Shown here: positions 1 to 64,000 of the stretch, in pieces
Numbering within the stretch: the first letter of the stretch is position 1
Layout of the letters: each line of letters opens with the position of its first letter
Assembly: GCA_026874595.1 (NCBI GenBank)
Contig: CM049319.1
Span: forward strand, 12,551,601 to 12,615,600
Length of the DNA: 64,000 nucleotides
Origin: Sipunculus nudus
Lineage: Eukaryota; Annelida; Sipuncula; Golfingiida; Sipunculidae
Direction of reading: 5' to 3'
Translations under genes and position numbers: made by a program
Notes under the pieces: generated by a model
Told to the model about the DNA's origin: nothing
Databases searched by the model: none
The model's input: only the letters and a program-made list of their open reading frames with translations

Positions 1-602
1 AAACTTGCATTTCTCGGGTTTATGTCATTCATGTGGGAAAATATTCAATAATCCAATAACACATGTGATTATCTCATGTGACCAGACTTCAAATGAGAGA
101 GAGATATTATGGAATGAAATAAATAATTCATTCAGTGTACATATAAGCTCTTATTTACATAATATAGACGATCTGACATTCATTTCTAAATTATTTAGTG
201 CTGAAATTCCTCTTAAGACAGAAGATGAGAAAAAAAGGTTTCAACAATATGTTTTAGATTTTCTGTACAGTGTTAGACATGTCATTGATGCGCTCTGGCC
301 GCCAGCATTGGAATATCTGATATTTGGGAAATCGTTTAGGATGAGGATGAGTTAAGACAATCACTGTGGTTATATGTCTATTTGGCAAAACATTGGTTTT
401 GCGTGGGTTTGTATGCCATGTTCATTAATGGATAAATATACGTTGTTATGTTAAAATTACGCACCAAGGAAACTTTTGATCTTTATTTTTCACCTAATTT
501 ACAGTGAATTGCACAGTTTGTATTTTTTTTATGTAAACCTTTGTATAATGTGTTGATGCTCTTCAGACTTGACGGAAATAAAGGTAATCAATCAATCAAT
601 CA
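1..602 (+). pseudogene. LINE1 3' end (ORF2 C-terminus and tail), unit A
   Basis: This is the 3' end of a non-LTR retrotransposon, cut by the window edge. Bases 5-355 encode the last part of ORF2 with a Cys/His cluster (CHSCG, then HVIISC) typical of the zinc-knuckle-like C-terminus of many LINE reverse transcriptases, ending FRMRMS and a stop. A short 3' UTR follows, then AATAAAGG and an (ATCA)n tail at about 583-602, a usual LINE 3' terminus. The same end recurs at 5447-6084, 18205-18838 and 30962-31592. Copies A and B keep the frame; C and D share small deletions that break it. Confidence 0.8.
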
Positions 603-816
603 TGCGTCCTATCTATCTGCGTCCCACTGGAACGTAATCGTCTTTTCATCATTTCACCATGACAAACTATTTAATTTTAAATTTTTTTATTGAAACCAAA
701 TCAGATCAGAATATATAATGAAAATATACGGCTGTCACTTGCACTGATATTCCTGTTTCCCGTTGAAAACCAGATAACTCTTAAAACCAACAGTTTTTGG
801 CCAAAACAACAATTAA

Positions 817-2230
817 AGGCGGTTTCACACCGGATGCGTCCGAACGAATATGACACGAACGAATATTTCTGTCGTTCCGACTAAAATCCTGTCGCATCCG
901 AAATTTCATTCACACCAAATCCGACCGCTATTTTTGGTTTACGACCGAGGAATTTTCGTCTCCGAAATTCGTATTGGACAGCTATATGAGAAATATATAA
1001 TAATAATAAATAATAAAGTTTATCTCTGAGTGTACAGACTGTATAATTGAAATAATTGGGCCTTGCTAGGTACCAGCTATAGTCCTGAGTTCATAGGTTA
1101 CATATATTTATTCCACTGACTGGACTCAGATTCTCATTTCAACATAAAAATGATTATTTAAAAATAATTGTGATATTTAAAAATGATATCTAAAAATAAT
1201 TGTGCAACCTGAAATTTCAACAGAACAGATTCCATTGCAACTTCTGCATTTCAAGTTAAATAAAATTTTTCATCACTAGTTTAGTTTGATTTATATTTGA
1301 TTTTCAAATCTGCCAATATGATTTAAAACAGTCTGCCCAAAGCTTTGAAACTTCTGTTTATATGCAAAACGTTTAACTAAAAATTATACTTTTGTAATAA
1401 TAAAAATGACATTTGAAAAAAGTTTTTGTTTCATGATTGTTTTCCCTAAATTTAACGCGGAACATTTTATTTTCGGGGGAGGGGTTGGGTAAGGAACACC
1501 AAGTCCTGGATAATGTTGCTTATTTGTGTACATATTGCTAATATAGGGAGGGGGGCTAGGGGGATGATCAATGTAATCATCCCTCCCCCCTCCCCCTTCA
1601 GAGAATAACTGTAATATATTGCAAATAATATATTAAGAATTAGAATTTACCATGAAATATTATATCTTAACCTGGTTTAAAAGTCTAAATGTTTTGTCCT
1701 CGATTGTATATTTAAATAATTGGCCAAGCGGCGATTGAAATCCCCTTTGATTAAAATATAATTCCCCCCAAGAAATATACGTATTATATAAAAAAAAGTC
1801 TGATTTTAATGGAAAAATCATTAGAGCTAAAAACAAGTTATAAATATCTGTTTCAATCAAATAAATTTGATTGAAATAAAAATTATCCCCCTTTTTATAT
1901 TTATCTTTTATCATATAATTTTAGAACAGTGGACAAGGAAACAACATTTCTTTGTTGTTTGGGTATTATATATCAAAAAGGTAACGTACAAATGAACAAG
2001 GCTGGTTATAAATGTTCCAGCTCTTTTGAGTTGAAGGTGAAAAGAAGCCATTCTTGTCCGATGCGAACGACAAAAAATAGAACATGTTCTATTTTTTTCG
2101 TTCGGATAGCGTCGTTCGGATTAGGTGTCTATGCACCAACATAAAATAAAGGATTTTATTTTTTCGTTCGTACAGCAAATTTTCGTTCGGACGTAAAATT
2201 TGTTCGGACGCATCCGGAGTGAAACCGCCT
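817..2230. mobile_element. Non-autonomous TIR element with TAA target duplication, unit A
   Basis: A 1414-bp element is bounded by inverted repeats beginning AGGCGGTTTCACACCGGATG, about 33 bp long, with extra subterminal CGTTCGGA-type motifs at both ends. It is flanked by TAA (814-816 and 2231-2233). Unit D has the empty site with a single TAA at 31806-31808, which proves insertion. The 3-bp TWA duplication and TIR style fit PIF/Harbinger-like elements. A TTAA reading (piggyBac-like) is possible but makes the TIRs unequal. No transposase is visible; short open frames inside look like chance. A G/C-rich hairpin lies at 1546-1595. Confidence 0.85.
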
Positions 2231-2754
2231 TAAACAGACAACAGTCGTCGGCGCGATATTTTTACAAAAAAAAAAAAAAAAAACCCACGTAGAGATTCAA
2301 TTTTTGCATATGGGTAAGTTTACATGTAATCTAAAATAGTTTTTTATTTTATTCCATATCTGTTTTAGTTTAGCGGTAATACACCATTGAAAAATACATT
2401 GTTTGTATCATAATTGTTTTTAATTGAAAAAAAAAAGATTATAAACACACAATAAAAAATGGCTAGAGATATTTGTATGTATTTCCATGTGATACTATTT
2501 TTCCACACGTACTGTTTGCCAAATGTGATATATATCGCGTTAAAATAATATAAAATAAATTATTTAAAAAATCTTCAAAGCAAAATCTGAGACAATGTTC
2601 ATATATATCTCTCATCTAACAGAGAATATTCAAAGGATTCCAAATATGTATATATCATTTGGGCCAAAATTCATTTTAATATGAATTCTAAAGCTAAATT
2701 AAACCAAGGTTGTTTGATAATCATAATACCTTTAGTTGGATTGCGCGTTGTTGT

Positions 2755-2935
2755 GCGCTGACACTCGTTGTTATGTACCTGCTTTGGGAACCTGGGAAGC
2801 CCGGACTGGTATTGCCCCACGGGCTATATTTAGAAATTAATGTCATGGAACGCCACGTCACGGACTTCCCCAGTGGGATTCCCTATCGTTACCACAAACA
2901 CTCCAAGAGTATATAAGGTGCCTGATATACCTAAC
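2755..2935 (+). promoter_or_regulatory. Family 1 promoter, unit A
   Basis: A TATA box (TATATAA, 2910-2916) lies about 130 bp before the ATG at 3040, with no ATG between. Upstream are CCACGTCA (2853-2860, a UPRE/CRE-like match), GGACTTCCC (2862-2870) and GGGATTCCC (2875-2883), both NF-kappaB/Rel-like, then ACCACAAACA (Runx/forkhead-like). The block recurs in units B, C and D and is largely conserved in diverged gene E (minus strand, 54000-54170) and fossil F (55890-56040). The 17-bp core from GGAACG to CACGG is identical in all of them. Factor assignments are inferred from motif similarity. Confidence 0.65.
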
Positions 2936-3039
2936 TTTCCACAACTTATTTTCAAGCCACTGGAGAGACACCGCCCTTGTCGTCATCATCGTCCAGAGAA
3001 CTTTACAATAAACTTTTGAACAGAGCATATTAAAACAAA

Positions 3040-3557
3040 ATGTGCGACCAGCACAGAGGTAAACCTTACCGCCTGGAGGCGCGCAGGTGTAAATGTCGTC
3101 AGTGTAGGCGGGAAACAGAAGGGTCGTCTGCTGTGATCGGACTCCTTGTGTCCTCAGCGGTCGGTGAGTGTACATAAAATCTATTATTATTGTGGTTATG
3201 ATAACATTTGTTATTATTTATTCAAATAATAATAATGATAATAATAATAATAATAATAATAGCCTGATAATAATAATAATTATAACAATAATAATGAATA
3301 ATGCTATTGTTATTATTATTATTATTATTGTTAGTAGTAGTAGTAGTAGAAGTAGTAGTAGTAGTAGTAGTGAAAGATAATAAATTAAAATTATTATTTC
3401 CATTTTTTCAGGTTTTATTGCTGCAGAGACAATACGCTCCAAACGACCCCATCCGTCGGTCTGTCCATGGCTGGCGGGGAAAACGAGCGAGTCACCGGAA
3501 ACTTCCGAACATTCCCGAGAGAGGAATCCATCGGGGGACAGTCTATCCAGCGTCTGA
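3040..3557 (+). CDS. Family 1 small Cys/Arg-rich protein, 89 aa, two exons (copy A)
   Basis: Exons are 3040-3163 and 3412-3557, with intron 3164-3411 (GTGAGT donor, TTTTTTCAG acceptor, phase 1). The start is the first ATG after the TATA box, with A at -3. Residues 1-28 are basic and carry C2 and a CxCxxC motif (C17, C19, C22). Residues 29-46 (SSAVIGLLVSSAVGFIAA) are hydrophobic, long enough for one membrane span. The tail 47-89 has KRPHP, C59, W61 and a Ser-rich acidic end. Diverged copy E matches at 75 of 89 residues with no indels. I do not recognise the family. A single-span membrane protein with basic N-terminus in the cytosol is inference; function unknown. Confidence 0.65.
3180..3375. 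repeat. Trinucleotide microsatellites in family 1 intron, copy A
   Basis: The intron holds runs of (AAT)n, (ATT)n and (GTA)n. They create long Asn, Ile, Leu, Val or Ser open frames on both strands that are not genes. The order and interruptions match unit D and differ from units B and C. Confidence 0.9.
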
Positions 3558-4098
3558 AGGATCAGAAACTAAACCCTTGAGAGAGGGGTTTTCTGACATC
3601 GCAATAGTCTCGCAGCTGGAGTGCGAGTTTCCAAATACGACATAAAGACGTCCTAATTTAAGAAGACGTGATCTCATCCGAGTTCAACGCGAGAAGAAAG
3701 TTCAGCTAGGTCACTTACGAACATCCTGCCGATGACGTATAGCCTGTAACCTGAGGGTTTCGGCTTTTTATATATAAACTGTTATTATATCCCCGAGCAT
3801 GCATATATATAGCAGGATTGACCGAAACACGTTGGACTGACAATGCCACGGGTTGTCTGAGCTCATTTGTGTTCCGGAAGGTCAGGGTGTACTTTAAAGG
3901 GGAAAAAAAATATTTTTTAATTTCGTGTTAAGATGACATATATCAATAGTTTGAATACACACAAAATATTTACAGGCCTAGCAGTATATATCTTTATACA
4001 CAGTACAAGCACTGTAACGTATACCCGTCACGTTACTGTTTTATTACAACTCATCATGATGATTATTCAATTGTATTTATTCATGAAGAGGAAATAAA
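3558..4098 (+). other. 3' UTR and poly(A) signal of family 1 copy A
   Basis: After the stop, about 540 bases lead to AATAAA at 4093-4098. The same context (TTCATGAAGA then AATAAA) is present in units B, C and D. Copy E has TTCATGAAGTTG then AATAAA on the minus strand at 52744-52749, so the 3' end is conserved between old paralogs. Confidence 0.6.
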
Positions 4099-4289
4099 AA
4101 CTTCAAGAATCATGTGTGATTCTGTGTTCAATTAACATTTTTATCATCACCTTTTCTAAATAACATCCAGTGTCTATAATATACAAAGCCGTATCCTCCA
4201 CGTGTTATCGTGTGGATGATGAAGACAAATTTAAACATTTTAACAAAGCGATAATTCCATATTAAAGGCACACGAATTTATAGTCACCT

Positions 4290-4715
4290 ATAGGCCATAT
4301 GAGTGGAATGTCATGAAAGTTTTTTTTATTTTCCTATATGAAAGGATCCTGTTTCTGTTTTGCCTCTTTCTCCCGTGTGTCTCATTATGTTCACGTTTCA
4401 ATTTTTATTTTTACATACATTTATCTGAAACAAACGTTATTTAAAAAAATGGCCCACTGGGGTTTGGGGGGGGGGGGGGGCTAGGAATAAAATCTAATGA
4501 ATTGATAAGATATTTTATGCGTTTATTAACGATCTTGTTGTGAAAGTTTCTCAAGATCCGACTCTTCTTGGTGACACGATATAGGATATACCAAAGGAAT
4601 TATCAGTGGGATTGCACCACCAGCTATATTTAGTATCTGGGTCATGTGGAACGACGCGTCACGGGAATCCCCTGTTACCATATTTACATACAACCTCAAG
4701 TGTTTACATGACACA
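4290..4715 (+). pseudogene. Decayed family 1 promoter copy and flank, unit A
   Basis: At about 4602-4712 the sequence repeats the family 1 promoter in degraded form: GCACCACCAGCTATATTTAG, then GTGGAACGACGCGTCACGG, AATCCCC, GTTACCATA and CTCAAGTG. The TATA box and gene body are missing. The 300 bases before it (4290-4600) reappear next to the other promoter fossil at 56062-56345. This marks an older family 1 copy whose body is gone. Confidence 0.6.
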
Positions 4716-4809
4716 TAGCTTAGGTCAGATCTCGAGGGACCTTATTCCAGGCAGTTAATATTATTGTATAAGGTACACATTTTGGAAGCTCCAGGAAAGT
4801 ATTTGATAT

Positions 4810-5350
4810 CTCGAGTTTGGCATCATATGTAATACCTCGAACTAAACTCCTAACCTTTTATTTTGTTGCAAGAAAAGAGCGGGTTGTGCATGTATTTCGC
4901 AAAAATTGTCAGTTTTTAAAACTGGCAACATATTTTGCCATCGTCTGGAGGAACGCCAATGGTACCGATGTTTTTTGTTGTATGGTGGATGTCGCAAAAG
5001 CTTTTGATCGATTACAATTTGGTTAAATCTTCCAAATTATATATGTTGCAAAGAGAATTTCCTTTTTATGTGATTCGTATTCTGTATTAAATGTGTATCA
5101 TACGTATACGGTGCATCATAGTGAAGTCAGTTCGGTCATTTTCTTTTTGGAAACAAACGGAGTGAGACAGGAAGGATTAGCTAGCCCACTTTTATTTAAT
5201 ATATGTATCCTGGTGTTCTTGTCAACGAGCTTAAAACAGATGGAACAGGTGGTCATATTAGACAATATTCTCTGGATGTCAGCCCTAAGTGTTTTTTTTC
5301 TATTTCAAACCGGAAACATCTTCAAATTTAATAGTCCATTTAAACTGCAA
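4810..5350 (+). pseudogene. Decayed LINE reverse transcriptase fragment, unit A
   Basis: Pieces of an RT domain are readable in shifted frames. 4975-5024 encodes VDVAKAFDRLQF, RT motif A (D..KAFD). 5156-5210 encodes NGVRQEGLASPLLFNIC, motif B (GVRQGG..SPLLFNI). Stops and frameshifts separate them, and no YADD is visible. It differs in sequence from LINE1 and LINE2. Unit D carries the same fragment at about 34420-34945. Confidence 0.7.
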
Positions 5351-5446
5351 AACATGTAGGAATTACTCTAGAATCTTGGGACTTCAGACCTAAATTTCCT
5401 TCAATTCTGAAAAGTTTAAAAATGTGATATGCCTTTTATCAGCCAT

Positions 5447-6084
5447 GCTGTGTTTCTCCTTTCATGTTTTGACGTTATTGAAAACTTGCATTTCTCGGGT
5501 TTATGTCATTCATGTGGGAAAATATTCAATAATCCAATAACACATGTGATTATCTCATGTGACCAGACTTCAAATGAGAGAGAGATATTATGGAATGAAA
5601 TAAATAATTCATTCAGTGTACATATAAGCTCTTATTTACATAATATAGACGATCTGACATTCATTTCTAAATTATTTAGTGCTGAAATTCCTCTTAAGAC
5701 AGAAGATGGGAAAAAAAGGTTTCAACAATATGTTTTAGATTTTCTGTACAGTGTTAGACATGTCATTGATGCGCTCTGGCCGCCAGCATTGGAATATCTG
5801 ATATTTGGGAAATCGTTTAGGATGAGGATGAGTTAAGACAATCACTGTGGTTATATGTCTATTTGGCAAAACATTGGTTTTGCGTGGGTTTGTATGCCAT
5901 GTTCATTAATGGATAAATATACGTTGTTATGTTAAAATTACGCACCAAGGAAACTTTTGATCTTTATTTTTCACCTAATTTACAGTGAATTGCACAGTTT
6001 GTATTTTTTTTTATGTAAACCTTTGTATAATGTGTTGATGCTCTTCAGACTTGAAGGAAATAAAGGTAATCAATCAATCAATCA
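5447..6084 (+). pseudogene. LINE1 3' end, unit B
   Basis: Same ORF2 C-terminus as at 1-602, here with a little more upstream coding sequence (FLLSCFDVIENLHFSG) and an intact frame to the stop at 5836. It ends in the AATAAAGG and (ATCA)n tail at about 6084. It is 5' truncated at the unit junction. Confidence 0.8.
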
Positions 6085-6298
6085 TGCGTCCTATCTATCT
6101 GCGTCCCACTGGAACGTAATCGTCTTTTCATCATTTCACCATGACAAACTATTTAATTTTAAATTTTTTTATTGAAACCAAATCAGATCAGAATATATAA
6201 TGAAAATATACGGCTGTCACTTGCACTGATATTCCTGTTTCCCGTTGAAAACCAGATAACTCTTAAAACCAACAGTTTTTGGCCAAAACAACAATTAA

Positions 6299-7712
6299 AG
6301 GCGGTTTCACACCGGATGCGTCCGAACGAATATGACACGAACGAATATTTCTGTCGTTCCGACTAAAATCCTGTCGCATCCGAAATTTCATTCACACCAA
6401 ATCCGACCGATATTTTTGGTTTACGACCGAGGAATTTTCGTCTCCGAAATTCGTATTGGACAGCTATATGAGAAATATATAATAATAATAAATAATAAAG
6501 TTTATCTCTGAGTGTACAGACTGTATAATTGAAATAATTGGGCCTTGCTAGGTACCAGCTATAGTCCTGAGTTCATAGGTTACATATATTTATTCCACTG
6601 ACTGGACTCAGATTCTCATTTCAACATAAAAATGATTATTTAAAAATAATTGTGATATTTAAAAATGATATCTAAAAATAATTGTGCAACCTGAAATTTC
6701 AACAGAACAGATTCCATTGCAACTTCTGCATTTCAAGTTAAATAAAATTTTTCATCACTAGTTTAGTTTGATTTATATTTGATTTTCAAATCTGCCAATA
6801 TGATTTAAAACAGTCTGCCCAAAGCTTTGAAACTTCTGTTTATATGCAAAACGTTTAACTAAAAATTATACTTTTGTAATAATAAAAATGACATTTGAAA
6901 AAAGTTTTTGTTTCATGATTGTTTTCCCTAAATTTAACGCGGAACATTTTATTTTCGGGGGAGGGGTTGGGTAAGGAACACCAAGTCCTGGATAATGTTG
7001 CTTATTTGTGTACATATTGCTAATATAGGGAGGGGGGCTAGGGGGATGATCAATGTAATCATCCCTCCCCCCTCCCCCTTCAGAGAATAACTGTAATATA
7101 TTGCAAATAATATATTAAGAATTAGAATTTACCATGAAATATTATATCTTAACCTGGTTTAAAAGCCTAAATGTTTTGTCCTCGATTGTATATTTAAATA
7201 ATTGGCCAAGCGGCGATTGAAATCCCCTTTGATTAAAATATAATTCCCCCCAAGAAATATACGTATTATATAAAAAAAAGTCTGATTTTAATGGAAAAAT
7301 CATTAGAGCTAAAAACAAGTTATAAATATCTGTTTCAATCAAATAAATTTGATTGAAATAAAAATTATCCCCCTTTTTATATTTATCTTTTATCATATAA
7401 TTTTAGAACAGTGGACAAGGAAACAACATTTCTTTGTTGTTTGGGTATTATATATCAAAAAGGTAACGTACAAATGAACAAGGCTGGTTATAAATGTTCC
7501 AGCTCTTTTGAGTTGAAGGTGAAAAGAAGCCATTCTTGTCCGATGCGAACGACAAAAAATAGAACATGTTCTATTTTTTTCGTTCGGATAGCGTCGTTCG
7601 GATTAGGTGTGTATGCACCAACATAAAATAAAGGATTTTATTTTTTCGTTCGTACAGCAAATTTTCGTTCGGACGTAAAATTCGTTCGGACGCATCCGGT
7701 GTGAAACCGCCT
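6299..7712. mobile_element. Non-autonomous TIR element with TAA duplication, unit B
   Basis: 1414 bp, same element and same insertion point as 817-2230. TAA flanks lie at 6296-6298 and 7713-7715. The right TIR is perfect here (copy A has point changes). Shared position means it was inserted once and then copied with the unit. Confidence 0.85.
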
Positions 7713-8242
7713 TAAACAGACAACAGTCGTCGGCGCGATATTTTTACAAAAAAAAAAAAAAAAAAAAAAAAACCACGTAGAGATTCAATTTTTGCATATG
7801 GGTAAGTTTACATGTAATCTAAAATAGTTTTTTTCTTTATTCCATATCTGTTTTAGTTTAGCGGTAATACACCATTGAAAAATACATTGTTTGTATCATA
7901 ATTGTTTTTAATTGAAAAAAAAAAGATTATAAACACACAATAAAACATGGCTAGAGATATTTGTATGTACTTCCATGTGATACTATTTTTCCACACGTGC
8001 TGTTTGCCAAATGTGATATATATCGCGTTAAAATAATATAAAATAAATTATTAAATAAATCTTCAAAGCAAAATCTGAGACAATGTTCATATATATCTCT
8101 CATCTAACAGAGAATATTCTAAGGATTACAAATATGTATATATCATTAGGGCTTAAATTCATTTTAATATGAATTCTAAAGCTAAATTAAACCAAGGTTG
8201 TTTGATAATCATAATACCTTTAGTTGGATTGCGCGTTGTTGT

Positions 8243-8423
8243 GCGCTGACACTCGTTGTTATGTACCTGCTTGGGGAACCTGGGAAGCCCGGACTGGTAT
8301 TGCCCCACGGGCTATATTTAGAAATTAATATCATGGAACGCCACGTCACGGACTTCCCCAGTGGGATTCCCTATCGTTACCACAAACACTCCAAGAGTAT
8401 ATAAGGTGCCTGATATACCTAAT
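8243..8423 (+). promoter_or_regulatory. Family 1 promoter, unit B
   Basis: TATATAA at 8398-8404, CCACGTCA at 8341-8348, GGACTTCCC at 8350-8358 and GGGATTCCC at 8363-8371. Spacing is the same as in unit A. Confidence 0.65.
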
Positions 8424-8527
8424 TTTCTACAACTTATTTCCAACCCACTGGAGAGACACCGCCCTTGTCGTCAACATCGTCCAGAGAACTTTACAATAAA
8501 TTTTTGAACAGAGCATATTAAAACAAA

Positions 8528-8712
8528 ATGTGCGACCAGCACAGAGGTAAACCTTACCGCCTGGAGGCGCGCAGGTGTACATGTCGTCAGTGTAGGCGGG
8601 AAACAGAAGGGTCGTCTGCTGTGATCGGACTCCTTGTGTCCTCAGCGGTCGGTGAGTGTACATAAAATCAATTATTATTGTGGTTATGATAACATTTGTT
8701 ATTTTTTATTCA

Positions 8713-8748
<36 letters not shown>

Positions 8749-9311
8749 TATTATTATTATTATTATTATTATTATAACAATAATAATGAATAATGCTATT
8801 ATTATTATTATTATTATTAGTAGTAGTAGTAGTAGTAGTAGTGAATGTTTGTAACAATAGTAGTAGTTGCAGTGGTAGTGGTAATATTTGTAATATTGAA
8901 TATAGGATGTAGCTGAATGGCATGATATAAAAAAAAAACAAAAAAAAAAAAACAAGTTTATATGATTTAAACGGTTGTACGTACGTACTAGACATCATGT
9001 AATACCTTGCGACATTGTTGGAAATTAGTATACACAACACTATATATAAACATGTGCACACTTTAACATTAATATACTAGAGCACTAATATATATTTCTG
9101 GGTTTAGAGCTACTTGACAAATCGTGAAAGATAATAAATTAAAATTATTATTTCCAATTTTTCAGGTTTTATTGCTACAGAGACAATACGCTCCAAACGA
9201 CCCCATCCGTCGGTCTGTCCATGGCTGGCGGGGAAAACGAGCGAGTCACCGGAAACTTCCGAACATTCCCGAGAGAGGAATCCATCGGGGGACAGTCTAT
9301 CCAGCGTCTGA
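8528..9311 (+). CDS. Family 1 small Cys/Arg-rich protein, 89 aa, two exons (copy B)
   Basis: Exons 8528-8651 and 9166-9311, intron 8652-9165 (514 bp). The protein differs from copy A at K18T and A46T only; CxCxxC, the hydrophobic stretch 29-46 and the stop are the same. The intron is about 266 bp longer than in A and D, through a block after the GTA repeats (about 8840-9125). Splice sites are GTGAGT and TTTTTCAG. Function unknown. Confidence 0.62.
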
Positions 9312-9850
9312 AGGATCAGAAACTGAACCCTTGAGAGAGGGGTTTTCTGACATCGCAATAGTCTCGCAGCTGGAGTGCGAGTTTCTAAATACGACATGTC
9401 ACGTCCTAAATTAAGAAGACGTGATCTCATCCGAGATCAACGCGAGAAGAACGTTCAGCTAGGTCACTTATGAACATCCTGCCGATGACGTATATCGCCT
9501 GTAACCTGAGGGTTTCGGCTTTTAATATAAAATGTTATTATATCCCCGAGCATGCATATATATAGCAGGATTGACCGAACACGTTGGACTGACAACGCCA
9601 CGGGTTGTCTGCGCCCATTTGTGTTCCGAGAGGTCAGGGTGTACTTTTAGGGGAGAAAAAAAATATTTTTAATTTCGTGTTAAGATGACATATATCAATA
9701 GTTGGAATACACACAAAATATTTACAGGCCTAGCTGTATATATCTTCATACATAGTACAAGCACTGTAACGTATACCCGTCACGTTACTGTTTTATTACA
9801 ACTCATCATGATGATTATTTAATTGTATTCATTCATGATGAGGAAATAAA
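9312..9850 (+). other. 3' UTR and poly(A) signal of family 1 copy B
   Basis: Homologous to the unit A 3' UTR. AATAAA lies at 9845-9850, in the same TTCATGATGAGG-type context. Confidence 0.55.
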
Positions 9851-10171
9851 AACTTCAAGAATCATGTGTGATTCTGTGTTCAATTTACATTTTCACCATC
9901 ACCTTTTCTAAATAACATCCAGTATCTATAATATACAAAGCTGTATCCTCCACTTGTTATCGTATGGATGATGAAGACGAATTTAAACATTTTAACAAAG
10001 CGATAATTTCATATTAAAGTCACACGAATTTAACCTATAGGTCATTAGTATGCTGTGTGAGCAGTCACTAGAGAACAAAATTGATCTTGCGGACTTAAGA
10101 CCTGTTTCAGATTGTAACTGAGCAAGAAAGGTTTCCTGGTGGAATCTTGATTTAAATGCATAAACCTCGTA

Positions 10172-11047
10172 ATGACCAAGGGGAGTCTCTTGATGAATAA
10201 TTGGCAAGAGATTGTTACAATTAAGCTTTGTTTTTGTATGGTGCACCAGCTGAGGAACAGGGCTGCATCATCTCGTGTACCTGTAGATGAAGAACACACT
10301 GTGATGCAAATTCAGTCTCAACCTCTTATCGATATGGCTGTAAGTACTGGAGGTAAAAAAGAAGATACTGCACGAGGTGATCTTGTCAAACAGTTAATAT
10401 CCCTTGATATGAAACTCACTGCGCTTAGCCAGAAACAGATGTCCTTTGAAGAACACGTCAACGAACGTTTGGACAGTCATCAGACTTATCTAAATGAGGT
10501 TCAGGGCCAGGTGGAGGAAGCATCCGACAAAATCAGACAGACAGATACGCAATTGTGTGAACAATTGAGACCATGCTGAAATTAGCTCAGTCTGTGAGCA
10601 GGGACTATAAGGGACTTCGCTAAACACAATACTCCATCCGCTCCTACTACAAGGAGCACGCCCTAAAACACGAGTTGTAATCCAGGTGCTGCACAGGCTC
10701 AGTGGTCTCAAAATTTCAGGCAAATGTCTCAAACTGTACCTACACCCCAGTATAAACAATTGCCGCGTGAGGGTACATATTTTAGAGCGACAAGTGTAAA
10801 TAATTGGAGGTCACAGATTTATTTAGGGCACTTACCACTTGACATTACAGAATGTCGGCTAAACAATCATCTTGCTGAGCGTAATGTGTCAGCCCATGAA
10901 ATTGTAATGTTACCTAAGAGGAACATGAGGGCGCTTGGTGCGCGTATAACACTTGATGTCGACAATCTCTACAGGATTGAGAGAGGGGATTTCTGGCCGG
11001 ACGGTGTCTATGCCAGGAAATGGCGGCCGTTGGGACAGAGAACGTGA
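10172..11047 (+). pseudogene. LINE1 ORF1 remnant
   Basis: 10172-10579 encodes a polar, heptad-like segment (from about QLISLDMKLTALSQKQMSF to VEEASDKIRQ), probably coiled coil. 10724-11047 encodes IYLGHLPLDITE, then ALGARITLDVDN, then WPDGVYARKW. This resembles the RRM-like and C-terminal region of LINE ORF1 proteins, which bind the element RNA. The two parts are separated by a stop and frameshift at about 10577-10723. Confidence 0.6.
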
Positions 11048-11122
11048 TGTATAAACTCTGTTCTGTTCAATAAGTGAAGTAAAGGATTTGCAGGATAATT
11101 GTTTACCTTAACTGTCTAAAAC

Positions 11123-11893
11123 ATGGTTAAAATAAGTAATTTAAACATTGGAAGTTATAACATCCGGGGGGTTATGTCTGGAACACCATATTTATCTCGT
11201 TTACTTGAAAGCTATGATCTGGATATTTGCTGTGTGATTGAACATTGGTTGTATCCTTCCCATTTAGATTATATCTCGACATTGCATGAGAATTACTCTG
11301 CTCACACAGTATCGGATAAGAAGTTGGACCCATATGACTCGTTTCGTAGAGGCAAAGGGGGTATAAGTATGTTATGGAAAAAGTCTCTGTCCACATGTAT
11401 CTGAATTATGGATTTACGCAATGACGACCGAATAATGGGGTTGAAGGTATCAACAAACCCTGGCTGCCACCTATACACGTTTGGTGTCTATATGCCAAGT
11501 TCTAATTATTCTTTGGCATACTTTAAGGAGTATATTGATATTTTACATGGCATAAATCTCGAATATAAAGAGTACGGTTATGTCCTGTTAATTGGTGACT
11601 TTAATTGTGAAACTAACGGTCCACGCTATCAATGTACTTTGTCAACAAGGGGCAGATTATTTAAGCAATTTCTGGAGGAAAATGACCTGCAGTCAACTTG
11701 TGTACAGAAGTATTGTCAGGGACCGTTATATACTTTTGACCCGTATGAAACTTGTAAAAATCGCTCGCTTATTGATCATGGATTAGTGTCTTGTGATACT
11801 AATATTATATTAAATTGTAAGATCGTAGATGATGATATACTAAACGTGTCGGATCATCTTCCCATTGTATTACAAATTGATGCCCACATTTAA
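11123..11893 (+). pseudogene. LINE1 ORF2 APE endonuclease domain with in-frame stop
   Basis: From ATG 11123 the frame encodes an AP-endonuclease-like domain that would nick target DNA. Visible motifs are SYNIRG, EHWLYP, LIGDFNCE, SLIDHGL and VSDHLPIV. One TGA at 11402-11404 interrupts it, and the frame ends at 11891-11893. Further linker (DWRKIKNP to KPGWKQLLKP) follows in another frame up to about 12239. Unit C has the same stop at 24162-24164. Confidence 0.75.
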
Positions 11894-12264
11894 TAGAGCA
11901 CATGCACAACAGCCTCTTTTCGTCACGTCTTAGACTGGAGGAAAATTAAAAATCCTGTAATTCATCGTCGCTACCTAGAAACCTTGGAAACAGCTCTCGC
12001 CTCTGTAGTCCCTCCTGAAACGATTAACTGAGATACTACAAAATTAAATGATTACTACGCTGAGATAAAACGAGTATTACTAGAAGCGGCGGCATCTGTT
12101 GTTCCTCAGAGGAAATTTAGAAGCTACATAAAACCAGGATGGAAGCAGTTGCTCAAGCCAACACATGATAAAATGAAGCAGTGTAGGAAAATATGGGTTA
12201 GTAAGGGAAACCAAGGGACTATGCTGAATGCACTGAACTGAAAAGAAAATTGAATCAATCTCAG

Positions 12265-13188
12265 ATGAAATCTCAAACAAAATGCAAATGTCAAAATGCA
12301 AACCAAAGTGCAGTTTGTAAGAACAGTAAATCTGCAACCATGGTTGACCCTTATCGTAGACGCTCAACTGGGACCATTGGAACCATCACTAAAACTAAGG
12401 TAACTGGCAATGACAACCACACGGAGTTTGTGAATGATGATTGGCCATCTCTGAATGAAACTCTAGCTACAAAGAAGGTCAACCAAAACATAGAAACTGG
12501 GTTAGGAAGCCAAGTATCCGACGCAACAAAACACAATGATGCAGTTAGTAATCCTTTAACGGACTCAGTTACCATTGACTTGAATGACAAAAGCGCTTAG
12601 AATCGTGTTCTGGTTGTTGGTGATTCACTTGTCAGAAATTCTTATGCAAGTTTAGCCAAATATCTTCAGGATAAACAGATATGCGTGTTAAGCACTAGGG
12701 GGCTAACGCTTGATGAGGCACTGTACAAGATACCGAAAGCTAGCCGAGATCTCTCTGTGAATGATACTCTAGTGATACAGGTTGGTACAAATAACGTTGA
12801 ATGTGATGACTGCTCAAGTTTCGTTAACAAATTCTGTAAACTGCTAGAACTAACAAGGAAAAGTAGCAAATGTCAAATTGTAACTCTTGCATTACCTAGG
12901 CGTCTAAATGACTCAAATCTTAACATGAAAAATCTAACCCTAAACCATGAGATACAACAGAAATGTAAACTTTATGCCGATGTCATTTTCAATGACTGTT
13001 CTCCACCACTGAGAGAGCGGTATTATCGCACAGATGGCGTCCATTTCAGCTACCATGGCGTGACTGTTATGACAGGGCGGGTTGCATCCAGCGTGAGATA
13101 CCATCTAAACCAAACAAATGACGACAGCTCGAAAGTATGGGAATCATACAGAAATTTTCACAAAGATCACTCCCCAAGATCGAGATAA
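12265..13188 (+). pseudogene. LINE2 ORF1: SGNH-hydrolase (esterase) protein with one in-frame TAG
   Basis: From the ATG at 12265 the frame is Lys/Asn/Thr-rich, then reaches TAG at 12598-12600 and continues unbroken to 13188. After the stop the SGNH blocks are clear: VVGDSLVRN (catalytic Ser), VIQVGTNN (block III) and TDGVHFSYHG (Asp-x-x-His). Esterase ORF1 proteins of CR1-like elements act with RNA in the ribonucleoprotein; their exact role is unsettled. The same stop is present in unit C (25358-25360), so it predates the duplication. The apparent loss of ORF1 could be a simple nonsense mutation. Confidence 0.75.
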
Positions 13189-16129
13189 TAAATACAAATG
13201 TCAGAAAATTTTCTCCCGAATCCCATGTTGACACGATGGCTCTCACTAATATTGACAAAATCGGTCAAATTGGTGAGAATCCAACTGATCCAATCAAACT
13301 ATTAAATGTTACTAATAACAAGCAGACCTGTTTTATACACCTTAATATTAAAAGTATCTTACCAAAATTTGATGAATTTCAAGATATTGCTTTAAGGTGT
13401 AACGCAAAAGTCATATCAGTAAATGAAACATGGTTGTGTGAAGATATAACCAATGATGAAATTAACATTCCTGGGTACCAAATCTTCAGGCGAGATCGAG
13501 ATCGCCACGGGGGGGGGGGGGGGGGGGGGGGTCGCCTTGTATGTTGATGATACTTTGAATCCGGTTTTATGTGATGAATTACAATCAGTCAATACTGAAG
13601 CTATCTTTGTTAAGGTAAAGTATGCTGAACGCAATATTATTGTTGCTTCAATATATAGACCACCATCTTCTGATACATGCTTATTAAGTAAAATCACTGA
13701 TCTTATTGAGGAATCGCTAAAATACCATGTACCAGTAGTCATTCTTGGAGATTTTAATATCGATGTAAGTAAAGCAGGAACTTTGACAAGTGTCTTTGAC
13801 CAGTGGCTATGCAATTTCCAACTTAAGCAGTTAGTGAAGTCTCCAACCAGAGAAACTGTAACCTCATCAACAGTGATAGATTTAGTCTTCTCGAACATTC
13901 CCGAGAGACATATAACTACGGATGTGTTACCAATCTCTTTGAGTGACCACTGTTTAGTTTACACAGTACTATCATTTAAAAATATTAATAGAAATGTCAT
14001 AACAATAAAATCTAGAAACTTTAGCAAATTTAATCTAGAGAATTACCGAAATGATATCGCCTCATCTGTTTTACTACAGAACGTATTCTATGAATCTAAT
14101 ATCGAAGTTGCATGAAACAGAAAACTGAGTTCCTAAATATCTGTAATAAACATGCGCCCATATGGTCTCGTAGGGTAAAACATAGAGATTACCCTTGGAT
14201 GACACCGCAAATCCGTGCATGATAAAGCTCCGAGACAGATTACACAGATGCGCTGTAAAACACAAATCTCACATTCTCTTCTTTAAGTATAGAAGAATGA
14301 GAAACATGGTAACTACGCTTATAAGATCGACGAAAACTGCTTATTTCAGACATAACATCGATAATAACTATAATAATATCAAAGGTATGTGGAGCGCTCT
14401 TAAAAAAGTATTACCTGGTTCCTCATCAGCTAAATCTGGAGATTGCGATATATCATGTGAAGAGTTTAATGAGTATTTCAGTACCATAGGTGATATATTA
14501 GCGGTAAATTTTAAGGCATCCGAAACCCGCCCAGTTCGGTCGTTGAATATTACAGAGTCCCGTTTCAAATTTTCTATATTACTATCGCAGGATATACAGA
14601 AAGATTTACTTGCACTTCCACCTAAACACACTCTGGATATAATCGATATGGACATCACATTACTCCAAATGGCTTCGCAGCTCATTAGTCCTATGTTATG
14701 TTATCTATTTAATCTATCACTATATAACGCCACGTACCCGCTTGACTTGAAAACAGCTCGAATTACTCCAGTATATAAAGGAAAAGGCGATAAAGCAAAT
14801 AAGAGTAATTACAGACCCATATCAATAATACCTCACGTTGCGAAACTATTTAAAAAAGCTGTACAAAGGCAACTAATCAGGTTTATCATAAATAGCAATA
14901 ATATTTCAGAAAGTCAGCACGCATATCTGCCTGGAAAATCTACTGTAACGGCTCTTAGTAAATTTTCAAATGACGTATATAAAACTATGGATCAGGGTAA
15001 AGTTACTGCTGCTTGTTTTTTCGACCTAACCAAAGGATTTGATACCATAAATCATAAAAGATTATTGGAAAAGTTGTTCGTTTTTGGTTTTGATAAGAAA
15101 ACAGTTGCTTGGTTTCAATCTTACCTCCATGATCGCCTACAGATCGTAAAATACAATAACAATCTATCCAATGCTGCTGTTGTTAATGTAGGTGTTCCTC
15201 AGGGTACGGTTCTCGGCCCAATTCTATTTTTGATATATATAAATGATCTTCCAAATGTGCTAAATACTGATGGTATTGTAATGTACGCTGATGATGTCAC
15301 TGTATATTGCCATGGTAAAAATCCTGTAGAAGCTGAGATTAAATTACAGCGAGTAGTAAATCAAGTGACCACCTGGTACGACGAAAACCTGCTTACTCTG
15401 AATTATAATAAATCTAATGTTATGCTACTTGGAAATCTTCATAGAATTGCTGATCACAAACTCAAGATATCAATATTAGATACAACATTACTTTGTTCTA
15501 ATAAGATTAATCTACTTGGCGTTATAATAGATGCTAATTTATCCTGGAAACCACATGTTCACTCTCTATCCAAAAAACTATCTCAAAAGATAGGAGTTCT
15601 TTACCGAATATCAAGCTATCTGTCTATGCAATCTCTTACTAAGGTTTATGCAACTATAATTCAGCCTCATATTGACTATGCCCTAAGCATTTGGGGTTGT
15701 TCATTATTGTCTACCAATGATACGGTACAGAAAATACAAAACAGAGCTGCCCGCATTATATCCAAAAACTATGACAGAAATGTTGATTCTATAACCATAG
15801 TAAATGAACTGGGTTGGTTGAATATACGTCAACGCTATATGTGTTCTGTTGCAGTACTTATGTATAAATGTGTTTGTTCAATAGCTCCTGGTTTACAAGA
15901 GAATAATTTTCACTTTGTCAATGAAGCTCACAATCATCTAACCCGAGCTGCTGTGAGCAATGATTTAGTCGTTCCTAAACCTAGAACAAACTATCTGAAA
16001 AAATCTTTACTATATATGGGGCCAAAAATATGGAATAGTTTATCAAATGAATCTAAGTCAGCCATAACTTGTGCATCTTTTAAGAGACGACTCAAATTGG
16101 AAATTTTAGCAACTGTATGTTCTATATGA
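13137..16129 (+). pseudogene. LINE2 ORF2: APE endonuclease and reverse transcriptase, two frameshifts
   Basis: The ATG at 13137 overlaps the ORF1 end by 52 bases. The endonuclease shows HLNIKSI, NETWL, IYRPPSS, VILGDFNID, VIDLVFSN and SDHCLV. A G-run (13509-13531, 23 G) shifts the frame inside it. A second shift lies near 14115-14200, at WMTPQIR. From there an unbroken frame to 16129 carries the RT: YRPISIIPHV, motif A FFDLTKGFD, motif B PQGTVLGPILFLIYINDLP, motif C YADD and LLGVIIDANLSW. RT catalytic residues are kept. It would nick target DNA and prime reverse transcription. Confidence 0.85.
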
Positions 16130-16604
16130 CACATGTTATATTTGCATAAATTTGCGTTTTATACATGTAGCATTCATTCTTCTATCATTTCATAGATCAT
16201 ACAATAACTGTAAATTAATTTCATACGTATTTAACTGAATCTAACAATGATCAGGTCCATAAATGCTAGAGATTATTGTAATATTATTGGTTCGTATGCC
16301 TCGCATATTTGCATGTATATATATACTGATCTAATGTGATATTTTAGTTTACTCTTTCTGTCTATAGATGTATATATTGATATACTTTCTTAACACTCTT
16401 AATATGCTTTTATGATTTGAGTCCATATGTTCATGTTTATATTTTTAGTCATGGTATTATTTTATGCATTGTATTGATAGTTTAGTCATTGTATGTTTTA
16501 TATGTACTGATACAGGGCACCAAGTAAGACCAGTTTCATTTAAACTGATTGGTTTTCCCTGTATAAACATAATGTAAATAAATGAATAAATAAAAAATAA
16601 ATAA

Positions 16605-17301
16605 GACTAGAGTTTTCTTCTTATGTTAATTACAAAAGGACCAAGGCTTACTTCAGAAAAGAAATTAGAGCGTTTCATGATAGGAGAGATAGGGAATGCT
16701 TTCAGGAGTTAGACCAGAAACTGATATTATTAAACTCTATTATTAAACTGCGCATGTGCGCAGTAAAACTGGATCATCTGTAGGGATGGCTTTAAAGTTT
16801 AAAAATGAATTTTTACATAAATCAAAAGATATATGTGATGCTTGGGCTGATTATTTTGATGTTTTATATACTCCGAAAACGAACAGTGATTTTGATCAAG
16901 GCTTTAAGACACATGTCGAAGGAGAATTTCTTAAACTACTTGAAAGGATAATGCTTAAAAGGTTAAAGCAGTATGTTCGTATTAATAATATCCAGTTTCC
17001 AGATCCTATGCAGGGAGCATATCAAAAGAAACGCAGTTCCCTGCATACGTCATTTAATCTTATTGAATGTGTTAGCCATTCGATCGAAAGAGGATCAAAG
17101 GTTTATACTTGCTTCCTCGATGCCACTAAGGCTTTTGACACTGTATGGCAGAATGGTGGTGTCCTCTCGCCTTGGCTTTACCTACTGTACAATAATGCTC
17201 TTTTGGTTCAACTTCGGCAATGTGGGTACGGAACAAATGTAGGAGAAACCTATGTGGGGTCACCTGCACAAGCGGATGACGTTGTCTTAATGTCATGGTA
17301 A
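16605..17301 (+). pseudogene. LINE1 ORF2 RT domain, first part (after LINE2)
   Basis: Continues LINE1 ORF2: linker SYVNYKRTKAYFRKEIRAF to a TAG at about 16780. Then 16756-17301 encodes WADYFDVLYTP, GAYQKKRSS, motif A FLDATKAFDTVW, a shortened motif B region (GGVLSPWLYLLYNNAL) and motif C QADDVVLMS, with Y changed to Q. About 60 residues between motifs A and B are missing, so this RT is internally deleted. Confidence 0.75.
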
Positions 17302-18588
17302 CCGTATGGACTACAGAATATGCTTAACATTTGTTACATGTATTCGCAGAGGTGGCGTTTTAGTTTTAATCCAAATAAAACGGTAGTACTAGTTTTTTGG
17401 GAATCTGAAAAAGCGTTCAATAAACTTAATAAAAAACGTCGATGGGTATTAGGAAGCCAAACAGTTTGACAGGTTAGACAACATAAGCACCTGGGTTTGC
17501 AAATAGGGGCGACCCTTTCTTTTTCAGGCCAAATAGGCGAGGCTTGCATGTCGCAAGGGACGGGGTACATATTTGTCATTATTGGGATCAGGTGTTCGAC
17601 CGCAAGCCCTTAATCCACTTACCTCATCAAAGGTTTACAAAACAGTTGTTCTCCCGAGGGTATTATTTGTATCTGAACTCTGGTGCTCGATGTCACAAAA
17701 TGAGTTGCTTTCTTTAGAAAGAATGCACAGATTCTCCATTAAACACATGCAGGGGCTTCATATAAGCACCCGTACGGACATTGCTCTCCCATTACTAGGG
17801 GTTCCCTGGATAATTGCATTCATTGAAAGGGATAAATTATTGTTTCTTCACAACATCTGCACCGTACATTAATCCCCAACTTATCACATAGCAAAAACAA
17901 GACTATAGACAGTTTTTTTTCACTACGCACTAAAAGTATTGGTGTTTTAGCAGATATATGTACAGTATTGGAGAGGTATAATCTAGAGGGATTTTTCTGG
18001 TCACAAAATAATCAGTATTTTCTCAATAAACGGCTGTGGCAGTCAGTCGTTACTAGTAATATAGTTGAATATGAACAAAACCAATATTGGGAAAGAACCT
18101 GGCATAATCCAGTCTTTAATATGTTTAACCTTGTGAAATGTAATTGTTTCCTTCCTACTTCCATATGGCTGTTTGCGTCGTCTATAAATAGGGCAAAGTC
18201 ATTTGCTGTGTTTCTCCTTTCATGTTTTGACGTTATTGAAAACTTGCATTTCTCGGGTTATGTCATTCATGTGGGAAAATATTCAATAATCCAATAACAC
18301 GTGATTATCTCATGTGACCAGACTTCAAATGAGAGAGAGATATTATGGAACGAGAAAAATAATTCATTCAGTGTACATATAAGCTCTTATTTACATATAT
18401 AGACGATCTGACATTCATTTCTAAATTATTTAGTGCTGAAATTCCTCTTAAGACAGAAGATGAGAAAAAAAGGTTTCAACAATATGTTTTAGATTTTCTG
18501 TACAGTGTTAGACATGTCATTGATGCCCTCTGGCCGCCAGCATTGGAATATCTGATATTTGGGAAATCGTTTAGGATGAGGATGAGTT
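17302..18588 (+). pseudogene. LINE1 ORF2 RT thumb and C-terminus remnants
   Basis: Frames change several times: FNPNKTVVLVFW (17340s), HKHLGLQIGA, 17573-17872 (VYKTVVLPRVLFVSELW) and 17968-18297 (FFWSQNNQYF to SFAVFLLSCFDVIENLHFSG). Small deletions after 18258 then break the last 110 codons, unlike copies A and B. The shared stop is near 18588. Confidence 0.7.
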
Positions 18589-19051
18589 AAGACAATCACT
18601 GTGGTTATATGTCTATTTGGCAAAACATTGGTTTTGCGTGGGTTTGTATGCCATGTTCATTAATGGATAAATATACGTTGTTATGTTAAAATTACGCACC
18701 AAGGAAACTTTTGATCTTTATTTTTCACCTAATTTACAGTGAATTGCACAGTTTGTATTTTTTTTATGTAAACCTTTGTATAATGTGTTGATGCTCTTCA
18801 GACTTGAAGGAAATAAAGGTAATCAATCAATCAATCATGCGTCCTATCTATCTGCGTCCCACTGGAACGTAATCGTCTTTTCATCATTTCACCATGACAA
18901 ACTATTTAATTTTAAATTTTTTTATTGAAACCAAATCAGATCAGAATATATAATGAAAATATACGGCTGTCACTTGCACTGATATTCCTGTTTCCCGTTG
19001 AAAACCAGATAACTCTTAAAACCAACAGTTTTTGGCCAAAACAACAATTAA

Positions 19052-20465
19052 AGGCGGTTTCACACCGGATGCGTCCGAACGAATATGACACGAACGAATA
19101 TTTCTGTCGTTCCGACTAAAATCCTGTCGCATCCGAAATTTCATTCACACCAAATCCGACCGATATTTTTGGTTTACGACCGAGGAATTTTCGTCTCCGA
19201 AATTCGTATTGGACAGCTATATGAGAAATATATAATAATAATAAATAATAAAGTTTATCTCTGAGTGTACAGACTGTATAATTGAAATAATTGGGCCTTG
19301 CTAGGTACCAGCTATAGTCCTGAGTTCATAGGTTACATATATTTATTCCACTGACTGGACTCAGATTCTCATTTCAACATAAAAATGATTATTTAAAAAT
19401 AATTGTGATATTTAAAAATGATATCTAAAAATAATTGTGCAACCTGTAATTTCAACAGAACAGATTCCATTGCAACTTCTGCATTTCAAGTTAAATAAAA
19501 TTTTTCATCACTAGTTTAGTTTGATTTATATTTGATTTTCAAATCTGCCAATATGATTTAAAACAGTCTGCCCAAAGCTTTGAAACTTCTGTTTATATGC
19601 AAAACGTTTAACTAAAAATTATACTTTTGTAATAATAAAAATGACATTTGAAAAAAGTTTTTGTTTCATGATTGTTTTCCCTAAATTTAACGCGGAACAT
19701 TTTATTTTCGGGGGAGGGGTTGGGTAAGGAACACCAAGTCCTGGATAATGTTGCTTATTTGTGTACATATTGCTAATATAGGGAGGGGGGCTAGGGGGAT
19801 GATCAATGTAATCATCCCTCCCCCCTCCCCCTTCAGAGAATAACTGTAATATATTGCAAATAATATATTAAGAATTAGAATTTACCATGAAATATTATAT
19901 CTTAACCTGGTTTAAAAGCCTAAATGTTTTGTCCTCGATTGTATATTTAAATAATTGGCCAAGCGGCGATTGAAATCCCCTTTGATTAAAATATAATTCC
20001 CCCCAAGAAATATACGTATTATATAAAAAAAAGTCTGATTTTAATGGAAAAATCATTAGAGCTAAAAACAAGTTATAAATATCTGTTTCAATCAAATAAA
20101 TTTGATTGAAATAAAAATTATCCCCCTTTTTATATTTATCTTTTATCATATAATTTTAGAACAGTGGACAAGGAAACAACATTTCTTTGTTGTTTGGGTA
20201 TTATATATCAAAAAGGTAACGTACAAATGAACAAGGCTGGTTATAAATGTTCCAGCTCTTTTGAGTTGAAGGTGAAAAGAAGCCATTCTTGTCCGATGCG
20301 AACGACAAAAAATAGAACATGTTCTATTTTTTTCGTTCGGATAGCGTCGTTCGGATTAGGTGTGTATGCACCAACATAAAATAAAGGATTTTATTTTTTC
20401 GTTCGTACAGCAAATTTTCGTTCGGACGTAAAATTCGTTCGGACGCATCCGGTGTGAAACCGCCT
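19052..20465. mobile_element. Non-autonomous TIR element with TAA duplication, unit C
   Basis: 1414 bp, same insertion as in A and B. TAA flanks lie at 19049-19051 and 20466-20468. It is followed by a longer poly(A) run than in A or B. Confidence 0.85.
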
Positions 20466-20499
20466 TAAACAGACAACAGTCGTCGGCGCGATATTTTTA

Positions 20500-20533
<34 letters not shown>

Positions 20534-21002
20534 ACGTAGAGATTCAATTTTTGCATATGGGTAAGTTTACATGTAATCTAAAATAGTTTTTTTCTTTATT
20601 CCATATCTGTTTTAGTTTAGCGGTAATACACCATTGAAAAATACATTGTTTGTATCATAATTGTTTTTAATTGAAAAAAAAAAAGATTATAAACACACAA
20701 TAAAACATGGCTAGAGATATTTGTATGTACTTCCATGTGATACTATTTTTCCACACGTACTGTTTGCCAAATGTGATATATATCGCGTTAAAATAATATA
20801 AAATAAATTATTAAATAAATCTTCAAAGCAAAATCTGAGACAATGTTCATATATATCTCTCATCTAACAGAGAATATTCTAAGGATTACAAATATGTATA
20901 TATCATTAGGGCTTAAATTCATTTTAATATGAATTCTAAAGCTAAATTAAACCAAGGTTGTTTGATAATCATAATACCTTTAGTTGGATTTCGCGTTGTT
21001 GT

Positions 21003-21183
21003 GCGCTGACACTCGTTGTTATGTACCTGCTTGGGGAACCTGGGAAGCCCGGACTGGTATTGCCCCACGGGCTATATTTAGAAATTAATATCATGGAACG
21101 CCACGTCACGGACTTCCCCAGTGGGATTCCCTATCGTTACCACAAACACTCCAAGAGTATATAAGGTGCCTGATATACCTAAT
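21003..21183 (+). promoter_or_regulatory. Family 1 promoter, unit C
   Basis: TATATAA at 21158-21164 and CCACGTCA at 21101-21108, followed by the same GGACTTCCC and GGGATTCCC pair. Confidence 0.65.
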
Positions 21184-21287
21184 TTTCTACAACTTATTTC
21201 CAACCCACTGGAGAGACACCGCCCTTGTCGTCAACATCGTCCAGAGAACTTTACAATAAATTTTTGAACAGAGCATATTAAAACAAA

Positions 21288-21480
21288 ATGTGCGACCAGC
21301 ACAGAGGTAAACCTTACCGCCTGGAGGCGCGCAGGTGTACATGTCGTCAGTGTAGGCGGGAAACAGAAGGGTCGTCTGCTGTGATCGGACTCCTTGTGTC
21401 CTCAGCGGTCGGTGAGTGTACATAAAATCAATTATTATTGTGGTTATGATAACATTTGTTATTTTTTATTCAAATAATAA

Positions 21481-21511
<31 letters not shown>

Positions 21512-22071
21512 AATTATTATTATTATTATTATTATAACAATAATAATGAATAATGCTATTATTATTATTATTATTATTAGTAGTAGTAGTAGTAGTAGTA
21601 GTGAATGTTTGTAACAATAGTAGTAGTTGCAGTGGTAGTGGTAATATTTGTAATATTAAATATAGGATGTAGCTGAATGGCATGATATAAAAAAAAAACA
21701 AAAAAAAAAAAACAAGTTTATATGATTTAAACGGTTGTACGTACGTACTAGACATCATGTAATACCTTGCGACATTGTTGGAAATTAGTATACACAACAC
21801 TATATATAAACATGTGCACACTTTAACATTAATATACTAGAGCACTAATATATATTTCTGGGTTTAGAGCTACTTGACAAATCGTGAAAGATAATAAATT
21901 AAAATTATTATTTCCAATTTTTCAGGTTTTATTGCGACAGAGACAATACGCTCCAAACGACCCCATCCGTCGGTCTGTCCATGGCTGGCGGGGAAAACGA
22001 GCGAGTCACCGGAAACTTCCGAACATTCCCGAGAGAGGAATCCATCGGGGGACAGTCTATCCAGCGTCTGA
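21288..22071 (+). CDS. Family 1 small Cys/Arg-rich protein, 89 aa, two exons (copy C)
   Basis: Exons 21288-21411 and 21926-22071, intron 21412-21925 (514 bp, as in B). The protein is identical to copy B (T18, T46), with one silent change at codon 45. All features of copy A are present. Function unknown. Confidence 0.62.
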
Positions 22072-22610
22072 AGGATCAGAAACTGAACCCTTGAGAGAGG
22101 GGTTTTCTGACATCGCAATAGTCTCGCAGCTGGAGTGCGAGTTTCTAAATACGACATGTCACGTCCTAAATTAAGAAGACGTGATCTCATCGGAGATCAA
22201 CGCGAGAAGAACGTTCAGCTAGGTCACTTACGAACATCCTGCCGATGACGTATATAGCCTGTAACCTGAGGGTTTCGGCTTTTAATATAAAATGTTATTA
22301 TATCCCCGAGCATGCATATATATAGCAGGATTGACCGAACACGTTGGACTGACAACGCCACGGGTTGTCTGCGCCCATTTGTGTTCCGAGAGGTCAGGGT
22401 GTACTTTTAGGGGAGAAAAAAAATATTTTTAATTTCGTGTTAAGATGACATATATCAATAGTTGGAATACACACAAAATATTTACAGGCCTAGCTGTATA
22501 TATCTTCATACATAGTACAAGCACTGTAACGTATACCCGTCACGTTACTGTTTTATTACAACTCATCATGATGATTATTTAATTGTATTCATTCATGATG
22601 AGGAAATAAA
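22072..22610 (+). other. 3' UTR and poly(A) signal of family 1 copy C
   Basis: AATAAA at 22605-22610. The sequence is nearly identical to unit B. Confidence 0.55.
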
Positions 22611-22805
22611 AACTTCAAGAATCATGTGTGATTCTGTGTTCAATTTACATTTTCACCATCACCTTTTCTAAATAACATCCAGTATCTATAATATACAAAG
22701 CTGTATCCTCCACTTGTTATCGTATGGATGATGAAGACGAATTTAAACATTTTAACAAAGCGATAATTTCATATTAAAGTCACACGAATTTAACCTATAG
22801 GTCAT

Positions 22806-25800
22806 TAGTATGCTGTGTGAGCAGTCACTAGAGAAAAAAATTGATCTTGCGGACTTAAGACCTGTTTCAGATTGTAACTGAGCAAGAAAGGTTTCCTGGT
22901 GGAATCTTGATTTAAATGCATAAACCTCGTAATGACCAAGGGGAGTCTCTTGATGAATAATTGGCAAGAGATTGTTACAATTAAGCTTTGTTTTTGTATG
23001 GTGCACCAGCTGAGGAACAGGGCTGCATCATCTCGTGTACCTGTAGATGAAGAACACACTGTGATGCAAATTCAGTCTCAACCTCTTATCGATATGGCTG
23101 TAAGTACTGGAGGTAAAAAAGAAGATACTGCACGAGGTGATCTTGTCAAACAGTTAATATCCCTTGATATGAAACTCACTGCGCTTAGCCAGAAACAGAT
23201 GTCCTTTGAAGAACACGTCAACGAACGTTTGGACAGTCATCAGACTTATCTAAATGAGGTTCAGGGCCAGGTGGAGGAAGCATCCGACAAAATCAGACAG
23301 ACAGATACGCAATTGTGTGAACAATTGAGACCATGCTGAAATTAGCTCAGTCTGTGAGCAGGGACTATAAGGGACTTCGCTAAACACAATACTCCATCCG
23401 CTCCTACTACAAGGAGCACGCCCCAAAACACGAGTTGTAATCCAGGTGCTGCACAGGCTCAGTGGTCTCAAAATTTCAGGCAAATGTCTCAAACTGTACC
23501 TACACCCCAGTATAAACAATTGCCGCGTGAGGGTACATATTTTAGAGCGACAAGTGTAAATAATTGGAGGTCACAGATTTATTTAGGGCACTTACCACTT
23601 GACATTACAGAATGTCGGCTAAACAATCATCTTGCTGAGCGTAATGTGTCAGCCCATGAAATTGTAATGTTACCTAAGAGGAACATGAGGGCGCTTGGTG
23701 CGCGTATAACACTTGATGTCGACAATCTCTACAGGATTGAGAGAGGGGATTTCTGGCCGGACGGTGTCTATGCCAGGAAATGGCGGCCGTTGGGACAGAG
23801 AACGTGATGTATAAACTCTGTTCTGTTCAATAAGTGAAGTAAAGGATTTGCAGGATAATTGTTTACCTTAACTGTCTAAAACATGGTTAAAATAAGTAAT
23901 TTAAACATTGGAAGTTATAACATCCGGGGGGTTATGTCTGGAACACCATATTTATCTCGTTTACTTGAAAGCTATGATCTGGATATTTGCTGTGTGATTG
24001 AACATTGGTTGTATCCTTCCCATTTAGATTATATCTCGACATTGCATGAGAATTACTCTGCTCACACAGTATCGGATAAGAAGTTGGACCCATATGACTC
24101 GTTTCGTAGAGACAAAGGGGGTATAAGTATGTTATGGAAAAAGTCTCTGTCCACATGTATCTGAATTATGGATTTACGCAATGACGACCGAATAATGGGG
24201 TTGAAGGTATCAACAAACCCTGGCTGCCACCTATACACGTTTGGTGTCTATATGCCAAGTTCTAATTATTCTTTGGCATACTTTAAGGAGTATATTGATA
24301 TTTTACATGGCATAAATCTCGAATATAAAGAGTACGGTTATGTCCTGTTAATTGGTGACTTTAATTGTGAAACTAACGGTCCACGCTATCAATGTACTTT
24401 GTCAACAAGGGGCAGATTATTTAAGCAATTTCTGGAGGAAAATGACCTGCAGTCAACTTGTGTACAGAAGTATTGTCAGGGACCGTTATATACTTTTGAC
24501 CCGTATGAAACTTGTAAAAATCGCTCGCTTATTGATCATGGATTAGTGTCTTGTGATACTAATATTATATTAAATTGTAAGATCGTAGATGATGATATAC
24601 TAAACGTGTCGGATCATCTTCCCATTGTATTACAAATTGATGCCCAGATTTAATAGAGCACATGCACAACAGCCTCTTTTCGTCACGTCTTAGACTGGAG
24701 GAAAATTAAAAATCCTGTAATTCATCGTCGCTACCTAGAAACCTTGGAAACAGCTCTCGCCTCTGTAGTCCCTCCTGAAACGATTAACTGAGATACTACA
24801 AAATTAAATGATTACTACGCTGAGATAAAACGAGTATTACTAGAAGCGGCGGCATCTGTTGTTCCTCAGAGGAAATTTAGAAGCTACATAAAACCAGGAT
24901 GGAAGCAGTTGCTCAAGCCAACACATGATAAAATGAAGCAGTGTAGGAAAATATGGGTTAGTAAGGGAAACCAAGGGACTATGCTGAATGCACTGAACTG
25001 AAAAGAAAATTGAATCAATCTCAGATGAAATCTCAAACAAAATGCAAATGTCAAAATGCAAACCAAAGTGCAGTTTGTAAGAACAGTAAATCTGCAACCA
25101 TGGTTGACCCTTATCGTAGACGCTCAACTGGGACCATTGGAACCATCACTAAAACTAAGGTAACTGGCAATGACAACCACACGGAGTTTGTGAATGATGA
25201 TTGGCCATCTCTGAATGAAACTCTAGCTACAAAGAAGGTCAACCAAAACATAGAAACTGGGTTAGGAAGCCAAGTATCCGACGCAACAAAACACAATGAT
25301 GCAGTTAGTAATCCTTTAACGGACTCAGTTACCATTGACTTGAATGACAAAAGCGCTTAGAATCGTGTTCTGGTTGTTGGTGATTCACTTGTCAGAAATT
25401 CTTATGCAAGTTTAGCCAAATATCTTCAGGATAAACAGATATGCGTGTTAAGCACTAGGGGGCTAACGCTTGATGAGGCACTGTACAAGATACCGAAAGC
25501 TAGCCGAGATCTCTCTGTGAATGATACTCTAGTGATACAGGTTGGTACAAATAACGTTGAATGTGATGACTGCTCAAGTTTCGTTAACAAATTCTGTAAA
25601 CTGCTAGAACTAACAAGGAAAAGTAGCAAATGTCAAATTGTAACTCTTGCATTACCTAGGCGTCTAAATGACTCAAATCTTAACATGAAAAATCTAACCC
25701 TAAACCATGAGATACAACAGAAATGTAAACTTTATGCCGATGTCATTTTCAATGACTGTTCTCCACCACTGAGAGAGCGGTATTATCGCACAGATGGCGT

Positions 25801-28800
25801 CCATTTCAGCTACCATGGCGTGACTGTTATGACAGGGCGGGTTGCATCCAGCGTGAGATACCATCTAAACCAAACAAATGACGACAGCTCGAAAGTATGG
25901 GAATCATACAGAAATTTTCACAAAGATCACTCCCCAAGATCGAGATAATAAATACAAATGTCAGAAAATTTTCTCCCGAATCCCATGTTGACACGATGGC
26001 TCTCACTAATATTGACAAAATCGGTCAAATTGGTGAGAATCCAACTGATCCAATCAAACTATTAAATGTTACTAATAACAAGCAGACCTGTTTTATACAC
26101 CTTAATATTAAAAGTATCTTACCAAAATTTGATGAATTTCAAGATATTGCTTTAAGGTGTAACGCAAAAGTCATATCAGTAAATGAAACATGGTTGTGTG
26201 AAGATATAACCAATGATGAAATTAACATTCCTGGGTACCAAATCTTCAGGCGAGATCGAGATCGCCACGGGGGGGGGGGGGGGGGGGGTCGCCTTGTATG
26301 TTGATGATACTTTGAATCCGGTTTTATGTGATGAATTACAATCAGTCAATACTGAAGCTATCTTTGTTAAGGTAAAGTATGCTGAACGCAATATTATTGT
26401 TGCTTCAATATATAGACCACCATCTTCTGATACATGCTTATTAAGTAAAATCACTGATCTTATTGAGGAATCGCTAAAATACCATGTACCAGTAGTCATT
26501 CTTGGAGATTTTAATATCGATGTAAGTAAAGCAGGAACTTTGACAAGTGTCTTTGACCAGTGGCTATGCAATTTCCAACTTAAGCAGTTAGTGAAGTCTC
26601 CAACCAGAGAAACTGTAACCTCATCAACAGTGATAGATTTAGTCTTCTCGAACATTCCCGAGAGACATATAACTACGGATGTGTTACCAATCTCTTTGAG
26701 TGACCACTGTTTAGTTTACACAGTACTATCATTTAAAAATATTAATAGAAATGTCATAACAATAAAATCTAGAAACTTTAGCAAATTTAATCTAGAGAAT
26801 TACCGAAATGATATCGCCTCATCTGTTTTACTACAGAACGTATTCTATGAATCTAATATCGAAGTTGCATGAAACAGAAAACTGAGTTCCTAAATATCTG
26901 TAATAAACATGCGCCCATATGGTCTCGTAGGGTAAAACATAGAGATTACCCTTGGATGACACCGCAAATCCGTGCATGATAAAGCTCCGAGACAGATTAC
27001 ACAGATGCGCTGTAAAACACAAATCTCACATTCTCTTCTTTAAGTATAGAAGAATGAGAAACATGGTAACTACGCTTATAAGATCGACGAAAACTGCTTA
27101 TTTCAGACATAACATCGATAATAACTATAATAATATCAAAGGTATGTGGAGCGCTCTTAAAAAAGTATTACCTGGTTCCTCATCAGCTAAATCTGGAGAT
27201 TGCGATATATCATGTGAAGAGTTTAATGAGTATTTCAGTACCATAGGTGATATATTAGCGGTAAATTTTAAGGCATCCGAAACCCGCCCAGTTCGGTCGT
27301 TGAATATTACAGAGTCCCGTTTCAAATTTTCTATATTACTATCGCAGGATATACAGAAAGATTTACTTGCACTTCCACCTAAACACACTCTGGATATAAT
27401 CGATATGGACATCACATTCCTCCAAATGGCTTCGCAGCTCATTAGTCCTATGTTATGTTATCTATTTAATCTATCACTATATAACGCCACGTACCCGCTT
27501 GACTTGAAAACAGCTCGAATTACTCCAGTATATAAAGGAAAAGGCGATAAAGCAAATAAGAGTAATTACAGACCCATATCAATAATACCTCACGTTGCGA
27601 AACTATTTGAAAAAGCTGTACAAAGGCAACTAATCAGGTTTATCATAAATAGCAATAATATTTCAGAAAGTCAGCACGCATATCTGCCTGGAAAATCTAC
27701 TGTAACGGCTCTTAGTAAATTTTCAAATGACGTATATAAAACTATGGATCAGGGTAAAGTTACTGCTGCTTGTTTTTTCGACCTAACCAAAGGATTTGAT
27801 ACCATAAATCATAAAAGATTATTGGAAAAGTTGTTCGTTTTTGGTTTTGATAAGAAAACAGTTGCTTGGTTTCAATCTTACCTCCATGATCGCCTACAGA
27901 TCGTAAAATACAATAACAATCTATCCAATGCTGCTGTTGTTAATGTAGGTGTTCCTCAGGGTACGGTTCTCGGCCCAATTCTATTTTTGATATATATAAA
28001 TGATCTTCCAAATGTGCTAAATACTGATGGTATTGTAATGTACGCTGATGATGTCACTGTATATTGCCATGGTAAAAATCCTGTAGAAGCTGAGATTAAA
28101 TTACAGCGAGTAGTAAATCAAGTGACCACCTGGTACGACGAAAACCTGCTTACTCTGAATTATAATAAATCTAATGTTATGCTACTTGGAAATCTTCATA
28201 GAATTGCTGATCACAAACTCAAGATATCAATATTAGATACAACATTACTTTGTTCTAATAAGATTAATCTACTTGGTGTTATAATAGATGCTAATTTATC
28301 CTGGAAACCACATGTTCACTCTCTATCCAAAAAACTATCTCAAAAGATAGGAGTTCTTTACCGAATATCAAGCTATCTGTCTATGCAATCTCTTACTAAG
28401 GTTTATGCAACTATAATTCAGCCTCATATTGACTATGCCCTAAGCATTTGGGGTTGTTCATTATTGTCTACCAATGATACGGTACAGAAAATACAAAACA
28501 GAGCTGCCCGCATTATATCCAAAAACTATGACAGAAATGTTGATTCTATAACCATAGTAAATGAACTGGGTTGGTTGAATATACGTCAACGCTATATGTG
28601 TTCTGTTGCAGTACTTATGTATAAATGTGTTTGTTCAATAGCTCCTGGTTTACAAGAGAATAATTTTCACTTTGTCAATGAAGCTCACAATCATCTAACC
28701 CGAGCTGCTGTGAGCAATGATTTAGTCGTTCCTAAACCTAGAACAAACTATCTGAAAAAATCTTTACTATATATGGGGCCAAAAATATGGAATAGTTTAT

Positions 28801-31592
28801 CAAATGAATCTAAGTCAGCCATAACTTGTGCATCTTTTAAGAGACGACTCAAATTGGAAATTTTAGCAACTGTATGTTCTATATGACACATGTTATATTT
28901 GCATAAATTTGCGTTTTATACATGTAGCATTCATTCTTCTATCATTTCATAGATCATACAATAACTGTAAATTAATTTCATACGTATTTAACTGAATCTA
29001 ACAATGATCAGGTCCATAAATGCTAGAGATTATTGTAATATTATTGGTTCGTATGCCTCGCATATTTGCATGTATATATATACTGATCTAATGTGATATT
29101 TTAGTTTACTCTTTCTGTCTATAGATGTATATATTGATATACTTTCTTAACACTCTTAATATGCTTTTATGATTTGAGTCCATATGTTCATGTTTATATT
29201 TTTAGTCATGGTATTATTTTATGCATTGTATTGATAGTTTAGTCATTGTATGTTTTATATGTACTGATACAGGGCACCAAGTAAGACCAGTTTCATTTAA
29301 ACTGATTGGTTTTCCCTGTATAAACATAATGTAAATAAATGAATAAATAAAAAATAAATAAGACTAGAGTTTTCTTCTTATGTTAATTACAAAAGGACCA
29401 AGGCTTACTTCAGAAAAGAAATTAGAGCGTTTCATGATAGGAGAGATAGGGAATGCTTTCAGGAGTTAGACCAGAAACTGATATTATTAAACTCTATTAT
29501 TAAACTGCGCATGTGCGCAGTAAAACTGGATCATCTGTAGGGATGGCTTTAAAGTTTAAAAATGAATTTTTACATAAATCAAAAGATATATGTGATGCTT
29601 GGGCTGATTATTTTGATGTTTTATATACTCCGAAAACGAACAGTGATTTTGATCAAGGCTTTAAGACACATGTCGAAGGAGAATTTCTTAAACTACTTGA
29701 AAGGATAATGCTTAAAAGGTTAAAGCAGTATGTTCGTATTAATAATATCCAGTTTCCAGATCCTATGCAGGGAGCATATCAAAAGAAACGCAGTTCCCTG
29801 CATACGTCATTTAATCTTATTGAATGTGTTAGCCATTCGATCGAAAGAGGATCAAAGGTTTATACTTGCTTCCTCGATGCCACTAAGGCTTTTGACACTG
29901 TATGGCAGAATGGTGGTGTCCTCTCGCCTTGGCTTTACCTACTGTACAATAATGCTCTTTTGGTTCAACTTCGGCAATGTGGGTACGGAACAAATGTAGG
30001 AGAAACCTATGTGGGGTCACCTGCACAAGCGGATGACGTTGTCTTAATGTCATGGTAACCGTATGGACTACAGAATATGCTTAACATTTGTTACATGTAT
30101 TCGCAGAGGTGGCGTTTTAGTTTTAATCCAAATAAAACGGTAGTACTAGTTTTTTGGGAATCTGAAAAAGCGTTCAATAAACTTAATAAAAAACGTCGAT
30201 GGGTATTAGGAAGCCAAACAGTTTGACAGGTTAGACAACATAAGCACCTGGGTTTGCAAATAGGGGCGACACTTTCTTTTTCAGGCCAAATAGGCGAGGC
30301 TTGCATGTCGCAAGGGACGGGGTACATATTTGTCATTATTGGGATCAGGTGTTCGACCGCAAGCCCTTAATCCACTTACCTCATCAAAGGTTTACAAAAC
30401 AGTTGTTCTCCCGAGGGTATTATTTGTATCTGAACTCTGGTGCTCGATGTCACAAAATGAGTTGCTTTCTTTAGAAAGAATGCACAGATTCTCCATTAAA
30501 CACATGCAGGGGCTTCATATAAGCACCCGTACGGACATTGCTCTCCCATTACTAGGGGTTCCCTGGATAATTGCATTCATTGAAAGGGATAAATTATTGT
30601 TTCTTCACAACATCTGCACCGTACATTAATCCCCAACTTATCACATAGCAAAAACAAGACTATAGACAGTTTTTTTTCACTACGCACTAAAAGTATTGGT
30701 GTTTTAGCAGATATATGTACAGTATTGGAGAGGTATAATCTAGAGGGATTTTTCTGGTCACAAAATAATCAGTATTTTCTCAATAAACGGCTGTGGCAGT
30801 CAGTCGTTACTAGTAATATAGTTGAATATGAACAAAACCAATATTGGGAAAGAACCTGGCATAATCCAGTCTTTAATATGTTTAACCTTGTGAAATGTAA
30901 TTGTTTCCTTCCTACTTCCATATGGCTGTTTGCGTCGTCTATAAACAGGGCAAAGTCATTTGCTGTGTTTCTCCTTTCATGTTTTGACGTTATTGAAAAC
31001 TTGCATTTCTCGGGTTATGTCATTCATGTGGGAAAATATTCAATAATCCAATAACACGTGATTATCTCATGTGACCAGACTTCAAATGAGAGAGAGATAT
31101 TATGGAACGAGAAAAATAATTCATTCAGTGTACATATAAGCTCTTATTTACATATATAGACGATCTGACATTCATTTCTAAATTATTTAGTGCTGAAATT
31201 CCTCTTAAGACAGAAGATGAGAAAAAAAGGTTTCAACAATATGTTTTAGATTTTCTGTACAGTGTTAGACATGTCATTGATGCCCTCCGGCCGCCAGCAT
31301 TGGAATATCTGATATTTGGGAAATCGTTTAGGATGAGGATGAGTTAAGACAATCACTGTGGTTATATGTCTATTTGGCAAAACATTGGTTTTGCGTGGGT
31401 TTGTATGCCATGTTCATTAATGGATAAATATACGTTGTTATGTTAAAATTACGCACCAAGGAAACTTTTGATCTTTATTTTTCACCTAATTTACAGTGAA
31501 TTGCACAGTTTGTATTTTTTATGTAAACCTTTGTATAATGTGTTGATGCTCTTCAGACTTGAAGGAAATAAAGGTAATCAATCAATCAATCA
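22806..31592 (+). mobile_element. LINE1 retrotransposon with nested LINE2 (units C/D)
   Basis: Second copy of the broken LINE1. ORF1 remnants lie at 22932-23339 and 23484-23807, the endonuclease at 23883-24653 (TGA at 24162-24164), RT parts at 29362-30058, and later pieces at 30330-30629 and 30725-31054. It ends in the (ATCA)n tail at 31592 in unit D. The lesions match the unit B copy, so they are older than the duplication. Confidence 0.85.
25000..29360 (+). mobile_element. LINE2 (CR1-group) nested in LINE1, unit C copy
   Basis: Duplicate of 12240-16603. ORF1 spans 25025-25948 with TAG at 25358-25360. ORF2 spans 25897-28886, with the G-run now 20 G (26269-26288) and the same frameshifts. 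The RT frame 26952-28886 is open. Coding changes between copies are few, for example K to E in LFKKAV versus LFEKAV. Confidence 0.85.
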
Positions 31593-31805
31593 TGCGTCCT
31601 ATCTATCTGCGTCCCACTGGAACGTAATCGTCTTTTCATTATTTCACCATGACAAACTATTTAATTTAAAATTTTTTTTTATTGAAACCAAATCAGATCA
31701 GAATATATAATGAAAATATACGGCTGTCACTTGCACTGATATTCCTGTTTCCCGTTGAAAACCAGATAACTCTTAAAACCAACAGTTTTTGGCAAAAACA
31801 ACAAT

Positions 31806-31808
31806 TAA
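31806..31808. other. Empty target site of the TAA element, unit D
   Basis: Unit D reads ACAATTAAACAGACAACAGT with one TAA, where A, B and C have the 1414-bp element between two TAA copies. Flanks match on both sides, so this is a pre-insertion site or a precise excision. Confidence 0.85.
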
Positions 31809-32333
31809 ACAGACAACAGTCGTCGGCGCGATATTTCTACAAAAAAAAAAAAACACTCAACACTCAAAAACATTCAATTTTTGCATATGGGTAAGTTTAC
31901 ATGTAATCTAAAATAGCTTTTTTTCTTTATTCCATATCAGTTTTAGTTAAGCGGTAATACACCATTGAAAAATACATTGTTTGTATCATAATTGTTTTTA
32001 ATTGAAAAAAAAAAAGATTATAAACACACAATAAAAAATGGCTAGAGATATTTGTATGTACTTCCATGTGATACTATTTTTCCACACGTACTGTTTGCCA
32101 AATGTGATATATATCGCGTTAAAATAATATAAAATAAATTATTTAAAAAATCTTCAAAGCAAAATCTCAGACAATGTTCATATATATCTCTCATCTAACA
32201 GAGAATATTCTAAGGATTCCAAATATGTATATATCATTTGGGCTAAAATTCATTTTAATATGAATTCTAAAGCTAAATTAAACCAAGGTTGTTTGATAAT
32301 CATAATACCTTTAGTTGGATTGCGCGTTGTTGT

Positions 32334-32514
32334 GCGCTGACACTCGTTGTTATGTACCTGCTTGGGGAACCTGGGAAGCCCGGACTGGTATTGCCCCACG
32401 GGCTATTTTTAGAAATTAATGTCATGGAACGCCACGTCACGGACTTCCCCAGTGGGATTCCCTATCGTTACCACAAACACTCCAAGAGTATATAAGGTGC
32501 CTGATATGCCTAAC
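32334..32514 (+). promoter_or_regulatory. Family 1 promoter, unit D
   Basis: TATATAA at 32489-32495 and CCACGTCA at 32432-32439, with the same Rel-like pair downstream. Confidence 0.65.
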
Positions 32515-32618
32515 TTTCCACAACTTATTTCCAAGCCACTGGAGAGACACCGCCCTTGTCGTCATCATCGTCCAGAGAACTTTACAATAAACTTTTGAAC
32601 AGAGCATATTAAAACAAA

Positions 32619-32802
32619 ATGTGCGACCAGCACAGAGGTAAACCTTACCGCCTGGAGGCGCGCAGGTGTAAATGTCGTCAGTGTAGGCGGGAAACAGAAG
32701 GGTCGTCTGCTGTGATCGGACTCCTTGTGTCCTCAGCGGTCGGTGAGTGTACATAAATCAATTATTATTGTGGTTATGATGACATTTGTTATTTTTTATT
32801 CA

Positions 32803-32842
<40 letters not shown>

Positions 32843-33129
32843 GCCTGATAATAATAATAATTATAACAATAATAATGAATAATGCTATTGTTATTATTAT
32901 TATTATTATTGTTAGTAGTAGTAGTAGTAGTAGTAGGAGTAGTGAATGATAATAAATTAAAATTATTATTTCCATTTTTTCAGGTTTTATTGCTGCAGAG
33001 ACAATACGCTCCAAACGACCCCATCCGTCGGTCTGTCCATGGCTGGCGGGGAAAACGAGCGAGTCACCGGAAACTTCCAAACATTCCCGAGAGAGGAATC
33101 CATCGGGGGACAGTCTATCCAGCGTCTGA
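32619..33129 (+). CDS. Family 1 small Cys/Arg-rich protein, 89 aa, two exons (copy D)
   Basis: Exons 32619-32742 and 32984-33129, intron 32743-32983 (241 bp). The protein equals copy A except E74K. Intron repeats and UTR also match A, not B or C. Splice sites and stop are conserved. Function unknown. Confidence 0.63.
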
Positions 33130-33667
33130 AGGATCAGAAACTAAACCCTTGAGAGAGGGGTTTTCTGACATCGCAATAGTCTCGCAGCTAGAGTGCGAGT
33201 TTCCAAATACGACATAAAGACGTCCTAAATTAAGAAGACGTGATCTCATCCGAGTTCAACGCGAGAAGAAAGTTCAGCTAGGTCACTTACGAACATCCTG
33301 CCGATGACGTATAGCCTGTAACCTGAGGGTTTCGGCTTTTTATATATAAACTGTTATTATATCCCCGAGCATGCATTTATGTAGCAGGATTGACCGAAAC
33401 ACGTTGGACTGACAATGCCACGGGTTGTCTGAGCCCATTTGTGTTCCGGAAGGTCAGGATGTACTTTAAAGGGAAAAAAAAAAATTTAATTTCGTGTTAA
33501 GATGACATATATCAATAGTTTGAATACACACAAATTATTTACAGGCCTAGCAGTATATATCTTTATACACAGTACAAGCACTGTAACGTATACCCGTCAC
33601 GTTACTGTTTTATTACAACTCATCATGATGATTATTCAATTGTATTTATTCATGAAGAGGAAATAAA
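33130..33667 (+). other. 3' UTR and poly(A) signal of family 1 copy D
   Basis: AATAAA at 33662-33667, in the same context as copy A (TTCATGAAGAGG). Confidence 0.55.
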
Positions 33668-33854
33668 AACTTCAAGAATCATGTGTGATTCTGTGTTCAA
33701 TTAACATTTTCATCATCACCTTTTCTAAATAACATCCAGTGTCTATAATATACAAAGCCGTATCCTCCACGTGTTATCGTGTGGATGATGAAGACGAATT
33801 TAAACATTTTTACAAAGCGATAATTCCATATTAAAGGCACACGAATTTATAGTC

Positions 33855-34285
33855 ACCTATATGCCATATGAGTGGAATGTCATGAAAGTTTTTTTTATTT
33901 TCCTATAAGAGAGGATCATGTTTCTGTTTTGCCTCTTTCTCCCGTGTGTCTCATTATGTTCACGTTTCAATTTTTATTTTTACATCCATTTATCTGAAAC
34001 AAACTTTATTAAAAAAATGGCCCACTGGGGGCTGGGGGGGGGGGGGGGCTAGGAATAAAATCTAATGAATTGATAAGATATTTTATGCGTTTATTAACGA
34101 TCATGTGGTGAAAGTTTCTCAAGATCCGACTCTTCTTGGTGACACGATATAGGATATACCAAAGGAATTATCAGTGGGATTGCACCACCAGCTATATTTA
34201 GTATCTGGGTCATTTGGAACGACGCGTCACGGGAATCCCCTGTTACCATATTTACATACAACCTCAAGTGTTTACATGACACATA
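33855..34285 (+). pseudogene. Decayed family 1 promoter copy and flank, unit D
   Basis: Same promoter fossil as 4290-4715, with the promoter part at about 34170-34282. It lacks TATA box and gene body. Confidence 0.6.
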
Positions 34286-34419
34286 GCTTAGGTCAGATCT
34301 CGAGGGACCTTATTCCAGGCAGTTAATATTATTGTATAAGGTACACATTTTGGAAGCTCCAGGAAAGTATTTGATATCTCGAGTTTGGCATCATATGTAA
34401 TACCTCGAACTAAACCCTA

Positions 34420-34945
34420 ACCTTTTATTTTGTTGCAAGAAATTTAAAAGAGCGGGTTGTGCATGTATTTCGCAAAAATTGTCAGTTTTTAAAATTGGCA
34501 ACATATTTTGCCATCATCTGGAGGAACGCCAATGGTACCGATGTTTTTTGTTGTATGGTGGATGTCGCAAAAGCTTTTGATCGATTACAATTTGGTTAAA
34601 TCTTCCAAATTATGTTGCAAAGAGAATTTCCCTTTTATGTGATTCGTATTCTGTATTAAATGTGTATCATACGTATACGGAGCATCATAGTGAAGTCAGT
34701 TCGGTCATTTTTTTTTGGAAACAATTAAACGGAGTGAGACAGGGAGGATTAGCTAGCCCACTTTTATTTAATATATGTATCTTGATGTTCTTGTCAATGA
34801 GCTTAAAACAGATGGAACAGGTGGTCATATTAGACAATATTCTCTGGATGTCAGCCCTAAGTGTTTTTTTCTATTTCAAACCGGAAACATCTTCAAATTT
34901 AATAGTCCATTTAAACTGCAAAACATGTAGAGAATTCTGAAGAGG
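34420..34945 (+). pseudogene. Decayed LINE reverse transcriptase fragment, unit D
   Basis: Same fragment as 4810-5350: VDVAKAFDRLQF (motif A) and NGVRQGGLASPLLFNICILM (motif B, here with the intact GG). Frameshifts separate the parts. Confidence 0.7.
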
Positions 34946-34949
34946 TTAA

Positions 34950-35670
34950 AAATGTGACATGCCTTTTATCAGGCATGATTCGTTTAAATTTTTTTACCAA
35001 TTTACAATTTTGCAAAGATTGTATAGGGGTTGCGATTTCACAACTATGTCCAAAACAATTTTGAGAAATAAACTGTAAACTAAGTCGTATAAGAACTTTA
35101 CGTGATGACACACTACTCTCTTTTCATGCACAAAATCCATACACAAGCTGAACACTTTATTGATTGCAAAGAATTGAAAATAAACAAAATTCCTTCATAA
35201 AATCATATTTCATTATTTTTTCCCACAGAATATGTTCCAGTATTTATCTTCAGATATAGGAGGCATTATTTAAATAGTCAATTAAACAACCTTAACTGGA
35301 AATTTTAATATGGTGTTCATTTTTAACAGTATGATTACATCGTATGTTTTGAAATTTATATTTGGTTTTATTTTTTTTAGGTTTAGAAAAGTAATTTTTA
35401 AATTTTTATTAATTAAAAAGTTTCTGTTCAATGTAGGCCACAAATTAAAACACCCCCTCCCCATCTTAGTTACTTTTATTAATAAACGTACTTAAGCGAT
35501 GAATTAGCTTAGGACAGTGAATAAAAAAACCGACAAAATACAAACGCTAAAAAGCTTATAATAATGATGGAAAAACCTATATAAGGATTACCAGTATTTC
35601 CCAGTACAGTTAGTATATTCTACTGTACAGAACTGTAATAGACTACCCCCTCCCCATATCAACCCCATAA
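34950..35670. other. Non-repeat flank after the family 1 array
   Basis: Sequence continues past the point where unit A jumps into unit B (near 34975). It is AT-rich and I see no gene or element in it. Confidence 0.4.
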
Positions 35671-35671
35671 A

Positions 35672-36088
<417 letters not shown>

Positions 36089-36117
36089 CTACTATTGGGC
36101 CCCCAATGAATATTTCG

Positions 36118-36665
36118 CTAAACCGCCAATGCAAGTGAGAGAAAACATTTTATATATAGCTTGTGCTATGGAGACGCTGGCCCTGCAGTCCGAACAAAAC
36201 CCTAGTTCTAGAGGGTCGGTAGTAGAGGGGTCGGGGTTATTACACTCCCTACGAACTGCCATATAAAGGCATTTAAATCCTAGATTAATCATCTGTCTCC
36301 ATGCCGCACCCCACAATGACTGTATGGTCAATGTCGCACAGTAGGATTAAACCCTCATTGTACTAGATTAAACGGACCGTGCAGCGTTGCGTGAAGTATT
36401 TCAGCCTTTAGGTCAAGGGGGTCTTCCTTTGAGTCCACATACATTCGCCACTGATTTATGAAAAGAGTGTAGTTGTGTACTTGATGGCACACACGTTACA
36501 TTTCCTTTGCATTGTAACTAAGGATATTTAGTGAAACTCCGATAAACATATACCATATATCCAAGCATACAGTTTTGTGACTGAGTGTGTATGCGAAGCA
36601 GTTTGAAACCTCGTCTGAACTGAAGGTTTATATCCTCTCTGTATAGAATTTTCCGTTGCAGCATC
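36118..36665 (+). promoter_or_regulatory. Family 2 upstream region, copy 1
   Basis: Conserved with the four other copies: GCTTGTGCTATGGAGACGCT, the GGCACACACGTTA block, TTGCATTGTAACTAAGGATA, GACTGAGTGTGTATGCGAAG and AAGGTTTATATCCTCT just before the ATG. TTATATCC about 40 bp before the ATG could act as a TATA element. TTCCGTTGCAG right before CATCATGG could instead be a 3' splice site of an untranslated exon. Confidence 0.5.
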
Positions 36666-36702
36666 ATGGACTCAAAGGTTTTCAGCATTCTCCTTGTGGC
36701 TG
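36666..36702 (+). CDS. Family 2 signal-peptide exon, copy 1
   Basis: The ATG (context ATCATGG) encodes MDSKVFSILLVA and ends in a phase 1 GTGAGC donor at 36703. This is the first half of a signal peptide, as shown by copy 2, where exon 2 completes it. No matching exon 2 was found before copy 2. LINE3 sits in the expected intron. It could be a broken copy, or an alternative first exon splicing to 47518. Confidence 0.5.
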
Positions 36703-37740
36703 GTGAGCATCATTATTTTAAGTCTTAGCTTGTTAAAATTCAAAGATTTTCTAGTGACGGTCACCTGCTGAATTTAATATTACGTAATATAAAAGGTGGT
36801 GGCAAATTCAACGTTTCATGCACACGCATCCAAAATGTTAACAACTGCAATGATTATTACCGAATCTTTAAATACACTTGCAAGTTTTTCTTTTTCTACA
36901 TAACTGGTGTTCGTACGTGGTGCGATGTCTTTGCATTAATTAACTCTATAATTAATCTTATCTTTTGTTTAATATTTATAATATACATTATAATATAGTG
37001 GGTGTAAGGTGCTTCGGAAACTTAAAAAAAATAAAAATCTTACATTAAACATGTAATACAGACAAAAAAGATATGGACAAAATCGTTCGGTATGCAGTAT
37101 TAGATTTATAGAAACTTATAAGAAAAATTTACTCTGTTGTATGGCAATCTTTTTTCGTCAACTGAGCTATCGTTTTCTTCATGGTATATACTGTTATACA
37201 GATTATTGTCATGATTTTATATGTGTATTATAACAAGAGGAAAGAGAATTGATCAATATTATTTTGTTAACTGCATGGTCCTAATAATATACAAATATCT
37301 TTCTACTGGTCAGTGGCCCTGGCATGAAAAGCGTTTTTTTTTCTTGAAATTTCAGGAACGATTGTCTCTCAAGGCATTATTTTCCCATATAGTGGGCCAT
37401 CCATGCTCTGAAAGTCCTCTAGAATTATTTTCTTTACGGCATCGCGTGTGAATAGCAGGCACCCATTTGGGATCAGACGAGTTTAGGAGGTAAAAAGATG
37501 TTGGTGGATGCCATTCATATTTGATGGTCACTTAGGTCACAAGGTATAAAATTCGGTTTTTCCCTTGCTTGGTGAAATATAGGCCACTTTCTTTATTTAA
37601 GATATCAATAATCGTTTTGTTGATTGCAAATGAAAATAAAATATTGCAAACTAAAAAACTTATTATGAATAATAAATTATAAATTGTAGATAATTTATTT
37701 TATAAAAATTTATCGATGAATTATCGAAATCCAATTTTTT
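36703..37740 (+). other. Intron-like sequence after family 2 copy 1
   Basis: From 36703 to about 37310 it aligns with 61718-62340 after copy 4. The match resumes at about 41189-41310 (against about 62360-62480). The 3.9 kb between, including LINE3, is therefore inserted in copy 1. Confidence 0.6.
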
Positions 37741-40145
37741 TCAAGAATTATGCAACTTTCTGATGTAAACTTAGCCTGGGAAATGTGGCGCTATGAATTT
37801 CTGAGAATTTCTAATAACAACGCGCCTTTTATTCGACGTCGCACCAAAGCTCGCGAAAATAAATGGTTCAATAATGATTTACTTAATGAGATTCACTTGC
37901 GTGATTATGCACATCGGAACGCATTAAGAACAAATCACAGTAATGACTGGTCTGCGTACCGACATCAGCGAAATTATGTTACAAATCTTATCAGATCCAC
38001 TCGTAGCCAGTATTATGCCACGCTGATACAAAAAAATGGCTCCAACCCTGGTTGTGTGTGGAAAGCTTTAAAACACATACTGCCTTCGAAAACCTCCTCG
38101 AATAAAGAAAGCGGAAAGATTGACCCTGATAAATTTAACCATTACTTTACTTCTGTTGGAAAAAATATTAACGATAAATTTCCGAAAACAATATTTACCT
38201 GCGATCATATTGGTAACCCGAATTTGGAATCTTTTGATTTTAATTCAGTTTCGAGTCAATTTGTTTTATCACAGTTGTTGAAAGTAAACTCCAGTATGAA
38301 AGAAGATATACTGGGAATGTCAGGATTTTTCCTTAAGATAGCCGCACCTTATATTTCAGCTCCATTAGCCCACATATTTAACATCTCACTTCAAACCGGC
38401 GAGTTTCCAGCAGATTGGAAGACCGCTAGGATCACTCCTATATACAAAGGATCTGGATGTAAGGATGATCCAAATAACTACCGACCGATCTCAGTTACAG
38501 GCCATGTGCCAAAAATAATAGAACAATTCGTTAAATCGCGCCTCATTACGTTTTTTGAAAGTAATAATCTGTTTTCGGATAAACAATTCGCTTATCTTCC
38601 TAATCGTTCAACTTCATTTGCCTAGCACAGCATAATTGACGAATGCTTAATCAGTCTTAATAACAATAATGTTACCGCCGCATGTTTCCTCGATGTAAAA
38701 AAAGGTTTTGATAGCCTTGATCATACTGTCTTACTTACAAAAATGAGCGACTATGGCATAAAAGGTATACCGCTTATGTGGTTCGAAAACTACCTGTCTA
38801 ATCGTAAGCAAGTGGTTTATTCTAATGGATTGCTTTCAGAACCACGCACCTTGGACATAGGTACCCCACAGGGCACTGTCCTTGGACCTATATTTTTCCT
38901 TTTTTATCTAAATGATCTTCCAATGTTCCTCAGTGAGAAATGCGTCATTTATGCTGATGATATTTCAATTTATTCTTCAGCGAATTCAGCCGCTAAAGCT
39001 ATAGAGTCATTACAAGTAAATCTCGAAATTGCACTTAAATGGTTTAGAGAGAATCGACTCAGTATAAATCCCCAAAAATCATCATTCATATTATTTGGCC
39101 CCAAGTCTAAAACCAATGGAAATCAACTGAACATTTCCATGGATAACATTACAGTGATGCCGGTTGAACACACACAGCTTTTAGGTGTTATCATCGACGC
39201 TGGTCTTACATGGAAAAAACATATTCAACTGGTGTGCGACAAAATAGTATCAAAACTAGGTCTCCTTTTCAGATTAAGTAAAACCTTAGATGTCTTTAGC
39301 TTAAACACACTTTACAATGCCTTAATTCAGAGTCACATTGATTATTGTATATCTGTCTGGGGTAATTCCTCCAAAACGTATTTATTACAACTCCAAAAAC
39401 TTCAAAATAGAGCTGCTAGAATCGTTACTAAAACTTATGATACCAATATATCCTCTACATCATTGATTGCAACATTGGGTTGGATGAATGTTAAACAGAG
39501 ATACCAATATTTTGTTTCTTTAATGGTCTTTAAATGTTTGTCTGGTAATGTCCCTCCCTCTCTTACGCATACGTTCAACCGTGTTAATAGTGCATATAAT
39601 ACTCGTTTTTCTCAGGGCTTCAATTTATCATTACCTAAACCAAACAGAGAATCCTTCAAAGCAAGTCTTGCATATGCTGGTCCCATCCACTGGAATTCTT
39701 TACCTGTAAGTGTCAAATCTGCAACCAGTCTCTGCCAGTTTAAATCATTGTACAAGCAATTTATGCCATATAATTTTTCATAGCTTGTTCACAGGTGCCT
39801 TTTCGTCTTTGTATTCATTACCTATATTACTGTGTCATTATGTAATATATTTATTGTGAAATCACGATCTTACATGTTTTAATTTTTAGTCAGGCCTCTT
39901 TTTTAAATTTATTTACTCAATATTCGTGTATATCATTTAAGAATTTTTTTTTCTATGATCATTTTAAACCATGTATGTATAACTGTTTTTTATGTATGCA
40001 TGTATTTTAGTTTCTGTTCTTTCATATTTGCTTTTTTATCTGTGTACTTATCTATATCATCTAGACCAGGACCCTATTGAAAAACAGCTTTTGCTGAATA
40101 GGCTATCCTGGTTAAAAATGTATTATAAATAAATAAAAAATAAAT
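37740..40145 (+). mobile_element. LINE3, 5'-truncated CR1-group retrotransposon
   Basis: Starts inside the ORF2 linker at about 37740 and ends after a short 3' UTR in an (AAATAA)n tail. Its RT is related to LINE2 but clearly different. The truncated 5' end is the usual product of incomplete reverse transcription. Confidence 0.85.
37750..39783 (+). pseudogene. LINE3 ORF2 reverse transcriptase, one in-frame stop
   Basis: A single frame of about 677 codons is broken only by TAG at 38623-38625 (after PNRSTSFA). The linker shows RTKARENKWFNNDL. RT motifs are YRPISVTGHVPK, motif A FLDVKKGFDSLDH, motif B PQGTVLGPIFFLFYLNDLP, motif C YADD, then LLGVIIDAGLTWKKH. The end resembles that of LINE2 (WNSLPVSVKSA..CQFK). 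The endonuclease is missing through 5' truncation. Confidence 0.85.
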
Positions 40146-40819
40146 AAATATATTGCACATTGGCTAAGCGGCCAGGGGGATTCATCCCGCCGGACAGTTA
40201 TTATAGAATTATATTTTAAAGTTAAATAATTCCTACATAGGCCTGGGTGTTTATTGTTTTTATTCACGTTACATAAAAGATCATGCAGGCCATATTGGTT
40301 AATCAAAAGTCACAGGCATTATAGGTAGTACTCATTATAAACACAAAAGTGTAAACGTCTGTATTTTAACAAGACTGATGCTAGAGTATGAATAATCGTA
40401 GAAAAGGGGCGTTTCAGGTTGTTTTAGGCTGTTTAAATATCCTGGAATTTCGGGAATTCAAGGGTTCAAGAATGGAAATTCTTAATACTTTCCAAGGAAA
40501 GAGCAACACAATTCGTCAAAATATTTTTCGCACAATGTGTATGACCGCCACCTCACCCCCACCACCGGGGGCCATTGGTCTTCTGGCATGGTTTTTCCCT
40601 GGTGATTATCAGGTGCTGCTAGGGATTTCTGTAAACGACGACCGCCCTGAAATGCAGGCTTTTTGCATGATTGGTCAGTTAATCGATAGCGTTCTGACAT
40701 TGCAGGACCACAGATCTAACAAAGAATAACTACAGATATGTATTTCTTTTTTGCGTATAGCTTGCCTCTATAGAGATCGTCCGCAAAAAATTGATTGGTT
40801 TCACTGCCAAGTGTTTAAT

Positions 40820-41136
40820 CCCTAAAATTCTTGAAAAGGGACAAAAAGGCCAAATTTGTACTTTTTGAGAACTCTTATGCCACTGATTATACTAAATCCC
40901 AGAAATGCCGCCCATAAAAAATACGTACAAACGTTCGCTAATCATTTTGTAGGTTCCATTGTCCAGTTTATAATCCCTGGAATACTTGAACATGGGACAA
41001 AAAAGACAAATTTGTATTTTTTGAGGAATTCCTTGTGCCACTCATTAAACTAATTCCTCGAAATGCCGCCCCCCAAAATGTGCCGCCCGGGGCGGACCGC
41101 CCCTGCCGCCCCCCCCCCCCCTTAGGTACGCCACTG
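40820..41136 (-). mobile_element. hAT-like non-autonomous element end
   Basis: The right edge reads GGTACGCCACTG. On the minus strand this is CAGTGGCGTACC, a typical hAT-type terminus, followed by C/G-rich GCCGCCC repeats. Inside, a 90-bp segment is repeated imperfectly (about 40828-40915 and 40982-41073, both with GGGACAAAAA and AAATGCCGCCC). I could not place the other end. Confidence 0.4.
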
Positions 41137-42236
41137 CCTTAATCTTAGTCATTTTATCAAACATTAGAATCCTATTGTTTGCTATCTGACTGTGGCCATT
41201 AAGGGGAGCTGGCGACTATGTCATGGCTTAATTTTATTTTGCTATAGATGTCAGTTTGTTCTGTGTTAACATACATTGACAATTTTAAAGCAGTTTCTTT
41301 AACAAAATGAAGTTGTCATTTCTTTCCATTGCGGTGATATAAACATTTTTTTTATTTCTGTCCTATTGCCACGAAGCAGATCAAGTCTTGAATGGACGCA
41401 TTCTGCAATTATTTTATTGATGATAGTGCTAACCGGTGTGTATATAATCATATAGTCTTTTTTCGACTAGCGTTATTTATATTCAGAGCCAGATAGAGAA
41501 TATTAAAAACACTAGCATGTACATGTTACTATGACGACTTTAGTGTTAAGAATAATAATATCATGATATATAATGTGTATCAATAATACACATGGTTTTC
41601 CCTAGAGAAATCTCACGGTCCCTCCTTGGTTTCAAGTCAATGTTTTAGTACTAACTGTAGGCAATTGTGCACTGTAGACCCATGAGAAAACAATCTTGAT
41701 ATCACGCCGTGACTGCTTCACTGGTTGAAAAATCCTTCAAGTTTAAAATATAAAACCTTAAATATTAAAATCAGGATGAGAGCATTTGACAGATAGTCAA
41801 GATCATAAATGGTAGGGAAGTTTCTGATGACTGTATTTGCAGAACCGAATCTGGGGGTGGGGGGCGTTGGGAGGGCGGTGCATAAAGGAGTACGGACATC
41901 CCTCCCCCTTTCTGTCGCCACAGCCTTTATCTAAGGTTTTCAGACCAATGTTTAAAGCCTTATTCCCCCTTTTCCAGACCTGGGACTTTTATTAGTTTTT
42001 TATGAGTCCCCCTTGGTTGAACCCCTCTTTTCCTAAACCCTGATTCGCCCCAGAATTGTGCTTAGCTCTATACATAGCCAAAGTTGAACGGTCGTGCTCT
42101 TGTTGTAGGGAATATTTGAATATTATTCTGTCATTTGCAAAACTCGTGCTGTCTGATTTGCTCCATGAAGTCCTGCTTTGGACGTGTTTGGGTTACGATG
42201 TTATAAACAAATGCATGGTATAAACAACACGGACAT
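41137..42236. other. Intergenic stretch
   Basis: 41189-41310 continues the family 2 intron homology (see 36703). The rest shows no gene or element that I can support. Confidence 0.4.
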
Positions 42237-44581
42237 CAGGGGCGTAGAAAGCGGGGGGGGGGGGCGGGGGGAGGGGGGGATGCATACCCCCATGAGTTTT
42301 AGGTGGGGGGGGGTGTGTACTATCACCCCCCACCCCCGGTTTCTATGGGGGAAAGCAAAACTATAGTTATTATGCAATACATACCAGTCAATAGTAATAA
42401 AATTTACAACGAACGATGTCAGGTATGAGAAGTAACAACTATCTCGCGTCGTCAAACATTCAAGGATCGTTTGTTCGTTATTCAGAGTTTCACCACAGGT
42501 TTCCGTATATATTGTATCTGGAATGGAGATACGTTCATAATATTCAATTACAGTCTGACCGTAATTACTATTATCGTTAAGTATACAATTTATTATGCAG
42601 ACTATGACCTCAGTAGCTATATAGCTGTATGATAATCTATTAATCATATGAATTAATATGTTTAATTATTCTACAAATAACCCATTCTCATAAATTATAA
42701 TGCATTCGGCCAAAAGCACGGTAAACCAGCATAAAAATTAAACAATTTTTATAAAAAAAAGATTAAATTAAGTATCTTGATTGAATAGGGAAAATAAATT
42801 AAATAAGTCTATTTCAAGATTTTAAAATTTTATTGAAGGAAAATCATATCTTCATAATCATTCCAATATAAGTGGTCAGTGTAGTCTATAAATTGTTATT
42901 GCTTATATAAGATACCAAAGAATTCTTGAACTAACAGGCATAGTTATGTATTTTAGACAATATGTATAAAGGGAAATAATAAGAAATTTCTAAAAAGGAC
43001 AGATAAACCCAGAAAAATCCCTTGCGAGAATAGTTAAAAAATCTTTTTTTTTCTTCACATTTTCAACTATATCTTATATAGAATCATCATAACAGAATCA
43101 TTGCAAACAAGCATTCATGTCATAAAATGAAGTATTTGGCAAATCAGAGATGGTCATTCAGAAGGTATTTGTTGATTTCACATGGAATGACAAAAAAAGC
43201 ATTCCTACATATTTGATACCTTTTTTTAAAGAAGAAAACTTAGTATCATCAAAATTATTATTTTCCTTGTAATATAGTTAAAGTTGAGCACATTAGAATG
43301 AATGAAACTTGATTTTATCAAATGTTTGGCTCGGAATGATTTTTATCATATACTGTGGCTGTAAAGGGCATTGACATTTATGGAAACCTCTGAGAAATTA
43401 TGTGCCCTGGTTTAAAGAAAGTGGATGAAACTGCTGCATGAACTTGACAATAAAAATACACTTATATAGTGTTTTTTCTTTGTAAATCCTGGCCATTGTG
43501 GCTAATGATGAGTTATAAAGTCACTCCTACAAGTTTCTACTTCTTTTAGGCAAGTTCTGCCCCCGTGTAGTAAACTACTGAATCTAAAGACAGAGTATCA
43601 GCATAAGAAGTAATGCATTCTTCTGAAAGTTTACCTTTAACATGGAAATGTTAAGCAATCTTGAAACTTCAGCCTCATGTTATATACATATTGTATCACT
43701 AACTAACTGCGTTTCAACTTCGCAAACAGAAGCGAGAGGAGGCGCCAAACAGTCGGGCATTTCTTGGACTAGATGACAAGAAACTTCTGCGACATCTACC
43801 ACTTAAAGCGTTCATACTACTGCACCATTTAAGAGAATAAGAACTTAACAAGTATATGTTTCTCTCCTGCGTTTTACGTGATTCCGCCATATGATCATCA
43901 TCACATGGCATAATAAGAAATGACTCGAATGATGATAAAATATATCTATCATACAGTTTATTCCGACAACCAATTGGGTTTTATTTCATTATTTACCGTG
44001 CTTGACAAAACCCTTTTAATCAAGCTTTGTAAACAGAGTTTGCTAAGCATTTTATTTTCTGCATAGCTGCAGGTTGATAAGGAATATAATTTTGATGATT
44101 TTAACTTTACCCCGTTTCTTATTTATTATCGTTCTTGATTTTATGATTTTTTTCGAGTGATTTATCATTTATAATTTATTGGTTTATTCATTAGTTGTGG
44201 ATTCATTTAATTGTTATCTAACAATATCACTTCTCCTAGACTTAAATACTTAAAGGAATACATGATACTAGTTCTATTCTAAATCATGTAGCAGTGTACA
44301 CTTATGATCAAGATAACATCTAGATACCTGATATTATGATCGTCGATTCTCATGGTTATAATTTAATCAGAAACAAAATAAAATATTACTGTCATGAAAT
44401 AATGTGCAGGACAATTTGTTTATTGCTGAAATTAGAGCGATAGACTGAGAGTTATAAAAACGCACGAGGTAATCATTCTACAATGTACACTTTTGATTTT
44501 TTTATAACTATATATTATACAATGAACTTTCCGTGCACACAAACACCCACACACTTATTAATATATATACATACGAACACA

Positions 44582-44626
<45 letters not shown>

Positions 44627-44679
44627 GTATATATATAGATAACATCCCCCCCAGGTCCGAAGACCTTTCTACGCCACTG
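42237..44679. mobile_element. Possible hAT-like element (opposed termini)
   Basis: CAGGGGCGTAGAAAG starts at 42237, and CTTTCTACGCCACTG, its near-complement, ends at 44679. G-runs lie inside the left end and a C-run inside the right. The 8-bp flanks (ACGGACAT and ATGATCAG) do not match, so this may be two elements or an old one. No transposase was recognised in between. (AT)n lies at 44584-44640. Confidence 0.35.
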
Positions 44680-44989
44680 ATGATCAGATTTTGGTGTGGA
44701 TCTGGTGCATATATGGATTCAGGAACGCCATCAAGGAATATTCACAAATGTACAGTTACTTATGCAAGAAAGAAGCTGAGAATAAAGGCCGATTAAGTGA
44801 AGGCAAACACGGTTTTTGGCGCATCCCACCATAGGGACCCACATGGCACAGGCTTGCAATCCTTAAAATGCAGAGTTCTAGTTGTATTTAGAATAGTAAA
44901 AAAATAATATGGTTGGATATTTCCATGCACTCTTCTTTTTCAGTGCTGATTTGTTAACTGTTTCTATCAGATGTGCACAACATATGTGG

Positions 44990-46721
44990 GCGAAATGTTT
45001 GTCTTTGAACTGCTGCATGCAAATGCATTCACACTGAATGTGAAAACTTACGAGATACTGTGGTCACTGAGTCTGTTTTTAGAGTTTGGAGATACAGAAC
45101 CCTGAAGCTGATCAAACTCATACTCTCGGATGCGTATAATAAGTGCGGTGAAATGCATACCTTTCTCCTGGGACATACACATGTTGTCAAACTGGATGTG
45201 ATAACATTAGAGATATTGTTGAGGTTATTTACGTAGAATTAGAGAATATGTAACCAATTAATATTTTATTAATGTTCAGATAAAGAACTCTTAAGTTGAT
45301 CAAAATTAAGGAAATGTATTTAGCTCAAGTAACTAAAGTTTTACAATAAACTTTTCATGTAGGATAGAGAGATAATTTACTTCAGCCCGACGCAGACATA
45401 AATGATAACCTGGGTCTTATATGGACAGAGCGATAGCATATAACTTCCGACCACTGACACGAGTGCTAATATGAACGTCATCCATCTTAGGCACGAGTGA
45501 TTATTTGTTTCGATCAACACAAACAAGAATGATATCATATCATCCGTATATAATAAAGGCATGAGTTAAGACATAACCTCCAACCGACATAGATAATATT
45601 TTGTATGAATTTGTATATGTATGTATCAATTACAGCCTTTGTGGACCCCTTAACGCAAAGTTAAATTTATCATTATTATCCCCATAGCAGTTTGGTCAGG
45701 AGAAAACCCTTTATATATGTTATTTTCTTGTACGCTTTATTGAAAACTTGCTGTTTTCTGCTGTTGGTATGCTGACTAATGTTTGTATTCAATATGGGAA
45801 GTCCACTCTTAGAAAAAAGGGTTCCAACTAGAACCCAAAAGGGTTCTTCAGAATGGACTGAGTGAGAAACCTTTTAAGGTTCCAGCTAAAACCTTCAAGC
45901 GGGGAACCTCCCTAAGGTTCTTTTATGGAACCTATAAGGTTTCATAGAAAAACTCTTTAGAGGTTCTGAGAAGAACCCTCTAAGGTTCTTCACTGTGGAC
46001 TGAGTGGGGAACCTTTTAGGTTCTTGGTGGAACCAATGTGTAGGGTTCTTCACAGAACCTTCAATGAATTTTTATTTAAGAAAACAGTCTAGGATGTCCT
46101 ATTATATGTTTACGATAAATTAATTACGTCATATGTCCATACATATTTGATAGAGTACAGAAGAGGAACAGCTGTCTTCGGTCTAAATTATGGTAACCAT
46201 AGGCAACCCAGACTGCCACAGGCGAGGCAAACATCCACATTGATTTGTGATCTTGTGCTGTGCTTAATTTCGCATGGATTTGTGGAATTGATCAACTCAA
46301 TTAATTCTCAGAGTGGATGATGTTTGCATTTGTAGAACTATTTAAACGCACTGGCGCCAGGTGAAAGAAAGCATTGCATACATATAGCTTGTGCTATAGA
46401 AACGTGGGACTCCCGTCCGAACAAAACCATGCATGTGGCTCTTAAATAACTGACCGCCATATAACTAACTGACCGCCATATAAATGCAGTATACTAGACG
46501 TACATGAGAATAGGTGAAAACCCTAAGGGTACTAGATTAAACAGACCATGCAGCGTTGCGTTAAATTTTTCAGCCTATAGATGGAGGTCAAGGAGGTCTT
46601 CCTGTGAGGCCACACATTTTCGCAACTGATTTATAAAAAGGGTGCCCTTCATGGCACACACGTTATACTTACTTTGCATTGTAACTTAGGATATGTAGTG
46701 ACACTCCGATAAACACATGCC

Positions 46722-46773
<52 letters not shown>

Positions 46774-46877
46774 CAAGTATACAGTTTTATGACTGAGTGT
46801 GTCTGCGAAGCAGTTTGCAACCTCGCTTGAACTGAAGGTTTATATCCTCTTTGTATAGAATTTTCCGTTGCAGCATC
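44990..46877 (+). promoter_or_regulatory. Family 2 upstream region, copy 2
   Basis: Aligns with 58610-60435 upstream of copy 3 over most of its length (for example the TCAATTACAGCCTTTGTGGA block at 45630 against 58910). The core before the ATG is 46340-46877. It contains a CACTA-like insertion (45804-46090) and an expanded (AT)n at about 46723-46771. Confidence 0.5.
45804..46090. mobile_element. GGTTCT-rich palindromic repeat, CACTA-like
   Basis: Begins CACTCTTAGAAAAAAGGGTT, contains many alternating GGTTCTT and AAGAACC blocks, and fades near TTTTTATTTAAGAAAAC. Copy 3 (59090-59105) joins GGGAAGTC directly to a GAACAGCCGTC-type sequence, so about 350 bp are extra here. A start with CACT and a complementary end suggest a short EnSpm/CACTA-type element. 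Confidence 0.5.
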
Positions 46878-48421
46878 ATGGACTCAAAGATTTTCAGCAT
46901 TCTCCTTGTGGTTGGTGAGCATCATTATTATAAGTCTTAGCTTGTTAAAATTACAAGGTTATGTAATAACGGTCACCTACTGAATTTATTCAACAGTATA
47001 TAAGTGGTCGTAGATGCACACCCATGCAAAATGTTAACTATTGCAATGATTAGTATATACCTAATATTTTACTTCTGTTAATGTTAAAATATTAATGTAA
47101 TTATATAAATGTAATATAAAAACAGAATTCATATTTTTTTGTTATCTGGTCCTACTAAAACATACAACTTACTACGCCTCTGGCCTCTGTGGTCCTGTCT
47201 CGCAAGGCGTGTTTTCTTTTCTTGAAATTTTTGTAACGAATAATAGTGTCTGTCATTTACATAATTATCCCCATAAATTCTGAGAAACGTAATAAAATTT
47301 CACAAAGTGGTCTTCAAAGGGCCATTTGTCAGAAGCTCTGCCAGCTAACCTGATACATGTCAACTCGGAACACCAGTGAACTCAGTTCATATCAAAACCC
47401 ACTCCAAGCATAGCGGCGGAAGCCCTTCGGGATTCTCCAAACACAAGAATAGGTAATATGCTAGTAATTATGGTAAGAGAAAACCTCTGATTTGATATAT
47501 GGTACACTCTGTCTCAGTTTCCGTTGGCGCCTTCCTTGTGTCGTCTGCTGAAGGTGGAGGGGTTGCGCCAGCTCCGACAACAGCGCCACCGGCAACAACT
47601 GCGGCACCTCCACAAACAACAGCCGGGAGCAGCATGACACCTACCCCAGCAGCTGTGCAGACGACAGCAGAGGACAGTGGCGTGTAAGTGCTATTAAATT
47701 TACTAATTTTAATTGATAAGACTTCTAATTACTAATTATACCTGAGGCATGCAGGAGGAATCATTTCTCCATCGCTGTTGGTTGGTTTGTTGGTTATTTG
47801 ATATGTTGGTTTGTCAGTTTATTTGTAAGCGAGTTCACTCAAACAGTTTTGAAAGATTATAACAAATTAATAATCTATAAAATTTTAAAGCTGTGTATAG
47901 ACTATATCAGATATTGATCTGGACCAGTTCAAATCCGGATCGTGGTTTAGCCCGGACTGAAACCCGATTCTGATTTAGTCTAAAACAATTACTGATTTTT
48001 CCAGACCAAATCCAGATAAGGATACTACAGTGAAAATGTCATTAGATTCCGTTCATGACTGCGTGAGTTGTGAACAAATACACATATAGACACACAAACG
48101 AACGGTCATGAACGCATATGTTCCTGGCGTAGGAAAATAATGCCATCTGCCCATACTTTTCACTCAATAGTTTCCCGTGAGTTAAGGCAATTTGTAAAAT
48201 TAAATGTTAAAAGTCAAAATAAGAGTCATTTTAACAAATGAAAAGATTCGATGAATAAGATTATTGGCGCAGGTACCTGACATACAGATTTAATTAATGA
48301 AATAAAAGGAGTACTTTTGCCTTCCAATATACACAACATAGTCTTTGTTTAAATTGAAATATTTTAAACTTTATGAATGAAAGTTTTTCTGGTTTGTATG
48401 TAAAATAGAGATATTTGTTAA

Positions 48422-48468
<47 letters not shown>

Positions 48469-50292
48469 TATATATATGGATATATTTAGTGACAATTATT
48501 GCATTATTTAAATAGCAATATAATAAAGGTTTTGTTTTCTATTCATATTTATACTATCCACACTCGAGACAAAATAAATGATAATATAGTATGCTATACC
48601 GGATAATTGCAGCATGACCAATAAATTACCCATATGAACATCAAATAACTAAATAAATATTAATTATTATTATAATTATTCTTTATCTAAAAAAATGAAA
48701 TTTAATATTTGATAAATATGGTAATTTAAACATTGATTGGCTAATAAAATTTAAAATGTTGATACAGTTAGGACCTGGGTCAAGGGTATAGGTGGCCATT
48801 TCCTTTAACTGGCTACAGAGAGGAAGTCATTTTCCTTATTACTGAAGATCTTTGTTTCGGCCGGACTGGATCCCGATCGGGATATGATCTCCATAAAATC
48901 TGGTCCATTTTCCACACATTTAAAAGTTATTTTAGGAAAGCTCTTTCAGAGCACAAATTAGCAACATAACCAAGAACCTGGTCTTCATTTGCAAAAGAAA
49001 ATCCACGAAAAATGGGAGAGACGATTCCGCAGAACAAAATTGGTATGTCTTAACTTACAATGAAACATTACCGAGGACGTAAACAAATAGACAGCAGACA
49101 AACGAAGACGTCCTGTGTATCTCCGTGGGTGGTGGGGGTTGTGGGGGGGGGGGGGGGGGATGGATGTGTTTCTGTTTGAGTTTTTACAATTACATATTAC
49201 ATTGCGCCAAGCCTTCTTATAGGTTTTTTGTACCACATCAACGAACATTGCAAAACTACTTAGAAGAGAATGAATAAAAAGTACCATATCAATACTTTTT
49301 TATGTACGAAATATAGTGAGTCAAGTATCTATATCACATGACCATCTAACTACATTTTTTACCAGTACCTTACTATTAAGGGTCAATTAATATGCAAAAA
49401 GTATGAGAGACATTTTTCATAACAACTGTGTTTTTTTACATATACCGTAAATTCCCTTTTAACGTTCACCCCGACAACATGACCATGCACCCGACCATAT
49501 TGCGTTTCGGGAAGGAATATTACATATTTTAAAAGCCTGTTAAGATCTAAGAAGACGAGACAGTTTTGCTTTACTGTACTTTCGCACACACAGATTTTCA
49601 TAATTTGTACAGTTCTGTGTGTATTTTTTTTAATTTATAAAATTATTTAGAAAAATATCCACATAATTCAGGTTTTTAATACATAATTTTTACTATCCAC
49701 GAAAGTAACAATAAAATAGTACAGTATGCTACACCAGATTTCTAAGAACTCCTACCATTCTGTGGCATGGTAAAAGCCAGCGCTTTTCCATTTGGCTACT
49801 GCTGCGCGAGGCAGTTAATGTGCTTAGCGAGAGATGTTGTATTGCCTCGAGACTTCTTCCACGTCTTGCTATGGGTATAAATAAGGGAACACTGTCCAGA
49901 GGCTGTGCGAGAGTTTCTGCGAGAGCAAGAGGGACCACCCTAGCTGGACCTTGCTTATTATTACTATTTTCGCATTTCTTCTTGGTAATCTACTATAATA
50001 AGTTATTTCAGTTCTGGATTAAATGATACAAAAACAGTTACGTGATCTAATTAAGTGGGCTTTATTGGCCCACTAACTATGACGTTGTACGTGACCAAAA
50101 AAGATTATTCAATAAAAGTCACATAAGCAATTATATATACTAGGTTGAGGGCCTACGTGTTTATGGTTTAAATAAATATGCATACAAGAAATAAAATTTC
50201 ATGAATTTTGTTTTCTTTTTAGATTCCCACTGTTACCATACAAGACTTTACTGATCGGGTGCAGTATGATGGCCATAATAAGATTCATGTAA
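46878..50292 (+). CDS. Family 2 secreted mucin-like protein (copy 2), predicted three exons
   Basis: Exon 1 is 46878-46914 (GTGAGC donor, phase 1). Exon 2 is 47518-47683, after CTCTGTCTCAG. Joined, they give signal peptide MDSKIFSILLVVVSVGAFLV plus SSA, cleaved before EGGG. Then comes a Pro/Thr/Ala-rich stretch (TTAPPATTAAPPQTT) suited to O-glycosylation. Exon 2 either stops at TAA 47685-47687 (68 aa) or splices at GTAAGT (47684). In the second case a phase-matched exon after CTTTTTAG (50223-50292) adds FPLLPYKTLLIGCSMMAIIR and FM (90 aa), perhaps a membrane or GPI tail. Exons 1-2 are well supported; exon 3 is tentative. Confidence 0.55.
47684..50222 (+). other. Predicted intron 2 of family 2 copy 2
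   Basis: 2.5 kb with no gene recognised. It contains (AT)n at about 48426-48464 and a G-run at 49142-49159. Confidence 0.4.
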
Positions 50293-51174
50293 AGTTCATT
50301 TATTCAACGATCACCAAGGACGATGACGTAAAATTAACGCGGTAAAACGGTTGACGCAGTCAAATATAAAGCTAATTTTTTACGCATTATGCATGTCGTA
50401 AAATACCCTGAGGCACATATCTGCTTTTAGTTATATAGCTTCGTCATCGTATAGACATACAAAATGATATATATTCTGATAAAATTATTTTGAAATATAT
50501 TCACCAAAAACACTTTATTGTTCTTCCTAAAACATGTATACTGCAAATATCTGTGCAAATTAAGTCCAAACTTGAACAGTTATTAACACGTTTAATGTTT
50601 ATCAAATTGTATATTTTATTCGTGAATTGTAGTAAATATTTTCTTTCGTGTGTTAATGCTTTCTGTTCTGTTTGTCTTCAAATGTTCTAACTGAATCCGA
50701 ATGAAATTTTGAGGGAGATTGGATCATTGGCCGAGATTAAATTAGTGGGTGGATCGGTTAATATGGGGTCTGGACACGAGGGTTAAACGCACGGTTCAAA
50801 TAACCATTTGCACAATCCATATGGCTGATCCAGTTGATGGTGGAGTTAAACTTTAAACTCTTGGTTTTCTTTGCCATACATGCCTGGAAAAACACGGTGG
50901 TTAACTGGTAATATTCATAGGCCGCGTAACCAAAAAAAAGCATGGATAATGATGTCCCCTCCCCCCCCCCCCCCCCCTCCACCTTGCATTATAGACATAA
51001 ATAGAGATCTCCTTCCATGCCTTACCAAATATAGAAAATTTTATGAATCGGTCGTATGCCCTGTCAGGATTTTGGTCATGCTTTGTATTTTTCCGCTCCA
51101 TTTTCAATGGACATCCGAGCTTCACTGTTTTCCCTGAACAAGTTCAGTCTGCTCCTTCAACTATGAAAAAAAAC

Positions 51175-51273
<99 letters not shown>

Positions 51274-52437
51274 GTCAAGCACATGGCGTCCATATGCAAG
51301 TTGTGAAGTTGTGAAGGAATAAAATATATGTCTGGTCCATGCTGTTCGGCTTACGAAGACCCATTTGCAACTGTCCGTGGTGTTTTACGTTTTTACTATA
51401 GGTAGTCTGGTAGGGTCGCAGTGGGTGTGGTCCAATAAGTCTTATTCCGCTTCAAACTATGCCGATGACCTTCCTATTACCATCAAACGATCCCCGCATC
51501 TCCGCGGCCTTATCGAACGTGACATGTTTCATTCTTCCAGTTTCTCCAAACCGCTCATAAGGGTCGCCATTTTGCGCACACACTGTAACCTGTTGTCAGG
51601 GGTCACAAGTCGTAATTATGGGTATACCTCTAGTACAGAAAATGCATAAAAAGTTATACATTTTGTGCTGTCGCTATAATTGCTCGCAGTCTTATTAATG
51701 CAGGAAGAATAAAGGATATTAACTTTGAGAATGATTCAAATGTCCATTATTTTAATTCAGTTAAACAGATCAATTTTTATGATAAAGTTCCCGTTAACGA
51801 CCGAAGCAGACACCTGATACACGGATTTAGGCCTACAGACGATTCCTTTAGTTTCCCTTTAGTCTTTGACACAGACACACGGTGGCGCTCCATGCAACCC
51901 TAGGAGTATGTTGGTCTCCCCCTCGAATTTTCGGGACACATACAGCATGCGTCTCTACTTTCCCAGCTCTACACGTCAACGCTACCCGTGTGATTAACAC
52001 GGGAATTCCCCATGACATATAGTACCATATGCCCGAGACACTAAATATATCACACCGTTAATTCATTTGGTTTCCTAACGTGTCAATTAGTCTACTCTTC
52101 GGGATGTTTAACAGTTTGTCCTTAAGAGAACATCTAGAGTATCTTTTATTTTATGTATTTTATCATTTTCACCTTGCTTTTATTTTCAATAAAATGTATT
52201 ATACAAAGGTTAGTAGCAAATAAAAATTTAAACTTGAAAATAATGGACTACGAAGATAGGAAAACATAAATAATAAGTGTTTATAACGTATATTAATAAA
52301 GGCCATTTCATCACATGTTAATTCCAAGTAATACTTTTTATTCGTCTTTCACCATTTACGGGGCGGGGGCAGGATGTATGTATATTAGACGCGGCATGTA
52401 TGCTGTTTTTTTGTTTGAAAAAAAAAATGAATGGTGA

Positions 52438-52488
<51 letters not shown>

Positions 52489-52740
52489 GGGGCGGACCTG
52501 GGGGGTGGGCCCTAAGTGGGCCCCTTTGTTTACCTCATATACCAGGGAACAGCGCGGGTTTTTTCTGTCTGTGACAGCTTACAATCTTACAGGCCTAATT
52601 AATTAAATTTCTGCACCGTATGAGGGGTTATACCCCTTACATATCCTTCCCTCGACATATCAGCTTCAATGACTCCCCTGTGCTAAAATCCAATGTAATG
52701 TAAAGGGGAAACAGAAATGAAGTACATGTAAAATCTCAAA
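50293..52740. other. Intergenic stretch with microsatellites
   Basis: Holds a C-run at 50950-50976, (TC)n(TA)n at 51178-51270 and (TA)n at about 52441-52484. 51365-51649 is open for 94 codons, but I recognise no domain and would not call it a gene. Confidence 0.4.
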
Positions 52741-52743
52741 ATA

Positions 52744-53266
52744 TTTATTTCAACTTCATGAATCTAAATATATATATATATATTTACTTTCACTTCATGT
52801 GTATTTAAATATACAAAATCATAAGTAAATGTATATGTATGTAGCCTATTTTCAATATAAAGGCTGAATTATAAAGACATATATCTTCCATATATTTGAA
52901 AAGAAATTAAACAGGCAATGCTTGTCTTTCTTTTCATCAACCTTTGATCCATGAAATGTTTCACGTTTCTCTTCCTTCTACAAACACCACTCAAGTCTTA
53001 GCGAATTTTCCGATGCAATCAGTCCAGTGGGCTTACATTTCGTTTGGTCCTCCTGTACAGGTGACAAATCACGTGACACTGACGTTCATGACGCCAAGAC
53101 AATCCATATAAAACCAACTTTCATCGAAACTCTCAGGTTTCAGAATTCATCAGTGGCAGCGTGTTTGAAACTGACCTGAGAAGTTCTTCTCGCATAGTTC
53201 TCTGATGAGAGCACGGGCCTGATTATTGAGCTACAAGAAGATTCTCTTCTAGGGTACACTCACGCT
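52744..53266 (-). other. 3' UTR and poly(A) signal of family 1 copy E
   Basis: On the minus strand the 3' UTR keeps patches of the unit A UTR (GCGAGAAGAA, CCTGAGAGTTTCG). It ends with AATAAA at 52749-52744, after TTCATGAAGTTG. Confidence 0.55.
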
Positions 53267-53876
53267 TCAAGCACTAGACAAACTGTCTCCGGATTGATCC
53301 CTCTTTCGGGAATGTACGGTCGTTTCCGGTGACTCGCACGTTTTACCAACCAGCCATGGACAGACAGACGGATGGGGTCGCTTGCCACGCATTGTCTCTG
53401 CAGCCATAAAACCTGACAAAATTAAAAATAATTATTTTAAGCTTTTATTTTCTGCTATTAAGCACCTCCAAACCCTGAACTGCACGTATGGGTGTGCGTG
53501 TATATATGGCTGTGTAAAATTTACTCAATGTATGTTGATTTAAAAAATTGTTGCACGTGTTGTATGAGGTCCAATGAGACAATAGTACATTTTAAATCCA
53601 TTTTGCTCCATTTAAACTTTTTTTTTCGATCTAATGCTCATTAATTCATCACATTCTATTTTCAATAATTGAAACATGTCTGCTACTACCACTGCTACTA
53701 ATAAATGATGATGATGATAATGATAATAATAATAATAGTTAATTTTACTCACCGACCGCGGTGGACACCAGGAGTCCGATCACAGCAGACGACCCTTCGG
53801 TTTCCCGCCTACACTGACGACATCTGCACCTGCGCGCCTCCAATCGGTAAGGTTTACCTCTGTGGTTATCGCACAT
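53267..53876 (-). CDS. Family 1 small Cys/Arg-rich protein, 89 aa, two exons (diverged copy E)
   Basis: Minus strand: exon 1 is 53876-53753, exon 2 is 53412-53267, with a 340-bp intron between (GTGAGT donor, CAG acceptor, phase 1, same position as A). Against copy A, 75 of 89 residues match with no indels. Replacements are Q4N, K18R, S39T, I44M, I49M, S51G, A63V, S67C, S73T, E74V, E78K, N80D, P81Q and V89A. About 17 other codons differ silently. CxCxxC, the hydrophobic stretch, HPSVCPWL and the stop are kept. This pattern indicates purifying selection, strongest in the N-terminal half. Function unknown. Confidence 0.72.
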
Positions 53877-53999
53877 TTTATTTCATCTGTTCAAACTTTT
53901 ATTTTATAATACTCTGGGTGATGATGAAGGAAGCGGGAGTGTCGCTCCAGTGTCTTGGAAAGATCTATTAGATGTGGCAAGTCGGGTAAATCAGGCGCA

Positions 54000-54170
54000 T
54001 TATATACTCTGAGAGTGTTTATGGTAACGATAGGGAAATCCACTTGGGAAGTCCGTGACGTGGCGTTCCACGTGGTTTATTTCTAAATATAACTTGTGGT
54101 GCAATACAAGTCCGGGCTTCCCAACAGGGCGCAACTGAGTGAGTAACAACAACGCACGATATCCGTCTTC
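54000..54170 (-). promoter_or_regulatory. Family 1 promoter, copy E
   Basis: On the minus strand: TATATAA (54006-54000), CCACGTCA (54063-54056), GGACTTCCC (54054-54046) and GGATTTCCC (54041-54033). The block GGAACGCCACGTCACGGACT is identical to unit A, although flanking sequence has diverged. This points to selection on the sites. Confidence 0.65.
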
Positions 54171-54599
54171 AGTGGGCGAAAATAACAAAGTGAAGCGAGT
54201 GTTCCGTTACGTTATACGAGTGAGACAGTTAACAGAGGGAAAGCAAAAAGCCGTGCTGTTATTGTTGATGATAAAGGAAACATACCTGAGAAACATTTGA
54301 ATGGTTAATTATATTAAAACAGTGACCAGAAGCGTTCAGTGGAGCAGTAAGTGATCTCCCGTTTCAAAGAGTAATCATTTTTATTATATTATATTTTATT
54401 AAATTGTTTTATATTGTAATGTCTTATTATATCGTATTATATTAACCTGTGTAACCATAGGCGCGTATATGCGTTTTTGCGTGCAAAAATCATTCCTATG
54501 ATTTTGCAACTGTGTTGTTTCCATATGTGTCCGCCAGAGTTTATGCGTATTTAATATTCTGCGTGAAAATCGCCCCAGGGTCTGCGGAAACTTGGGGCG

Positions 54600-55190
54600 G
54601 GGGGGGGGGGGGGGGGGAGTTCGGGATTCGGGGTGAGTGACGTCTGTCTCCAATCTTTTTTAAGAAGATCTGCCAGATTCAATGTAACACTTTATTATAA
54701 TCTGCCAGTTCACGCTGTTATATGCATATACTTGCACATGTATAGAAATAAATGCAGCTTTTTTTCTCGCATATATACGCACATGAAAACAGCTTTATAT
54801 TATATTATATTATATTATACAGGAAAAAATATTTCTAGATCACAGAAAATACAGAAGTGTGTGTAATTAGTAAAAAAATACAAGTATAAAAATCAATCTG
54901 TGGAAATATGTTATACTTTTGGTGCCTACAGACGACGGACGCCAGACGCCGGACGACGCCACACCATCGCATTAGCTCACAGGTTCGCTAATAATATAAT
55001 ATAATATAATATAATATAATATAATATAAAGAAACTTAATGTAATCTAATATAATTTAACATATAATATAATATAATAATGTAATTTAATATAACATATA
55101 ATATAATATAATATATCTTATGAAATATATTAATTATAATAATATAATATAATATTATTATATAATATTATTATTTTAAATATTCAATCT
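54600..55190. repeat. G-run and (TAATA)n AT-rich repeats
   Basis: A G-run lies at 54596-54618. TATTATATTA-type and (TAATA)n repeats cover about 54796-54822 and 54989-55170. ACGACGGACGCCAGACGCCG at 54931-54950 looks like the end of a dispersed repeat, which I cannot name. Confidence 0.7.
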
Positions 55191-55199
55191 CATCCAGTT

Positions 55200-55860
55200 C
55201 CTGTTTTATTGAAAATGTCCATTTATTCTTAAATATTGTTATATAAACATATATATTTATATAAGGTACTTAACATTGCGTAAAATTCCATTTTATATCA
55301 TTTAAGTTAATTTAATAAAATTTAGCTATTTAACTTAAATTAATAATTTTTTTTTTCAATTTAGTTTGGTTTTAGTGTATTTTAATTTATTTTTAGTTCA
55401 GTTTTAGTTTACAATTTTAGTTAGTCCAGTTTTCTGAACAAGAATTTTAAATCTTTACATGGAAAGCACGTATTGTTTAATATAATATTATATAATCTAA
55501 TATGTTACAATTAAATATAATTTAATATATTATTTCAAACAAATTTAAGCTTTTTCTCTTTCCCACTTAAGGCCTTTTTTTCACGGAAAGCTTCTAAAAA
55601 TTAACTTTTGGCATAATAGAATAAAAATACCTGATTGCCAACATCGCTTGAAGGATGTTTAAAATATCCGTTTGCTTTTAGTTTGTGAACTTAACTTGAG
55701 GTCATATTGTAATTTATCACTATAAACTGTACGTCTGCCAAACGACCCGAAAACATTAAATATATATTTATTAAAAAGCTCGCGTGTATCTGTCATTTTT
55801 AATTAAAATTTGCTGTGACCTCGTTAGAAGCACTCTGCATGGACGGTCACTACCCTTCAC
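55200..55860. other. AT-rich intergenic stretch
   Basis: No gene, promoter or element recognised. Confidence 0.4.
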
Positions 55861-55864
55861 CGTA

Positions 55865-56350
55865 AAGTTGGATTGCGCATTGTTAAATGCGCTGACTTGG
55901 GCCTGCTTGGGGAACCTGGGAGGTCCGAACTTCTATTTAGACACTAATCACATGGAACGCCACGTCACGGACTTCCCAAGTGGATTTCCCTTTCGTTACC
56001 ACAAACACTCCATAAGCTGAATGTAATGCCCAACTAAACAAAACTAATTTCAAAGCCACTGGAGGCCAAATGAGTGATATGTCATGAAAGTTTTTTTCCT
56101 ATATGAAAGGAACCTGTTTCTGTTTTGCCTTTTTCTCCCGTGTGTCATTTATCCGTGTAACATTTATCTGTGACAAACTTTTTAAATAAAAAAGCCGGGG
56201 GGGGGGGGAGGGAATAAAGATTAATAAATTGATAAGATATTTTATGGGTATAATAACGATCTTTTTGTGGAAATTCCTCAATATCCGACTCTATATACTT
56301 GGTGATACGTGAGGACATACCTAAGGAATTCCCAGGGGGAAGACTCCGAC
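55865..56350 (+). pseudogene. Family 1 promoter fossil F, body deleted
   Basis: 55865-56040 matches the family 1 promoter (GGATTGCGCATTGTT, CCTGCTTGGGGAACCTGGGA, CCACGTCA at 55960-55967, GGACTTCCC, GGATTTCCC and CGTTACCACAAACACTCC). The TATA box is lost (CATAAGCTGA). It keeps AAAGCCACTGGAG of the 5' UTR, then passes directly into the flank seen at 4290-4600. The whole gene body is missing. Confidence 0.65.
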
Positions 56351-56469
56351 ACAAGATCAACTCAAAGACAGAACACTTACACCAAATGTCGGATTCAAAG
56401 AGATCTTATGACAGTAACATTGTTCAACCAAGACATTTGACTATGACAGACTAAGAGACAGATTAAATG

Positions 56470-56506
56470 CTCGCCCCAAACCGGGCGAAGCACGGGTAGT
56501 TGCTAG
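56470..56506 (+). mobile_element. Putative Helitron 3' terminus
   Basis: CCGGGCGAAGCACGG forms a stem (one mismatch, GAA loop) a few bases before CTAG (56503-56506), followed by T. This is the hairpin plus CTRR end typical of Helitrons. The 5' end was not identified. Confidence 0.5.
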
Positions 56507-57540
56507 TAGACTCTTAATGTCAGAGGACCGAAATGGCGCAAGGGCAAAGGGGGCAACTTTCTCCTTCCAGCGGCCTTGTAAAAATAAAAGATGAGACATT
56601 TGGTTCTGTGGTTAGAATAAATATACAGACAATTTATCCTTAGTGCGTTTTATTAATATCACTACATCGCCAAATTGATAGGGCTTTTCGGGAATGGGCA
56701 AATAAAGAATCGATTTCTTTTAAGTGTGGACCTGGCATATAACCCGCTTAATTCCAGGCTTGCCCTCAGCTATAGCACCAATATGGACATTTTGTTGACG
56801 TGTTTTTGTTTTTTTAAATATAATTTATTGCTAACCAATAATAAACTTTACTCCAATATTTGCATTTTTGTGTCTTCTATACATAGTTTATTAAACATGT
56901 TTACTTTTGGTAAACACTATACCAAACCACATGTTCTAAATTATCTTAACAATAACTTAATTATATGTCTAATTTGCATTTTTATTTTATTTTGTTAAGG
57001 TTATATACATAAAGAATTCTCTCACCAAAGAAAAAAAGTAGTCAATGGGCCGTGACAACACTCAGATGAATTTGATACCCTACAGACCACAGCACATAAA
57101 TATAGGGCACATATTTTCGGTTTTAGTGGGGAGGACCGTCGGTTATGATTTGTGCCCTGCTACGTTCCACATTGATAGTTGTAGACTCATTCTCAACAAG
57201 AGACCCAGCGGTATCACATTTATTCTGTACAAAACTCTCTATGAAAGGGGCAATGGAGACAGAATAGGGAAACCGAGAATACCATTTTGTATTCCAGCAT
57301 AAATGGAGAAAACTATCACTTAAATCTGCCAACCGCTTTAAAAAAAATGGAATATACCATTTTGATTCACACAAAATCGGTTAACGCTCTCATCTGTAAC
57401 TTACATAGATACCTGAGAATACATATTATATACAAATAAATAATCAATTAATGCAATAAAAAACTTCAATACAGTTACCATTTTGAAAATAATTATATTA
57501 TGGTACTGATTCATTTCTACTTATTCTTAGGAAACCTCAA
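56507..57540. other. Intergenic stretch
   Basis: AT-rich. 57045-57302 is open for 85 codons with no recognisable domain. Nothing supported. Confidence 0.35.
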
Positions 57541-57554
57541 CCGATTTTTAAAAC

Positions 57555-58550
57555 TTGATCTGTCGGAACGACACGAATGCCCCCGCCTGGGGCAAATTAG
57601 AAACATTTGTAAAATTAAAAAAAAAAAATTTAAGTTCAGGTGTCATATGGTCAAAAGTAGGTAAACATAGGCAAAATGCAAACTCGATGTTACGGGTCAT
57701 TATCAATCAACACACCAAAAATCAGGGCAGTATCTGCAGGCACTGTGAAAAAAAGTCCATACATGTGCATTTTCCAAAAAAATCTGTCATTCATGAAATT
57801 TTCTATGTTTATGTGCGGTAAAACAATCAAAAGGAGTCAACCGGGATGAAACGCGAACTCGATCTGTAACTGTCATTATCTGCCCACACATAAAAAATCA
57901 GGGTGGTATCTGCAGGCATTGAGGAAAAAAAACCGGTAAATATGCATTTGTTATGAAAATTTCTATTTTTCATGAAACTTTCTATGTTCAGGAGCAGTCA
58001 AATGGTCAAAAGTAGGTCAACTGAGACAAAACAAGAACTTGATCTGTAACTGGTCATTATCTGCCTACACACCAAGAATCAGGCCAATATCTGCAGGCAT
58101 TGCGAAAAAAAAGTCCGTACATGTGCACTTTTTTTAATGAAATTTTCTATGTGAGAGCACCGTCAAACGGTCAAAAGAAGGTCAACTGGGACAAAACATG
58201 AACTCGATCTGTAACTGGTCATAATCTGCCTACACACCAAAAATCAGGCCAATATCTGGAGGCATTGCGAAAAAAAAGTCCGTACATGTGTATTTGTCAT
58301 GAAAATTTCTATTTTTCATGAAATTTTCTAATTTAAGGAGCCGTAAAACGGTCAACTGGAACGAAACGCAAACTCGATCTGTAACTGGTCATTATCTGCC
58401 CACACACCAAAAATCAGGCGAATTTCTGCAGGCATTGCGAAAAAAAAGTCCGTACAACTGTTTTATTTCGGAATGACGGAAGGACGGAAGGACGGAAGGA
58501 CGGAATGACGGACATGGGTAAAACTATATAAATTTCGCTAAGTTAATGTT
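57555..58550 (+). repeat. Five-copy tandem repeat, about 165-185 bp unit, inside a dispersed repeat
   Basis: Units start at about 57682, 57853, 58035, 58200 and 58371, each near AACTCGATCTGTAACTGGTC. They contain ATCTGCAGGCATTGCGAAAA and AATTTTCTAT. The array ends in (GGAAGGAC)n at 58472-58510 and GGGTAAAACTATATAAATTT. The units differ by point changes and short deletions, so the array is old. Arrays of this look are common in molluscan repeats (from general knowledge). Confidence 0.75.
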
Positions 58551-58609
58551 TTTCATACTTTAAATATACATGCACCACCCACTTCATCAAGATTATAACG
58601 TGGAATGAA

Positions 58610-60435
58610 AAGACGTGTGACCACTGAGTCTCTTATTAATGTTTGAGATAATGAACTCTGAAGTTGATAAAATCTAAGGTACCATTTAGCTCAGTTAACT
58701 TTAGCTAATCAATAAAGTTTTCATAGTGATAACATTAATTCAGCCAGACACAGACATATCCTCTGTCTAATATAATATAAACCGCCATCTAACTTTGTTT
58801 CGACCGAAACCAACATAAATAATATCATAGCTATTTTTACATAAAAATAAATAATTAAATGCATTATATAATGCAGACATGCATTATGTATTTTTGTATG
58901 TATACATCAATTACGGCCTTTGTGGATACCTAAACGCAAACTAAGATTTATCATTATTATCCCAATGGCAGAATGGTAAGGAGAAAAACCATCGCTAATA
59001 AGTGCCAATTTATCGGTTATTTTCTTATAAACTTTATAGAAAACTTGCTTTTTTAGACTGTTGGTATGCTGACTAATATTTGTACTCAAAATGGGAAGTC
59101 GGTGCAAGAACAGCCGTCTTCGGGTCAATTTGATAAACATACGCAACCCAGGCTGCCACAGGCGAGGCAAACATGAACGTTAACTAGTTACATTATATAT
59201 GCTGTGCGGATGTTTGGATTTGATCAGCTCAATGGATTCACAGAGTGGATGATGTCTGCATTTATAGAACTATGAAAAACTAGAGTTACAAAGGCCAGGT
59301 GAAAGATAAGATAAGATAACATTTATTAGCCTTCATTTCCAGGAAACTTACAATTCATTACATAAAAATAAATAATTAAATAGATACATAAATATAATAC
59401 ATAAAAAATACATAAAATTAATAAATAACATATTGACTAAGCATGTAAAAATACGCATGTAGAAATGATAAAACAGATAATTCTGCAGGTAAAACACATA
59501 ATTCAAAACATTAAATATCTAGAGGGTTGCGAGTTAAAAAGTTTGATACTGTATGGCAGGAGAGATTTTTTTTAAACGGGTTATTACTCTGAATGTAGGG
59601 GATGTGTTGTGTCATTCATGACCTTTGATATGAAGGCCAATGTTTCAGTTTCACAGATTTCCTGGTGTGTGGCAATAGAAGTACGAGTTATTCTACAACT
59701 TCTCATCCTGGTATTATTTAACTGTTTCTTTAACTTATCAGATATATTTGTAAACCAACACTCCAGTGCTTAAGTTATAAAACTAGAAAATACTGAATTA
59801 TGAAACATGGTAATTATGGTTTTGTTAGCATTTAGCTTTCTTGGATAATATAGGAAATATAATCTTTTATTTGCTTTCTTGGATTGATTAAACACATGTT
59901 CTTTCCAATTTTCTGTCAACAATACTTCCGGAGAAAACATTGTATACATAGCTTGCGCTATGGAGACGCTCGCACTGCAGATCCAACAAAACCCTAGTTC
60001 TAGGGGTCGGGGGTTATTTCTTTCCTTACGAACTGCCATATGAATGCATTTAAATATATGATTAATCATCTGTCTCCACGCCGCACCCCACAATGACTGT
60101 ATTGAAAATGTTACATAATAGGATAAAACATTTAACAGACCGTGCAGCGTTGCGTGAAGGTTTTTAGGCTTTAGGCCAAAGAGGTCTCCCTTTGAGGCCA
60201 CATATATTCGCCAATGATTTATGAAAAGAGTGTAGTTGTGCACTTGATGGCACACACGTTATATTTACTTTGCATTGTAACTAAGGATATGTAGTGATAC
60301 TCCGATAAACATATACCATATATACATATACCAAGCATACAGTTTTCTGACTGAGTGTGCATGCGAAGCAGTTTGCAACCTCGTCTGAACTGAAGGTTTA
60401 TATCCTCTTTGTATAGAATTTATCGTCGCAGCATC
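58610..60435 (+). promoter_or_regulatory. Family 2 upstream region, copy 3
   Basis: Matches copy 2 from 44990 on, with an inverted LINE fragment inserted at about 59307-59937. The core 59937-60435 contains GGAGACGCT, GGCACACACGTTATAT, TTGCATTGTAACTAAGGATA and GGTTTATATCCTCT. Confidence 0.5.
59307..59937 (-). pseudogene. LINE fragment (RT C-terminus), minus strand
   Basis: Read on the minus strand from 59937: NWKEHVFNQSKKANKRLYFL, KLNANKTIITMFHNSVFSS, a stop, ALECWFTNISDKLKKQLN, then TRTSIATHQE, ending near 59590. A 3' UTR follows with a (TTATC)n tail at about 59307-59320. This is the end of the RT region of a LINE unlike LINE1-3, 5' truncated. Copy 2 of family 2 lacks it at the matching place (46352), so it inserted after the copies separated. 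Confidence 0.7.
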
Positions 60436-60472
60436 ATGGACTCAAAGGTTTTCAGCTTTCTCCTTGCGGTTG
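60436..60472 (+). CDS. Family 2 signal-peptide exon, copy 3
   Basis: Encodes MDSKVFSFLLAV, with a phase 1 GTGAGC donor at 60473. No exon 2 was found before copy 4. It may be a pseudo-copy or an alternative first exon. Confidence 0.45.
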
Positions 60473-60949
60473 GTGAGCAATCATTATCAGTCTTAGCTTT
60501 GGAAATTTAAAGATTTTGTAATGAAGGTCACCTGGTGAATTTAATAATCAATATATAGGTGGTGGCAAATTCAACGTTTCATGCACACGCATCCAAAACG
60601 TTAACTATTGTGATGATCAGTACCTTTTCTTTTAACTACACTGGCAATTTTATTTTTCAATATCCATTTGTGATGTTTGTTAGGTATAAGAGACTACTGT
60701 ATGGCCCTTAAATAATTTTGTGATGTTTGCATACATTTGTGATGCATCTCAGAAAAGGCTGGGGTGACTTGGTTACCAGAGGTGATTGATAAATGTAATA
60801 CACACGTATAGTAGCAGTATTTAGTAGCATTATACTTGTGTAGTTGCTACTCTAATCAGTGAAAATAAATCGTGATGTTTAACCCCCCCCCCTTGTAATG
60901 GTGACAAAAAATCGTTTTGAAAATACTTCCCTAAATCGTGCCTGGTATA

Positions 60950-61680
60950 CAGTCCAAATTAAGAAAAGAAGGGTGGAGGGTGGCATATTAATGGGTCAGA
61001 CCAAATATAGAAAGGAGGGGTGGCACCCTTGAACACTTACAAGCCGATCCGGGAACAGTCGTCTTCGGTTAAATGATGATAAACACAGGCATCCGTGGCG
61101 GCCACAGGGGAGGTGAACATGTACGTTTACCTGTGATTTTTTCTCTGTGCTTATATTTAGGCGGATGTTTGCATTTGGTCTACCAAATGATTACCCGAGT
61201 AAGTTTTTTCTGCATTTATAGAAATAGGTAACAACACATACGCCAGGTTAAAGAAAGCATTGCATTAAAGTTTGTGCTATGGAGACGCTGGCACTGCAGT
61301 CCGAACAAAACCCCAGCTCTTGAGGGTTTGATAAATTGGGTCGCTGGGGTTATTAACCTCCATACGGACTGCCATATAAATGCATTGAAATCTATGATTA
61401 ACTATGCATGTATCTCATTGCCGCACCATAAAACGACTGTATGATACATGTAGAAAAACAGGAGAAGACCCTCATTGTATACTAGATTAACGAGACCGTG
61501 CTGCCTGACACCTATTTGTTTTTCAGGCTATATATAGGCAAGGGATAAACACATACCATATATATATATATAAAGTATACAGTTTTATGACTGAATATAT
61601 GTATGCGAAGCATTTTGCAACCTCATCTGAACTGAGGAACTGTTTATATCCCTTTGTACAGAATTTTCCGTTGCAGGATC
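60950..61680 (+). promoter_or_regulatory. Family 2 upstream region, copy 4
   Basis: Begins with GGGTCAGACCAAATATAGAA and GGGAACAGTCGTCTTCGG blocks shared with copy 5 (62812-62940). It then has GGAGACGCTGGCACTGCAGT and the proximal AAG-TTTATATCCC box. The GGCACACACGTTA block is missing (a deletion near 61540). Confidence 0.45.
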
Positions 61681-61717
61681 ATGAACTCAAAGGTTTTCAG
61701 CATTCTCCTTGTGGTTG
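61681..61717 (+). CDS. Family 2 signal-peptide exon, copy 4
   Basis: Encodes MNSKVFSILLVV. The donor is GTGAAC, weaker than GTGAGC in the other copies. The start context is ATCATGA. With its shortened upstream region this is the most likely dead copy. Confidence 0.4.
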
Positions 61718-62811
61718 GTGAACATCATTATTACAAGTCTCAGCTGGTTGAAATTCAAAGATTTTCTGATGACGGTCACCTACTGAGTTTATTATATTAC
61801 ATAATATAAAAGGTGGTGGCAAATTCAACGTTTCATGCATACGCATTCAAAACGTTAACTACTGCGATCATTAACACCGAATTTTTTAAATACACTTGCA
61901 AGGTTTATTTTTCTACATAACTCTTGGTCGTACTTGCCCAGGCTGCACACGTGGTGCGAAGTTTTTGCACCAATTAACACTATAATTAATCTTATCTTTT
62001 GTTTAAGAGTTATAATATACTTTATAATATAGTGGGTGTAAGGTGCTTCGGATACTTTTTTTTAATAAAAAATCTTACATTTACCATGGAATACAGACGA
62101 AACAGATATGGACAAAATCGTTCGGTATGCAGTGTTAGATTTCTAGAAACTTATTAGAAGAATGTACTTTGTTGTATGGCATTCTTTTCACGTCAACTGA
62201 GCTATCATTTTCCTCATGGTATATACTGTTATACAGATTATTATCATGATTTAATAAATGTAATATAAAAAGAGGAAAGAGAATTGATCAATATTGTTTT
62301 GTAAGCTGACCTACTTATATACAAATATCTATCTACTCGTCATTATTGATTATTGATTTGACTGTGGCACAGGGGGCACTGGCGACTATGTCATGGCTAC
62401 TTTTTTTGCTATCAATGTCATTTTGACCCGTGTTTTAACATACATTGACATTTTGATAGCCGTTTCTTAAACAAAATCACCAATGTAGGATTGTTCCCAC
62501 AGATAATAGAAAATAACACAAAAATTTAAGTTTAAATCACCAAATGATCGAAAGATCTGTCCTGAACATATATTGCCAGTCTAACAGTTAAACGTGATTA
62601 GCAGGGAAGCTAGAACAAATCGCGGCGGCTGGGGAACTTCACCTTATATTGATTTAACGTTTAGCCCCTTAACTCGTCTAAATGACCAAACCAAGTGCCG
62701 ACCAGCCATGGCCACTGGGCCAATGCCCGGATCCTTCAAGCACAAGTGGAGGAGTAGTCAATCTTTGCACCTGGCCCTGGGCAGGCCTACTTTACAATAG
62801 GAAGGCTTGTT
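61718..62811 (+). other. Intron-like sequence after family 2 copy 4
   Basis: Aligns with the copy 1 intron (36703-37310 and 41189-41310) without LINE3. No exon 2 seen. Confidence 0.45.
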
Positions 62812-63600
62812 AATGCGTCAGTCCAAATATAGAAAAGAGGGGTGGAGGGTGGCCTATCAATGGGTCAGTCCAAATAAAGATAAAAGGGTGGCACGTCTGA
62901 GGACTAACAAGCCGATGCGGGAACAGTCGTCTTCGGTTAAATTATGATAAACACAGGCATCCGTTGCGGCCATAGGGGAGGTTAATATGTACGTTTACCT
63001 GTTATTTTTTTGCTGTGCTTATATTCAGGCTGATGTTTGGATTTGTTCTACCAAATGATTACCCGAGTGAGTTATGTCTGCATTTATAGAAATAGGTATC
63101 TACACATACGCCAGGTTAAAAAAGCTTTGCATACATAAAGTTAGTGCTATGGAGGCTCTGGCACTGCAGTCCGAACAAAACCACAGTTCTTGAGGGTTTG
63201 TGATAAATGGGGTTTTTAACCTCGATATAAATGCATGTATTTATCTATGATACATCATGCATGCATATATTTCATTGCCGCACCATATAATGACCGTATG
63301 ATACATGTAGAATAACAGAAGAAGACCTTCATTGTACTTGATTAACGAGACCGTGCAGCGTGACGTTTATTTGTGTTTTTTTTCCAGGCGATATTTGCTA
63401 AGGAGGTCTTCCTTAGAAGCCAAACATATACGCCACTGATTTATAAAAAAAGGTGTAGTGTACTTGATGGCACACACGTTATATTGACAGTTCTTGAGGG
63501 TTTGTGATAAATGGGGTTTTTAACCTCGATATAAATGCATACATTATATTGACTTTGCATTGTAACTAAGGATATGTAGTGACACTCCGATAAACACATA

Positions 63601-63644
<44 letters not shown>

Positions 63645-63745
63645 AAGTATAGTTTTATGACTGAGCGTGTATGCGAAGCAGTTTGCAACCTCGCTTGAAC
63701 TGAAGGTTTATATCCTCTTTGTATAGAATTTTCCGTTCCAGCATC
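62812..63745 (+). promoter_or_regulatory. Family 2 upstream region, copy 5
   Basis: All core blocks are present. (AT)n lies at 63603-63642. A 54-bp segment (ACAGTTCTTGAGGGTTTGTG to ATGCAT) at 63183-63236 is repeated exactly at 63487-63540. Confidence 0.5.
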
Positions 63746-63782
63746 ATGGACTCAAAGATTTTCAGCATTCTCCTTGTGGTTG
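63746..63782 (+). CDS. Family 2 signal-peptide exon, copy 5
   Basis: Encodes MDSKIFSILLVV with a GTGAGC donor, identical in protein to copy 2. The following intron also matches copy 2 closely (63783-64000 against 46915-47130). A mucin-like exon 2 is expected about 400 bp beyond the window edge. Confidence 0.5.
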
Positions 63783-64000
63783 GTGAGCATCATTATTATA
63801 AGGCTTAGCTTGTTAAAATTCCAAGGTTTTGTAATAACGGTCACCTACTGAATTTATTCAACAGTATATAAGTGGTCGTAGATGCACACCCATGCAAAAT
63901 GTTAACTATTGCAATGATAAGTATACCTAATATTTTACTTCTGTTAATGTAAAAATATTAATGTAATTATATCAATGTAATATAAAAACAGAATTCATAT

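What the first reader, a model, noticed from the sequence alone, without database searches (positions are those of the whole stretch)
3040..53876. Unrecognised 89-aa protein family, five copies, frame conserved between old paralogs
Copies A-D (3040, 8528, 21288, 32619) and inverted copy E (53876, minus) share one intron position and phase, length and stop. A and E differ at 14 residues but about 17 other codons silently, with no indels. Introns and flanks have changed much more. The protein has a basic CxCxxC N-terminus, an 18-residue hydrophobic segment and a Ser-rich tail. It matches no family I know. A TATA promoter, clean splice sites and a conserved AATAAA complete the gene model.
Basis: partly seen in the sequence, partly recalled or inferred. 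Interest (0 to 1): 0.8.

Follow-up and report, generated by a model that had tools for sequence, protein, structure and literature searches.

The report
Local tandem cluster of small genes
This animal genome carries one cluster of copies of a small two-exon gene that shows the marks of a protein-coding gene kept by selection, next to copies that have decayed, but what the 89-residue protein does is not known.

Summary
Five copies (A-D plus, E minus) each encode 89 residues in two exons with one phase-1 GT-AG intron. In the 1.43-Gb genome that holds the window, the family was found at one place only, an 85-kb cluster: six readable copies, two broken ones and promoter remnants. It is not a dispersed repeat.

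The coding claim rests mainly on A against E: omega 0.26 (2dlnL 13.8, p 0.0002), differences by codon position 9/6/21, no indels, exons differing at 36 of 271 sites against 154 of 368 in the 3'UTR. Broken copies are only a weak control. Against it: among recent copies changes run 4 replacement to 1 silent.

No match worth the name came from Pfam, NCBIfam, PDB, phage, viral or prokaryote collections; no eukaryote collection was on hand, so 'unrecognised family' is untested where it matters. A promoter found only in the cluster carries TGACGTGG, GGRNTTCCC sites and TATA. Best reading: a lineage-restricted small membrane protein, perhaps induced by stress or immunity, in birth-and-death evolution. 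The gene is well supported; topology, induction and function are inferred.

The parts
3040..3163 (+). copy A exon 1
3412..3557 (+). copy A exon 2 with stop
8528..8651 (+). copy B exon 1
9166..9311 (+). copy B exon 2 with stop
21288..21411 (+). copy C exon 1
21926..22071 (+). copy C exon 2 with stop
32619..32742 (+). copy D exon 1
32984..33129 (+). copy D exon 2 with stop
53753..53876 (-). copy E exon 1
53267..53412 (-). copy E exon 2 with stop
2853..2916 (+). copy A promoter core: CCACGTCACGG (its reverse complement reads TGACGTGG), GGACTTCCC, GGGATTCCC, TATATAA at 2910-2916
54000..54063 (-). copy E promoter core, same order of elements
55868..56340 (+). remnant F: promoter (about 55868-56064) next to sequence like the 3' flank of A (56063-56340); no coding part, no TATATAA; outer limits approximate
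4607..4675 (+). remnant G: weak promoter-like remnant after copy A, 74% over 70 columns
34175..34243 (+). the same remnant after copy D
4093..4098 (+). AATAAA of copy A (equivalents start at 9845, 22605, 33662, and 52749 on the minus strand)

Best explanation
Well supported: a protein-coding, single-locus gene family of 89-aa proteins, multiplied by tandem and inverted duplication, with births (B/C) and losses (Y, X, remnants F and G), whose readable copies keep frame, splice sites, promoter core and polyA signal. Inferred: the product is a small single-pass membrane protein without an N-terminal signal, its basic CxCxxC end in the cytoplasm (9 K/R, 4 D/E in residues 1-28) and its Ser/Thr-rich tail outside or in the lumen. 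It would be made on demand from a TATA promoter read by a bZIP factor (CREB/ATF6/XBP1 type, TGACGTGG) together with a Rel/NF-kB-type factor (repeated GGRNTTCCC); copy number would raise dose; it would act as a membrane adaptor or modulator in a stress or immune response. My odds: coding gene under selection 0.9 (0.93 before weakened the broken-copy control); restricted to the lineage 0.75; membrane-inserted 0.55; stress- or immunity-induced 0.45.
For: Same two-exon model in five copies in the window and a sixth at C14:12549165. A-E omega 0.263, 2dlnL 13.8, p 0.0002; of six frames the named one has the lowest pN/pS, 0.26. Codon positions 9/6/21 (p 0.005). Exon v 3'UTR divergence: A-E 36/271 v 154/368, p 1e-15; A-B 2/271 v 27/479, p 0.0005; E v broken X 33/254 v 57/376, p 0.49, i.e. 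no exon saving there. Promoter core, at most 1 mismatch: 8 places, 8 of 8 in the cluster, reversed control 0. UPRE consensus TGACGTGG/A: passages of PMC8301375.
Against: Recent readable copies show 4 replacement and 1 silent change. The broken copy Y is a poor control: 6 of its 12 exon differences from A lie beside its G run; without them A-Y is 6/249, below its 3'UTR (31/478, p 0.02), and not different from A-B (p 0.16) (with all 12 gave p 0.33 and 0.012). E-X positions 11/7/15 lean to the third but do not differ from even (p 0.23). Gene conversion may explain part of A-B: B's intron and 3'UTR resemble Y (3.1%, 2.7%), its promoter and exons resemble A (1.1%, 0.7%), and the A-B upstream flank differs as little as the exons (20/2740, p 1.0). 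One antisense frame has pN/pS 0.34, with three stops. The hydrophobic stretch is marginal. Promoter motifs were chosen after seeing the sequence, so the probabilities are optimistic; the full GGRNNNYYCC is met once in A, B, D and not in E, F. No transcript was seen.
Confidence: 0.5

Rival explanations
1. The gene is real and coding, but the protein is soluble: a zinc-binding or nucleic-acid-binding small protein built on CxCxxC with HPxxC, whose hydrophobic stretch packs inside a fold.
For: CxCxxC and HPSVC are invariant in the five window copies (one search aligned A, B, D, E; C has B's protein); the hydrophobic stretch is marginal for a membrane span.
Against: No zinc-domain family over its cut-off; a usual second CxxC is missing.
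Confidence: 0.3
2. A relaxed or dying local gene family: the old copies were under constraint, the recent burst is mostly redundant copies on the way to pseudogenes.
For: Two of eight copies found are broken, plus remnants F and G; recent changes 4 replacement to 1 silent, including R15C and K18T beside the cysteines.
Against: A-B exons differ less than the nearby noncoding DNA (2/271 v 69/1265, p 0.0002), though gene conversion could do this too. The comparison with broken Y does not help (p 0.16 without the G run); I raised this rival from 0.25 for that reason.
Confidence: 0.28
3. A mobile element or its passenger, or a non-coding RNA gene with a chance reading frame.
For: Reverse-transcriptase and endonuclease ORFs lie between and around the copies.
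Against: No copy found outside one cluster in 1.43 Gb (lower bound by the tool's statement); the only other match scored E 0.59. Frame and codon-position tests for A-E.
Confidence: 0.04

Closest known systems
Taxonomically restricted (orphan) gene families in tandem arrays with birth-and-death evolution
   Same: One locus, young tandem copies, broken copies beside readable ones, no family match over a cut-off in the libraries reached.
   Different: No difference found; restriction to the lineage was not tested, for want of eukaryote collections.
LITAF-domain small membrane proteins (PF10601, recalled)
   Same: Cysteine pair, hydrophobic stretch, then an HxxxCP motif in a short protein (resemblance recalled).
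   Different: Not listed by Pfam at E up to 10 for A or E (its filters drop most matches above about 0.1); the second CxxC is absent.
GFA family (PF04828)
   Same: Weak match over residues 12-44 of copy E, which hold CxCxxCR.
   Different: E 0.075, 13.6 bits against a cut-off of 24.3; no match for A.

Membership tests
Protein-coding gene under purifying selection | omega below 1 with third-position bias in the named frame | tested here: met
   for A-D against E; not met among the recent copies
Dispersed repeat or transposable element | copies at many loci | tested here: not met
   one cluster only
Lineage-restricted gene family | no homologue outside the clade | not testable with these tools
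   no eukaryote genome but its own; protein A had no relative in viral, phage (best E 0.9) and prokaryote collections
LITAF (PF10601) | profile match, and CxxC plus HxCPxC | tested here: not met
   not listed (E up to 10, filters as stated there); second CxxC absent (motif recalled)
GFA (PF04828) | score over the curated cut-off | tested here: not met
   13.6 bits against 24.3, copy E only
Single-pass membrane protein | a hydrophobic span long and apolar enough to insert | tested here: inconclusive
   Kyte-Doolittle 1.95 and 1.70; summed mid-membrane cost about 0 for 16 residues, +1.7 to +1.9 for 18
UPR/CREB-type inducible promoter | TGACGTGG/A element, conserved among copies | tested here: met
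   presence of the site only, binding and response not tested
NF-kB-type inducible promoter | GGRNNNYYCC sites conserved among copies | tested here: inconclusive
   (A, B, D, E, F): full consensus 1 in A, B, D and 0 in E, F; GGRNTTCCC, chosen afterwards, 2-3 in each

The most novel reading that the evidence does not exclude
A protein family of a kind not yet described: a stress- or immunity-switched micro membrane protein with a basic CxCxxC head, under its own private promoter module, amplified at one locus of one animal lineage.
Probability: 0.25. Interest if true: 0.6.

Novelty: new member of a known kind. Interest (0 to 1): 0.35.

Why it matters
Genes this small are easily missed by annotation. 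Here old, young and broken copies lie in one cluster, so selection on a short orphan protein can be followed at several depths, and the promoter module found nowhere else in the genome makes a guess about the inducer that a reporter assay could settle.

Tried and rejected
A weak protein match 17-19 kb upstream of copy Y (HTGQPFRPQPRRCHCR, E 0.002) is a GC-rich palindromic repeat seen in both orientations. Protein A in viral contigs (41 pattern matches, 0 relatives), prokaryote genomes (446 pattern matches, 0 relatives) and phages (one match, E 0.9) led nowhere, as did PDB (A only, best E 1.1), Rfam (0 at gathering) and tRNA (0). A C-terminal PDZ ligand (SSV) was dropped because E ends SSA. Taxon: PF14830 and PF14862 found nothing and their controls rang nowhere, so they say nothing; PF10690 did not complete. 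Neighbouring ORFs: of nine sent to Pfam 2 had a family over its cut-off, reverse transcriptase and endonuclease. Papers: four peptide fragments are in 0 papers of the held library; some searches were seen as listings only; of PMC8301375 I saw passages. Structure prediction was not run: the tool takes proteins read letter for letter from DNA, and this one is spliced. Broken copy Y as a neutral control was used first and then found weak.

Full report
What is there. Copies A-D on the plus strand and E on the minus strand each hold a 124-nt first exon and a 146-nt second exon with the stop, joined over one phase-1 GT-AG intron, giving 89 residues. B and C encode the same protein. A-D differ from one another at 1 to 4 codons. 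A and E differ at 14 residues and 16 further silent codons, with no indel.

Where it is. The genome that holds the window (1.43 Gb, 153 contigs) was searched in six frames. Protein A gave 17 matches, 17 of 17 in one stretch of contig 14, 12541929-12626906. Protein E at E up to 10 gave 18: 17 there and one on contig 5 at E 0.59. The 299-bp promoter plus 5'UTR gave 10, 10 of 10 on contig 14 between 12537889 and 12627102, one of them only 35 bp long. The 18-base promoter core, one mismatch allowed, gave 8, 8 of 8 in the cluster, with 0 for the reversed control. Such counts are lower bounds by the tool's own statement. Outside the window lie a readable sixth copy Z (C14:12549165, R15C), a broken copy Y (C14:12541929; stop at codon 39, frame of exon 2 broken by a G run) and a broken copy X (C14:12626906, minus; frame broken, stops, donor changed from GTGAGT to GTCTGT, the GT itself kept). 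Inside, remnant F keeps promoter and 3' flank but no coding part, and G is a weak promoter remnant after A and after D.

Is it coding? A against E: omega 0.263, likelihood ratio 13.8, p 0.0002; B and D against E give 0.28. These share the recent ancestry of A-D and so are one test, not three. By halves: exon 1 0.18 (p 0.007), exon 2 0.31 (p 0.008). Differences by codon position are 9, 6, 21 (p 0.005). Exons differ at 36 of 271 sites (one is an intron base, by my mask), the 3'UTR at 154 of 368 with 163 gap columns; p 1e-15. A-B shows the same: 2/271 v 27/479, p 0.0005; A-D (p 0.10) and A-Z (p 0.43) are too young to tell.

Broken copies as a control. E against broken X shows no exon saving (33/254 v 57/376, p 0.49), with positions 11/7/15, not different from even (p 0.23). 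A against broken Y looked the same at first (12/271 v 31/478, p 0.33; positions 4/4/4). On checking, 6 of those 12 differences lie beside Y's G run; without them A-Y is 6/249, lower than its 3'UTR (p 0.02) and not different from A-B (p 0.16). So Y probably lost its frame only recently and is a poor control, and the broken copies as a whole support the case only weakly.

Against. The recent readable copies carry 4 replacement changes to 1 silent; this does not differ significantly from the A-E ratio (p 0.18), but gives no support for constraint. A-B divergence is uneven along the unit: 5 of about 2200 sites in the first 2.2 kb, then 1.5% to 9.5% per 200-bp bin, the two bins that hold most of the exons being lowest at 1.5%. 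Exchange between copies has probably happened: B's exons and promoter resemble A while its intron and 3'UTR resemble Y. The upstream flank as a whole is as alike as the exons (20/2740, p 1.0).

How it may work. Residues 1-28 hold 9 K/R and 4 D/E; the hydrophobic stretch starts at residue 29-31 and is marginal for a membrane span. The positive-inside rule (recalled) would put the CxCxxC end in the cytoplasm. The promoter has, in the same order in A, B, D, Z and E (C equals B): GGGAAGCCC, TGACGTGG in reverse, two GGRNTTCCC sites and TATA. TGACGTGG/A is the UPRE consensus (PMC8301375, passages). The probabilities are for motifs chosen after the fact and are leads only. Broken X has changes in both GGRNTTCCC sites; F has no TATATAA but keeps the other sites.

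Known or new. Pfam gave nothing for A and a sub-threshold GFA match for E; NCBIfam one sub-threshold match for A; PDB, with A only, two matches at E 1.1 and 1.4. No eukaryote proteome was on hand, so 'no known family' is limited to these. As a kind, a tandem lineage-restricted small gene family is ordinary in animal genomes (general knowledge).

Context. The basic unit is about 5.5 kb (Z to A 5475, A to B 5488). B and C sit in a larger unit of period 12,760, 99.65% identical, that holds reverse-transcriptase and endonuclease ORFs. Read depth would be needed to rule out unpurged haplotypes.

Noticed in passing
5446-19052 and 18204-31809: Direct duplication of period 12,760, 99.65% identical, holding copies B and C and reverse-transcriptase ORFs; recent duplication or unpurged haplotype.
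   Followed up: partly
12601-13188: ORF with a weak GDSL-like match (PF13472 E 0.0004, 21.3 bits, under the cut-off of 32.9), upstream of a reverse-transcriptase ORF at 14186-16129.
   Followed up: partly
37720-39783: Two successive ORFs split by one stop; the first has a sub-threshold reverse-transcriptase match, the second was not sent to Pfam.
   Followed up: partly
57642-58456: Tandem array of about 165-181 bp units.
   Followed up: no
46657-47134 and 63538-64000: A repeat pair of about 0.48 kb, 93.7% identical.
   Followed up: no
L009 near 974-1018 and 2602-2649: GC-rich GGCCGCC palindromic repeat in both orientations that mimics part of the protein by chance.
   Followed up: yes
L015:238-453 and 973-1488, minus: ORFs that look to me like exons of an Ig-type surface protein (impression only; the longer was sent to Pfam without a match; the shorter was not sent).
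   Followed up: partly
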